Source: a virus
Strand: one strand, 5' to 3'
Virus record (IMG/VR): IMGVR_UViG_3300031839_000724
Coordinates: 1-40,729 of that record
DNA length: 40,729 nt
Shown: positions 1-40,729 of the stretch, piece by piece
Numbering within the stretch: position 1 is the first letter of the stretch
Layout: each line of letters starts with the position of its first letter
Notes under the pieces: model-generated
Databases searched by the model: none
Told to the model about the DNA's origin: nothing
Seen by the model: only the letters and a program-made list of their open reading frames with translations
Program-made: the position numbers and the translations under genes

Positions 1-2
1 AC

Positions 3-296
3 GACCAAGCACAGGCGGAGTACGGTATGGGTATACGCAGGGCGTTTACATACAAGGCGCTGAACAAGTTGATCCAAGGATCCGCCGCCGATCAAACCAA
101 GCAGGCCATGGCCGACTGCTACAAGGAAGGATTGCTTCCGCTGCTCACGGTGCATGACGAACTCTGCTTTTCTATTGAGAGCGATGAGCAAGCTGCGAGG
201 ATCAAGGACATTATGGAAAACGGCCTGAACGATGTGCTGCTTGTTCCATCCAGAGTGGATCAGGAGCTAGGAGATAACTGGGGCGAGGTGGGTTAA
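3..296 (+). CDS. DNA polymerase I (family A), C-terminal fragment
   Basis: The reading frame is open to the left window edge, so this is the last 97 residues of a longer gene; the ATG at 27 is internal. The stretch LIQGSAADQTKQAM followed by LLTVHDELCFSI is the end of the polymerase palm of family A enzymes; HDE is motif C, carrying a catalytic metal-binding aspartate. The polymerase would replicate phage DNA. It lies on the opposite strand to the late block and meets the downstream gene head-on: TTAA at 293-296 supplies the TAA stop of both, leaving no intergenic space. The fold family is clear from the motif; the rest of the protein is outside the window. Confidence 0.93.
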   Translation, partial: DQAQAEYGMGIRRAFTYKALNKLIQGSAADQTKQAMADCYKEGLLPLLTVHDELCFSIESDEQAARIKDIMENGLNDVLLVPSRVDQELGDNWGEVG

Positions 297-3200
297 TTTC
301 CTGGTCCTTGCCTCTGCGCGATCTGCATGTTTTTCAACGCGTCTAATGGGTTAGAACCCATTACTGCGGCTAAGAATCCTTGGTCCCTTGGTGGACTTTC
401 CTGAACGAGGGGAGCAGGAGCAGGAGCAGGAGCAAGAACAGACTGAGGCGCAGGGGTTTCCACGATGGGCGCTGCTACCTCTGGCTCTGCTTCGCCTTGA
501 AAAAAGTCTATCGCGGGCGCTGCTATTCTCGCTAATCGGCTATTCGCTTGATTAACTTCAGCTTCTCTTTGAAGTCTCTTGGTTTCTAGTCTTGCCGCTT
601 CTTCTTCCGCGAAGTTCAACGGGGACAACTTTTCGCGTCTTCTGTCGTTTGACATTTGATTTAGCGTTGACCATGGTCGTTGATTGACAAGAAACGTTTT
701 GTCTTCGTTTCTCATCTCCCGTTTAGTTTCTTTAATGACTTCTTTAGATGCCAGACCGGGCCAAAACTCGCCTTTCATAATGGAGTTAAGCTCTGCCCCA
801 CCAAGATTTGCCTGCTTTAACTGTGCTCTAATAGCCGCCTCAGAGGTTTTCATTTCTCGTGCGGCCTCCACATAATAGTAAAGCTGGCTTTGCGCTCGAT
901 ATAAATTATCAAGATAGCCGTTCCAAGATTCTAAAACATCTGCTTGAGTTGCATCAGCACGTTTAATGGTCCGTGTAGCGAGGCCCTTGGCTGGGTTACG
1001 AAGAGAAGTGTACTCCGCGCCGCGGAAGGTAAAATCTGTTCGGTTGTTTACTACAATAGGAGTAAATCCTGTGGCGATTCGGGCAATTTCTTCTTCGTTT
1101 GTATACTGTTGTCCTCGGGTCCCAGGAATACCAAGTGCCGCTCTCGCCGCTCGGCCAAACGTCAACTCTCCGCCGCGTTCCTCAACGACTAAACGAGCGT
1201 ACCCCGGCAAATATGCTCCCAGAGTGTGTACGACAGATTTTTTCAACTGATCCCCAACGGGTTCCCCTTGGATATAAATAGGAGCCCCGGTTTCAGTCTT
1301 GCCGCCACGACCGATCCACGATTCAGGCAGAACATCTAAAAGTCTTTCCGCAAACAAAGAGGTTCCCGCAAAGGGCTCTGATAGTTTGGTAAGGCCCGCC
1401 CACATTCCGTTTGTGATTTGTGCGGCTGCCGTTTTATCCAACTCTCCCGTCTGATTAAATTCTCGAATCGCAGCGATAGCAGGTTCTCGAACAAAACTAT
1501 GCGGGAAGATGTAGCTTTGATTAAACAACTCCATCTTGCCACGCTTGTCGTTGCTCAATACCCCGAGGTCACTACCGCTATAGAAGTCCGCTGCTTGTAC
1601 TCGCGCCGCCGCCATCTCTTCTTCCGAGGTCCCAGTTGCGAGCATCGAGGCTTTGGTAACAGCGTTGGGGGAAACGTTAGCAATAGCGACATAGGACAAG
1701 AGACGTTGAGAACCCATGCCTCGGACTTGTCGAGCGAACGCTCTTGCCGCTGCTTCGTCTCCTTTGAATGCTGCAATTAAGTTATCGTCTACTTGAAACG
1801 AGAGCTCGGTCAGACCTCGTTGAACAGTGTTGGCCGCATTCCTAATGTTTTCTGCGGCAAAAGATGTAAAGGCACCAAAGATTGGAACAGCGTCAATTTT
1901 TTTAACCAACTTACCCACGCGGGAATACACAGGCATCAAGTCTTTAACTGTGTCTCCAGCCAGTGTTAGTAAAAAGTTAGAGGGAGAATCGTCCAGAGCC
2001 AAAGAGCGAGAACGCTTTGCCAACCCTTGACTCATCATCGAGTCTTTAAACGCTTCAAAGTTAAAGTTCTTTGGCCGACCAACGTCCACACCAGCCTTGC
2101 CCAGTGCTGTCGCCATTTTGCCTTGCTCGGCAAACACGCCAAGGATTTTAAAGAAGCTATCCGAGTTACCATAAAGACTTTCAAGCTGTCGCATAAACGG
2201 AATGATACGACTAAACCCATCAAACCCTGCTTGTAGACGGCCTCCAGCACTTAGGTCTTTCGACAGTTCTCTAAAGTCTCGTAACGCGCTGCTCACGAGG
2301 TTGGTATCCATGACCCCTAACGCGCCGAGTTCTTTTGTAAGTTTGTCAAGAGCATCATCGTTTAGACCTTCGACATTAGCCGACACAACTCTAAAGGCAT
2401 CCACCACATCCCCGCGGTTGGGCAGCATACCACCCTGACCCAATGCGATCACGTTTCCAAAGATGTTTCGAATTTGCGAGGCCAGATTAGGAACGATGGT
2501 CATGCGCTGCGCCTGCCCTTTAAGAATGGCACCAGTCGCAAGAGCCGCGCCAAGGTCGTCGAGTTGCAACCTAGCGGGGGTTGTTAATGCCTCTGCCGCT
2601 GCGGGAGAAACATACATGTTGGTGATAGCCCCGAACGGACCCAACACAGATGGATCCCCCTCGACCTGGGACAACTGAACGTACCCGCGTTGTAGCAAGC
2701 CTTCGGTCAGTTGCGCCGTTTCATCAACAGCCTGCCCCGTTAGTCTGTCCGTTACTTCTTTACCCGTGTCGTCTACGGTTGCTTTAAACAGCAAGCCACC
2801 ATAGCCAGAACCCGCAGTGTTTACGTTTTCGGCAAACGATTTAAATTGTCTCGCAGCGTCTTGCTCCGAAAGCCCCTTCGCCATCCTTTCGTCCAGAACC
2901 GCCCGAGCAGCGGCAAACGCGTCCCGAGCAGAACCAAACCGTTCCGCCGCAGTAATCGTAACAGGATCACGCACAAGACCGGGAAGTTCCTTGTCCCCCG
3001 CCTGCAAACGCAACGCCGCGTTAGCATCTACCGCAACGTCATCCGCCATGTTTTTGTAAAACCTAGACGCAGCATACGCATTCGCCGTGTCCGTTATCGT
3101 GTTATAAAACATGGTCTTAGGATCTCGGACCTCGCCCATAAGTTCTCGGACCGCACCGAGATTATCTAACTCAGCGACCCGCTCGATAAAAATAGAATCA

Positions 3201-5032
3201 TCTAACTGAATCCGCTGACCGGGCATAACCACTTGAGCGTTATTAGCTCTTTTCAACGCCTGTATGCGGTTGTTCAACGCCTGTTGAGGAGTTACCCCGT
3301 TGCCCACATCCAGCTTTAAATACCGAAGTAAACGCAATTCAGCAAACCGATCTATCTGATCGTCTGTTAGCTTGGAAAAATCAACGTAACCTGTTGGAGT
3401 GCCGTCAGGTTTGGTGAACAAAGGAAGAGCTTCTTTATAGTCCGCAGGAAGAATTTGTTTTAAATCATCTGCTTTAACACCACCCGAAAACGAGGACCGA
3501 ATATGAGCCTTCATTTCGTCCAACGCTTTTTTATAGGCTGGACTATTCGATTGCACATCCAGATTGTTGTAGAAGTTTTCTGCATCGTCATACATGGCAA
3601 AACGTCTGCGCAGATAAGTCTTCCCCGCGGCGTGACTATCTCGAATTTCTTTCAAGGCGTCTTCTAACGGCTTTACATCAGACGGAGCGTATTCCGACCG
3701 AGCTTTTATCCGTTGAATGGAGTCCTCTAAGTCCAAAGCAATCTCGTCTTGTATCCGTAGATTTGCTTCTCGCATCGCTTCTACAGAACTTTTAATCTTT
3801 TCTTGTTTCCGTTTGCTAAAGTTTTTAGCAAATCCTTCAATGTCGCCTGTTTCAAACGCTTTTAAAAACTGCTCCCCAATTTCCTTGCGCTTTCTTTTGG
3901 ACATCTTTGGAAGGTCCACCACACGAAACAACTGGTCTGTGGCGCTCTCATAATTCTGAAACAGATTTACAGCCTTGCGCTTTGATTCGTTCATCGAACC
4001 CTCTGCGTCAAACATCTCTTCCACAAAACGACTATGAGCATTTCCAGTGGGCGAGAACCACTGAGCAAACTTCTCTTTCACGGGTTCTTTCACGCTTCGT
4101 ATAATCGGCGCTTTCCCCGCGATAGTAGTTGCTCGATCAAACACATCTAAAACCGAACGAGATAACAACGATGACGCTTCTGATACTCCCGGCACTGAGC
4201 CCACGGCCCGTGCTCCTGCGCCCAAAACGGGAATACCAACATCAAACGTAAGACTGGCAAGACTACCTTCAAACGCTCTACGGCCCTTGTTTTTTAAACG
4301 ACCCATGGCAAGGTCTGTGCCCCCTAACTCTAACGTGTTTTCAGTCTTTAAAAACTCAGGAGCAGAATCAAACGAGTCGGAAATAGTGGGACGACCATCG
4401 GGCGTAACCAAAGCTTCGAAGCCGCCCGCGGCAAGCGCCGTGGTTCCTATTAACCCCGCTCTTGTTCCCACTAATTTTTTACCAGCGTCGGACTTACCAA
4501 ACGAATCCGCCGCTTTAAAAAATTTACTTTTGGCTTGGGTTCGCGCTGCTCCTCGGGCGACTTGATTTGCTCTGCCCAACCAACCTGCGATAGGAATAAA
4601 CCCTAGACCGAAACCCACAATCTCCTCGGTAATCTGACCGCCCGTGGTGCGAGGATTGAGGTCGTTGTCTTTACGAAACTTCTCGAATGAATCTGATACT
4701 CCACGAGAATACTCAGTTCCAAAAGCTAGATCCGCGGCCAATGCTCCGCTTTCCACCAAGCCTTGAGCTATCATTACAGGCGCAGCTTTAATACCCCGTC
4801 CTATGTCTGTGAGTTTAGACTCTTCGTAGGGGGCCATCAGCCCCTTGGCTTGATCAGCTAACCTATTGCCTGTGTCATCATCCCCAGCGTCGTAGGCAGC
4901 AATAGCAGCAGACTTTAACTCATCGAACTCAAGAACATCTCGGGCTTGATCTGCCAGCATGTTTCCGGTTTCGTCATCCCCAGCGTCGTAGGCAGCAATA
5001 GCAGCAGACTTTAACTCGTTGTATGTTGGCAT
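293..5032 (-). CDS. Large internal virion / ejection-type protein (1579 aa)
   Basis: Last and longest gene of the minus-strand late block. The N-terminus holds two copies of a 32-residue unit (ELKSAAIAAYDAGDD then G-N-x-LADQA) with predicted helical character. An alanine/glycine-rich hydrophobic region follows (about residues 120-290), then a long mostly helical body, and an Ala-Pro-rich tail near residues 1510-1550. Size, position after the tail genes and helical composition fit the large proteins that short-tailed phages carry inside the head and eject with DNA (the T7 gp16 role). I see no clear enzymatic motif and no lysozyme domain. The start is the ATG five bases after the preceding stop. 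The coding region is secure; the internal-virion role is inference from size and position. Confidence 0.8.
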   Translation of the reverse strand: MPTYNELKSAAIAAYDAGDDETGNMLADQARDVLEFDELKSAAIAAYDAGDDDTGNRLADQAKGLMAPYEESKLTDIGRGIKAAPVMIAQGLVESGALAADLAFGTEYSRGVSDSFEKFRKDNDLNPRTTGGQITEEIVGFGLGFIPIAGWLGRANQVARGAARTQAKSKFFKAADSFGKSDAGKKLVGTRAGLIGTTALAAGGFEALVTPDGRPTISDSFDSAPEFLKTENTLELGGTDLAMGRLKNKGRRAFEGSLASLTFDVGIPVLGAGARAVGSVPGVSEASSLLSRSVLDVFDRATTIAGKAPIIRSVKEPVKEKFAQWFSPTGNAHSRFVEEMFDAEGSMNESKRKAVNLFQNYESATDQLFRVVDLPKMSKRKRKEIGEQFLKAFETGDIEGFAKNFSKRKQEKIKSSVEAMREANLRIQDEIALDLEDSIQRIKARSEYAPSDVKPLEDALKEIRDSHAAGKTYLRRRFAMYDDAENFYNNLDVQSNSPAYKKALDEMKAHIRSSFSGGVKADDLKQILPADYKEALPLFTKPDGTPTGYVDFSKLTDDQIDRFAELRLLRYLKLDVGNGVTPQQALNNRIQALKRANNAQVVMPGQRIQLDDSIFIERVAELDNLGAVRELMGEVRDPKTMFYNTITDTANAYAASRFYKNMADDVAVDANAALRLQAGDKELPGLVRDPVTITAAERFGSARDAFAAARAVLDERMAKGLSEQDAARQFKSFAENVNTAGSGYGGLLFKATVDDTGKEVTDRLTGQAVDETAQLTEGLLQRGYVQLSQVEGDPSVLGPFGAITNMYVSPAAAEALTTPARLQLDDLGAALATGAILKGQAQRMTIVPNLASQIRNIFGNVIALGQGGMLPNRGDVVDAFRVVSANVEGLNDDALDKLTKELGALGVMDTNLVSSALRDFRELSKDLSAGGRLQAGFDGFSRIIPFMRQLESLYGNSDSFFKILGVFAEQGKMATALGKAGVDVGRPKNFNFEAFKDSMMSQGLAKRSRSLALDDSPSNFLLTLAGDTVKDLMPVYSRVGKLVKKIDAVPIFGAFTSFAAENIRNAANTVQRGLTELSFQVDDNLIAAFKGDEAAARAFARQVRGMGSQRLLSYVAIANVSPNAVTKASMLATGTSEEEMAAARVQAADFYSGSDLGVLSNDKRGKMELFNQSYIFPHSFVREPAIAAIREFNQTGELDKTAAAQITNGMWAGLTKLSEPFAGTSLFAERLLDVLPESWIGRGGKTETGAPIYIQGEPVGDQLKKSVVHTLGAYLPGYARLVVEERGGELTFGRAARAALGIPGTRGQQYTNEEEIARIATGFTPIVVNNRTDFTFRGAEYTSLRNPAKGLATRTIKRADATQADVLESWNGYLDNLYRAQSQLYYYVEAAREMKTSEAAIRAQLKQANLGGAELNSIMKGEFWPGLASKEVIKETKREMRNEDKTFLVNQRPWSTLNQMSNDRRREKLSPLNFAEEEAARLETKRLQREAEVNQANSRLARIAAPAIDFFQGEAEPEVAAPIVETPAPQSVLAPAPAPAPLVQESPPRDQGFLAAVMGSNPLDALKNMQIAQRQGPGN
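4878..5017 (-). repeat. Two copies of a 44-bp direct repeat
   Basis: Positions 4878-4921 and 4974-5017 are identical over 44 bases with a 96-base period. They encode the two N-terminal 32-residue units of the 1579-aa protein. The coding sequence between them has diverged, so either the duplication is recent in this segment or the segment is kept homogenised. Confidence 0.9.
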
Positions 5033-5037
5033 TAATC

Positions 5038-6942
5038 TTAGCTACCCTTTTTCTGCCGCTGGTCAAACTTTGTTGCCCCGTCCGTTTTACCTTGGTTGTT
5101 AGACGTATAGCCCAGGGATTTCATAAACAGCGTTATTAGGGCTGGATCTCTCGCAACACCTCCAGAAGAGGTCATTTTCTCAAACGCTTGATCTGGGGTA
5201 AGACCGCCGCTAGCTGGGTCTATATACAGGTTATATTCGGCCAACAGTGCTTTACCAGTTGCTGTAGACAAGAAAGCTTTACCAGGAGTATTTGCTGCAT
5301 CTGTCTCAATCTTAGCAATTTCCAAATCCGTGCGAAGTTGATACTCCTTAATAAGCTCATCCATCCGCTGTCTGCGAGCCGCTGCCGCAGAATCCAACTC
5401 AGACGCTCTATCAAACGCCGCAAGTTTAATGCTGCGATCAAGTTCTGTGCGCTCTTTGTCCGCCGCAGCTAGACCCGCGATTGCCGTAGAGGCAGCGGCG
5501 TTTAGGTTAGCCAAGGCGTCCGGACTTTGGCCCGCGGCTAGCGCAGTAAAGAACTGCATTGCCATCAGGTTAAATTCTTTCTGCTTGTCTCGTTCCCCAA
5601 TGCCCAAGAAATCTTTTAAGAACTCATACTGCGCCTTAGTAGCTTCCTCAATGGAAGACGAGCTCCCCGCGCCAAGGTTCGCGCCGATTGTACCAGGGAG
5701 ACTTGCGCCCGGATCCTTAGAAGCTTCTGCTGCTGCTAGGGCAACCCCTTCCAGATCTTTAGCCGCATCTGGAGTATAACCTGCGGAGCCCAATGCGGCA
5801 GCACTCTCAGCCTTCGGATCGTTCTTCTCTACCGCTTCTAATAAAGCATCCACATCAACTTTTTCTGGCGCAGCAAGATCAGGCATCCCGGTCATTTGTT
5901 TGCGTTCCGCATCCGCCATCTCTTGGGCGCGTGTTAGTATATCGCCTTCCGTTGCGGCTGACGCCGCTTCGGATGCTTCCGAAACTCGTTTTTCTGCCGC
6001 AGCAAGATCTACCGCAGCTTCTGAGGATAAGGGAACACCGCCAAACGTTTGGTCTTCTACAACCTGTTGTTGCTGTTGTTGCGCAATAGAAGCCTCATTC
6101 TTTAATCGTTCCGCTTCTTGTTGTTTAAAGTCCGCAGAAGACATGAACTCAGTCACCATCTTTGACCGCGCATCCGTTGAAAGAATAGGGTCCATATCCA
6201 TTGTGAAGACCTGATTAGTTCTTTCGTTAACAAGAAAAGGCATTCCTTGAACTTGAATCTGACGAAGGGAAGCGGGATCTTCCTCCGGGGTCATGGACAT
6301 AAGGGTTTCTGCGGGTGTGGGCATTGTCATCCCGGCTAAGGCTAAGGACGCATCCTCTATAGGTATGCCTTGATTTTCCGCGACAGAGCGACCAGCCATA
6401 ATATCTTCCATGGACTTCGTCGGTGTAAACGAAAGCGACGGAGGATTAAGACTAATCTCACGGAGCGCATCCTCAATCGGATTAACGGACTGCGCACTCT
6501 GGACCGTGGTCCGGATTCGGTCCATTAACGAGGGCTGCTCCCCGCTGGTTATAGGAGCACTCTCCAACACCACCTCTTCCGGTGCCGCCTGTTGCGTTTC
6601 CATCATTCGACTGATGCGAGTACCAAGGATCGTTTGCGGACGAGCACGAGTTCTAACTCCTGACGGAACCATAGACTCTTCTTCAACAGTAGCCTGCTGC
6701 ATTAATTGAGGAAACCTGTCGTTTAGCATTTGCATCGTGGGCACATCCACTCGAACGTACTCATACTGATCTACTAAACCCGGAATGTTACTAACGATAT
6801 ATGAAAGCTCGACGCCCCCACCATTAGCAAACCTCATCGCCTCGCCCATCAACTCCGGAGAAGACCGCATAATCCCACCCATCGCCGCAAGCTGCCGCCG
6901 AGCATCTTTGTTCCTAAACAACTTGCGATTCTGAACGTTCAT
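5038..6942 (-). CDS. Putative internal virion protein, unknown (634 aa)
   Basis: I do not recognise a named family. The N-terminus (residues 1-50) runs NVQNRKLFRNKDARRQL, AAMGGIMRSSPELM, then RFANGGGVELS, which contains a glycine-pair motif like that found in many other proteins of this block. The middle (about residues 130-450) is acidic and alanine-rich with a short polyglutamine run, and the C-terminal third is helical. The gene lies between the 402-aa and 1579-aa proteins and ends 5 bases before the next ATG. An AGAGG ribosome site lies upstream. Late-operon position and composition suggest a structural or ejected protein; this is inference. Confidence 0.75.
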   Translation of the reverse strand: MNVQNRKLFRNKDARRQLAAMGGIMRSSPELMGEAMRFANGGGVELSYIVSNIPGLVDQYEYVRVDVPTMQMLNDRFPQLMQQATVEEESMVPSGVRTRARPQTILGTRISRMMETQQAAPEEVVLESAPITSGEQPSLMDRIRTTVQSAQSVNPIEDALREISLNPPSLSFTPTKSMEDIMAGRSVAENQGIPIEDASLALAGMTMPTPAETLMSMTPEEDPASLRQIQVQGMPFLVNERTNQVFTMDMDPILSTDARSKMVTEFMSSADFKQQEAERLKNEASIAQQQQQQVVEDQTFGGVPLSSEAAVDLAAAEKRVSEASEAASAATEGDILTRAQEMADAERKQMTGMPDLAAPEKVDVDALLEAVEKNDPKAESAAALGSAGYTPDAAKDLEGVALAAAEASKDPGASLPGTIGANLGAGSSSSIEEATKAQYEFLKDFLGIGERDKQKEFNLMAMQFFTALAAGQSPDALANLNAAASTAIAGLAAADKERTELDRSIKLAAFDRASELDSAAAARRQRMDELIKEYQLRTDLEIAKIETDAANTPGKAFLSTATGKALLAEYNLYIDPASGGLTPDQAFEKMTSSGGVARDPALITLFMKSLGYTSNNQGKTDGATKFDQRQKKGS

Positions 6943-6957
6943 AAGAAACCTCTAAGA

Positions 6958-8166
6958 TCAGTTAAAGTAGTTGTAACCAGCGCCCGCTGCGCCAAAAGCT
7001 CCGCCAATTTGAGTGTACGGATTAGGCATTGAAGGCATCGTAAAGGACATCGAGGAAGACGGAGTCCCCGCAAAAATATCCGAGTAGAAACCAAGCTCTT
7101 GGTATGGCCGCATGTATTCTTGGTACTGATTCTGACGCAACGCTTCAAGCTCCCGCTGACGTTGGTCTTGCTGGTTCTGACCCATGCCGTAGAGCATGTT
7201 GATGTCGCTTTGCCCCATCTGCTGCCCCAAGCCACCTAATTTAGCTTGCGCCGTTCCTACGTTGCCTAAGCCTCCAGCCAGTGAACCAATGCCTGTGCCA
7301 ATGTTAGCCATACCTGTGCCCGCGCCCATGGTTGTGCGACCAATGTTAGCCATACCTGTACCAGCGCCCATGGTTGTGCGACCAATGTTAGCCTGCTGCC
7401 CTGCAAACTGGCCCATTCCAGTAGCAAGGTTTCCAAATGCCTGTCCCGCTGTCTGCTGACGGCCTTTCTGAGACTCAAACGCACTGCCCGCACGGTCCAT
7501 AGCTTGTTGAAACCCTTGCGATCTTAGCTGGGCACCAAACTCACTGGCATCTCTTGCTGTCTCTTGACCAACCCGGCGCGTCTCCAGATTCGCACGACTT
7601 GATCCTCCTAGCGCCGCTGCACCCAAACCACGGCCCCGCTGTAAATTTCCAGCCTGTGCGCCTTGTTCTTGGATGTCTCTTTGCCCAGCTTGTACAACCT
7701 CTTCAAGGTACGGATCCATGAACCTTTTATAACCTTGACCTCTAAAACGGTCTTGAGATTTGCGTAGAGCTTGAGCCCCTTCTCCGGTTAACCTCTTACC
7801 TTTCATAAGATAGTCTTGCCCTGCTCCCGCTTGTCGTGCGCCTTTTTTAAAATATTGTGACCCTTGTCTCGCTTGTCGTGCGCCTCGATCAAAGTACCCT
7901 CCCGCATCAGCAAGAGTTCCTAACCCAGATTTATAAGCCCCCGCTGCGGAACCAAGAGTATCAGCGCCTGCCTGCAACATTGGCATGTAAGATCCAACGC
8001 CTTGAGCAGCCATTTTCATGGCTTGTTGTTGATAAGGGGACATTCCAGCAATTTGATACTGGGGCATTCGGCCCTTGCCCTGCTTAAACAAATCACTGGC
8101 GCTTTGCAGAATTTGTTTCTGGTACTTCTTTAAATAAGAAGGGATGCCGCTTGTTTGTGCCGCCAT
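6958..8166 (-). CDS. Gly/Gln-rich virion-associated protein (402 aa)
   Basis: An unusual Gly-, Ala-, Gln- and Arg-rich protein. Residues about 150-215 contain PYLEEVVQAGQRDIQEQG and then GLGAAALGGSSRANLE and FGAQLRSQGFQQAM. I associate this helical signature with a family of uncharacterised virion proteins in marine phages, encoded beside the internal proteins. Residues about 260-292 are a 14-residue tandem repeat (ANIGRTTMGAGTGM). No transmembrane segment or enzyme motif is evident. It lies between a glycine-zipper protein and the two large putative internal proteins, so a role in the tail tip or DNA ejection is plausible but unproven. Confidence 0.75.
   Translation of the reverse strand: MAAQTSGIPSYLKKYQKQILQSASDLFKQGKGRMPQYQIAGMSPYQQQAMKMAAQGVGSYMPMLQAGADTLGSAAGAYKSGLGTLADAGGYFDRGARQARQGSQYFKKGARQAGAGQDYLMKGKRLTGEGAQALRKSQDRFRGQGYKRFMDPYLEEVVQAGQRDIQEQGAQAGNLQRGRGLGAAALGGSSRANLETRRVGQETARDASEFGAQLRSQGFQQAMDRAGSAFESQKGRQQTAGQAFGNLATGMGQFAGQQANIGRTTMGAGTGMANIGRTTMGAGTGMANIGTGIGSLAGGLGNVGTAQAKLGGLGQQMGQSDINMLYGMGQNQQDQRQRELEALRQNQYQEYMRPYQELGFYSDIFAGTPSSSMSFTMPSMPNPYTQIGGAFGAAGAGYNYFN
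7298..7393 (-). repeat. 42-bp tandem repeat, 2.3 copies
   Basis: Units at 7298-7339 and 7340-7381 plus a partial third copy at 7382-7393, nearly identical and in frame. They encode the 14-residue ANIGRTTMGAGTGM repeat of the 402-aa protein. Copy number is likely to vary between relatives. Confidence 0.9.
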
Positions 8167-8174
8167 AATATCAC

Positions 8175-8885
8175 CTATGCTCTAAGACTTCGATACAACA
8201 TCGCCGCCGCTTGACCCCGAGATCCATTAGGGGCATTTCCAATAATTTGTCCCGCTAACTCAGCATTGCCGCCGCCTAGCTGTTCCAAATCCTTTAACGA
8301 AAAAACAACCTCGCCGTTAGATAACGCAGCCTCCCGAACAGGTTGCCCGTTCTGATATATCATCGCAGGTATGTCGTCAGAGGTTCCAGTGCCTGGACCT
8401 TGAATTAAACCACCCGCCGCTGCGTATTGACGATTTAAATCATCGTAATAAGCTCCGTAATCAGGGGTTTCAACTTCGATGCTGTCCCACTGGTCCGAAA
8501 GATAATCATCTAATTTTTGTGCTTCTGCCAATGGGTCTGGCGGATTCGCCACGCCATACGCAGTCATACCAAGCCCAAGAGCTTGAAGGATATTTCCGTA
8601 AGCCTTATCCCCTGTAAAAGCAGATTTAAATATGTCAGGAAGACCCTTGCTTGCCACTTCTTGGGTCGCTCCTTGGGCCGCTATCTGTCCTGTGCCTGCT
8701 CCCAACAACGATGTGAGCCCTTTTCCCCCGACCAAAGCACCGCTAATTCCACCAAGCGCCGCCGCTTTTATCGCATCTTGAGGCTTACCTCCTCCGAGAA
8801 GAGATACAATCCCCGCTCCGATGGCACCCCCAGCGGGGCCAAACAGGCTGCTACCAATAAGGCCTCCAATTACTGATAAGCTCAT
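8175..8885 (-). CDS. Glycine-zipper protein with GTGTSDDIPA motif (236 aa)
   Basis: Residues 1-75 form a glycine-rich hydrophobic segment with G-x-x-x-G spacing (GGLIGSSLFGPAGGAIGAG), typical of membrane-active glycine zippers. Near residue 160 there is AAAGGLIQGPGTGTSDDIPAM, followed by NGEVVFSLKDL. This GPGTGTSDxIPA...xxGExV signature recurs at the ends of tail and head proteins of many phages; its function is unknown to me. It lies directly before the 402-aa virion protein, and its ATG overlaps the previous TAA. The hydrophobic N-terminus could insert in the host envelope during DNA entry, which is inference. Confidence 0.75.
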   Translation of the reverse strand: MSLSVIGGLIGSSLFGPAGGAIGAGIVSLLGGGKPQDAIKAAALGGISGALVGGKGLTSLLGAGTGQIAAQGATQEVASKGLPDIFKSAFTGDKAYGNILQALGLGMTAYGVANPPDPLAEAQKLDDYLSDQWDSIEVETPDYGAYYDDLNRQYAAAGGLIQGPGTGTSDDIPAMIYQNGQPVREAALSNGEVVFSLKDLEQLGGGNAELAGQIIGNAPNGSRGQAAAMLYRSLRA

Positions 8886-9106
8886 TATGCTTCTCCTTGA
8901 ATAGGCTCGGGCGAAGTAACCGTTATCGAAGTGCTGCGGTTCTCAGCGCCTGTCCAAGCCTGTCCACAATCCGGACATGTTCCGTTCGGGTAACTTAAAA
9001 CTTCTTCAGGCGTATCAACCGCATTCCCACAATTAATACAATGCACTGTATCAGAACTCGTGGATGGTTTCCAGAGAGATCCGTTTGGCATTGTAATTAC
9101 AGTCAT
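8885..9106 (-). CDS. Small zinc-ribbon protein (73 aa)
   Basis: Two CxxC pairs, CINC (C23, C26) and CPDC (C44, C47), about 18 residues apart, are the classic layout of a single zinc ribbon. The Ser/Thr-rich flanks look unstructured. The start ATG overlaps the TGA of the upstream gene (ATGA), and its own TAA overlaps the next ATG, so it is translationally coupled on both sides. A metal-bound structural module in the virion or a nucleic-acid contact are both possible; the sequence does not decide. Confidence 0.75.
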   Translation of the reverse strand: MTVITMPNGSLWKPSTSSDTVHCINCGNAVDTPEEVLSYPNGTCPDCGQAWTGAENRSTSITVTSPEPIQGEA

Positions 9107-9399
9107 GTTATCGTCACCGTTGTTGTGCCGACCGATCCGGTGGCCGAGGACCCCCGCACATGTGGCGTGTTAATTAGCGTCACCTTAACAAACCCCGCCT
9201 GCTGAAACAATCCTCCAAGTTCCAAACCACTATCGTCCGTTTGAAGACTCGTGAGCACCAGTTCTGTGTGCCGACCCTCCCCAGCATTTTGCATCCGAGT
9301 CAAGTAAACAGTGAAGTCTTGAATCAAACGCGACAAGTATTCCGTGCTGTACTCTTTGGGGGGCAGCGGAAAAAACGGCAGGTTTGTATTGCGAGACAT
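9103..9399 (-). CDS. Conserved hypothetical late protein (98 aa)
   Basis: A small protein with the N-terminal pattern FFPLPPKEYSTEYLSRLIQDF and then TDDSGLELGGLFQQAGFVKV. I recognise this pattern from uncharacterised genes next to tail nozzle genes in marine phages. Its last residues, SSATGSVGTTTVTIT, match the beta-type repeat unit of the 253-aa protein at 14017-14778. The ATG overlaps the TAA of the nozzle gene. The function is unknown; a small tail component is the simplest guess. Confidence 0.75.
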   Translation of the reverse strand: MSRNTNLPFFPLPPKEYSTEYLSRLIQDFTVYLTRMQNAGEGRHTELVLTSLQTDDSGLELGGLFQQAGFVKVTLINTPHVRGSSATGSVGTTTVTIT

Positions 9400-11513
9400 T
9401 AACGTCTCCCGTCAGGGCGCACATCCACCCTTGGTGTTCCTAAACGCCAAGTTACATCCGTTTGATTAGACTCCACGCGCACCGCAAACGACCTACCCCT
9501 AACTCGTATGTGGGCTTGATCAGTAAACTCCTCAATAGGAACTGTTGCCGTCTGAGAAACGGTTGCCGTGTTGGAAGTGTCATAGTTCGACCCAGGGAAC
9601 CGTCTTGCTTTTATAGTCATAGACAGGTCTGGGGTTCCGGTCGAAGACCTGAACGTAACGTCGGGGATTAACCTGCGAACAAATACAAAGTTATCGCCTT
9701 CGCCAATCGAAACCTGACTTGATTCAATGTACGAGTTTATAGCAACCGGAGGGTTTTCAGATCCGTCGTTATCTCCAAACTCATGAAAGTACAGATAGTG
9801 GTCCGTAGATGCTGCAATCGGATTCCGCTCCGTACCGCGGTCCATCCAAGCGGAACGCCCAAGATTTCCATAGTACCAGATATTCTGCTGATAATTATAT
9901 ACAACGTACCGATCATTGTCCGTGCTGTTTGCCGAGGGATAAAACCACCAAACTTCTCCGAACGCTGCGTTAGATCCCGCAATGACCTTTCCCGCCTGAT
10001 CGTCGTTAAAATCACTAAACACATAATCTCTAACGGTACAGGCCAACCTGTTTACTGCGCCGTTAAACATATAAAACTCCTTTTGACCCATCCAATAAAC
10101 GGAATCCTCGACGTTTATAGCTGTCTGATTCCCGCGAATTGTAATGTTGTCGGAAATAAGATTAATGCCAAAAGTAAACGGGGGCCCTAAATACTGCATC
10201 GAATGAACAGAAACGTCAGTAAACACAAGAATCTGCTGGCGTGTTTCCACCGCAGTTACGATCTCAGAACCCGTCCCGATTAGTAAATCCCCAGCAGTGT
10301 TCGTAACTGTGGTTTCCCAGTCTCGAATGTTTCCCTGATCACAAAACCTGATCAGCAAAGGATCCTGAGTAGTGTCCGATTCAGGGTTTGTACCAAAAGC
10401 AATCACATGCTTGTCCCTGTCCGAAACCAAAACCTGTTTGGCTACCACGGGTGGCGAGAACGTAGTTCCGAAAGCCGCAGAAGAAATGTCCACCGCACGA
10501 GTGGTTACTCCGTTTGTTCTGTCCCAATAATAAATACCAGCATCTCTGGGATTAATTACTAAATCCTCTCCGAAGTTATCATGGGACCAAGTGCGAAGAC
10601 TTCGATCTGCTGCGCCAATACTCGCCGCAGAACCCCAAGTTCCCCGGCCCCAAGTTCCCGCTCCCCAACCTGTGCCAAAAACAACCGTGTCCTGCCCAGT
10701 TGGCACTTGATACGCACCCACAACGCTTGAACCTCCGTTGCCCGTGTCAGAAGAATTAGCAAAGATAATTGTAGGCGCATAACCAGTCGTTGAAGTAATC
10801 GAGTCTACCGTCGCAACATCTCGTAAATTTATCGTGTAGTTGTTTTCGTCCACAAGAGTAAAGATTTGGTACTCTTGATTTAACCTGTTCGCAGTGGCTT
10901 GGCCCCCTAGCGTAGCCGCCCCGCTAAACGTTACAAAATCGTTAGGGTTACAACCGTGACCCGTATCAGCGACTTTAATAGTAGAACAATTCACCGCTGC
11001 TCCAGAACTGTGGGCCGCATCAGTTGTTCCATCCAACCCACGCACACAGTTCGTCAAATCGTTGCTACTAATTCCGTTATACGAAATGGTTTCACTTTCG
11101 ATTTGAATAATTCCAACAGAAGGAAACCCAGACGCACTGGTGAGTGTTATCGAAGTATCACCAGCACTTACGTCTGACGCCAAAGTGTTAGCACTCGCGT
11201 CAAAAGTTACTTCTCCCGCTGCTGTTGTGCTGCGAATTGGAGTAATATCGTAATATGCGCCGCCTTCGCTTATGTAGTATTTTAGGTGAGTCCCCACACC
11301 TATAAAATTGTTTCCGTCAAGAGCCGTCCACCCAATTAAAGATCTACACGTTCCAAGAAAATTAGCGTCAAAGGTATGCTCCCAACCTCCGATTTTTTCT
11401 GGGACCCCAAACCGGAACCTAACTTTATCACACTCGTACCAGCCGCCCTCGTTGGAATATGAGGTGGTTTCTTTGTTAATTCCTGGTCGAAACTGTAATT
11501 TTGTTAGCGGCAT
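9399..11513 (-). CDS. Tail nozzle/hub-like structural protein (704 aa)
   Basis: A large beta-rich protein. The N-terminus LQFRPGINKETTSYSNEGGW, the repeated W-G-x-G-x-W-G region (about residue 285), and the ordered strands FSPPVVAKQVLVSDRDKHVIAFG and VYWMGQKEFYMFNGAV resemble the beta-propeller nozzle of podovirus tails (P22 gp10 / T7 gp12 role). Residues about 105-165 look like an inserted module (AGDTSITLTSASGFP ... IESETISYNG ... RGLDGT) that is common in phage tail proteins. An AAGGAG ribosome site lies upstream. A tail structural role is well supported; the exact nozzle assignment is by analogy. Confidence 0.8.
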   Translation of the reverse strand: MPLTKLQFRPGINKETTSYSNEGGWYECDKVRFRFGVPEKIGGWEHTFDANFLGTCRSLIGWTALDGNNFIGVGTHLKYYISEGGAYYDITPIRSTTAAGEVTFDASANTLASDVSAGDTSITLTSASGFPSVGIIQIESETISYNGISSNDLTNCVRGLDGTTDAAHSSGAAVNCSTIKVADTGHGCNPNDFVTFSGAATLGGQATANRLNQEYQIFTLVDENNYTINLRDVATVDSITSTTGYAPTIIFANSSDTGNGGSSVVGAYQVPTGQDTVVFGTGWGAGTWGRGTWGSAASIGAADRSLRTWSHDNFGEDLVINPRDAGIYYWDRTNGVTTRAVDISSAAFGTTFSPPVVAKQVLVSDRDKHVIAFGTNPESDTTQDPLLIRFCDQGNIRDWETTVTNTAGDLLIGTGSEIVTAVETRQQILVFTDVSVHSMQYLGPPFTFGINLISDNITIRGNQTAINVEDSVYWMGQKEFYMFNGAVNRLACTVRDYVFSDFNDDQAGKVIAGSNAAFGEVWWFYPSANSTDNDRYVVYNYQQNIWYYGNLGRSAWMDRGTERNPIAASTDHYLYFHEFGDNDGSENPPVAINSYIESSQVSIGEGDNFVFVRRLIPDVTFRSSTGTPDLSMTIKARRFPGSNYDTSNTATVSQTATVPIEEFTDQAHIRVRGRSFAVRVESNQTDVTWRLGTPRVDVRPDGRR

Positions 11514-11553
11514 TTTAAACTCTCCTTGTGTTATATTCGACTCAGATCGAGAG

Positions 11554-14007
11554 TTATCCAGCTTCCAATGCCGCTACTTTAGTTTCCAAGACTTCGATCT
11601 TAGCCATAGCTTCCTGCAATGCCTTGATAGCTTTCATATACAGCACCGAATATTTTACAGAAAGAAATTCTTTTTGATTTCCGTCTGCATCCAAAACTGG
11701 GTTATCCTCGGCATCAGTTTGGAAGACTTGCTTAACCAAGCCATTCATTCCAGAAGCTTGAAGGTCTTGAGCCATAACACCTAACATATTTGGTGCATCT
11801 AACTTATCTTCGATCATAGAGTAGTTCTTAAACTGCAATGCTTTGATGTCATTCCACTGAGAACTAGCAGCTACAATGTTTTCTTTCAGGCGTTCATCTG
11901 ATGTAGAACCGTAGGAGTTGGTTGCTGACAAAAAGTCACCATTTTCTTCTATTTCAGATTTAATCGTACCTTGACGTTGGTGTCTAAATACATAATCAGC
12001 GCCAGTACCATCTCGTGCGGAGATGGCCGTATATGTATCATTGCTTCCACTGCCTTGGTGATATATAATAACACTTTCTTCAGTAGCAGTATAAACATTG
12101 CCATGACTTCTACCTACTCTAATACCGCCAGCCCTGAGATATATATCACCAGTATCATCAAGTTGCATCGAGCCTTCACTGCTGTTTTCATACGCATTAG
12201 ATACGGGATAAAACTCTAAACCTGCATTCCCTGTACTATCATCTGCAGTAGCAATCATGCCACCAAATTTATTGACGGAGTTATCGTTGGTTTTAAATAA
12301 ATAACCGCCAACGTAATCACCTGCAACAACAGTAGTATCTGATCTTCCTGCAACAAACTGTGTGCCACCACTAAAATAATTAACAAAGCTACGTTTATCG
12401 GGGTTGTGTGTCTGTGGGGTATGGCTGTCGGGGTCAGATACAGACATACCTATGTTGCTGGTAGAACCCTCTACGAAGAAAGCATGAGTATCGGCATCAC
12501 TTTCAACACGAAAGTCTAAGTCACGACTATCATCGTTAAATACAGTTTCAGTGGCGTTCATAGTTATACGATCACGAGTAGTACCTGCGAGCATAGTTTT
12601 TATTGTTAGTGTTCCATCTTCAGTACCATCTGATGCGTCTGTAATTTCTCCAAAAATAGTAGCAAATTGTGTTTTCTCGGAAGCATCATTTAAACCATTA
12701 AATTCCATTCTGCCTATTAAATCACTGTCAGCACCTGCTTGTCCCGGATTTCTGTAAAAGTCTAAGAGTGGACCTGCACTAGCATCAGTATCAGTAGTCT
12801 CAAGAATAATGTTTGCATCATTGTTGGTTTTAGTAAACGTACCAGTACCAACAACACTTAACGCAGTAGCTGGGCTATTTGTACCTATTCCACAGTTACC
12901 ATCAGCACCATTTACAAAGAATGCATTTGCATCATTATCACTTTCAACCCGAAAGTCTAAGTCTAGTGACGCCTCGTTAAATACAGCCTCTGTAGAGTTA
13001 AAATTTAAACGTGTCCGATTAGTGCCCGCAAGCATAGTGCTAAGAATTAATTGACCGTCTTCAGCACCATCAGTTGCATCTCCTATTCTACCTTCAATTT
13101 CAGCATACTGAACCTCGTTTCCAGCTACATCCTGTGCACGATAATGAATCGTGCCAATGACATCACTTGCTGCACCAACAACATCTCTAAATAGTCTAAG
13201 TATTGGACCTTGAGAAGCATCTGTGTCTGTAGAGACAAGACTTAAAGTATCAGAGTTATCATTTACAGTAATAGTAGATCCATCGGTAGCAGTAAAACCA
13301 CCTGTAATGTCTACACCTGTATTAGTAGTTGCTAATTTTACCGCACTGCTTCCACCAGTCGCAAAAGACAGTTTTGTTGCTCCGGTTGAACCGTCTGCCA
13401 TAATATAAGTAGCTCGACCCCCAGAACCATCATCTGTCTGTATTAGAATATCCTTATCAGCTTCGTTATTTTGAAGCTTTAGATCCCCTGCTTCGTTAGA
13501 AATAATGGCGTTTGTGCCGTCATGCTTGGCTTGTAAAACACCAGAGTTAAAACTCCCTGCTTCCAAATCCTCTAAGGCATTATACGCATACGAAGCAGAT
13601 GCGCCCGCTCCGGTAAACCGAATAACCGCGTTGCGACCAGCAGGCAACTGATAGTCTCTGCCAGCGTCGTATGTCCCTTGAAACAAAAACAACGTTTGAT
13701 TGGTGCTGTTCTGGATGTGAATTACTTTCTCAGAATCCGCAGGAGTCAACTGCACATAGGTATCACCACCAGGAGTTCCCGTAAACTCTACAAAACGATT
13801 ACGACCGTTTGAAGTAGAACCGTCAGTTACAGGCAACGTGTTTGGACTTCCCGTACTACCTGTAGAACCTAGCGCCACAGAAATCTGACCATCAAGAGAC
13901 GTATCTAACAAATCAAAGTTAGTATTCGTCGTATCGCCCCAGGTTCCAGATTGTTCGCCCGTTGCGATTTTTTCGATACCGTTATTCGTAGTATATGTAC
14001 TAGGCAT
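11554..14007 (-). CDS. Tail fibre/spike with C-terminal S74 chaperone domain (817 aa)
   Basis: The N-terminus (SGTWGDTTNTNFDLLDTSLDG) is a virion-anchor type found in short-tailed and marine phage fibres. Residues 255-374 and 402-520 are two copies of a beta-rich unit (TDTDASxGPxLxxxR ... STEAVFNE/ATETVFND ... DLDFRVESD). From residue 703 the chain SDERLKENI, MLGVMAQDLQ and a terminal coiled coil (VLYMKAIKALQEAM) match the intramolecular chaperone of endosialidase type (peptidase S74). That domain trimerises the fibre and then cleaves itself off at the conserved serine. The protein should bind the host surface. The distal part is more AT-rich than neighbouring genes, consistent with exchange of receptor-binding domains. 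Confidence 0.92.
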   Translation of the reverse strand: MPSTYTTNNGIEKIATGEQSGTWGDTTNTNFDLLDTSLDGQISVALGSTGSTGSPNTLPVTDGSTSNGRNRFVEFTGTPGGDTYVQLTPADSEKVIHIQNSTNQTLFLFQGTYDAGRDYQLPAGRNAVIRFTGAGASASYAYNALEDLEAGSFNSGVLQAKHDGTNAIISNEAGDLKLQNNEADKDILIQTDDGSGGRATYIMADGSTGATKLSFATGGSSAVKLATTNTGVDITGGFTATDGSTITVNDNSDTLSLVSTDTDASQGPILRLFRDVVGAASDVIGTIHYRAQDVAGNEVQYAEIEGRIGDATDGAEDGQLILSTMLAGTNRTRLNFNSTEAVFNEASLDLDFRVESDNDANAFFVNGADGNCGIGTNSPATALSVVGTGTFTKTNNDANIILETTDTDASAGPLLDFYRNPGQAGADSDLIGRMEFNGLNDASEKTQFATIFGEITDASDGTEDGTLTIKTMLAGTTRDRITMNATETVFNDDSRDLDFRVESDADTHAFFVEGSTSNIGMSVSDPDSHTPQTHNPDKRSFVNYFSGGTQFVAGRSDTTVVAGDYVGGYLFKTNDNSVNKFGGMIATADDSTGNAGLEFYPVSNAYENSSEGSMQLDDTGDIYLRAGGIRVGRSHGNVYTATEESVIIYHQGSGSNDTYTAISARDGTGADYVFRHQRQGTIKSEIEENGDFLSATNSYGSTSDERLKENIVAASSQWNDIKALQFKNYSMIEDKLDAPNMLGVMAQDLQASGMNGLVKQVFQTDAEDNPVLDADGNQKEFLSVKYSVLYMKAIKALQEAMAKIEVLETKVAALEAG
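12448..13245 (-). repeat. Two diverged copies of a ~120-residue fibre module
   Basis: Residues 255-374 (codons about 13245-12886) and 402-520 (about 12804-12448) align along their length and share TDTDAS, DATDG/DASDG, TMLAGT and DLDFRVESD. They are diverged at the DNA level, so the duplication is older than the other repeats here. Confidence 0.8.
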
Positions 14008-14016
14008 GATCCCGTC

Positions 14017-14778
14017 CTATGCTGCGTTTTCCCAGTTTGGATCTGGGGAAGTTGTAGACACATCGCCCCACTCAGGAGATTGTGTAGGTTGCGTCTGAGT
14101 ATAACTCGGATTTTGATTTGGCACAATACGAGCAAACCCAGACGACTGACTTGGTTGTACGACGCTGTAACTCGGATCTTGATCCGGAACAATACGACCC
14201 CAGACCAACGGTGTGCTGGTGGCTCCTGTTGCAGAAACCCCCTCAATGTTAACAAGAGCCGTCCCTGTTACAGATACAGAGCCAACACTAGCCGTAGCTG
14301 CTAAACCCGTGACATCTATAGATTGACCTAATTCAACAGATACAGAGCCAACACCGCCAGTAGCCGCTAAACCCGTGACCGCAACGCTGGCGGTCCCTGT
14401 CACAGATACAGAACCAACACTAGCCGTAGCCGTTAAACCCGTGATAGATATGTTTGCGTCCGCAGTAACCACCGCAGAACCAACACCGCCAGTAGCCGCT
14501 AAACCCGTGACCGCAACGCTGGCGGTCCCTGTCACAGAAACGGAACCAACACCGCCAGTAGCCGCTAAACCCGTGACAGATATGTTTGCGTCCACAGTAA
14601 CCACCGCAGAGCCAACACCGCCCGTGGCTTCTAAACCCGTGACGGGTACGTCTGCCGTTGCAACTACAGTTGCAGAGCCAACACCGCCCGTGGCTTTAGG
14701 TAGGTCCGTTTGACCCCAAGGCATCTCGCCCCAGCCAAAGCGGCCCCAGCCACCTAGAGGGACGACAACATCAGTCAC
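14017..14778 (-). CDS. Repeat-rich beta structural protein (253 aa)
   Basis: GTG start overlapping the preceding TAG (TAGTG), with AGGAT as ribosome site. The N-terminus has a W-G-x-x-x-W-G pattern (GGWGRFGWGEMPWGQ). Residues about 30-190 are eight or more copies of a roughly 20-residue beta unit, VTGLAATGGVGSVSV alternating with TGTASVA. Two copies of an IVPxQxPSYxxxQPxQS unit follow. I have seen such V-T-G-x-x-A-T-G-x-x-G-S-V repeats in marine phage structural proteins, but no function is established to my knowledge. The location directly upstream of the fibre gene suggests a tail or fibre-collar component. Confidence 0.75.
   Translation of the reverse strand: MTDVVVPLGGWGRFGWGEMPWGQTDLPKATGGVGSATVVATADVPVTGLEATGGVGSAVVTVDANISVTGLAATGGVGSVSVTGTASVAVTGLAATGGVGSAVVTADANISITGLTATASVGSVSVTGTASVAVTGLAATGGVGSVSVELGQSIDVTGLAATASVGSVSVTGTALVNIEGVSATGATSTPLVWGRIVPDQDPSYSVVQPSQSSGFARIVPNQNPSYTQTQPTQSPEWGDVSTTSPDPNWENAA
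14262..14692 (-). repeat. Tandem ~60-bp repeats coding for VTGLAATGGVGSVSV units
   Basis: Near-identical 60- and 120-base blocks follow one another (for example the blocks around 14361-14420 and 14500-14560). They encode the beta repeat of the 253-aa protein. High identity at third codon positions suggests recent expansion or gene conversion. Confidence 0.88.
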
Positions 14779-15221
14779 TAGGCTATCCTAATAACCGCAT
14801 TACTTGCATCCGCCGCTGGAAACACAACAGAAAAAGTTCCATTCGATGCCGTTTTGTCCGCGCCAAAATCCAACACTACTACGGAAGGGTCCCCAGAAGC
14901 AGAATCATTAAAGATCAAAGCTCCACGCGCAGTAAAAGATGCGGAAGACCACGATGAGTCAGCGAAATCTGTAAAGGCCGTAGTGCCAGAAGTAGCGGGA
15001 TCAACTCTAGTCAAAGCGTTTCCTTTGGCCGAATACGCAGAGCCCGACGTATTGGTTATTTCGTTGGTACTGGTATACGCCGTAGTCGCAGCGGTGAACG
15101 ATGCGCTGTTTGTATACAGTGCAATATTAAAGGTATTACCCCCACTGTTTTTAAAGTTATGCACACCTTCAAGAAGCTCTTTCTTAAAACTGGTACACAT
15201 GAAATTTCCACTAAAAGCCAT
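14778..15221 (-). CDS. Conserved phage structural protein, probable tail/decoration (147 aa)
   Basis: A beta-rich protein with the ordered signature FNIALYTNSASF ... TTAYTSTNEITNTSG ... FTARGALIFNDSASG and VVLDFGADKTASNGTFSVVFP. I recognise this pattern from an uncharacterised but frequent phage virion protein. There are no membrane segments. It sits between the small 96-aa gene and the repeat-rich structural protein, with the next GTG overlapping its TAG stop. A structural role fits; the position in the particle is unknown. Confidence 0.75.
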   Translation of the reverse strand: MAFSGNFMCTSFKKELLEGVHNFKNSGGNTFNIALYTNSASFTAATTAYTSTNEITNTSGSAYSAKGNALTRVDPATSGTTAFTDFADSSWSSASFTARGALIFNDSASGDPSVVVLDFGADKTASNGTFSVVFPAADASNAVIRIA

Positions 15222-15222
15222 G

Positions 15223-15513
15223 TCATAGTCTCCTTATAAGTTCTGCAAGTTCGGGATGCCCAGCGTCTTTGATGGCATTACATACTGTAGTTCGATCATT
15301 TTTTATAGCCTCATGCAAATAAAACTCTACAATTTTTTCAACCCGACCTTTGAACGCATGTGCCTGTGCTCTTATTGCAGGGGGAGCCGAATCCGATACA
15401 GCTACAACTTTATCCGAGCATCTCTTCGATATTTCTTCTGGAGTAAAACCTCGGTCGTTACTTGTGTGAACAACAACACCAAAATCTGAAGCTAGTTCTA
15501 TCTTTGGTATCAC
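15223..15513 (-). CDS. Conserved hypothetical protein (96 aa)
   Basis: GTG start overlapping the upstream TGA (GTGA), with AGGAT eight bases before it. The protein has VVVHTSNDRGFTPEEISKRC and then a helical C-terminus (FYLHEAIKNDRTTVCNAIKDAGHPELAELIRRL). I have seen this pattern in marine phage genomes between head-tail joining genes, without a known role. It is compact and predicted soluble. Confidence 0.72.
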   Translation of the reverse strand: MIPKIELASDFGVVVHTSNDRGFTPEEISKRCSDKVVAVSDSAPPAIRAQAHAFKGRVEKIVEFYLHEAIKNDRTTVCNAIKDAGHPELAELIRRL

Positions 15514-16160
15514 GATTTTATCCTAACAATTTGACCAGTTCTGTACTGATCAGTAACCTCTTGCGCCTCGCCCATGTTTTTTAATCGACCCATCGCTTCT
15601 TGGAATCGAGACTGATACATCCCCATCGTATCCTGCTCGCCCTTCATATAAGTACCACACTCTATAAGCGAACCATACAAAAGAGCAATTTCCGCATTCT
15701 CACTTAACCAAGTGGTTCCTGATCCTGCGCCCGCTGTTATGCTGACTGGGCGATAAAAATAATGAAGATCCACAACATAATTAGAATTAGGAGTTGGACC
15801 TATAATAAAATTATCTACGTCAAATGACGCATAATACTTCGGCTCGCCAGTAGTAGCGGGATTTGGAGTGTACGTCTGTACAAAGTCTACGTCTTTAAAC
15901 ATGATGAAATTTGCATCGCTGTTTCCGTCCGTATACGATAAAGAAAAAGGCGCTAGAAAATCTGTCGGAGAGGACAAGTATTGATTTCCACTGGTCATTA
16001 CTCCAGCTACGTTTTTCCGAAACAAGGTCAACTGCACACTCTTGAGAATGCGCTCTTCCGTAAGTCGAATAAACAACGGAAGATTGTTTACAAAACTTGT
16101 CTCGTCATTCTCAGAGTAGTCTTGAAGAGCCTGCTTTAGCTCGTCATATGTAAACGCCAT
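15510..16160 (-). CDS. Head-tail joining / tail tubular-like protein (216 aa)
   Basis: The N-terminal half is helical (TYDELKQALQDYSENDETSF ... IRLTEERILKSV). A beta core follows with DFLAPFSLSYT, then EPKYYASFDVDNFIIGPTP and VVDLHYFYRPVSI, and a helical end with IALLYGSLIECGTYMKGEQDT. This order is typical of a conserved phage protein encoded between the adaptor and tail genes, in the place of T7 gp11-like gatekeepers. The adjacent gp4-like gene supports a head-to-tail connector role. The assignment rests on context plus family memory. Confidence 0.7.
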   Translation of the reverse strand: MAFTYDELKQALQDYSENDETSFVNNLPLFIRLTEERILKSVQLTLFRKNVAGVMTSGNQYLSSPTDFLAPFSLSYTDGNSDANFIMFKDVDFVQTYTPNPATTGEPKYYASFDVDNFIIGPTPNSNYVVDLHYFYRPVSITAGAGSGTTWLSENAEIALLYGSLIECGTYMKGEQDTMGMYQSRFQEAMGRLKNMGEAQEVTDQYRTGQIVRIKS

Positions 16161-16169
16161 ACCTTGCTC

Positions 16170-16496
16170 CTACGACGTAGTCACAGTAACTGATCCAGCA
16201 GAACCAGTTGCAACTAAGTTATTTGGTGGTGTTACACCGGGAATATCAAAAAATCCAACTGGATCAAACCCATGTTGAATTGACCGTTCAGAAGTTAAAT
16301 TTGACTCCGGTCTAGGGTTTCGCAACGCTTGTGGGTCTGGACCAACCTTAATGGGATAAAGCTGCGGATGCTTCGGTTCAAACTCATCGGGACCAACTTT
16401 CGCACCAGTCCACTCAACCTTCATCTCACGAAGACGATAGCGCCGACCAGATCGATCTGAAATACCCCAAGCTTTTTTACCAGAAGCGTATGCCAT
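16170..16496 (-). CDS. Conserved hypothetical late protein (108 aa)
   Basis: It begins AYASGKKAWGISDRSGRRYRLREMKVEWTG and continues KVGPDEFEPKHPQLYP. In related phage proteins I recall two CxxC pairs at similar places; here the cysteines are absent, so a former metal site may be lost. The final segment NNLVATGSAGSVTVTTS matches the beta repeat of the 253-aa protein. It follows the gp4-like gene directly. Function unknown. Confidence 0.72.
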   Translation of the reverse strand: MAYASGKKAWGISDRSGRRYRLREMKVEWTGAKVGPDEFEPKHPQLYPIKVGPDPQALRNPRPESNLTSERSIQHGFDPVGFFDIPGVTPPNNLVATGSAGSVTVTTS

Positions 16497-17162
16497 TTAA
16501 ACCCTCAGATAACTCATGCTAGGTTGCAGTTTTAAAGGAACCCGATCTTCATCCTCGTCTGAAGCTCTTTGGAACTCTTCTTCGTATATAGACTTTAACA
16601 TTTGCAACCTTTCAGGCGCACGTTTCATTGCTATATAGTAAGACAGTCCCGCAACCATACACGGATAGAACCTAAACGGCATATCTGTTGTATTAACCAG
16701 AGTATCAGCATCATCAATCCTGCGAACGTAATAGTACACCAATTGATCCGTTGAGTTCTCGGGAACAGGCCACAAGTTAATTACAGGCGTTATTTGCCGA
16801 TCAAAGTAAAACTGACTGGTACGACCCGTCGTTGTTTTGTTGGGCAACGTTAAGTATTCCGCCCGACTTATGCGATCAATCTCGTAGTCGGTATTGTCCC
16901 GACGAAGAACCACCTCAAGAACGTCCACAACATCTGCTAGCAACGTTTCTTGCGCCTGACCCTGTGTCAATGTCGTAGTTGCCTGCTTCACTGTCCAAAG
17001 GTTCAGGCCTCGATTAGCCCACTCAGCAAACATTAGGTTAAGAGATCGACGAGCAGTCTTGGCGTCGTATCCTGTACGAACCTCCAAGCCGCAACGCTCA
17101 AACGCTTCCTCAATCAGTTCCCCGACATCAAGCTCAAAATCTCTTGTACCCGATAATGCCAT
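16497..17162 (-). CDS. gp4-like head-to-tail adaptor protein (221 aa)
   Basis: The helical N-terminus (ELIEEAFERCGLEVRTGYDAKTARRSLNLMFAEWANRGLNLW) matches the P22 gp4-like tail accessory factor family, which forms the ring under the portal and closes the packaged head. A beta segment then carries VINLWPVPENSTDQLVYYYVRRI, and the protein ends in helices (AGLSYYIAMKRAPERLQMLKSIYEEEF). The length is near the family range. TAATG overlap with the upstream gene. Neighbouring genes are tail and joining proteins, as expected. Confidence 0.8.
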   Translation of the reverse strand: MALSGTRDFELDVGELIEEAFERCGLEVRTGYDAKTARRSLNLMFAEWANRGLNLWTVKQATTTLTQGQAQETLLADVVDVLEVVLRRDNTDYEIDRISRAEYLTLPNKTTTGRTSQFYFDRQITPVINLWPVPENSTDQLVYYYVRRIDDADTLVNTTDMPFRFYPCMVAGLSYYIAMKRAPERLQMLKSIYEEEFQRASDEDEDRVPLKLQPSMSYLRV

Positions 17163-17569
17163 TAGAACACTCGACCGCCATCACGCATCTTGCGCATTCC
17201 GCCACTGGTCATAGGAACATCACGCATTCCCATAGCCGAATTCATTTGATCAGCATTCATTCCATCCACTTGGGCACGAGGTTTAGAAACCATTTGTTTC
17301 ACAGCTTCAACACCTTGCCGGATTTCAGGCATGGCATTTTGAATAGATCCGCCACCCTGCATCTCAGGGACTTCGCCACCGCGCATCATCTTAACTTTGC
17401 CGCCACGCATCATGCCGGGAACTTTGCCGCCACGCATCATCTTAACTTTGCCGCCACGCATCATCTTAACTTTGCCGCCACGCATCATTTTTTTCTTCGC
17501 TGCGCTTTTCATTGGCTCAGTTGTGTTTCCGTCTTTATCCAAATCAAGAAAATCAGGTTTACCTGGCAT
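17162..17569 (-). CDS. MRGGKV tandem-repeat small protein (135 aa)
   Basis: Start chosen at the ATG at 17569, seven bases after an AGGAG site. The N-terminus PDFLDLDKDGNTTEPM contains an EF-hand-like D-x-D-x-D-G loop. Residues about 28-70 are five near-perfect copies of an 8-9-residue basic unit (KMMRGGKV). The protein ends in MTSGGMRKMRDGGRVF, another glycine-pair motif. No family with a known function is recognisable. It is strongly basic in the repeats and lies between a hypothetical protein and the gp4-like adaptor. The repeat unit is the same motif that occurs singly near the end of many other late proteins in this window. Confidence 0.78.
   Translation of the reverse strand: MPGKPDFLDLDKDGNTTEPMKSAAKKKMMRGGKVKMMRGGKVKMMRGGKVPGMMRGGKVKMMRGGEVPEMQGGGSIQNAMPEIRQGVEAVKQMVSKPRAQVDGMNADQMNSAMGMRDVPMTSGGMRKMRDGGRVF
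17370..17488 (-). repeat. Tandem 24-30-bp repeats encoding MMRGGKVK
   Basis: The plus strand shows repeated CATCTTAACTTTGCCGCCACG blocks, five in tandem with one interrupted by an inserted P-G codon pair. The near identity of codons implies recent duplication. Confidence 0.92.
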
Positions 17570-17570
17570 T

Positions 17571-18014
17571 TTATATACTCCTGTTTTTACGCGCCAAAAT
17601 GTGACGCTCATATTCATCGGGCTCGTAGTTCTTATAGTACCCTAGTTTTTCTAACTTTGCAGCAGCATTCTCTAATTCGCTCCACCGCTGCACAAAGACC
17701 ACCGCTTCAGTTTCTCGCAAAAACGATAAAAGCCAAATGTCTATGTCAGTCAATGTAAAGAAATTATTCAACGCCATGCAGCCATCTTCTAAGGATTGAT
17801 AGCTTTTGCTGTAGCCATAGTCAAAAAACATCGAAACCTTGTACCCTCGATTGCAAAATCTTGAGCACTCCTCCACAACATCCGTCCACAGTTCCTCAGT
17901 AACAACCGTTTTTACTTCTCCGTCGTTTAACGCCTGCAAAGCATACGGACAACGTGGAACGTCGTTGTTGAACCTAGAAGGCTTTGATAAATCTGTAGCC
18001 CACTCTCTTATCAA
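17571..18014 (-). CDS. Hypothetical protein, TTG start (147 aa)
   Basis: Probable TTG start overlapping the TGA of the upstream gene, with a GAGGG site five bases ahead; no ATG lies near. Sequence hallmarks are REWATDLSKPS, RCPYALQALN, and two aromatic-rich helices (LTDIDIWLLSFLRETEAVVFVQRW). Five cysteines are spread through residues 20-80. I do not recognise a characterised family; similar genes sit among small late genes in marine phages. Confidence 0.68.
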   Translation of the reverse strand: MIREWATDLSKPSRFNNDVPRCPYALQALNDGEVKTVVTEELWTDVVEECSRFCNRGYKVSMFFDYGYSKSYQSLEDGCMALNNFFTLTDIDIWLLSFLRETEAVVFVQRWSELENAAAKLEKLGYYKNYEPDEYERHILARKNRSI

Positions 18015-18238
18015 AACACCCTCGCTTGTCCGCCTGTACTAGCCTTCCACTTGATTCGTTTCGACGATTTCTTTTTCTTCATTGCAGATGTACATTCCGA
18101 CATAGTCGGACGACAAGCGGGGTATCCTTTACGCTTTTCGCCCTTTTGACGACCACACGGCTTACCCGTTTTGCAATCTACCCAACCTTTTCCATCGTTT
18201 TGAGAAAACCATTCCCGTAAAGAGTTTTTCTTTGCCAT
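18011..18238 (-). CDS. Small basic Cys-containing protein (75 aa)
   Basis: Start at the ATG at 18238, which shares its A with the TAA of the upstream gene and follows a perfect GAGGAG site. The core LREWFSQNDGKGWVDCKTG, then CGRQKGEKRKGYPACRP and C-x-S-A-M-KKKK, is lysine-rich with four cysteines. It resembles short domains of unknown function shared by phages and some large algal viruses. It ends KASTGGQARVF, the glycine-pair motif. A nucleic-acid or metal-binding role would fit the composition, but nothing is demonstrated. Confidence 0.75.
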   Translation of the reverse strand: MAKKNSLREWFSQNDGKGWVDCKTGKPCGRQKGEKRKGYPACRPTMSECTSAMKKKKSSKRIKWKASTGGQARVF

Positions 18239-18519
18239 TAGAAACTCCTCGTGCGTTTCCTGCGGTTTTCTTCCACCATTCCACAACCGGACGCAACCAT
18301 TCCACCAGGGGCATAACGCTGAACGGCTTTTCGCTTAGGGTTATCCACCGCCGTCATTAAGCCGCCCATCGCCGCTTTCTTAGTAGAGTTTCCCCAATTT
18401 GCGGCTCCCACCTTTCGGCACTTTGCTACCGCTCCGCTTGCGTAAGCCGAGGGCCAAACCTTGTACCGAGCCTTGACCTTTTTTGCGCAAGCGTCGAGCT
18501 TCTTTTTCTTTTTTGCCAT
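18238..18519 (-). CDS. Small basic KVWPSAYASG protein (93 aa)
   Basis: Start chosen at the ATG at 18519 (MAKKKKKLDACAKK) eight bases after AGAGGT; the longer frame adds 16 atypical residues. The core KKVKARYKVWPSAYASGAVA, then KCRKVGAANWG, is a signature I know from small phage proteins of unknown function. The C-terminus runs YAPGGMVASGCGMVEENRRKRT: glycine pair, then GCG, then a basic end. TAATG overlaps link it to both neighbours. Charge suggests DNA contact or packaging; inference only. Confidence 0.77.
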   Translation of the reverse strand: MAKKKKKLDACAKKVKARYKVWPSAYASGAVAKCRKVGAANWGNSTKKAAMGGLMTAVDNPKRKAVQRYAPGGMVASGCGMVEENRRKRTRSF

Positions 18520-18752
18520 TATTCCGTACCTCTGGTGGTGTGGATATTTGGAACGGCATTTGTCCACGACTTATCATAGTTTGCCTGCCTTACTAAAAAA
18601 TCTTGCCACATAGGCTTAATCATTTTGTAGTTTTCCTCGACCCGATAAGACACAACAGCCAGATCCGATTTCATCACATAAAGTTGAGTTGAGCCCCAGC
18701 CCAAGAGTCCAACCACGATAACCGATGTTATATCCGAAAAACTCAACTTCAT
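18519..18752 (-). CDS. Single-span membrane protein (77 aa)
   Basis: The ATG at 18752 lies four bases after the previous stop; the longer upstream frame overlaps the preceding gene and is unlikely. Residues 5-25 (FSDITSVIVVGLLGWGSTQLY) form one hydrophobic segment, followed by a charged helical C-terminus (SDLAVVSYRVEENYKMIKPMW). Small proteins with an N-terminal anchor and a coiled tail occur among phage spanins and holin partners. Its distance from the lysis genes near 25 kb makes that uncertain. Confidence 0.7.
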   Translation of the reverse strand: MKLSFSDITSVIVVGLLGWGSTQLYVMKSDLAVVSYRVEENYKMIKPMWQDFLVRQANYDKSWTNAVPNIHTTRGTE

Positions 18753-18756
18753 CACG

Positions 18757-19002
18757 TTACCACATCTTGCACGACCAATAACGGGCCGTAAGTTTGTCCA
18801 GCTTTTTTGTATCACAACCATGCCTAGCCCGAAACGATTTCCTGCGCTTCGGGTTTGATTTCTTAATGGTCATGTTGGCGTCCCCGAAACGAATAATCTT
18901 CTCGGTGCCTTTGTCACAAGCCTTTACAACAAACTTCTTCCCGCCAGAAACTTGACGTTTGGGCTTGTTGCACTTCATCTTAGCCTTGTCGATCTTAGCC
19001 AT
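18757..19002 (-). CDS. Small Lys/Cys-rich protein ending ARYWSCKMW (81 aa)
   Basis: Highly basic, with four cysteines. The C-terminal signature SFRARHGCDTKKLDKLTARYWSCKMW occurs in short viral and phage proteins without a known role. The C-x(n)-C layout could bind metal. Its start overlaps the end of the 134-aa gene by eight bases. With the two downstream basic proteins (18011-18519) it makes a cluster of three tiny Lys/Cys-rich genes. Confidence 0.77.
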   Translation of the reverse strand: MAKIDKAKMKCNKPKRQVSGGKKFVVKACDKGTEKIIRFGDANMTIKKSNPKRRKSFRARHGCDTKKLDKLTARYWSCKMW

Positions 19003-19399
19003 AGGTTTTACGAAGATATAAAATTACAGTATAAGTATCCGCAGAAGTGTGGCCCACTGTGGTAAAGTTAATGTCCCCAGTTTTGCCGCTTCCAGAATTG
19101 TTGGTTAAACCTCCAAAAACCGTATAGTTATGATCACCACTTTGATTTTCACCAAGCTCAATACAAAAAGCATCCGTAGTTGCATCCCACAGAATCTGCA
19201 CTTTCATGCCGATGCACTGCCACCAGATACGTTCAATGGCAACCCCTGTGCAGGGATTGCCATCAGTATCAGTTTCCAACGCGCTTACGTCAACTTTAGT
19301 AACAGCAGATTCACCCGTGCCATCAGACACGTTGGTGAACTTAAAGGCCGCTGTTTTTCGCCCATCATAAATTTTTTGGGTCGTTACGGCGTCAGCCAT
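18995..19399 (-). CDS. Probable head decoration/structural protein (134 aa)
   Basis: A beta-rich soluble protein with the ordered blocks KTAAFKFTNVSDGTGESAVTKVDVSAL, IERIWWQCIGMKVQILWDATT and SGKTGDINFTTVGHTSADTYTVILYLRKTYG. I recognise these from structural genes near the capsid gene of marine phages. A GAGGAG site precedes the ATG. Between two other capsid-proximal genes, it most likely coats or cements the head; the exact role is unknown. Confidence 0.75.
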   Translation of the reverse strand: MADAVTTQKIYDGRKTAAFKFTNVSDGTGESAVTKVDVSALETDTDGNPCTGVAIERIWWQCIGMKVQILWDATTDAFCIELGENQSGDHNYTVFGGLTNNSGSGKTGDINFTTVGHTSADTYTVILYLRKTYG

Positions 19400-19421
19400 G
19401 TTAGCTACTCCTCATGTTAGT

Positions 19422-20039
19422 TTAAGAAGCTACGTCATAGCCAGTGATTGTAATAACTAATCTACCCGCTGTATAAGTAGCATCGGTTGTTGCCCCAGCG
19501 GTTAAGTAAAGATACTGATCCGCCGCAATATCGCCACCAGCAACTAGACTACCCGCTGCTAAATCACCTGAGTTGATAATCAAAGTCTCAGTTAAATCAG
19601 AAATAGGAGTATCCTCCACACCTGTAGCTTCAGTAGCAGAATGCAGGTTAATATCTGGATCACCACCCGCTGGAGTCTCAAGGCACATCATAGTAACGCC
19701 GAACACCGTACCTTGGTTTGCCGTTGTAACGCGACCAATGTAAGCAACACCCGAACCGTCTTTACCAATGATGTCCCCAGCCGCAGTCGAGCGCAAACCA
19801 GTAAGGTCAATCAAAATAGTGGTTTTTACGATATTGACGTTTGTTGAAGTATCGCTTTTGAACCGCTCTACTTGTGTAACGTATACAGCCGCAGTTCCTT
19901 CGATGCCAGCACCGCCAGCAGCTTCAGTCGCCATTTTCGATCCGCTGGTAATCGTAATTTCACCAGTAGTCGCATTTTTAGATACAGTTTCAAAACCGTT
20001 TTCAGAACGCACTGGTCCTGAGAAAGTTGTATTAGCCAT
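19422..20039 (-). CDS. Probable head-associated structural protein (205 aa)
   Basis: Start at the ATG at 20039, six bases after AGGAG; the longer frame adds seven residues without support. MANTTFSGPVRSENGFETVSK is a frequent N-terminus of phage virion proteins encoded next to the capsid gene. The remainder is beta-rich with Thr/Ala/Gly (VYVTQVERFKSD, IGRVTTANQGTVFGVTMMCLE, LVITITGYDV). It is separated from the capsid gene by a 150-base spacer with strong hairpins, so it may have its own transcript level. A decoration or head-fibre role is likely, not certain. Confidence 0.77.
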   Translation of the reverse strand: MANTTFSGPVRSENGFETVSKNATTGEITITSGSKMATEAAGGAGIEGTAAVYVTQVERFKSDTSTNVNIVKTTILIDLTGLRSTAAGDIIGKDGSGVAYIGRVTTANQGTVFGVTMMCLETPAGGDPDINLHSATEATGVEDTPISDLTETLIINSGDLAAGSLVAGGDIAADQYLYLTAGATTDATYTAGRLVITITGYDVAS

Positions 20040-20064
20040 GAAGATCTCCTGTCTTGGCAAATGT

Positions 20065-20083
20065 CAGCCGCACCGTGCGGCTG
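20065..20083 (-). other. Perfect GC-rich hairpin upstream of the 205-aa gene
   Basis: CAGCCGCAC and GTGCGGCTG are exact inverted repeats separated by one base, realistically a 7-bp stem with a 5-base loop. No T-run follows on the minus strand, so it is not a standard terminator. It may stabilise the 5' end of the downstream message or be a processing site. Confidence 0.7.
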
Positions 20084-20116
20084 TCAGGGATAAAAAAACC
20101 ATACAGGAGAAATAGA

Positions 20117-20146
20117 CAAAAAGAAAGGGGCTACCGAAGTAGCCCC
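20117..20146 (-). terminator. Rho-independent terminator after the capsid gene
   Basis: On the minus strand GGGGCTAC, a TTCG loop and GTAGCCCC give a perfect 8-bp stem closed by a C(UUCG)G tetraloop, followed by TTTCTTTTTG. It lies about 50 bases after the major capsid stop. This is the clearest terminator inside the late block and would reduce transcription of the tail genes relative to the capsid gene. Confidence 0.88.
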
Positions 20147-20147
20147 C

Positions 20148-20182
20148 AGTTTGGGAGGAGGGTCATGAAACCCACCCAAACT
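20148..20182 (-). other. Second hairpin between capsid stop and terminator
   Basis: AGTTTGGG at 20148-20155 pairs exactly with CCCAAACT at 20175-20182. Inside, GGGT at 20160-20163 pairs with ACCC at 20170-20173. It lies directly 5' of the terminator stem in the minus transcript and could protect the capsid message from 3' decay. Confidence 0.7.
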
Positions 20183-20192
20183 ATAGCACGTT

Positions 20193-21104
20193 TTACGCTC
20201 CGGGTGAACCGAATACTGCGCGTGGGTCGCTGAAGCCAAAGCTGTAGCGTTCACGAGCTTTAAAGCGCATGTTGCCAGTGTCGAAATCGGCTTCCATGTT
20301 TGTAGACAATGGAGTCCGTTCGAAGTGAACAAAGCCACGAGGCGCATCTGTTTTAATGAAAAACGCGTCAGGATCTGTCAGGAAATCATTGACGGCGTAA
20401 CCGTCAGGTAACATCCCCATAGACCGGATAGCGTTTGTATCATTATCAGCAGTGCCAACGCGAAGGTTTGAAACCATCAAACGCTCTGCAACGAATTGCA
20501 GTTGACGCGGAATCATCAGTTTCATGCCACGAAGGGCAACCTTCAAACCACGCTCGTCAACAAAACCTGCGATATTGATAAGGGCATCTTCAAGAGATGT
20601 CTCGTTCAAATCCGCAGCAGTTGATGGTTCGTTAGCAAATGTTCCACCGTTGGTTAACGGGTGGTCCGTCGCACAAAGCGCAACACCATCACCGCCAGCA
20701 GTCGCGCCAGCAGTAAATGCGTTGTTAAGAACCGCAGCGGCCTTAACTTGCTTTGTGTGTGCCATAGAACGAGCCAACGCACGAGTGTAACGCGAACCAA
20801 GACGATCATACAGATTGTCTTCGATAGCTTCCTCAGTAATAGAGAACGCTAGTGCGATAGTTTCGTGGTTGTAACGAGCAGTGTACGCCTCGTTAGCGTC
20901 GTCAAAGTTTACAGCAGAACCTTCCGATTTGGTTGGTGCCGCTCCGAACCCACTCAACATAACTTCCTCTTCGAATGCTCGATCAGAAGATTCTGTTGTG
21001 TAGATCTCCGCGTGTTGGTTTTCGTACCTGTCGTACTCCATACCAAACAGCGCGTTGAGGCCCGGTTCTAGCTCTTTCGCTAGTTGTGCGCGAGAAATAG
21101 CCAT
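20193..21104 (-). CDS. Major capsid protein, Mu gpT-like (303 aa)
   Basis: The helical N-terminus, then YARYNHETIALAFSITEEAIEDNLYD-type spine helix, ALCATDHPLTNGGTFANE, LMIPRQLQFVAERL and the C-terminal YSFGFSDPRAVFG resemble the Mu-like major head subunit (gpT) family, which has an HK97-type fold; family lengths near 300 aa agree. The ribosome site TAAGGAGGT is an exact 9-base match to the 16S anti-Shine-Dalgarno and includes the TAA stop of the upstream gene, as expected for the most abundant virion protein. Scaffold and co-chaperonin genes lie just upstream, and a strong terminator lies downstream. Confidence 0.9.
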   Translation of the reverse strand: MAISRAQLAKELEPGLNALFGMEYDRYENQHAEIYTTESSDRAFEEEVMLSGFGAAPTKSEGSAVNFDDANEAYTARYNHETIALAFSITEEAIEDNLYDRLGSRYTRALARSMAHTKQVKAAAVLNNAFTAGATAGGDGVALCATDHPLTNGGTFANEPSTAADLNETSLEDALINIAGFVDERGLKVALRGMKLMIPRQLQFVAERLMVSNLRVGTADNDTNAIRSMGMLPDGYAVNDFLTDPDAFFIKTDAPRGFVHFERTPLSTNMEADFDTGNMRFKARERYSFGFSDPRAVFGSPGA

Positions 21105-21117
21105 TCGTTAGACCTCC

Positions 21118-21762
21118 TTATACGCCCGTCGTAGAAACAGTGCCCGCAGCAATGGAGCCAGTCGGCGCATTGAAGTGGTTGTTTATACGAACGATTAATG
21201 GAATACCAGCAGCAGTGAAATCAGAATTATCGGGGTCATCTTGAACGCCCATAATTCTTAAAGCCAACGTGTTGGTGGTTGCAATGGTGTTTAAATCCGC
21301 TGTCGCAGAAGATATCCCCGTAGTAGTCGAACCACTGTTCCCTGTTGCAAACGCAATGTTTGAGAACACAGCGGCACGAATCTCTGCTTCAGTGTTTGCC
21401 GCAGCAACTACGTTGGACGTAGCAATTGTGAACAACTGATTTGGATCATCGTACAAAAAGGCTTTGACAGGGAAGTTAGAATCCGCGCCAGAACCGGGCC
21501 AAAAGTTCGAAAAGATTTTTTCACCAGTTGTTGACGAAACATACTCACAACCTCCGAAAACTCCTACAATAGAGACATTCCCACCAGCCGCAGCTTGTAG
21601 GTCATCAATAACACCCCCAGCTAACGGGATAACCGCCATGCCTTGGAATATTGGATTAGAGTTGTCAGAAGCAATGCGGTATTCCGTCATTCCAGTGGAA
21701 TTGGTCGATTGACCAATCTTTCCAATCGGTCGAAGACCGAAGGAACCATTAGAATTTGCCAT
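21118..21762 (-). CDS. Capsid-associated structural protein (214 aa)
   Basis: A beta/alanine-rich protein with SFGLRPIGKIGQ, TEYRIASDNSNPIFQGMAVIPLAGG, IVGVFGGCEYVSS and FPVKAFLYDDPNQLFTIA. This order is typical of a phage head protein encoded immediately before or after the capsid gene, probably a decoration or cement protein. An AGGAG site precedes the ATG. Its stop codon forms part of the capsid gene's ribosome site, which couples their translation. Confidence 0.78.
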   Translation of the reverse strand: MANSNGSFGLRPIGKIGQSTNSTGMTEYRIASDNSNPIFQGMAVIPLAGGVIDDLQAAAGGNVSIVGVFGGCEYVSSTTGEKIFSNFWPGSGADSNFPVKAFLYDDPNQLFTIATSNVVAAANTEAEIRAAVFSNIAFATGNSGSTTTGISSATADLNTIATTNTLALRIMGVQDDPDNSDFTAAGIPLIVRINNHFNAPTGSIAAGTVSTTGV

Positions 21763-21790
21763 AATAAGCTCCTATTTACAGCAATTAAAA

Positions 21791-22249
21791 TTAATCGGAG
21801 TCTCTACGAGAACCTCCGAACGATACACGACTTTGCCGACTGTTTGTTATCGGCATTGAAGGATGTTGCTCCTTCATAAGGTCCTGATCTACCGCTGTCA
21901 TTTGTTCGCGGGTTCTGCCCCCGTAATATGCAGTTCTTTCGTCCACTGTTTCAACAGGTATACGGCACAGCATCAGTCCGCCTTGTCCGATCACACCCTC
22001 ATATCGACCCTCGTCAATAGTAGGCGCTTCGTAGTTTGGATACTCATCTTTCCGGACAGGTTCCCATCCTTCTCGCAGCTTAGAGTTGACATTCATTTTG
22101 TCCTCTTCGCCACGCATTGCAACTCGTATCCAACGATGCACAAAGCCATCTGGGGCAGTAGGTGCAGCAAGGTGACTGGGCGGAGCCCAGGGTTTTCTGC
22201 GCGTTTCTGATTCGCGTGTTTCGCTTGCGCGAGGTTTTCTGTCAGCCAT
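21791..22249 (-). CDS. Conserved head-region protein (152 aa)
   Basis: A charged soluble protein with KPWAPPSHLAAPTAPDGFVHRWIRVAMRGEEDKMNVNSKLREGWEPV and GVIGQGGLMLCRIP. I recognise this from uncharacterised genes located between scaffold and capsid in marine phages. It starts after AAGGAT, a few bases past the scaffold stop. A role in head assembly is suggested by position only. Confidence 0.72.
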   Translation of the reverse strand: MADRKPRASETRESETRRKPWAPPSHLAAPTAPDGFVHRWIRVAMRGEEDKMNVNSKLREGWEPVRKDEYPNYEAPTIDEGRYEGVIGQGGLMLCRIPVETVDERTAYYGGRTREQMTAVDQDLMKEQHPSMPITNSRQSRVSFGGSRRDSD

Positions 22250-22253
22250 AATA

Positions 22254-23153
22254 TTAATCCTTCACAAACTTTGCATATTCTTCAAGCGGTACATTAAGAC
22301 GTTTCGCCATCGCTATTTGTGACGGTGATAGTTTAACCGACCTGCGCCCTGATTTGTTACTGCGGGATGCTGAAGCAGCAGCAGATGCGACCTGTGCTCC
22401 ACCCGATTTCTTCTTCGTCTCAAACTTATGAGGAAACTCAGTTCGTATGCGACGATCCACTTCAGTGTAATACTCTTCCGTCTCCGGGTCAAACCCTTCC
22501 TCTTCTACGAGCTTACGATGAATACCAAATGCCGCATACGTCATAACTTCGTCTGCGCCAAACCAATCATTTTTTTCTGCCCAAGCCTGAGCTTTGGGAT
22601 CCGGAGCCGGGGCCTGTTGTTGCGGAGGCTGCTGTTGTTGCTGTACCTGTTGCCTCTGTTGAGGCTGCTGTACCTTCTGCCTCTCAGCACGAGCTTTAGC
22701 CAAGTTATACTTGTCTTTCTCAACTGCAATTCTAGACATCGCCTCTTGAGCCTGGAACATAGCGTCCGTATCGCCCGTCTCATGGGCTTGGCGATAAGCT
22801 TGTTTTACCGCCGCCTCTTGAGACTCTAAGCGATTTCCATACTCAACAAGATAGCCCTTGTCCAAATTATGCATCTGGCCTTTTAGCTGTTGGTTCTCCT
22901 GCAACAACTGTTGAGCCATTCGAACCGCCTCTTCGCGGTCACGCTCTTCTTTACGGTATTTCTCCGTAAGTTTTTTAATTCGAGATTGGACCTTGTTACT
23001 GTAGTTATCCAACTCGTCTTCTTGAACAGGTTCCGAAGCCTCTACCTTGACAGGGGCCTGCTCTTTTTCTACCTCCTGAGATTCTGAAATCTCAGGCTTA
23101 TCCACTTCTACTTCTACACCCTCGTCCTCTACGAGATCTTGTTCTTCAGCCAT
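22254..23153 (-). CDS. Scaffolding protein (299 aa)
   Basis: An acidic disordered N-terminus (residues 1-50, rich in E, V and D) is followed by a long coiled coil (about 55-165: KVQSRIKKLTEKYRKEERDREE and so on). A polyglutamine/proline linker spans residues about 170-200, then a folded segment (AEKNDWFGADEVMTYAAFGIH) and a basic C-terminus with helix-turn-helix character (SPSQIAMAKRLNVPLEEY). This architecture, just before the capsid genes, is typical of phage scaffolds, in which the basic tail binds the coat protein. An AGGAGA ribosome site precedes the start. Confidence 0.83.
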   Translation of the reverse strand: MAEEQDLVEDEGVEVEVDKPEISESQEVEKEQAPVKVEASEPVQEDELDNYSNKVQSRIKKLTEKYRKEERDREEAVRMAQQLLQENQQLKGQMHNLDKGYLVEYGNRLESQEAAVKQAYRQAHETGDTDAMFQAQEAMSRIAVEKDKYNLAKARAERQKVQQPQQRQQVQQQQQPPQQQAPAPDPKAQAWAEKNDWFGADEVMTYAAFGIHRKLVEEEGFDPETEEYYTEVDRRIRTEFPHKFETKKKSGGAQVASAAASASRSNKSGRRSVKLSPSQIAMAKRLNVPLEEYAKFVKD

Positions 23154-23162
23154 TAGTGTCTC

Positions 23163-23651
23163 CTAAACCTGCTTAATGTCGTCGGGCTCTAAGATCGTAG
23201 CAATAACCTCATCGTCATTGATTATACGAACTTCGCCGCCGTCAATTTTAAATCGTGATCCCGAGTATCTACCGATACAGACCCACTGTCCCTCGGCGCA
23301 CCAAGGTGATGCATCAGGGCCAAACTTGTCTGGATCTTTATACGCTAAAGGACCAATCTTTAAGACATACGCAACAACTGTGGCAACAGCTTCACGGTCC
23401 CTAATCTCATCTGGGATGTGCAAACCGCCTTGAGTCTTAGTCGCACCCTGATAAGGCATAACCAACACACGCCAGCCTGTGGGCTGCGGAAGTCTTTCAA
23501 GCAAGGGTTTTTCTAAAAGAGAAGGATCTAAAACCTTCTCGGTGGTATCAACATATGCGCTACCAACAGCAGAAGACGCAGACGCTTTGTCTGTCTTCGT
23601 TTTGTTCATTTTCTGCGCGACATGTTCAGGAAGATATAAGGTCTTCGACAT
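23163..23651 (-). CDS. GroES-like co-chaperonin (162 aa)
   Basis: Residues 59-160 match the chaperonin-10 fold: PTGWRVLVMPYQ, a mobile loop TKTQGGLHIPDE, EAVATVVAYVLKIGP, CAEGQWVCIGRYSGSRFKIDG and INDDEVIATILEPDDI. In the loop, K-x-x-GG-L-H-I corresponds to the K-x-x-GG-I-V-L of E. coli GroES that docks on GroEL. The 58-residue N-terminal extension is absent from bacterial GroES (about 97 aa). Located before scaffold and capsid, it probably adapts host GroEL for coat folding, as T4 gp31 does. The ATG at 23651 overlaps the previous gene by 26 bases; a start at M15 is also possible. Confidence 0.85.
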   Translation of the reverse strand: MSKTLYLPEHVAQKMNKTKTDKASASSAVGSAYVDTTEKVLDPSLLEKPLLERLPQPTGWRVLVMPYQGATKTQGGLHIPDEIRDREAVATVVAYVLKIGPLAYKDPDKFGPDASPWCAEGQWVCIGRYSGSRFKIDGGEVRIINDDEVIATILEPDDIKQV

Positions 23652-23838
23652 CGTCAGCGTGGTTCTCCAGCAGGGCTTTGATTTCCTCACGAGCGTAGGA
23701 GATGCCCCGTATTTCCCCTACCATGAGTTTATAATGCTCCCAGTCTTTAGCAGCATCCATTCCCAGCGCACTTGCAATTTCTTGTTCGCGCTGATTAAGC
23801 AACTTATACATATATGTAGCAAAAGCAACAGCGTCCAT
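23626..23838 (-). CDS. Small helical hypothetical protein (70 aa)
   Basis: AFATYMYKLLNQREQEIASALGMDAAKDWEHYKLMVGEIRG and a second helix (YAREEIKALLENH) indicate a compact alpha-helical protein. It is frequent upstream of head genes in marine phages as an uncharacterised gene. The ATG overlaps the TAA of the Cys-rich gene. A regulatory or assembly cofactor role cannot be told from sequence. Confidence 0.72.
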   Translation of the reverse strand: MDAVAFATYMYKLLNQREQEIASALGMDAAKDWEHYKLMVGEIRGISYAREEIKALLENHADDVEDLISS

Positions 23839-24320
23839 TAAAGAATATCTCTGCTACTGTGTTCTGTGCTTGATGTAATAGGTCCACCGGATACCCACGC
23901 ATCACACACTCTATTCGACGCACATTTAAATTTTAAAAATTGACAATAGCCTAAATCACCCGCGTCTATACTGTCGTAAGGATCCGCAACATCGCTTTCA
24001 CCAATTCCTTTTGCGATACAATTGAGTATCTCCGGAGTTTGATTAAACGCGGCGCAATTTCCGCAACGACTTTCAATAGCCGCGTCCACACTTGTTTTGA
24101 ACGTCTTTGCTATCTTTTCCCAAAAATCGTTGTTTTCTCCAGTTTCATCCAACTCAGGATTCAATGGGCCATACTGATATTCGTCTATAGCTTCTTGCCG
24201 ATTTTCAATGTTCAACTTAATATCTTGGGTGGGGAGAGGGCATGAATCACCGCTCTCATCTGCCTCCATCTTGTCTACAGGCATTCCCTCCGGAAGAATT
24301 TTTATGACTATCGTGGTCAT
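23838..24320 (-). CDS. Cysteine-rich metal-site-like protein (160 aa)
   Basis: Seven cysteines at 27, 86, 89, 101, 126, 133 and 139: SRCGNCAAFNQTP, LNCIAKGIG, GYCQFLKFKC and NRVCDAWVSGGPI. The spacing and the terminal W-x-x-G-G resemble high-potential iron-sulfur proteins, but I cannot confirm cofactor type. The N-terminal half includes CPLPTQDIKLN, YQYGPLNPE and NDFWEKIAKTF, conserved in similar marine phage genes. ATGA overlap with the preceding gene. An Fe-S or zinc site in an assembly or virion protein is inferred. Confidence 0.75.
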   Translation of the reverse strand: MTTIVIKILPEGMPVDKMEADESGDSCPLPTQDIKLNIENRQEAIDEYQYGPLNPELDETGENNDFWEKIAKTFKTSVDAAIESRCGNCAAFNQTPEILNCIAKGIGESDVADPYDSIDAGDLGYCQFLKFKCASNRVCDAWVSGGPITSSTEHSSRDIL

Positions 24321-24577
24321 CAGTACGTCTCTCCGTCACCAAAGCCACTTGTCTGAGCCGCGCCGCATCCGCGAGCTCTACCACCGCTAAAAAACTTCTT
24401 GGGCTTCTTATCCAACATTTCTTCGAATATCTCAGGGTTTTTGCGAAGAAGTTTCTCCACCTCTTGCGCTACCGCAGTCTGTCCTCCCGCGTTGCGGCTC
24501 TTCGAACCGCCCATCGCTTCGTCTCCTGTGGCACCCTTTAAAAACCGTTTTAGTTGTTCTTCTGTAAAACTCGCCAT
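24320..24577 (-). CDS. Small protein with C-terminal glycine-pair tail (85 aa)
   Basis: A helical N-terminal half (EEQLKRFLKGATGDEAMGG, AVAQEVEKLLRKNPEIFEEML) is followed by KKFFSGGRARGCGAAQTSGFGDGETY. The tail has the same order (aromatic, GG, basic residue, GCG) as the tail of the 93-aa protein at 18238. It is coupled to the Cys-rich protein by an ATGA overlap. Function unknown. Confidence 0.72.
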   Translation of the reverse strand: MASFTEEQLKRFLKGATGDEAMGGSKSRNAGGQTAVAQEVEKLLRKNPEIFEEMLDKKPKKFFSGGRARGCGAAQTSGFGDGETY

Positions 24578-24586
24578 AACAAGCTC

Positions 24587-25063
24587 CTAATCTATCAGTT
24601 CAAAATGGGGACCATCGATAAACGGACGACGACCCTGTGATCTGCGCAAATCTATATACGCGTTCATTGCTTCTTCCATTGTACCTTCCCACTTGCGAAT
24701 GTCCATTGGATACGGCATTTCAGGTGTTCCCCACGCTGCGCCCCAGCAAATAGGAACATTTAGCTGGGTCGCCGCTTCTTTAATCGCATCGGCAAGATCA
24801 TCATAAACCGAGAGTTCCCAACTCGCCCTCCCATTTATGAACGCCATGATATCGAAAGCCTTGCCCTCAAGGTGCTTAGACTTCATCGTCTGACTGGCCC
24901 CTTTAGCAACAAGCTCCTTCTGCTGCTCAATGGTTCTCATCCCCTGAACCACCCCGAAGTCGGTCTTGGTCAAAGTAATAGCCATCTTGATCACAGCCTG
25001 TAACCCGTCATCGATACCTTCAAGACGATCAAGGCTACGTCTGCTTAACTTAAACTCGCTCAT
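24587..25063 (-). CDS. Endolysin: M15 L-alanyl-D-glutamate-type peptidase (158 aa)
   Basis: Residues about 38-48 (GVVQGMRTIEQQ), the zinc motif SKHLEGKAFDI (H64, D71) and the C-terminal GPHFEL (H153) are the conserved elements of M15C peptidases, which cut peptide cross-bridges in peptidoglycan. The length fits T5-type endolysins. There is no signal peptide, so it needs a holin for release. The holin-like gene is immediately upstream; an AAGGAAAT site just before the ATG overlaps the holin stop. Confidence 0.9.
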   Translation of the reverse strand: MSEFKLSRRSLDRLEGIDDGLQAVIKMAITLTKTDFGVVQGMRTIEQQKELVAKGASQTMKSKHLEGKAFDIMAFINGRASWELSVYDDLADAIKEAATQLNVPICWGAAWGTPEMPYPMDIRKWEGTMEEAMNAYIDLRRSQGRRPFIDGPHFELID

Positions 25064-25064
25064 A

Positions 25065-25454
25065 TCATTTCCTTTTAAAAAAGGCTTGCGCCCCCCTCAC
25101 ACCAAAACTGGCTGAAATTGCAATACCAAGGCTGTAAAAATACCAATCGGGCGCTTTGGAAAGCTGCGCAAACCCACGGTCAACCCAACCTTCTGCTCCC
25201 GGAATCCAGCATAAAATCAACGGGATAGACAAGATTACTACGAACCATTCGTCCTTCCAACTGGATTTTGCACCCTCTGCCATAATGCGTTCCCAGTCTG
25301 CCACGCTTGTCTTTTCAGACAATAATATCTGGGCTTTCGCCTTCGCCTCAGTAAGTTTTAGCTCCGCTTCGGCTGCGTTTTTATCAGCCTTGCCCTGCAA
25401 CCATGATCCAGCAAGATTGGCTATCGGTCCTAATGCCGCGGTAAAAATACTCAT
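25065..25454 (-). CDS. Holin-like three-helix membrane protein (129 aa)
   Basis: Start at the ATG at 25454, which overlaps the upstream TGA (ATGA) after GGAA. The N-terminus IFTAALGPIANLAGSWL is amphipathic and is followed by a charged coiled segment. Two hydrophobic helices flank a turn: KDEWFVVILSIPLILCWIPG and PDWYFYSLGIAISASFGVRG. The pattern W-K-D-E-W ... W-Y ... G-x-R-G matches phage holins of the three-TM family. It lies directly before the M15 endolysin gene, the usual lysis arrangement. Confidence 0.82.
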   Translation of the reverse strand: MSIFTAALGPIANLAGSWLQGKADKNAAEAELKLTEAKAKAQILLSEKTSVADWERIMAEGAKSSWKDEWFVVILSIPLILCWIPGAEGWVDRGFAQLSKAPDWYFYSLGIAISASFGVRGAQAFFKRK

Positions 25455-25651
25455 TTTTCCGAACTCAACCAAACGGCTATCGTTCCCGTCATAGCCCCAC
25501 TAACCACTGAAATCATCGCTGATTGTTGGGTTGATAAATCATCAAGCGTCATTCCCCAATTAATTACGCGAATGTACATCACCATCATGACGAACATCAT
25601 AATACGGGGCATCAAGCGGTATTGCAAAATCTTTTCAAAGGTATTTGCCAT
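25451..25651 (-). CDS. Small two-span membrane protein, possible second holin/antiholin (66 aa)
   Basis: Two hydrophobic stretches, MPRIMMFVMMVMYIRVINWGM and SAMISVVSGAMTGTIAVWL, are separated by a short polar loop (TLDDLSTQQ). Size and topology are those of class II holins or antiholins. It overlaps the start of the holin-like gene by four bases. AGAGGTG precedes the ATG. A lysis role is inferred from neighbours. Confidence 0.75.
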   Translation of the reverse strand: MANTFEKILQYRLMPRIMMFVMMVMYIRVINWGMTLDDLSTQQSAMISVVSGAMTGTIAVWLSSEK

Positions 25652-25652
25652 G

Positions 25653-25910
25653 TTACACCTCTATGTTTAACTTTGTTCCCTGCGGTCGATCCGCATTAGT
25701 CTTGCGCCCAAACCTATCATAACTTTCCTGTAAGTCCAATCGTTGCTTTACAAGAGCCTCTAAATGGCTGTGATTGGCCCTGTGTTCTTTTTCTACCCTC
25801 TGCTCCACAAGATGCGTTTCTATGCGCTCACGGGCCCGCGTTTGGGCGTGTATGTCGCTTCCTACATTAAAAGGCATGTGCTGGCTTGCGCCCTGAATAC
25901 CATCAGCCAT
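25653..25910 (-). CDS. Small charged hypothetical protein (85 aa)
   Basis: Mostly polar helix: RARERIETHLVEQRVEKEHRANH and LEALVKQRLDLQESYDRFGR, probably a coiled coil, with no membrane segment. It is wedged between two membrane proteins in the lysis cluster. Its ribosome site is weak (GGTGG just before the ATG), and it probably depends on coupling to the previous stop. No family recognised. Confidence 0.65.
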   Translation of the reverse strand: MADGIQGASQHMPFNVGSDIHAQTRARERIETHLVEQRVEKEHRANHSHLEALVKQRLDLQESYDRFGRKTNADRPQGTKLNIEV

Positions 25911-25911
25911 T

Positions 25912-26394
25912 TTACCACCATCCTGCGCCTAAACCAGTCAGCCATGTGCCGCCGACTAAAATAGCCGCCAACATAGAAAGCAGTAATATCAACAGCAGCA
26001 TTTCAAAGAATGCTGCTTTGCGCTCCTGCTGACGATATAGCGTCTCTTCACGCTCTTTCTTAATCTTGCGCCGTAGCTCCACCATTTCGCGCCATGTGCC
26101 ATAGCCAAAGCGATTGTTCAGCATTTGCTGCAAGTCTTTTTCCTGCTCTGCTAGCTTCTTTTGATGAATAATAATCTGTAAGGCTTCTTGCTCTACTGAT
26201 CCAGAAGCAAACAGTTTAGTGAAAATTGGCGGGTTCTTGCGTTGTTGCTCTGCCCTGCCAAGATCCGCCGCAAAACCATACCACTTGCCAAGCTGACCAG
26301 CCACATCTTCTAGTTCACGGCCCGCGTAAACCATTTTACGAACAAGATTAAATGCCTGAGTGGCCCCCGCAATAGCTGTTACCGGATCTATCAT
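25912..26394 (-). CDS. C-terminally anchored coiled-coil membrane protein (160 aa)
   Basis: The N-terminus IDPVTAIAGATQAFNLVRKMVYAGRELEDVAGQLGKW, a long charged helix (about 80-125: KKLAEQEKDLQQML ... RRKIKKEREETLYRQQERK) and a C-terminal hydrophobic helix (FFEMLLLILLLSMLAAILVGG) are visible. I recall the N-terminal half from marine podoviruses as uncharacterised. The long helix and anchor would suit a spanin-like role, though the anchor is at the opposite end from classical inner-membrane spanins. Confidence 0.72.
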   Translation of the reverse strand: MIDPVTAIAGATQAFNLVRKMVYAGRELEDVAGQLGKWYGFAADLGRAEQQRKNPPIFTKLFASGSVEQEALQIIIHQKKLAEQEKDLQQMLNNRFGYGTWREMVELRRKIKKEREETLYRQQERKAAFFEMLLLILLLSMLAAILVGGTWLTGLGAGWW

Positions 26395-26567
26395 ACACGT
26401 TCACCCACCTTGGCTACAGGAGGACACCGATAATCATACGGTATCCGTACAATCCGCGGGTAATGATAGTAAAAATAAGAAACGTCTCTAGGACAGCGGT
26501 ACACACACGCCTTGTACATGTCGCCGCCATGCATCCCCACCAACACTGCGGTGAGAGCGCACAACAC
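26391..26567 (-). CDS. Hidden 58-codon gene, small exported-type protein
   Basis: This gene is too short for a usual length cut-off. The GTG start at 26567 shares its G with the TAG stop of the previous gene, six bases after GGAGAG. The TGA stop overlaps the ATG of the next gene. The frame fills the gap exactly. The product starts with a hydrophobic segment (LCALTAVLVG), then MYKACVYRCPRDVSYFYYHYP and IPYDYRCPPVAKVGERV: tyrosine-rich with four cysteines. It looks like a small secreted or membrane-tethered protein in the lysis cluster; I see no clear lipobox. The coding call rests on fit, ribosome site and protein-like composition. Confidence 0.75.
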   Translation of the reverse strand: MLCALTAVLVGMHGGDMYKACVYRCPRDVSYFYYHYPRIVRIPYDYRCPPVAKVGERV

Positions 26568-26764
26568 TAGAACTCTCCAACAAACCTCTGAGGTCGGGCT
26601 ATCGGACTAAACCGCCTGTTCACCATACCGCCAGAAGAATATTTACTTTTACCCGCTTTGCTTAACGCAATAGCAACCGCTTGATCTTGCGGTTTCCCAG
26701 CAGCCATTTCTGTCTTGATGTTCTGGCTGATAACACCTTTAGATTTGCCTTCTTTTAGAGGCAT
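26567..26764 (-). CDS. Small basic protein, [12 protein letters not shown] type (65 aa)
   Basis: [41 protein letters not shown] is a recurrent signature of very short phage proteins of unknown function. The C-terminus [24 protein letters not shown] carries the glycine-pair motif. It begins at the portal gene's stop (the ATG at 26764 overlaps TAA). Basic and helical; possibly a DNA- or portal-associated factor, but that is a guess. Confidence 0.77.
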
Positions 26765-29250
26765 TACTGAGTCCTCCGTATCATCGCCTCTCGTTGGACG
26801 TTAATACGATCACGGTTAACCTCGTTACGATCATCCGCAATCTGCTCTTGTAACTCTAACCGAGCAGAATCAGCAGTGGCCTGTTGAGCCATCTTCGCCT
26901 GCTCTAGCTGCAACTTCATCTGATCCAACTGCGCGTCACTCGCTACTTGTTGCTGTTTAATCGCCAACTCTTGCTGACGGATCTGAACAAGAGGATCAGG
27001 CATCGGAGGCATCGGAGGCTGAATCATCATCATAACTTGCTGCATCAACTGAGTTTCCATTTGAGCTATTTGAGCCTCTATCTGCTCAGGAGGAGGAGCC
27101 ATTTGCTGAATCTGCATTATTTGCTGCTGCGCCATCTGAGGAGAAATAGCTCCCGTTTGAACCGCCAACTCTAGTTGCTGCATCTGCTCCTGCATCTGCT
27201 GCTCAACCTGCGACTGCACCATTTGTCTGGCCTGCATACCCACATGCTCAAATATATGCCCCACAAGTGTAGCCGATACCTGCGGGTTGCCTTGAGCAAT
27301 AGGCATCTGCAAAAACGTAACGTGAACCTGAATATGAGCCTCATGATTCTGATCAGGGAAAGATTGCGGCAACTGACCGCCAAGCAACTGAGCATTCTCC
27401 AACACAGGATCCGTAGGTTGAGGCTCCGGTGGCGGAGGTAAAATCTCATCAATGTTCTGGATTTCCAGAGCCTGATACATTCTACGATACGCCTGATAAA
27501 TGTTGTGAATCTCAGGATTAGCCTGCGCTAACTGCAATTGAGACTGCGCTAACGATACACGTTGCGCCATCGAGAAAATGTTTGGATCCGATACAGGTAT
27601 AACATCTACCCTGTCGTCAAAGTCCTCCGCTTTAATCTGACGAGACGCACCCGAAACATCATACGGATACTCCGGAGGCAAGTTCTCCGAAAAAATACGC
27701 GCCAACAAACGAAACTCCGTTTTCTGCGCATAATGCAGCCGCTTGTGAATCGCGGACATAACCTTCGTTCCACGCTCCATAAGAGCCATGGTAGTGCCAA
27801 CAGGCATCTCCTGACTGCCCTGCTCAGACAACTGATCCGCAGTCGAAATAAACCTGCGACCCTGATCCTGTATCGCTCCCAGCAACTGACCCAGCGTTGC
27901 AGAAGGCTCTTTGTACGGCAGCGGTATAATCGCTTCCCGTATGCTGCCTCCTGGCGCATCAATGTCCCGCCATTCCCCAGGCTGCAACGGCTCGTCGTCA
28001 TTACGAACCCGCACCCCTCGCGCCTTGAATCCTGCTGGGAGATTGGCAAGTGTACCAGCATCGATCAACTGTCGAAGGATACTCGTTGCCGCACGACCAA
28101 GGCCCCCGATCATGTGAATCAAACCAAAGCCGTAAAAGCCCAGACCCGGCATAAACTTGTAATGCACAAAATACTGACGCTTGCGACTCGTCGGATCGTC
28201 TTCAGCATAATTGCGGCGTATCGAAAGAACCTCTCCCGAGTCGTGATCTATAGTCACAACATACGGAAGCTTCAAACCCGTAGGCTCTCCAGTCTCCGAA
28301 ACGTCCTCAAAACCCTCTAAATCCAAATCAACGTGCATCTCCAAAACAGTATGCACATCATCGCTGTAATTCTTGGATATACCCTCTAACTCATTCACCT
28401 TCTGGCGAACCGGATCTTCCTCAAGATCCTCAGAACCTTTTAACTCAACATCACGGTAAAAACCCATAAGCTGCAACTTACGAATCTCGTTCTCATCCAT
28501 ACGCAACACATGCGTAACACGAGTAGCCGTCGCCAAATCAGACGCAGAATACGGAACAACCAAATCTTGCGCAGGTACAAACTTAGATACCGCCCGCTGC
28601 TTAGTCTCGTCGTAATAAACCTTCTTAAACGTCGAACCGCTCAAGGGTAAATAAAACAACATCTGATCAGTGTCCGGATCAAACTCCTCCATCACCTCAG
28701 TGATCTGGTAGTTCATAAAGTCCTTAACACGAGCCGCCTGCTCATCAGTGCCCAAATCCCGTAAACCAACAACCTTGGTCTTTACAGGGCCACCAGAGGG
28801 CAACATCTCCTTATACGCTTGAGCCTGAAACTGCGTAACACTCTCCGCAATCATCGGATTGGTTATCCCACTAGCCCCCTCAAACGGTACAGTGCGCTCC
28901 TCGTATTTAAGACCCAATAAGTCCAAACCCTTGGTATACGCCTCTTCCCACTCAGATCGAGAATCTAAATCCTCGTCGTATAATCCCCGCAAATCCGTGG
29001 ATAATTCACCAAGTTCGGAATCCGACAACGCCTCCGCTAAATTCATCGTGTGGTCATACATCGGCTCTGGGCCCAACATTTCCGGAGCCAAACCAAGAGC
29101 CTGCACAACAGCGCCACCCACACCATCGTCCATAATCTCTGCCCCGTTAGGAAACTCCATAGGAACATCAATCGGAATCTCTAAATCAGGAAGTCCCGCC
29201 GTATCATCGAGGTCCAACCCCGGTGCAACCATGCTTGGTGGTAATGCCAT
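26764..29250 (-). CDS. Portal protein (828 aa)
   Basis: Follows the large terminase directly. The core from about residue 90 ([21 protein letters not shown]), then [88 protein letters not shown] and [14 protein letters not shown], is the portal pattern of P22-like short-tailed phages. The Gln/Met-rich helical C-terminus (about 640-820) would form an extended barrel like that of the P22 portal. The acidic N-terminus (1-60) is disordered. The portal forms the dodecameric DNA entry ring. The ATG overlaps the terminase TGA. Confidence 0.9.
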
Positions 29251-30716
29251 CAGTAATACTCCCTTTTACGGGGCCTCCATTCAAGTTCGTCTTCTTCTTC
29301 GCCCTTCAAAGAAACAAAGCCTCCTTGTCGGAATCGCATCAGTGCTAACGTCATACTATCACAAAAGTCATCATGATCACCATTAGGAAATGAAACTACT
29401 TCCTCAATCACCTCATCCGTAAACTTTTTGTCCTCAGGTGCCCATACCATACCAGCTTCAAATAATGGCGCAACCATGTGCATCCTAGTTACCTTATCAC
29501 TCCCTTTACCCGGCGAAAAGCCCAAGGCCGGAATACCGCGAAGCCGCAACTCGTCAATAAGTGGCATTCCCGTCGCTTTCGCTTCGACCAACACCATGTC
29601 TGGCTCCCAGTATTCGTGTTCTTCATACGCAATCTCCTTGAGCTCTGGAAAATTCCAACGCCCACGACGAGCGTCCAATAATACAATGTTGTCCGAACCA
29701 CCCTCTTCCGGAGTAAATATCCCCCAGGTCGTAATCGCACTGTAATCCGCAGTCTGCTTCTTCGAAAACGCCGTGTCATACGACTGAATTATATACTGAA
29801 CCGGAGGAATCTCCTCCTTCTCCCACATCTGCCACCATTCCCGCTTAATAATCGCGGACTCAGATGTGGTAGGCTGCTGCTGCCACTGCGCATTCCACTT
29901 GCCAACAGGCAAAGACGCCTTAATCGATAATAACGCGTCCTTTTCCCAAAATTCAGGCCATAAAGGATTATCACTAGGCATAATCGCAGGAAATTCCACA
30001 ACTTCCCACTGATCCGACATCACATCACTGCCCTGCGCAGCAAGCAATCGACCAGTCAAATCCTTCTTACCCCACCGGGTCATAACCAAAATAATCGCAC
30101 CACCCGGCTGTAACCGCTGCCGAGGACCAGATGTGTACCACTCATACGCGTTGTCAAACGCACTATCGCTTAACGCATCCTGTTCCGAATGAGGGTCGTC
30201 AATAATAAGTAAATCCGCACCACGGCCCGTAATGGCCGCGCCAACACCCGCTGCAAAATACTCCGCACCCTTGTCAGTGCCCCACTTACCAGCCCCCTTG
30301 TTGTCCTCTTTGAGATTAGTCTCCGGAAAAATCGATTTATACTCTGGATCATCAATTAAATCCCTTACCTTCCTACCAAAACGTACCGCCAACTCAGTAT
30401 TGTGCGTAGCCTGAATGATTTTTAATTTCGGATTTCTACCTAGAAACCAAGCAGGCATCAAGTAACTTGCAAACTCAGACTTCGAATGTCGAGGGGGCAT
30501 GTTAATTATAAGCCGCTTGAGCTCCCCTCGTGCAACACGTTCAAGCTTTTCCGCAATAATCCGGTGATGACGACCCTCGATAAAGTTGTCATACACATGA
30601 TGAACAAACGGCATGAACTTTTCTTGCGCCTGCTCGCGCAAATCAAGCGTCTTCTTAGCCTCGGTTAAGGCTAAAATCTCCTTTAAAGCCTCTTCCGGTA
30701 AGGCCTGTAAACTCAT
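29250..30716 (-). CDS. terL: Terminase large subunit (488 aa)
   Basis: ATPase: Walker A NMPPRHSKS (residues 72-80), Walker B LLIIDDP (169-175) and coupling motif VMTR (211-214). Nuclease: SYDTAF (D313), LVEAKATG (E378) and NGDHDDFCDS (D447-D450), the RNase H-like acidic cluster. The enzyme cuts concatemers and pumps DNA through the portal encoded next. The length is usual. The C-terminus FRQGGFVSLK, then RKREYY, contains the glycine-pair motif and the KREY tail whose codons form the portal gene's ribosome site. The small subunit is about 9 kb away on the same strand. Confidence 0.95.
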   Translation of the reverse strand: MSLQALPEEALKEILALTEAKKTLDLREQAQEKFMPFVHHVYDNFIEGRHHRIIAEKLERVARGELKRLIINMPPRHSKSEFASYLMPAWFLGRNPKLKIIQATHNTELAVRFGRKVRDLIDDPEYKSIFPETNLKEDNKGAGKWGTDKGAEYFAAGVGAAITGRGADLLIIDDPHSEQDALSDSAFDNAYEWYTSGPRQRLQPGGAIILVMTRWGKKDLTGRLLAAQGSDVMSDQWEVVEFPAIMPSDNPLWPEFWEKDALLSIKASLPVGKWNAQWQQQPTTSESAIIKREWWQMWEKEEIPPVQYIIQSYDTAFSKKQTADYSAITTWGIFTPEEGGSDNIVLLDARRGRWNFPELKEIAYEEHEYWEPDMVLVEAKATGMPLIDELRLRGIPALGFSPGKGSDKVTRMHMVAPLFEAGMVWAPEDKKFTDEVIEEVVSFPNGDHDDFCDSMTLALMRFRQGGFVSLKGEEEDELEWRPRKREYY

Positions 30717-32092
30717 TTATACCGAAAGAAATCTGAATAAGCAGGTAAACTGCCCACGCCAACCTGTCCGCCCGCCGCAAACTGTCCAGATCTGCGCATA
30801 AAACTAATGTCCTCAGAACCCGGTTGCAAAAATCCTCCGCCACCCACCGGAGGAGTGTAATCTATATACTCAGAAAGCGGGGGTGGAGGTGGTGGAGGGG
30901 GAGGTGGTGCAGGGATCTTAGGTTTTTCAGGCGTAGCAACCGGATCAATTACACAAACCTGCGACTCTGGATCCATAATATATCCATTCGGACACGGGTC
31001 CGCTGGTGGAGCAACAAACCTTGAATCGTCATCGTCATCGCGGGATCCACTAGCAGCGGCTTTTCGATTCCTCTCCATCGTATCTTTGGTCCGCTGAACA
31101 TAAGAAGCTGCGTCCTTACGGCTATAGCCCGCGTCCACAAGCTTCTGCTCCATTTCATCAAAACCTACACCAAAAGTTTGATAACCCATGCCTATATCAG
31201 CACCGATATTCGACGCCAGACCAAGTCCCGCACCTATTATTCCCATGCCGCCCAACATGCCCGACTTACCAGCACCGCCGCCATCCATCATGTCCCGTAA
31301 CCGCTCGGCATAACTAATATTACCGTCATTGTTGTAATCGAAACCATACTCATAGGCGGGTTTAGTAGGCCTCTTAGGGGGTCTAATACCGCCAGGAGTA
31401 GTATCAGTGTCAGTGCCAGTGTCAGTGCCACCAGTGCCACCAGTGTCAGTGCCGCCAGTGTCAGTAACAGGGGGAATATCAGGCCTCTTAGGGGGTCTAA
31501 TACCGCCAGGAGTAGTATCAGTATCAGTAACAGGGGGAATATCAGGCTTCGTAGGGGGTCTAGTACCGCCACCGCCAGTGCCAGGGGGAGGAGTGGGCGG
31601 GCCATAACCGCCGCTATCAGGCGGCGCTGAAGGATCAAAACCCGGACCGTCATCGTTTCCACCGCTAGAAGGAGGAGTGGCCGGACCGTCGTCGTTTCCA
31701 CCGCTAGAAGGAGGAGTGGCCGGGCCATAACCGCCACTATCAGGCGGCGCTGAAGGATCAAAACCCGGACCGTCATCGTCGTCGTCGTCGTCGTCGTCGT
31801 TAGAACCGCTGCCGCTGCCGATACCAGTCCCCTCACCGCTGCCATAACCGCTGTCGCCGGGAGGAAATGCAGGAATACCCATCGGGCCCTCAATGCCCAT
31901 ACCACCCTGCTCCATCAACAACGTCGCCTCATCAGGAGTTATATACGAAAGCATGTGAGGCTGACCCATAATGTCAGTCAGATGTGGAGGCTGCTCAATC
32001 GCAGAAGGCCGAACATCCGGAATAAACGGAGGAGAACCACGATCAATATTAAACTGTCGTACCTTGCCGTCCTTGCCTACAATTACCGCCAT
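30713..32092 (-). CDS. Low-complexity Gly/Pro/Asp protein with EF-hand loop (459 aa)
   Basis: Short folded N-terminus (1-75), then a long disordered region (about 80-245) of Gly, Pro, Asp and Thr, including nine aspartates in a row and duplicated GFDPSAPPDSGGYGP units. Residues 252-263 (DYNNDGNISYAE) are a complete EF-hand calcium loop with ligands at positions 1, 3, 5, 9 and 12, followed by a glycine-rich hydrophobic stretch. Near residue 385 is CPNGYIMDPESQVCV, a two-cysteine motif common in marine phage proteins, then ten consecutive prolines and FAAGGQV. Overlaps terL by four bases. Possibly an extended virion or host-contact protein; no known family. Confidence 0.75.
   Translation of the reverse strand: MAVIVGKDGKVRQFNIDRGSPPFIPDVRPSAIEQPPHLTDIMGQPHMLSYITPDEATLLMEQGGMGIEGPMGIPAFPPGDSGYGSGEGTGIGSGSGSNDDDDDDDDDGPGFDPSAPPDSGGYGPATPPSSGGNDDGPATPPSSGGNDDGPGFDPSAPPDSGGYGPPTPPPGTGGGGTRPPTKPDIPPVTDTDTTPGGIRPPKRPDIPPVTDTGGTDTGGTGGTDTGTDTDTTPGGIRPPKRPTKPAYEYGFDYNNDGNISYAERLRDMMDGGGAGKSGMLGGMGIIGAGLGLASNIGADIGMGYQTFGVGFDEMEQKLVDAGYSRKDAASYVQRTKDTMERNRKAAASGSRDDDDDSRFVAPPADPCPNGYIMDPESQVCVIDPVATPEKPKIPAPPPPPPPPPPLSEYIDYTPPVGGGGFLQPGSEDISFMRRSGQFAAGGQVGVGSLPAYSDFFRYK
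31368..31800 (-). repeat. Nested direct repeats and a GTC/GAC microsatellite
   Basis: Blocks near 31600-31655 and 31723-31778 are nearly identical. A 39-bp unit is tandemly repeated around 31653-31730, and a GGCCTCTTAGGGGG block recurs near 31368 and 31483. Positions 31771-31800 are a trinucleotide run that encodes the polyaspartate tract. Such DNA is prone to slippage, so repeat counts could also be affected by assembly. Confidence 0.85.
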
Positions 32093-32520
32093 TAATAAAA
32101 TCCCATCATCTGTGGCATCGATCCGCCATACCCACCATACGGCATAATACCCATTCCATAACCAGGCATCATACCACCAAGCTGCTGCGGAGGCTGCATC
32201 TGATCCTGAACCGCGTCCTCTAAACTTCCAACCCGTGACTCAATAGGCGCAGACGAATCAAACATCCCACCACTCGAAACCATAGGACTATCAAACAATC
32301 CACCAAACTGACTAGGATCACTCTTGTAATCCTGAACAAAACGCTGACGATCTTCCTTGTCCATGCCCAAACTCTTGGCAAACTCCTTCGGATCAAACGG
32401 ATTCCTCGAAGGCTGCTGATAACCACCATACCCAAAAAATCCACCAAGACCACCACCATACGAATTAGACCCACCGTAATAGCTACCACCACCGCCTTGA
32501 TACACCGCAGGACTTCTCAT
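32092..32520 (-). CDS. Gly/Tyr/Met-rich small protein (142 aa)
   Basis: The N-terminus is glycine/tyrosine-rich (GGGGSYYGGSNSYGGGLGG). A short ordered helix lies in the middle (PKEFAKSLGMDKEDRQRFVQDY), and the C-terminus is Gly/Met/Tyr-rich (MMPGYGMGIMPYGGYGG). There are no catalytic motifs. GAGGGG precedes the ATG, and TAATG couples it to the next gene. Such sticky low-complexity proteins occur around phage virion genes; function unknown. Confidence 0.7.
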   Translation of the reverse strand: MRSPAVYQGGGGSYYGGSNSYGGGLGGFFGYGGYQQPSRNPFDPKEFAKSLGMDKEDRQRFVQDYKSDPSQFGGLFDSPMVSSGGMFDSSAPIESRVGSLEDAVQDQMQPPQQLGGMMPGYGMGIMPYGGYGGSMPQMMGFY

Positions 32521-32555
32521 AACTATCTTCCCCTCACAACAAAGATAAACGCATT

Positions 32556-33125
32556 CTAACTAAAATCATACAATGAAGCAACGCCCAGATTCTCAACCGC
32601 TCGGCCCAAGGTCCGAGGCCTGATAAACGGACGAGCAGGAATCAATTCAGGATCCGAAACAACCGGAATCTCAAAATCAACCGGACGAGCACGAGGACGA
32701 ACCTCCGCAACCTCAAACTCCCCGTCAGACCGAGGACCACGAGTCGGTCCCAATATGTAATCAACATACGAAACCGTCTCACGAGGCAAACCACCACCCT
32801 GATCCACACGACCAGGACCAGCGTTGTACGCAGCTAAAGCCTTCTCGTAATTCCCATCATACTTACCCAACATCGCAGATAAATAATCAGCGCCAAATCG
32901 TAAACTCTCAACAGGATCCAAACGATCCCTAATAGGACGAACCTCGTACCCAGGATCACGGGCCGTGTCTGGCATAATCTGAGCTATCCCCAATGCACCC
33001 TTCTCACTACGAGCCGTCGAATCAAAACCACTCTCCCGAGAAATCAAACGAACATATATATCAGGATCAATACCACGAGACTCCGCCATCGATCTCGCCA
33101 ACTTCTCCAAATACTCCCGCTCCAT
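32556..33125 (-). CDS. Soluble lytic transglycosylase, SLT domain (189 aa)
   Basis: Catalytic glutamate in LISRESGF (E31), then GALGIAQIMP (43-52) and AYNAGPGRV (99-107): the three motifs of family 1 lytic transglycosylases, which cleave glycan strands. There is no signal peptide, so it probably travels in the virion to open the wall during DNA entry, or aids lysis. The ATG at 33125 shares an A with the upstream TGA. A GGGAG ribosome site sits in the preceding KREYL codons, and the protein itself begins MEREYLEK, repeating the same DNA. Confidence 0.9.
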   Translation of the reverse strand: MEREYLEKLARSMAESRGIDPDIYVRLISRESGFDSTARSEKGALGIAQIMPDTARDPGYEVRPIRDRLDPVESLRFGADYLSAMLGKYDGNYEKALAAYNAGPGRVDQGGGLPRETVSYVDYILGPTRGPRSDGEFEVAEVRPRARPVDFEIPVVSDPELIPARPFIRPRTLGRAVENLGVASLYDFS

Positions 33126-33148
33126 CACAAATACTCCCGCTTTAAAGA
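33108..33148 (-). repeat. CGGGAGTATTTG repeat at the HExxH/SLT junction
   Basis: The 14-mer CAAATACTCCCGCT (plus strand) occurs at 33108-33121 and 33128-33141. The 28 bases 33121-33148 are identical to 34104-34131. The segment codes for the KREYL tail of one gene, contains the ribosome site and start of the next, and codes for EREYL of that next gene. Confidence 0.92.
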
Positions 33149-34108
33149 CACAAGTCCCCCAGTTGAAAACTTCTTAGTAGGAAACATCTTCCTATCAAAA
33201 TCCATAGGATTTATAAAATCCCTGCTAATCGCAGAGCCAAGTTTTTTCCCCTCCGCAGACAAGCGCGTAACTTCCGCTTTCGCATCCTCCGGATCCATAT
33301 CCCGAAACGAAGAATAACCCGTGCCAAACAAATCCTTATATGCCCGCAATAACTGCTCCGAATCATCCTGTTCAGGACGAACCTTCCCAGTAACCGGACG
33401 AGGACTAGGCAACCTCTTCAATATAGGATCTAATTCCTTCATTAAAGAAACTATCCCCCTAACATCCGATACCCGCTCTAAATCAGGCAGCATCTTCCCA
33501 TAACGACCCGTCTCCCCATATGTGAACTCCGTAGGCTCAGGACGCTGCTGAGACTTCATCGCCTCAGTACGAAGATACTCACTAACTCGATCCACAGTCG
33601 GTAACGCAGCTAACTCCTCCTCCGTTATATCCCCGCGCAACGCCGCCAATACCCCCTCGCGTAACTCAGGACTCTGTAAATCCGAACTCTTCGTCTTCTC
33701 AGTAATTACCCCAAAAATTCCCGCTTTAGAAAAAGGGTCCGTGGGTCGCGCATACTCATCCAAAAAAGGAGGATCAAACAACTCAACAAACTTTTCTTCC
33801 TGAGCAGCAGAAATCTGGCCTCTGTTCTGAAAAGGACCACCCGCCTCATCCAAAAGAGCACCAACCTTGTCATACGCATCACGACCAAAACGATAAATAA
33901 ATTCCGCAGGATTGTCGTTGTATAACTGACGTAACTCCATAATTCCTAAATGACGATACTCATGAGCCTCAACCCCAGGACCATATGGACTTGAACGAAG
34001 ATCCTCGGGCATCGCTATTATGCCCGTCCTCTGAATTACCTGCGGCTCCATGCGTCCATACCTAACCGCGTCACCAGCCCTGCGACCGTACTCCGTTATT
34101 GGATCCAT
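33125..34108 (-). CDS. HExxH-containing putative metalloprotease (327 aa)
   Basis: GVEAHEYRHLGIMELRQLY contains H49-E50-x-x-H53, the zincin active-site pattern, inside a helix as expected; a third zinc ligand cannot be assigned. The rest is helical with LREGVLAALRGDITEEELAALP and GRYGKMLPDL. The C-terminus KKFSTGGLVSLKREYL combines the glycine-pair motif and the KREYL tail. It lies between a polyvalent-type protein and the SLT enzyme, with TGATG overlaps at both ends. A virion-borne protease is plausible; not proven. Confidence 0.72.
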   Translation of the reverse strand: MDPITEYGRRAGDAVRYGRMEPQVIQRTGIIAMPEDLRSSPYGPGVEAHEYRHLGIMELRQLYNDNPAEFIYRFGRDAYDKVGALLDEAGGPFQNRGQISAAQEEKFVELFDPPFLDEYARPTDPFSKAGIFGVITEKTKSSDLQSPELREGVLAALRGDITEEELAALPTVDRVSEYLRTEAMKSQQRPEPTEFTYGETGRYGKMLPDLERVSDVRGIVSLMKELDPILKRLPSPRPVTGKVRPEQDDSEQLLRAYKDLFGTGYSSFRDMDPEDAKAEVTRLSAEGKKLGSAISRDFINPMDFDRKMFPTKKFSTGGLVSLKREYL

Positions 34109-34131
34109 CACAAATACTCCCGCTTTAAAGA
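34104..34131 (-). repeat. 28-bp direct repeat, second copy (gene junction)
   Basis: Identical to 33121-33148. It covers the SLKREYL codons, TGA stop, ribosome site and ATG of the HExxH gene. A shortened relative spans the terminase-portal junction at 29250-29266. Confidence 0.92.
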
Positions 34132-36450
34132 TCCAAGGCCCGTGAACCGAGGATCACGAACCATACCCCCATTACGAAACGCAGAAATCCCCGTCTCCCG
34201 TAAGGCACGAAGAAAGTTTTCAGTAATCTCGAACCCCGGAACCTCGTGGTAAAAATAGTCGTCATCGTACCTGTCCCGACCAGCAATGGTTACATTGCCC
34301 AACTTCGGCATCTCTAAACCACTGTCCTTCTCTAACTTCGCTAAAATATTCTTAACACGACTCGGAACAATCTTATCATAATATTCCCGCTGACCAGACA
34401 AATCACCCATCGTCATATCATAAGCCATGTCCCCAGTGCCCAACGTGAAAAACTCCAAACCCTCGTTACTCGGTAAAGCAATCTGATCAAAAGCACTCTT
34501 AATCGCCATGTCCGTAACACGATTCGTCTTAAATAACTTCCCTAAACCAACATCCTCCGGAACCTGATACCCCGACTTATACTGAAGATCCGATAAAATA
34601 CTCGCAGCACGACGCTTCTTGAAACTAGGATTCAAACCATCAAACACTTTTGATAGTTCTTTCCGCGATGCAGCATCAATATCTGGAAAAACACTTAGTA
34701 CACCGTCTTGCTCAAAATACTTCTTCTTAACATCCGGTGATAACTGATCAAAAAACTCCAGCAATACATCACCACGAGCATCACCAACCGACTCCACACT
34801 GTTTAACGTCTCCAACATACCCGTCGGTAATGAATCCAAAACATTCCGAGCCTGTACCGCAGATCGAGAACGCTGCGTAATGTCCGACTGAATCTCCCCC
34901 AAATGAAACGATGAAGTACCCTCCAACCCACCATCCTTAGCCACAGGAAACACAGCAGAACGATAATGTACAACAGGAACCCCGCTCACCGAACCAAAAT
35001 GCTCGTCAGCACCCGGCAAACCCCGCGCACCATCATCAAAATTCTGGTTTAACGTTAATACCGTCTCCTGATAATCACTCCCGCCCGGAGTGAAATACTG
35101 AGGATAAGCAACCCGATCCCCCTTTAAAACATTCACAGCAACCGGATCTTCAACTAACTGATCAAAAACCTCATCCAAACTAACCCCGTCAGGAAAACGA
35201 TTGCGAAGATCCTTCGTCGCTAAACCACGAGCTTCCAACTCCGCGGGCTTTACACCACGGTTCTCCAACGTCTTCACAAACTGATCAACAGAACCAAACT
35301 TCTGTTTCGGAAAATTAGGCAAAACAGGGTCTAAACTATCCCGCAATACCGAATCCTCAAACAAACCAAACCGAAAACCCGTCCGATCAAAAGGATTTGT
35401 GTCACTAACATTTGCAAAAGGATCCAACGCACCACCCGGAGCAGTAGGCGGCGTATTGTTCTCCCGAGTAACACTCACCACAAAACCATAGTCCGGATTA
35501 AAATAATCATTAATAATCTCAGCTGAAACACCAGCATCTTCCGCTATCCGACGAGCCACCCTAACCCGGTCCTCAATGTCAATCGTCATTTCACCAAAAC
35601 GAGCGTCAGCCATACTCATGTCCGGAGAAAACGCCGAAAGTAAATCGTCCTCAAACTCACTAGCACCCATAATGTTGGGCAAACCATCCGTCCGCAACTG
35701 ACGCAATAACGGCTGTAATATATCCATGTCCACAAATCGAGTGCCCGTATCAACATCAGTCGCCGTCACCGGATCAATTCGAGTAGTAACGGCTAGCTCA
35801 ACCTGATTCTCGTCCGGTAAAAACTCTTCAGGACGTAAAACAACCTCCATAGTGGCCTCGTCAGGTCCAATAAACGGATCCATGCCAAACGAATCATCAA
35901 TAGGAGGTTCAAGATAATCTATCAACGCCATCTCTTCAGTTTGATCGGAACGATCAAATTCACGATTTAAATAATCGTAATAATCGTTTTCAATCTCATC
36001 AGGCATTTGATAGTCAGCTTCAGGAAATTCAAAAGGTGCAAGGGCCTCATCAACATCAACAGAAACATCAATCCGAGGCTCCTGCAAAGCCTGCTCCTGC
36101 AAAGCCAATAACTCATCTTCCGAATTAGCACGAGCCAACGCCTCCAACTGAGCCTCCGCATCAGGGCCCGGACTCAAACCAAACATCTCCATTAAAGCTG
36201 CCTTGGCTGGCTGCTTTAAAACTCGACCAGCACCCAAAGTTAAAGCAGGGATTAACGTCTCTAATCCAGCCTCGATCCGATCTTCTGGCTTCTCGCCCGC
36301 CGTGCCAATGCGCCCAGCCGCCTCCATACCACGACGAAGACCCGTCGTCGGAACCAAATTAGAAACGTCATCCGCTCCAACCGACTGAAACAACGGACGA
36401 AGGCCCGGGGGAATATATTGCGTGATCGGTAAAGAAAATCTATCGGCCAT
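34108..36450 (-). CDS. Polyvalent-type phage protein with EIQSD motif (780 aa)
   Basis: First gene of the late block. Start at the ATG at 36450, six bases after GAGAG; a TTG 12 bases earlier is less likely. Residues about 1-120 are helical, and about 125-260 very acidic. Around residues 480-545 YQETVLTLNQNF, HFGSVSGVPVVHYRSAVF and SFHLGEIQSDITQ follow. Near residue 695 comes GQREYYDKIVPSRVKNILAKL. I associate this order with domains of large phage polyvalent proteins thought to be injected with DNA; their biochemistry is unknown. It ends FRNGGMVRDPRFTGLGSLKREYL. Confidence 0.75.
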   Translation of the reverse strand: MADRFSLPITQYIPPGLRPLFQSVGADDVSNLVPTTGLRRGMEAAGRIGTAGEKPEDRIEAGLETLIPALTLGAGRVLKQPAKAALMEMFGLSPGPDAEAQLEALARANSEDELLALQEQALQEPRIDVSVDVDEALAPFEFPEADYQMPDEIENDYYDYLNREFDRSDQTEEMALIDYLEPPIDDSFGMDPFIGPDEATMEVVLRPEEFLPDENQVELAVTTRIDPVTATDVDTGTRFVDMDILQPLLRQLRTDGLPNIMGASEFEDDLLSAFSPDMSMADARFGEMTIDIEDRVRVARRIAEDAGVSAEIINDYFNPDYGFVVSVTRENNTPPTAPGGALDPFANVSDTNPFDRTGFRFGLFEDSVLRDSLDPVLPNFPKQKFGSVDQFVKTLENRGVKPAELEARGLATKDLRNRFPDGVSLDEVFDQLVEDPVAVNVLKGDRVAYPQYFTPGGSDYQETVLTLNQNFDDGARGLPGADEHFGSVSGVPVVHYRSAVFPVAKDGGLEGTSSFHLGEIQSDITQRSRSAVQARNVLDSLPTGMLETLNSVESVGDARGDVLLEFFDQLSPDVKKKYFEQDGVLSVFPDIDAASRKELSKVFDGLNPSFKKRRAASILSDLQYKSGYQVPEDVGLGKLFKTNRVTDMAIKSAFDQIALPSNEGLEFFTLGTGDMAYDMTMGDLSGQREYYDKIVPSRVKNILAKLEKDSGLEMPKLGNVTIAGRDRYDDDYFYHEVPGFEITENFLRALRETGISAFRNGGMVRDPRFTGLGSLKREYL

Positions 36451-36477
36451 CGGTTCTCTCAATAAAACTCAAATGAA

Positions 36478-36483
36478 ATTATA
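36478..36483 (-). promoter_or_regulatory. Possible -10 element of the late block
   Basis: On the minus strand TATAAT lies 28 bases before the first late ATG (36450), preceded by an AT-rich stretch (TTTTAAATTATTTCGGG) but no good -35 hexamer. It could be an activator-dependent promoter. Confidence 0.4.
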
Positions 36484-36690
36484 CCCGAAATAATTTAAAA
36501 GGGATAGGGGCCTCAAAGGCGGGATTCCCTATAGGGGGAAAACCCGAATGGAATTATTCTCGAATGAATTTACAAGACCAACATTATACAGACACCAGAC
36601 GCACCGCACCGCCCAAAACGGGGGGATGGGGGTCGCAAGAGTCCCGATCCGTGCACCCAGATTTGCCAAAGTAACCCCTAACAACGTAGA

Positions 36691-36722
36691 GTCGCCTGTT
36701 AACCTCGCAAGCTCGGGGCGAC
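36691..36722. repeat. Dispersed hairpin repeat, copy 1
   Basis: GTCGCC at 36691-36696 pairs with GGCGAC at 36717-36722. The 26 bases 36694-36719 are identical to 39415-39440. The stem of the other copy is GTTGCC/GGCAAC, so the outer base pair changed on both sides while pairing was kept. A pyrimidine-rich TCTTTTCTTCT tract adjoins the minus-strand side in both copies. Confidence 0.88.
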
Positions 36723-36724
36723 GA

Positions 36725-36753
36725 GAAGAAAAGACAACGGGCCTTCAGCCCGT
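36725..36753 (-). terminator. Candidate rho-independent terminator
   Basis: On the minus strand ACGGGC, loop TGAAG and GCCCGT form a perfect 6-bp stem (36737-36753), followed by TGTCTTTTCTTCTCG. It would end a minus-strand RNA begun within the noncoding region, upstream of the late block. Confidence 0.6.
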
Positions 36754-36797
36754 GCGGTATCCGAACCGCAATCGGCCAACGGCTATAGCCCCGTTGG
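36753..36797. other. Two adjacent perfect hairpins
   Basis: TGCGGT/ACCGCA (36753-36758 with 36765-36770) and CCAACGG/CCGTTGG (36776-36782 with 36791-36797). With the flanking terminator stem and repeat hairpin they make four stems in about 107 bases. I tested a tRNA reading (T-arm-like TGCGGTTCGGATACCGCA on the minus strand) and found no D arm or acceptor. Confidence 0.6.
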
Positions 36798-37038
36798 ATC
36801 AGGCACTTAGAAACAGAGGAACCGTACCGATATGCGCTCTGACCCGCGCCCGATCTATCTCCACTGTACGGCGATGGCGCACTGCGCCGGGAACATCCTT
36901 CAGATGTTCTCACGCCTTGTGCACATCGTCGTGCAGCGGAGCCTCTTGAGATCGGTCAGTCGGATCAGGTGCGCCAGCTATACACACACACATTTTGAAT
37001 GATACCTCTGGTGTGCCCTTCGTATTTATGCGTCGTCA

Positions 37039-37088
37039 ACCCCATCACGTTTATTGTGTCCTTGCGGACTCATTCTTTTTGATGGGGT
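37039..37088. other. Two-level RNA-like stem-loop
   Basis: ACCCCATCA (37039-37047) pairs perfectly with TGATGGGGT (37080-37088). Inside, GTCC (37058-37061) and GGAC (37066-37069) flank TTGC; read on the minus strand this is a GCAA tetraloop. The inner part (37051-37071) recurs at 39458-39477 with one base difference in length. Confidence 0.7.
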
Positions 37089-37274
37089 CGGAAGGTCACG
37101 GTGGACGTTAGGTCATTTGTATTGGACGTAACGTAACCTTGAGGCCCCAACAGATCTCTTTTGCTCTGGCGGACTTGCGGGCCGTAGTGTCCTCGTCCGG
37201 TGAGCAAATATGAGAGGTCAGTCTCAAGTTTACGAAACGTCAAATCCAAAGGACCTTACGTCAACCGGGACTAC

Positions 37275-37292
37275 CCGAGCGGGGGCGCTCGG
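37275..37292 (+). other. Perfect 7-bp hairpin
   Basis: CCGAGCG (37275-37281), loop GGGG, CGCTCGG (37286-37292), then CTTCCTTG. It could be a weak plus-strand terminator, but the T-run is poor. Confidence 0.55.
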
Positions 37293-37340
37293 CTTCCTTG
37301 ACCATTCCCTCAACCCAAACAGGAATCAACGGAAAAAAGA

Positions 37341-37392
37341 ATTCCGGGCAACCCTTCTCCAAGCGTGCTCCGGGCCGCCCGGAATCCTTTTT
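37341..37392 (+). terminator. Candidate terminator upstream of the small-gene operon
   Basis: ATTCCGGGC (37341-37349) pairs exactly with GCCCGGAAT (37377-37385), followed by CCTTTTTG. An alternative tighter stem is CCGGGC/GCCCGG near 37370-37382. It would end plus-strand transcription about 105 bases before the first small gene, implying a transcript that begins in the noncoding region. Confidence 0.6.
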
Positions 37393-37496
37393 GCATTTAA
37401 ACTCTGTTAGGGATCTCGGCGCGATAAATTCAAATTGCAAACCGTAGGCATCATCACAAATGTGTGGTGTGTAACTCAAATATAGGAAATATCAAC

Positions 37497-37928
37497 ATGG
37501 ATATCACAGTACTCAGATTGTCAGACGAAGTAAGCGAAATCAACCGGGCTCTGCGCCTCCTCAACTACGACTGGACAGACTTCGACTGTCAGATCCAAGG
37601 TGACGGGACAGGGTTCGACGCACAGCGCGTATGGTTCAAGCTCTACTATCGCGGGCTACCAACAGGCGACAGCAAGTCAGAAACATGGACGTTCAACTTC
37701 GACGGCCAGTACAACCTGCAAGACAACCTGCATCAAGTCACTGAAGCTATCTTGGACTTCATTCAGAACCTTCCAACAGGCGACACGCTCAAGCAGCAAC
37801 ACATGGTTCGACTCTTCGAACAAGGTGGTCGCCTAGCCGAAGAGCTCGGGATCGACGAGGATTTCATCAACCCGCTGGTCGGGATCATGGAAAAGTTGGC
37901 AACCAATGCCATCACTCATCGCAAGTAA
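37497..37928 (+). CDS. Hypothetical protein, first gene of plus-strand unit (143 aa)
   Basis: The ATG at 37497 lies nine bases after AGGAAA. The product is mixed alpha/beta and acidic: MDITVLRLSDEVSEINRALRLLNYDWTDFD, VWFKLYYRGLPTGDSKSETWTF and LFEQGGRLAEELGIDEDFINP. No known domain or membrane segment. Expressed separately from the late block, probably earlier in infection. The genes of this unit use C-rich third positions (GAC, AAC, ATC), unlike the late genes. Confidence 0.72.
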   Translation: MDITVLRLSDEVSEINRALRLLNYDWTDFDCQIQGDGTGFDAQRVWFKLYYRGLPTGDSKSETWTFNFDGQYNLQDNLHQVTEAILDFIQNLPTGDTLKQQHMVRLFEQGGRLAEELGIDEDFINPLVGIMEKLATNAITHRK

Positions 37929-37935
37929 TTCAACC

Positions 37936-37951
37936 GGGGGCTGCGGCCCCC
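37936..37951 (+). other. Intergenic hairpin in the small-gene unit
   Basis: GGGGGC and GCCCCC flank a TGCG loop in the 43-base gap before the second gene. No T-run follows. It may tune the amount of downstream message or protect an RNA end. Confidence 0.6.
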
Positions 37952-37971
37952 ACCAACCACAGGAGGCGCAC

Positions 37972-38301
37972 ATGCCACACAAACCACCCTTCAGATTCAT
38001 CTCAGATGCAGCACATGGCTGGCTCGAAGTGTCACGCAATGACCTAGCCGTCATCGGACTATCCGAAGCGGACTTCTCAGAGTTCAGCTACAAGCTCGGC
38101 GGGATGCTCTACCTCGAAGAAGATTGCGACGCAGCAACGTTCATCGGGACATACGAGGCAATCCACGGCCACACGCCGCGCTTCACCGAGCACGATCACG
38201 GTAACTGGTCGCGCATTCGTAGCTTCCAACGGATCGAGAATCCCCACTTCACTTGGGAAATCGACCAAGCACTTTCCACCATCCAAAACGAAGAGGTATA
38301 A
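37972..38301 (+). CDS. Conserved hypothetical protein, HGWLEV / YLEEDCDA type (109 aa)
   Basis: A perfect AGGAGG site precedes the ATG. FISDAAHGWLEVSRNDLAVIGL, then GMLYLEEDCDAATFIGTYEA, form a pattern I know from short hypothetical genes on phages and plasmids. The protein is small, acidic and soluble. It lies within a tight plus-strand unit of six genes; function unknown. Confidence 0.75.
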   Translation: MPHKPPFRFISDAAHGWLEVSRNDLAVIGLSEADFSEFSYKLGGMLYLEEDCDAATFIGTYEAIHGHTPRFTEHDHGNWSRIRSFQRIENPHFTWEIDQALSTIQNEEV

Positions 38302-38304
38302 CTC

Positions 38305-38604
38305 ATGGATAACCCAATCGACGCTTTCATCAACGCCATCGTGGACGGACTCAAGAAGCACGAAGGCTTCAAAGAGTTCATCAAAGAGCAAAGCAAGGAC
38401 AACGGGATCGACTACACCGAACTCAACGAGCGCTTCTGCGACCTGCTTCGGGACAACTCGTATGAAGTCAACGAGGTCGCACTCGAAGACTTCGACATCG
38501 ACAACTACAGTTCCGGAATCACTGACATCATCGACAGTCATATCGACGACAAGTTCATGTCAGATCGCATCAAGAGTCTGGAATGGGAGATCCAAGTAAA
38601 ATGA
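38305..38604 (+). CDS. Acidic hypothetical protein (99 aa)
   Basis: GAGGT eight bases before the ATG. Very acidic and helical: IDAFINAIVDGLKKHEGFKEFIKEQSKD, YTELNERFCDLLRD and VNEVALEDFDIDNYSSGITDII. Acidic proteins of this size are sometimes DNA mimics or inhibitors of host factors, but the sequence gives no specific support. The next ATG overlaps its TGA. Confidence 0.72.
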   Translation: MDNPIDAFINAIVDGLKKHEGFKEFIKEQSKDNGIDYTELNERFCDLLRDNSYEVNEVALEDFDIDNYSSGITDIIDSHIDDKFMSDRIKSLEWEIQVK

Positions 38605-38966
38605 GAAAAGAAACGTACAAAATTGCACATGCGTTTCTAACAGGGCGGCCCGCAAAGGCTGCCCGAACGCATACCGACGGACAAACAGTCTGGCTGCACA
38701 ACAACCGTATCGCATGGCGCAATAGAGACCATGACGTTTGCTTCACCCTAGCAGGGTGGCCCACCGTCACAACACGCGAGCGTATCAACGGACTGCTCAA
38801 CGTCTTCGGACAGTCCAGATGGGGCGTCACCCAGCGCAAGCACGAGCAGTACCTCACCTTCTACGACCACCTGTCAGGCGTAGAACATATGGAACCAATA
38901 GGCGACAACGAAGTAATCAGCTTCAACTGCCTGCAAACTTTCGAGAAGGAATACAAACTATGCTAA
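38601..38966 (+). CDS. Conserved hypothetical protein, TTRERINGLLN type (121 aa)
   Basis: ATGA overlap with the previous stop. AHAFLTGRPAKAARTHTDGQTVWLHNNRIAWR and FTLAGWPTVTTRERINGLLNVFG are recurrent in small phage genes of marine alphaproteobacterial viruses, as far as I recall, without a function. The first half is basic and beta-rich. Member of the same coupled unit. Confidence 0.74.
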   Translation: MRKETYKIAHAFLTGRPAKAARTHTDGQTVWLHNNRIAWRNRDHDVCFTLAGWPTVTTRERINGLLNVFGQSRWGVTQRKHEQYLTFYDHLSGVEHMEPIGDNEVISFNCLQTFEKEYKLC

Positions 38967-39130
38967 CTGAAATCGGACTATTTCGCACACCCGAAGACTG
39001 GGATGAAGTAATGCACTGGATCAACCTGCACAACCCAGAGGATCGAGCACACCTCGTTACCGCTGCCGCCATGACTTGGAACCTAGCGGCTAAACTCACC
39101 GACACACAGAAGGAAACGGAAGATGCCTAA
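38960..39130 (+). CDS. Short hypothetical protein (56 aa)
   Basis: The ATG at 38960 overlaps the TAA of the preceding gene, eight bases after AAGGA; a longer upstream frame is only a shadow. MLTEIGLFRTPEDWDEVMHWINLHNPEDRAHLVTAAAMTWNL is helical and amphipathic. Coupled to the next gene by a seven-base overlap. No family known. Confidence 0.72.
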   Translation: MLTEIGLFRTPEDWDEVMHWINLHNPEDRAHLVTAAAMTWNLAAKLTDTQKETEDA

Positions 39131-39344
39131 ACCAATGTGGGAATGGACACACGACGAGATCCGCGAATACTACGACAGCAACCCAGACATGACCATCCTG
39201 ACATACGCTGGGGCGTTGGGACTAACAGGAGGTGAGCTCAAGGATATCCTGATGACAGACGGTAGCGCCGTCGATAAGGAAGAAAAGGCCACCGCAGAAG
39301 CAATGTTCGAAACCGAAGCCAGAACAACGCGCAACTACTGGTAA
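39123..39344 (+). CDS. Short acidic hypothetical protein (73 aa)
   Basis: Last gene of the plus-strand unit, followed within ten bases by a perfect 11-bp stem. EWTHDEIREYYDSNPDMTILTYAGALGLTGGELKDILM looks like a small helical fold with helix-turn-helix character (MTILTYAGALGLTGGELKDIL), so a transcription regulator is possible but unproven. The C-terminus is acidic. Confidence 0.72.
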   Translation: MPKPMWEWTHDEIREYYDSNPDMTILTYAGALGLTGGELKDILMTDGSAVDKEEKATAEAMFETEARTTRNYW

Positions 39345-39352
39345 CTAACACC

Positions 39353-39389
39353 GAAGGATACCCGGCTCCTACGTCGCTGGGTATCCTTC
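39353..39389 (+). terminator. 11-bp stem at the end of the plus-strand unit
   Basis: GAAGGATACCC (39353-39363) pairs perfectly with GGGTATCCTTC (39379-39389) across a 15-base loop, just after the last stop codon. The following bases (TCATCAAAAAGTTTTAAAAGG) lack a strong T-run, so it may act as a 3' stabiliser or rho-assisted terminator. On the other strand CTTTTTGATGA does not directly follow the stem either. Confidence 0.65.
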
Positions 39390-39411
39390 TCATCAAAAAG
39401 TTTTAAAAGGA

Positions 39412-39443
39412 GTTGCCTGTTAACCTCGCAAGCTCGGGGCAAC
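39412..39443. repeat. Dispersed hairpin repeat, copy 2
   Basis: GTTGCC (39412-39417) pairs with GGCAAC (39438-39443). The core 39415-39440 is identical to 36694-36719. A neighbouring block (39458-39477, containing GTCC and GGAC arms) matches 37051-37071. So parts of the noncoding region at 36.7-37.1 kb are duplicated here between convergent units. Confidence 0.88.
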
Positions 39444-39486
39444 AAAGAAGAAAAGAGTTATTGTGTCCTTCGGACTCTCTATCCTA

Positions 39487-39518
39487 GTTCCCATCCCCGG
39501 CAAGCCCGGGCCGGGAAC
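39487..39518. terminator. Compound GC-rich stem between convergent units
   Basis: GTTCCC (39487-39492) pairs with GGGAAC (39513-39518). Inside, CCCGG (39496-39500) pairs with CCGGG (39506-39510) around CAAGC. Lying between two converging transcripts it could act on both, but U-runs are absent, so its mechanism is uncertain. Confidence 0.5.
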
Positions 39519-39529
39519 CCGCCGCGCCA

Positions 39530-39612
39530 GAGTCGCAAGGCTCAGGCGCGAGCCGCAAGGCATAATATCAGCGGCAGCAGAGCCGCAAGGCCTCGAATAG
39601 AGACGCAAGGTC
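39530..39612. repeat. Array of four CGCAAGG mini-hairpins
   Basis: CGCAAGG occurs at 39534, 39554, 39584 and 39604, offsets of 20, 30 and 20 bases. Each lies in short complementary arms (for example GAGTC-GCAA-GGCTC at 39530-39543, GCC-GCAA-GGC at 39552-39561 and 39582-39591), giving GNRA-type loops on the plus strand. The last two lie inside the 3' end of the nuclease gene. Confidence 0.75.
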
Positions 39613-39957
39613 CTCGAAACTCTGCCCCTCAGCCCCCTCAATCCCCTTTTCAAGGAGCTCGGGCCCCTTATCTCCCCCAAATAAATATATCCTCTTGGTA
39701 GAGAGGGCCTTTACCAAGTAAAAATTATTGCCCCCGCGAGCCCAATACGCCATATTCCACGCAATTTGATGCGGAGATATTTTTGGTTTGTTGTTTTTGA
39801 CTGCTTTGAGCTCCGCCCAAAAAGAAATACCATCCCAGATTGCATGAACATCCGGTACACCACCGCCATGCCTGTTTTCTATGCGGGTTGCGAAGCATTT
39901 TTCAGGCAGATTTTTCCTGATCGTGCTCCAAAAGTTGGACTCCGGTCCTCTGCTCAT
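39568..39957 (-). CDS. PD-(D/E)XK nuclease, Holliday-junction-resolvase-like (129 aa)
   Basis: Active-site order: E6 (PESNFW), GGGVPDVHAIWDG (D36), WAELKAVK (E49-L-K51) and Q64 in SPHQIAW. This is the PD-(D/E)XK core of small nucleases such as VRR-NUC and resolvase-like enzymes. The length is that of a minimal domain. The ATG overlaps the terminase small subunit by 56 bases in another frame, with AGGAT eight bases before it. It could trim or resolve branched phage DNA before packaging. The class is clear; substrate unknown. Confidence 0.83.
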   Translation of the reverse strand: MSRGPESNFWSTIRKNLPEKCFATRIENRHGGGVPDVHAIWDGISFWAELKAVKNNKPKISPHQIAWNMAYWARGGNNFYLVKALSTKRIYLFGGDKGPELLEKGIEGAEGQSFEDLASLFEALRLCCR

Positions 39958-40423
39958 CCGTTATATCCTCATATGATCCCTCGATTGTGAATGCTTGAGG
40001 GTATTTCTTTTGTAAATCCGACAGCCGAGCCACAATTTCATCGCGGGATAGCTGATCTATCTGGTTGATATTCTCTCGTCTATCCACAGTCAAACCACCC
40101 AGAGCCGAGCGAATTTTTTCTGCGTTGATGGCCGCTGAAAACTGGCCCGCGTCCTCCGCGCCTTCGGAAAGTTGTTTCAGCCGCTGAAGCTGTCCAATGG
40201 TTGTCACCCCGTAAAGCCGTTCTCGCTCCTCCCTGAGCTCCTTTATGTATTCGAGCACATGCGGATAGTCTCTGCCGTTTAACAGCACTGCTGCGCGCTC
40301 GTTTGCGAGATCAGCAGCATATCCTGCCTTCCTCGCGCATTCCGTATTCGAGTAGATCCCCTCGACAATGTGCCGAGCGAAAGTTTTCTGTCGATTTGTC
40401 AGTTTCTGGATTTTCCCAGCCAT
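39902..40423 (-). CDS. terS: Terminase small subunit (173 aa)
   Basis: The N-terminal helix-turn-helix LTNRQKTFARHIVEGIYSNTECARKAGYA, then ANERAAVLLNGRDYPHVLEYIKELREERERLYG, is the pattern of the Terminase_2 type small subunits that recognise packaging DNA. A helical oligomerisation region and an acidic disordered tail follow. A GGAGG site lies upstream, with a good promoter-like sequence about 30 bases before the ATG. It is far from the large subunit (29250-30716) and forms a separate short unit with a nuclease. Confidence 0.86.
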   Translation of the reverse strand: MAGKIQKLTNRQKTFARHIVEGIYSNTECARKAGYAADLANERAAVLLNGRDYPHVLEYIKELREERERLYGVTTIGQLQRLKQLSEGAEDAGQFSAAINAEKIRSALGGLTVDRRENINQIDQLSRDEIVARLSDLQKKYPQAFTIEGSYEDITDEQRTGVQLLEHDQEKSA

Positions 40424-40448
40424 TTAAAATCCTCCGTATATAAGCAGT

Positions 40449-40478
40449 TTTATACCCCCTGTTTACAATCACAGTCAA
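40449..40478 (-). promoter_or_regulatory. Sigma70-like promoter of terS
   Basis: Minus strand: TTGACT (40478-40473), 18-base spacer, TATAAA (40454-40449). The spacer contains one GTTTAC box (40461-40466), so a protein binding these boxes could block or help RNA polymerase. Confidence 0.65.
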
Positions 40479-40626
40479 ATCACGAAGGGTTTGAAATTTG
40501 CCTAGTTGTCAAAAAGGGGGGGTGTTTACGTTTCTAACGTAAACCGTTTACGCAGTGTTTACCTTTAAGGAAGGGGGTTAAACTACTGTATAACAACAAT
40601 AAAACCCATGTGTTTACAGAGTTTAC
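40461..40626. repeat. GTTTAC boxes and a 9-bp palindrome (control region)
   Basis: GTTTAC on the plus strand at 40461, 40524, 40546, 40557, 40612 and 40621, and inverted at 40539. Positions 40524-40532 and 40536-40544 are a perfect inverted repeat, GTTTACGTT / AACGTAAAC, with a 3-base spacer. Such boxes fit an operator or a replication-origin iteron set. The segment also has G-runs and a 14-A tract near 40645. Confidence 0.75.
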
Positions 40627-40691
40627 ACCAAAAACGTGTTTTGAAAAAAAAAAAAAACGGAGAGGGGGGTCAAAAAAATGTATACAGGGGG

Positions 40692-40721
40692 TTGCAGTAA
40701 CCATTATTTATCCTATATAAC
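40692..40721 (+). promoter_or_regulatory. Possible promoter leaving the window
   Basis: TTGCAG (40692-40697), 18-base AT-rich spacer, TATAAC (40716-40721). It would drive plus-strand genes beyond the right edge, divergent from terS. Confidence 0.5.
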
Positions 40722-40729
40722 TTCTTACA

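Follow-up and report, generated by a model that had tools for sequence, protein, structure and literature searches.

The late genes of this aquatic bacterial virus raise the question of why proteins that do not resemble each other should end in nearly the same way. A first-pass annotation had described a glycine-pair motif near the end of at least eight late proteins, and a six-frame search of the window (the whole stretch of 40,729 nucleotides) confirmed its recurrence. The pattern [FYW]xxGGx[VA] was found near the C-terminus of seven late proteins, 7-20 residues before the stop. All matches are on the minus strand, and the positions reported for them were all correct. The eighth, ASTGGQA, has no aromatic residue and so falls outside the motif as it had been defined. 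One further match is internal: FANGGGV (6831, minus strand) lies near the start of the 634-aa protein, as had been described, at residue 38. The bodies of the tagged proteins have no detectable sequence similarity to one another, and the codons of the GG motif differ in every gene of the window. The features are listed below, with the matches from the six-frame search and their distance to the stop.

34108-36450, minus strand: 780-aa late protein, C-terminal tag FRNGGMVRDPRFTGLGSLKREYL (34108-34179; also from homologues); FRNGGMV at 34179, 16 aa to stop
33125-34108, minus strand: 327-aa late protein, C-terminal tag FSTGGLVSLKREYL (33125-33169); FSTGGLV at 33169, 7 aa to stop
30713-32092, minus strand: 459-aa Pro/Gly-rich protein, C-terminal tag FAAGGQVGVGSLPAYSDFFRYK (30713-30781); FAAGGQV at 30781, 15 aa to stop
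29250-30716, minus strand: large terminase, FRQGGFV at 29313-29333, 20 aa to stop; judged outside the tag family
26567-26764, minus strand: 40-aa PHROG_2423 body with tag (24 residues, 26567-26641); YSSGGMV at 26641, 17 aa to stop
24320-24577, minus strand: 85-aa protein, C-terminal tag FFSGGRARGCGAAQTSGFGDGETY (24320-24394); FFSGGRA at 24394, 17 aa to stop
23163-23690, minus strand: phage GroES (Cpn10), mobile loop KTQGGLHIP, unlike the tag
18757-19002, minus strand: DUF5754-like protein, no tag (domain search and cyanophage comparison)
18238-18519, minus strand: cyanophage gp114-like body, C-terminal tag YAPGGMVASGCGMVEENRRKRTRSF (18238-18315); YAPGGMV at 18315, 18 aa to stop
18011-18286, minus strand: cysteine-rich basic body, tag variant ASTGGQARVF (18011-18043; orthologue comparison)
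17162-17617, minus strand: 151-aa protein of tandem MMRGGKV units, ending MRDGGRVF
6811-6942, minus strand: conserved N-terminal block (~53 aa) of the 634-aa protein, containing AAMGGIM and FANGGGV

The tagged genes sit among terminase, portal, capsid and adaptor genes, and the block 30713-36450 additionally contains a lytic transglycosylase. Orthologues of the protein bearing ASTGGQA end in KANGGLVRVF, KASGGLVRIF and the like, so ASTGGQA belongs to the same tag family, as a GGx[VA] form. The 151-aa protein, overlooked by the first-pass annotation, reads as the tag in multivalent form; the endings in its relatives are RAGGQVKGFGFRGVF and YMNGGCVMAGRGVRDTNMS.

The large terminase, originally counted among the carriers, was removed from the family after alignment of TerL proteins. 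At the position aligned with FRQGGFV, other terminases have different residues, without GG (FRAGNF, FLRRGDY, LRKGWFV), and a weak alignment to a solved terminase places YLREGMLV there. The aligned position comes immediately behind the final helix of the nuclease domain, and the residues following FRQGGFV are acidic, in contrast to the basic tails of the tag. Judged from these alignments, FRQGGFV most likely represents no more than the normal end of the nuclease domain, and its match to the motif is probably a coincidence. AlphaFold models of the terminase and of the 780-aa protein had a mean pLDDT of ~41 and were therefore too poor for fold searches; in the low-confidence model of the latter, the tag lies beyond the last structural element (pLDDT <30).

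Among relatives outside the window's own lineage, 16.1 of 318 late clusters had the motif within the last 37 residues; shuffling these residues gave 1.6, a roughly ten-fold excess at the C-terminus. The same count for early clusters outside the window's lineage was 2.0 of 227. Across all clusters, 24 of 323 late and 3 of 229 early ones carried the motif (Fisher p = 5e-4), late and early being set by strand, an approximate division. Both the shuffled controls and the late-versus-early comparison support the shared signal that the first-pass annotation had proposed. Furthermore, six other long phage genomes had the motif in 9 of 268 late genes and in none of 208 early ones. The N-terminal count was also raised (6.0 versus 1.3 shuffled), while that for the interior was not. 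Not all related phages have the tag, which is absent from the C-termini of Pam1, HTVC203P and CRP-901. A glycine-pair tag family very probably exists.

Conservation was observed at the protein level, as GG is kept in orthologues while synonymous codons vary freely (4-14 different codon pairs per family). In the 780-aa protein, A757 F R x GG x V764 is invariant across five homologues with identity down to 33%. The core of the tag is GGx[VIA], in most cases preceded at the third position by F, Y or K and followed by a basic stretch of 7-25 residues that often finishes in F or Y. The tail charge is +0.118 per residue, versus 0.029. The last residue is F or Y in 9 of 20 tagged clusters as compared with 17 of 308 (p = 3e-6), and F, Y, L or W in 10.6 of 20 as compared with 43 of 308. 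We considered Shine-Dalgarno or translational coupling to the next gene as the source of these common ends. It was rejected because untagged coupled genes do not finish in aromatics: F, Y, L or W was last in 84% of tagged coupled, 59% of tagged uncoupled and 13% of untagged coupled genes.

The tag also behaves as an add-on module. In 110 phage records, the PHROG_2423 body aligns over residues 1-34 only, corresponding to the body without the tail, and the tail of the 26567-26764 protein is kept in 28 of 36 relatives. The body of the 85-aa protein ends in FFLGGRAGDVRDNSKRGKTF in L192 and L030; a homologue of the 459-aa protein in L003 ends in YAGGGQVGLGSMNPFMGMYKFR, and its remaining homologues have GG in a different context or none. 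Orthologues of the 18238-18519 protein lack the tag in L118, L163 and L215 and have a different end in G024, while those of the 18011-18286 protein have either a tagless end, SSKRVNWKGKKS, or a tagged one, SSKRISWKANGGLVRVF. Tagged and tagless orthologues occur for both the 91-aa and the 93-aa proteins, whose tag states agree within most genomes (TT 24, FF 11, TF 0, FT 8). The tag is N-terminal on the 93-aa body in G041 and on a 91-aa-like body in G037, and the first ~53 residues of the 634-aa protein are kept on otherwise divergent proteins of 634-910 aa. One body has two alternative endings beyond a retained GG, and the tail GCGxVxExRRKxTR was found on a second body.

A position-blind scan of IMG/VR for [FY]xxGGxVRGCG yielded 80 readable tails on 37 body clusters, and 78 of the 80 lay within 25 residues of the C-terminus. 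A tblastn search with short tail peptides gave no matches in the phages collection. The tails RGCG..., GDVRDNPxRGK[TC]Y and GCGxVxExRRKxTR have the length expected if they were homologous modules handed from one unrelated body to another, which suggests that tails share descent where bodies do not. The original proposal of a shared signal rather than descent therefore holds in part: shuffles, late bias, conservation and modularity support a protein-level signal on non-homologous late proteins, but the strict opposition to descent is not supported.

By analogy with known packaging signals, we propose, with a probability of roughly 0.4, that this is a terminal docking tag bringing small basic and ejection-type proteins to a shared partner in the head or virion. 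A short modular tag would be joined to the ends of unrelated late proteins and, being exposed, would be bound by a single partner available while particles assemble, most probably part of the head or procapsid. Small basic and large ejection-type proteins would in this way be brought together on or inside the particle, in functional parallel to the capsid-targeting sequence (CTS) of the T4 internal proteins. We infer both that the partner is single and that it belongs to the head; since tail endings differ between classes, there may be more than one. The idea that the 780-aa protein is a polyvalent ejected protein, a concept taken from PMC5512222, is unproven, the only pointers to this type being its late position and a PcfJ domain in a DSL-LC04 protein adjoining the terminase. 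The 780-aa protein had no match in 50,697 phage records, and a Pfam search at relaxed E-value with it and its relatives gave no confident family.

More broadly, and tentatively, environmental phages may possess a C-terminal sorting code, a module moved between unrelated genes that sends many small proteins of unknown function to the virion and perhaps, at infection, on into the host. The signal might then consist of the glycine-pair tag, the basic tail and often an aromatic last residue. Literature searches found no paper describing such a tag and no virion proteomics for these phages.

The strongly basic tails could alternatively form a nucleic-acid contact element, RGG-like in that GG is flanked by basic and aromatic residues, which would aid the condensing or coating of DNA in packaging without a single protein partner. 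The tandem MMRGGKV array of the 151-aa protein and the many small, lysine-rich tagged bodies are consistent with this. However, non-specific charge contacts need neither the conserved V two residues after GG, nor the terminal F or Y, nor the near-fixed distance to the C-terminus, and the tagged bodies are no more basic than small untagged late proteins. We regard this explanation as unlikely.

Docking on a host or phage factor outside the virion (for example a chaperone, the portal/terminase machine or some membrane site) seems similarly improbable. Here the tag would organise assembly and be no packaging signal. Late bias and modularity suit any shared partner, and many of these phages have a GroES gene in the late block near the capsid genes. 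A glycine pair with hydrophobic residues behind it is also a feature of the GroES mobile loop (GGIVLTG) and of GroEL-binding patches patterned on that loop (PMC3521247). In about 30 phage GroES sequences the loop is KTxGG[IL]x[IVL]P; the tags have no K-T before GG, are variable and often charged at +1 (D, E, K, R or Q allowed), have V, I or A at +2 and are often aromatic at -3. Mimicry of the GroEL-binding loop was not supported, as the tags do not follow its pattern of hydrophobic residues at +1 and +3. As for the terminase machine, the terminase tail is no true tag.

It is quite unlikely that the tails were merely spread by recombination among neighbouring late genes and have no common function. 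In favour of such exchange, the final 28 nt (TCTTTAAAGCGGGAGTATTTGTGATGGA) of the adjoining genes at 34108 and 33125 are identical, so that their common SLKREYL reflects a local DNA duplication, and the long tail classes look homologous across bodies. Yet the GG codons differ between genes of one genome and vary synonymously within families, GGxV persists in orthologues at 33% overall identity, and the GG core is retained while endings change.

Finally, protease cutting at or after GG, which the first-pass annotation had considered, is very improbable. Double-glycine leader and ubiquitin-like proteases classically act on a pair of glycines close to a terminus, but the residues after GG are conserved as strongly as those before it, to the last residue in the 65-aa, 91-aa and 93-aa families, and the tag is also seen N-terminally and as tandem repeats.

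No function is known for most small late genes of aquatic phages. Dozens of these families are connected by the shared, movable terminal tag, which predicts a common partner for them and makes the role of small late proteins directly testable. If the sorting code is real, scanning sequences for the tag would predict the hidden cargo of uncultured phages.

Several known systems resemble the docking tag in part. Encapsulin cargo-loading peptides are short, C-terminal and borne by unrelated proteins, which they attach to the inside of an HK97-fold shell. A superficial resemblance to them is seen in some of the tails (GLGSLKREYL, VSLKREYL), but the GGx[VIA] core is not found in the encapsulin peptide and most tails lack a GSL-like element; by eye, GSL is present in the 34108 and 30713 tails and not in the 24320, 26567, 18238 and 18011 families. 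An encapsulin-type cargo peptide, which would need a GSL-like hydrophobic core at the C-terminus, was not supported by this inspection. Tape-measure proteins contain FAxGGxV and GG repeats internally, within one long protein, and a similar short motif also occurs inside large proteins of related records; the tag described here is instead terminal and on many small proteins.

The bodies of the window genes 18757-19002, 18238-18519 and 18011-18286 match three parts of one cyanophage protein, T4-GC119 (gp114), and are its split form; this protein is labelled 'structural protein' in one record and 'hypothetical protein' in PMC3037559. This fusion carries no glycine tag, whereas two of the three separate small proteins of the window's lineage do.

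The CTS of T4 is N-terminal and is cut off by the prohead protease. The otherwise diverse internal proteins of T4 share only this short sequence, which loads them into the precursor scaffolding core (PMC3012670). The tag is alike in being one short signal on otherwise unrelated proteins. It differs in its sequence, in its mostly C-terminal position (78 of 80), and in being conserved on both sides of GG with no sign of cleavage. It would be an equivalent, at the C-terminus, of the T4 signal.

The window, a virus record from IMG/VR with 40,729 bases, is assigned on its terminase (54-61% identity) to the tailed phages, in the wide group formed by relatives of the Pelagibacter phages HTVC027P and HTVC023P and phage DSL-LC04; a longer record of 53,947 bases (G021) is near-identical to it. 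The late block lies on the minus strand, and early genes lie on the plus strand at both ends. The first-pass annotation had listed a recurrent motif, essentially [FYW]xxGGx[VA], near the C-terminus of unrelated late proteins. A six-frame search recovered all of its matches other than ASTGGQA, which has no aromatic residue: seven lie 7-20 residues before the stop, and one is internal, at residue 38 in the 634-aa protein. Codons for the glycine pair differ from gene to gene (GGG GGT, GGG GGA, GGC GGA, GGA GGC, GGC GGT, GGT GGT and GGT GGA), and the likeness is therefore one of protein, not of DNA. The exception is a pair of identical 28-nt gene ends, which cover the ribosome site and the start of the next gene:
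33125-33152, minus strand, terminal 28 nt of the gene at 33125
34108-34135, minus strand, terminal 28 nt of the gene at 34108
GAGCGGGAGTATTTGGAG is repeated just inside the start of the gene after 33125. The 327-aa protein (33125-34108) carries EAHEYRH, a putative HExxH-like metalloprotease signature, and its gene adjoins that of a lytic transglycosylase (32556-33128).

To assess chance and late bias, genes from 19 related records and three published phages were grouped by BLAST clustering into 552 families. With automatic gene calls, classes assigned by strand and related records that are not independent of one another, a match no more than 30 residues from the C-terminus, in at least one member, was found for 24 of the 323 late families and for 3 of the 229 early ones (Fisher p = 5e-4). 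Because the motif was first noticed in the window, the window and its near-identical record were excluded from a shuffle test, in which each cluster was represented by the last 37 residues of a randomly drawn member: the 318 late clusters yielded 16.1 matches, against 1.6 in shuffles of the same residues. The same comparison gave 2.0 matches in 227 early clusters, 1.35 in 156 random interior stretches and 6.0 for N-terminal stretches. These counts therefore go against the outcome that the first-pass annotation had named as refuting the tag, a motif just as frequent in early proteins or in shuffled sequences. When the motif was not required, C-terminal GG pairs were enriched 4.1-fold for Y and 2.6-fold for F at position -3, and 3.6-fold for V two residues after the pair. 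In six further long genomes, all reached solely via a tag scan and counted without the terminase, 9 of 268 late genes carried a C-terminal tag and none of the 208 early genes did.

The terminal GG is retained in orthologues of the 65-aa (33/36), 93-aa (30/35) and 780-aa (8/9) proteins, and its synonymous codons vary freely, each family using between 4 and 14 codon pairs. AFRxGGxV is kept without exception throughout the 780-aa family, including a homologue whose overall identity is 33%. A terminal F or Y occurs in 9 of 20 tagged clusters, compared with 17 of 308 among the untagged (p = 3e-6); one of the 20, the GroES family, was falsely picked up by the looser pattern used. The tails are basic (+0.118 per residue vs 0.029); the tag is therefore often bipartite, its GGx[VIA] core being followed by a basic tail with a final aromatic. 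The idea that the next gene's ribosome-binding site dictates endings such as KREYL, GKTY and GEF failed, as untagged coupled genes rarely end in this way: the last residue is F, Y, L or W in 84% of tagged coupled, 59% of tagged uncoupled and 13% of untagged coupled genes.

Comparison of the bodies that carry it indicates that the tag behaves as a module. In the 65-aa protein, ~40 residues make up a known body (PHROG_2423), which 110 published phages match up to residue 34 and no further; those matches that were read end shortly past it, without the tag. Orthologues of the 91-aa body end in either SSKRVNWKGKKS or SSKRISWKANGGLVRVF, and the 93-aa body also occurs with and without the tag; their states are mostly concordant per genome (both tagged 24, neither 11, 93-aa alone 8, 91-aa alone 0), although neighbouring genes in related records do not give independent events. 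After FF.GGRA, which is always kept, the 85-aa body continues with either RGCGAAQTSGFGDGETY or GDVRDNSKRGKTF. The tag stands N-terminally on the 93-aa body in one record (G041, CYYKKGGTVK) and on a 91-aa-like body in another (G037, MRTYYKSGGKI). The tail GCGxVxExRRKxTR is also found on a second body, at five loci, and GDVRDNPxRGK[TC]Y on three bodies. Scanning IMG/VR for [FY]xxGGxVRGCG, with neither position nor protein constrained, placed 78 of 80 readable tails among the matches listed within 25 residues of the C-terminus, on bodies forming at least 37 BLAST clusters, a few of these ORFs being probably spurious.

The terminase motif FRQGGFV, previously counted as a tag, most likely does not belong here: it follows the last nuclease-domain helix, where other terminases have FRAGNF, FLRRGDY or LRKGWFV. 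A solved T7-like terminase has YLREGMLV at the aligned position, in a weak alignment, and the terminase tail after FRQGGFV is acidic. AlphaFold models of the terminase and the 780-aa protein were both poor. GGPI, found in the 160-aa protein at 23838, was set apart as a separate, family-specific feature; this cysteine-containing family (23838-24320) has a C-terminus, WVxGGPIT......RDIL, that is conserved in most relatives and distinct from the tag.

The 151-aa protein (17162-17617) consists mostly of MMRGGKV units, with similar GYKxGGKM arrays in relatives; the 253-aa protein (14017-14778) has many (L)AATGGVGS(A/V)xVT repeats, and the 1579-aa protein (293-5032) begins with a duplicated unit of ~30 residues, ELKSAAIAAYDAGDDxTGNxLADQA. 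The first ~53 residues of the protein at 5038-6942 (the MGGIMRSSPELMGEAMRFANGGGV block) recur, conserved, on proteins of 634-910 aa that are otherwise largely divergent. The adjacent small genes at 18757, 18238 and 18011 (18011-19002) correspond to three segments of one T4-like cyanophage protein, gp114/T4-GC119, which is fused and encoded between the terminase subunit genes, whereas in the window it is split into three genes.

Searches of open-access text found no description of the tag. Its late expression, exposed terminus, mobility among unrelated bodies, indifference to the N- or C-terminal end and side chains conserved past the GG are, taken together, consistent with a docking peptide, through which many late proteins would bind one common partner. 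Non-specific DNA contact is a possible alternative because of the charge of the tails. Protease cleavage at the GG fits poorly, as the residues after it are conserved, and mimicry of the GroES loop (PMC3521247) fails, phage GroES loops reading KTxGG[IL]x[IVL]P. For a docking peptide, the best-supported candidate partner is a head or procapsid component; in the records examined and in published genomes, tagged genes are located among head, portal and adaptor genes. Such docking may in turn load the tagged proteins into the virion. With a head or procapsid partner, the tag would correspond in function to the T4 capsid targeting sequence, the sole conserved part of the T4 internal proteins (PMC3012670).

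Follow-up and report, generated by a model that had tools for sequence, protein, structure and literature searches.

A putative family of large, modular noncoding RNAs in a fixed gap between divergent genes of marine phages

In PMC12286853, GOLLD is described as a large, ornate phage-encoded RNA whose 3' part is conserved and whose 5' part is less so, ROOL as an RNA of some 660 nt that is found in phages or prophages and is very extensively paired, and OLE as a bacterial RNA; the functions of GOLLD and ROOL are given there as unsolved. The RNA proposed here resembles GOLLD as a large phage RNA with a constant tail and differing bodies, which is a resemblance of layout only, and resembles ROOL as a phage RNA of comparable size with extensive pairing; with OLE it has in common that it is large and ornate. 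However, it differs from GOLLD in its closed multi-arm frame, rod, and three-hairpin tail, from ROOL in its fixed slot between divergent genes, and from all three in having no Rfam match. Rfam cmscan at the gathering score detected no family in the gap of the window, and in 24 other loci it gave no match of any kind. GOLLD, ROOL, and OLE were also absent at permissive thresholds from the gap of the window (E up to 10) and from that of locus L025 (E up to 5), and other families gave only chance matches in the gap at such thresholds. In addition, GOLLD and ROOL often lie near tRNA islands, whereas the window has no tRNA genes. GOLLD is also known to assemble into a multimeric cage made of RNA only. 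A search of the titles and opening lines of open-access literature did not find this RNA described.

The window, that is, the whole stretch of DNA that was analysed, is a 40.7-kb phage record (IMGVR_UViG_3300031839_000724, 40,729 nt). Its late genes are long and lie on the minus strand; they include the portal and the terminase large subunit, whose closest cultured matches are phage 023Pt_psg01, Pelagibacter phage HTVC027P, and phage DSL-LC04 (58–61% identity). The locus belongs to a marine phage group. The gap at 36463–37496 separates the late block from a block of small plus-strand genes. The first gene of the late block encodes a protein of 784 aa with no match among cultured phages, and blastn against cultured phages and plasmids returned no matches. 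No long open frame was conserved over nine relatives; the gap is thus noncoding, as the first-pass annotation had proposed. Two further features were observed among the late genes. The Rfam family RF03012 (Mu-gpT-DE RNA) matched at 20037–20089 (minus strand, 72.1 bits), shortly past the end of the gene predicted to encode the major head protein (20193–21104), and the C-terminal peptide SLKREYL is common to two adjacent late proteins (33125–34111 and 34108–36462, minus strand).

Extent of the structure and distribution of homologues

On the minus strand, 36725–37473 (749 nt) had a predicted folding energy of −337.8 kcal/mol (z −12.2), and the plus strand gave −324.1 kcal/mol (z −13.3), each against 20 dinucleotide shuffles; the minus-strand fold of 36463–37440 had a z of −6.9. 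Windows of 300 nt from 36701 to 37300 reached z values of −5 to −8 on one strand or both, whereas those at 36401–36700 and in the adjacent gene were near zero, and 23 control windows from coding parts had mean values of −0.3/−0.8 and minima of −2.7/−4.2. Since z is near zero at 36401–36700, the structured part covers about 750 nt (36725–37474) rather than the full kilobase that had been claimed from the sequence, and 36463–36700 shows no such excess of structure. The perfect stems claimed for the gap are present, among them 36776–36797, 36891–36909, 37275–37292, and 37369–37383. A scan for terminator-like sites gave 5 sites against 2.7 (sd 1.8) in shuffles and is therefore weak by itself. Folds and homologues together point to one large RNA of two domains and a tail at 36725–37474 (minus strand), with both ends putative.

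Homologues were collected from IMG/VR by several routes. A 19-base pattern for the apical loop of the RNA retrieved 15 contigs, all matching the gap at 100% to about 70% identity; one of them, 3300031972_000800, was identical to the window over the 1078 nt compared and was therefore taken as the window's own population. With a neighbouring early protein as the query, ten loci were obtained, and an RNA lay in the gap of all ten: nine were of the window type (one, L027, cut by the contig end) and one, L025, had a different body. A second core pattern gave three contigs ending inside the RNA (L049, L050, and L053) and two chance matches. The tail pattern matched 37 stretches, 24 of them new. Model R1, built from ten tails (alignment A2, without L023, L016, and L011; seven distinct rows counted), gave at least 52.9 bits for 18 of the new stretches and 41.4 bits for a truncated copy; four others (L061, L067, L073, and L074) scored 22–31 bits, and L076 was a chance match. 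The analyses of the tail and domain II did not use L027, whose contig stops within the RNA, and L029 is a duplicate of L028. In total, 39 contigs were counted, the window's own population included: the 15 apical-loop contigs, L025, L056, L049, L050, L053, and 19 tail-model contigs. In every contig where its position could be judged, the RNA occupies the gap between divergent genes.

The tail-model contigs were related to the window also by their proteins. Eighteen of the 19 carried a window protein at E 1e-4 (L072 had none within its 3.5 kb), with a terminase large subunit 77–90% or a terminase small subunit 59–98% identical to that of the window. No window protein was found at E 1e-4 in L061, L067, L073, or L074, which stand outside the count; the tail may therefore reach further, and these loci may represent another phage lineage that carries RNAs of this kind. 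In L074, divergent genes are likewise separated by a long gap. A relaxed apical-loop pattern gave only 12 extra stretches, all unrelated and set in sequence that does not resemble the RNA. In bacterial genomes, the apical-loop pattern had no matches, and the tail pattern matched 21 stretches, the best at 20.1 bits with R1, which were taken as chance. Some of the gaps of four cultured relatives proved structured when folded, with z about −6.6 in the divergent-gene gaps of HTVC027P (L031, 17177–17724) and DSL-LC04 (L032, 13212–13854); R2, a model of the rod described below, found nothing in the four gaps.

Predicted architecture and covariation of the RNA

Domain I (36982–37474, minus strand) is a multi-arm junction inside a long helix formed by its 5' and 3' ends (ACACACC.../...UGUGUGUGU), as folded in nine relatives. 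Single-sequence folds of these nine were closely similar in the closing helix and the rod. The closing helix was found in 24 of the 27 loci tested, where a 3' UGUGUGU strand pairs with a 5' strand located 19–42 nt after the complement of the start codon of the divergent gene; the 5' end proposed for the RNA is taken from this position. The motif was absent from two loci with a different body (RNA-B, below), and L066 was the third without a resolved helix. The span of domain I in the 24 loci was 281–494 nt.

The conserved core of domain I (37029–37308, minus strand; alignment A1) comprises the junction, the P3 hairpin, the rod, and the P4 hairpin. The rod (37099–37268, minus strand), defined by A1, covariation, and model R2, is a series of short helices with mostly single mismatches between them, some around ACGU-U-ACGU modules. 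Its apical loop, GGAC-GAGGACACUACGGCCCGCAA-GUCC (37171–37198, minus strand), was invariant in all 13 aligned sequences, and one closing pair changed from A-U to G-C in some of them. Alignment A1 holds 13 sequences of the 280-nt core, counted as 12 distinct rows with identical rows taken once, and represents about six lineages only. RNAalifold gave 75 pairs on A1, of which 24 had changes on both sides, and 98.3% of 880 cells were paired. Two-sided cells numbered 93, against 34.7 in shuffled alignments and 8–15 with the structure slid, a control that favours the core structure, since A1 was also the source of that structure.

The arms around the core are less constant. The P4 arm (37039–37088, minus strand) has the 9-bp closing stem that had been singled out from the sequence, and this stem is indeed perfect (37039–37047/37080–37088) around an inner GTCC/GGAC hairpin; the arm is shortened or replaced in relatives. 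The P2 arm (37314–37412, minus strand), seen in the stem scan and in comparison with relatives, is a terminator-like, variable side arm: it was missing in L028, L022, and L016, other hairpins stood in its place in L014, L019, and L020, and L009 and L015 are also among the loci where it is absent or replaced. The junction motif GGAAT(C/G)GT(C/A)AAGG recurred in RNAs whose arms differ greatly, such as L064, L072, and L079. Several hairpins recur at other sites. Nearly the same hairpin (AAAAGCCUAUCUCUUUU) occurs in different arms (P2/P4) across L009, L019, and L020, and the hairpin of the P4 arm (GAGTCCG(C)AAGGACACAATAA, 37050–37075) recurs outside the RNA at 39456–39482, where it adjoins the copy of a 47-bp element. 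Hairpin modules appear to be mobile among sites. At 39529–39614, in and near the 3' end of a minus-strand ORF, four small repeats resembling hairpins, of the form GNCGCAAGG, were also seen.

Domain II (36828–36980, minus strand) is closed by GCGC..CUGAUCC / GGGUCAG..GCGC. Single-sequence folds of 11 homologues, rather than alignment counts, show its closing helix changing on both sides together and its distal hairpins replaced. The three-hairpin tail (36732–36804, minus strand), recognised by alignment A2, model R1, and covariation, is common to RNAs with different bodies; in L014 and L020, domain I is kept and the tail is absent. Its covariation was assessed on alignment A4, which holds 28 tail matches (24 distinct); 28 loci were given, L074 fell below the cut, L059 contributed two matches, and L062, L070, L075, L078, and L081 were omitted as near-copies or truncated. 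On A4, which was fitted to R1 and collected with a pattern that fixed hairpin 2 but not hairpins 1 and 3, 97.2% of 394 cells were paired, 11 of 17 pairs had two-sided changes, and two-sided cells numbered 54, against 15.0 shuffled and 1–6 slid. An alternative RNAalifold structure for the tail was set aside since a portion of the sequences cannot form some of its long-range pairs, and a pseudoknot between the tail and the segment after domain II was examined by eye and not supported. A resemblance between hairpin 2 and a tRNA T-arm was weighed as well, and no claim is made for it. Two tandem tails about 250 nt apart were observed in L059 (7018–7092 and 7264–7339), and likewise in L070 and L075. 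The 47-bp element, a hairpin with a pyrimidine tract, lies directly 3' of the RNA (36689–36734); its 91% copy at 39410–39456, beyond the early genes, differs by a compensatory stem change (GTCGCC/GGCGAC versus GTTGCC/GGCAAC).

The strong covariation of core and tail in homologous gaps, a check that the first-pass annotation itself had named, together with the excess of structure over dinucleotide shuffles, bears out the suggestion of that annotation that the gap is a phage ncRNA locus. Palindromic GACGT-T-ACGTC repeats within the rod and the position in a divergent gap might also suit a DNA element, namely a replication or recombination origin whose hairpins act as cruciforms or single strands. 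However, the compensatory changes run helix by helix with G-U intermediates, the apical loop is invariant, the 73-nt tail has its own covariation, and the strands are asymmetric, so that such an element is very improbable. Terminator-like stems on both sides of the gap had been read as marks of several RNAs running both ways. Both stems exist, but the right one is the dispensable P2 arm, and the left one is the last hairpin of the tail. Moreover, the two ends of domain I pair over nearly 500 nt, in relatives as well as in the window. Several separate small RNAs with terminators are thus hardly credible, and that part of the earlier reading is abandoned: the stems are better explained as parts of one long RNA, probably transcribed leftwards. 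The predicted folds therefore describe one large two-domain RNA with a three-hairpin tail, not a set of small RNAs.

Strand and proposed transcription of the RNA

The RNA is probably encoded on the minus strand. In 11 comparisons between strict neighbours, G-U changes numbered 11 in the minus sense and 3 in the other, along with 20 compensatory and 16 broken pairs. In 61 looser comparisons, 327 distinct G-U events favoured the minus sense and 220 the other; these events are non-independent, and 1275 broken cells indicate that the looser alignments or structures are rough. The fold energy favoured the minus sense in 18 of 19 members, and in the window the two senses tied. The z-score was lower in only 10 of 19; it was therefore uninformative and was dropped as a strand test. 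A U-rich run follows the last tail hairpin on the minus strand, which makes this hairpin (36725–36753; stem scan and tail comparison) a probable terminator; the run is confined to the window, its close relatives, and L025, and a terminator after the tail was not found in L009, L015, L019, L026, and L056.

The main rival is a giant cis-acting leader on the plus strand, that is, the 5' UTR of the early operon, with the closing helix controlling translation. The closing helix does end at a short and fairly constant distance from the early gene start, just ahead of the ribosome-binding site, and the plus strand folds almost as well. However, the G-U asymmetry and the position of the U-rich run favour the minus strand, and a hypervariable body would be odd for a regulatory leader; we regard this explanation as unlikely.

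Another possibility considered is that the RNA is a minus-strand leader of the late operon, such as a put-type antitermination RNA that modifies the RNA polymerase leaving the gap. HK022 put and related antitermination leaders are phage RNAs lying in the direction of transcription of their operon, as here. The RNA has the strand and direction of the late genes, and transcription could continue into them in relatives whose tail is not followed by a U-rich run. However, put RNA is about 70 nt long, far smaller than the RNA of the window, and most of the body here is exchangeable. In addition, a candidate −10 element of the late operon (TATAAT, 36583–36588, minus strand), picked by eye from the sequence and its relatives, and a second such candidate (36478–36483, minus strand), also picked by eye, lie between the tail and the late genes, which disfavours a pure late leader. 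This reading, too, appears improbable.

We therefore favour a minus-strand RNA transcribed as its own unit during infection. Transcription would start slightly within the leader of the divergent early gene and proceed leftwards as far as the tail at 36725, and the RNA would end ahead of the apparent late-operon promoters. A candidate −10 element (TATATT, 37479–37484, minus strand) overlaps that leader; it is a consensus match only, and matches of the TATATT type were about as many as in shuffles.

Exchange of parts and biological meaning

L025 has both flanks in common with the window and carries the same tail, but its body (RNA-B) is different. Over 901 nt, RNA-B of L025 folded at −408.8 kcal/mol (z −15.0) in the same sense and at −363.1 kcal/mol (z −10.5) in the other. 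A first RNA-B pattern matched three unrelated stretches besides L025; a second matched L056 and three unrelated stretches. The RNA-B of L056 is 96.6% identical to that of L025 over 793 nt, and its tail is the tail of L026, a window-type RNA. Rod model R2 matched RNA-B of L025 at 28.6 bits (E 6e-7 in a 961-base search) and L056 at E 1.3e-4 in a 204-kb search. Since the antisense of true members scores 61–65 bits with this model, the match shows a like build more surely than common descent. Frame and tail thus persist from phage to phage, whereas the arms, or almost the entire body, are exchanged.

Taken together, the comparisons and predicted folds make it probable that the gap holds the gene of a large, independently folding, noncoding phage RNA on the minus strand, a judgement that includes its acting in trans. 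The best reading is a new family of large, modular phage RNAs that probably act in trans; they are comparable to GOLLD and ROOL and are members of neither. Such an RNA may act in trans as a structural RNA, alone, as an RNP, or as a multimer; the invariant loop and the tail would be contact sites, and the fast-changing arms would face something variable between hosts. More tentatively, these may be platform RNAs, with a fixed frame (closing helix, junction, and tail) in a fixed slot and with arms or nearly the whole body exchanged. By analogy, the exchange of arms could be like the swapping of receptor-binding proteins, perhaps in an RNA-only assembly or as a decoy in a phage–host arms race, an idea that we also hold as speculative.

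Few giant structured phage RNAs are known, and a family without an Rfam match adds 39 contigs to them. Its predicted fold is backed by covariation, variants with swapped arms occur naturally, and the tail is constant, which allows the constant and the variable parts to be probed independently. Since an RNA occupies the slot of every locus fetched by the neighbouring protein, the family may provide a handle on the function of such RNAs.
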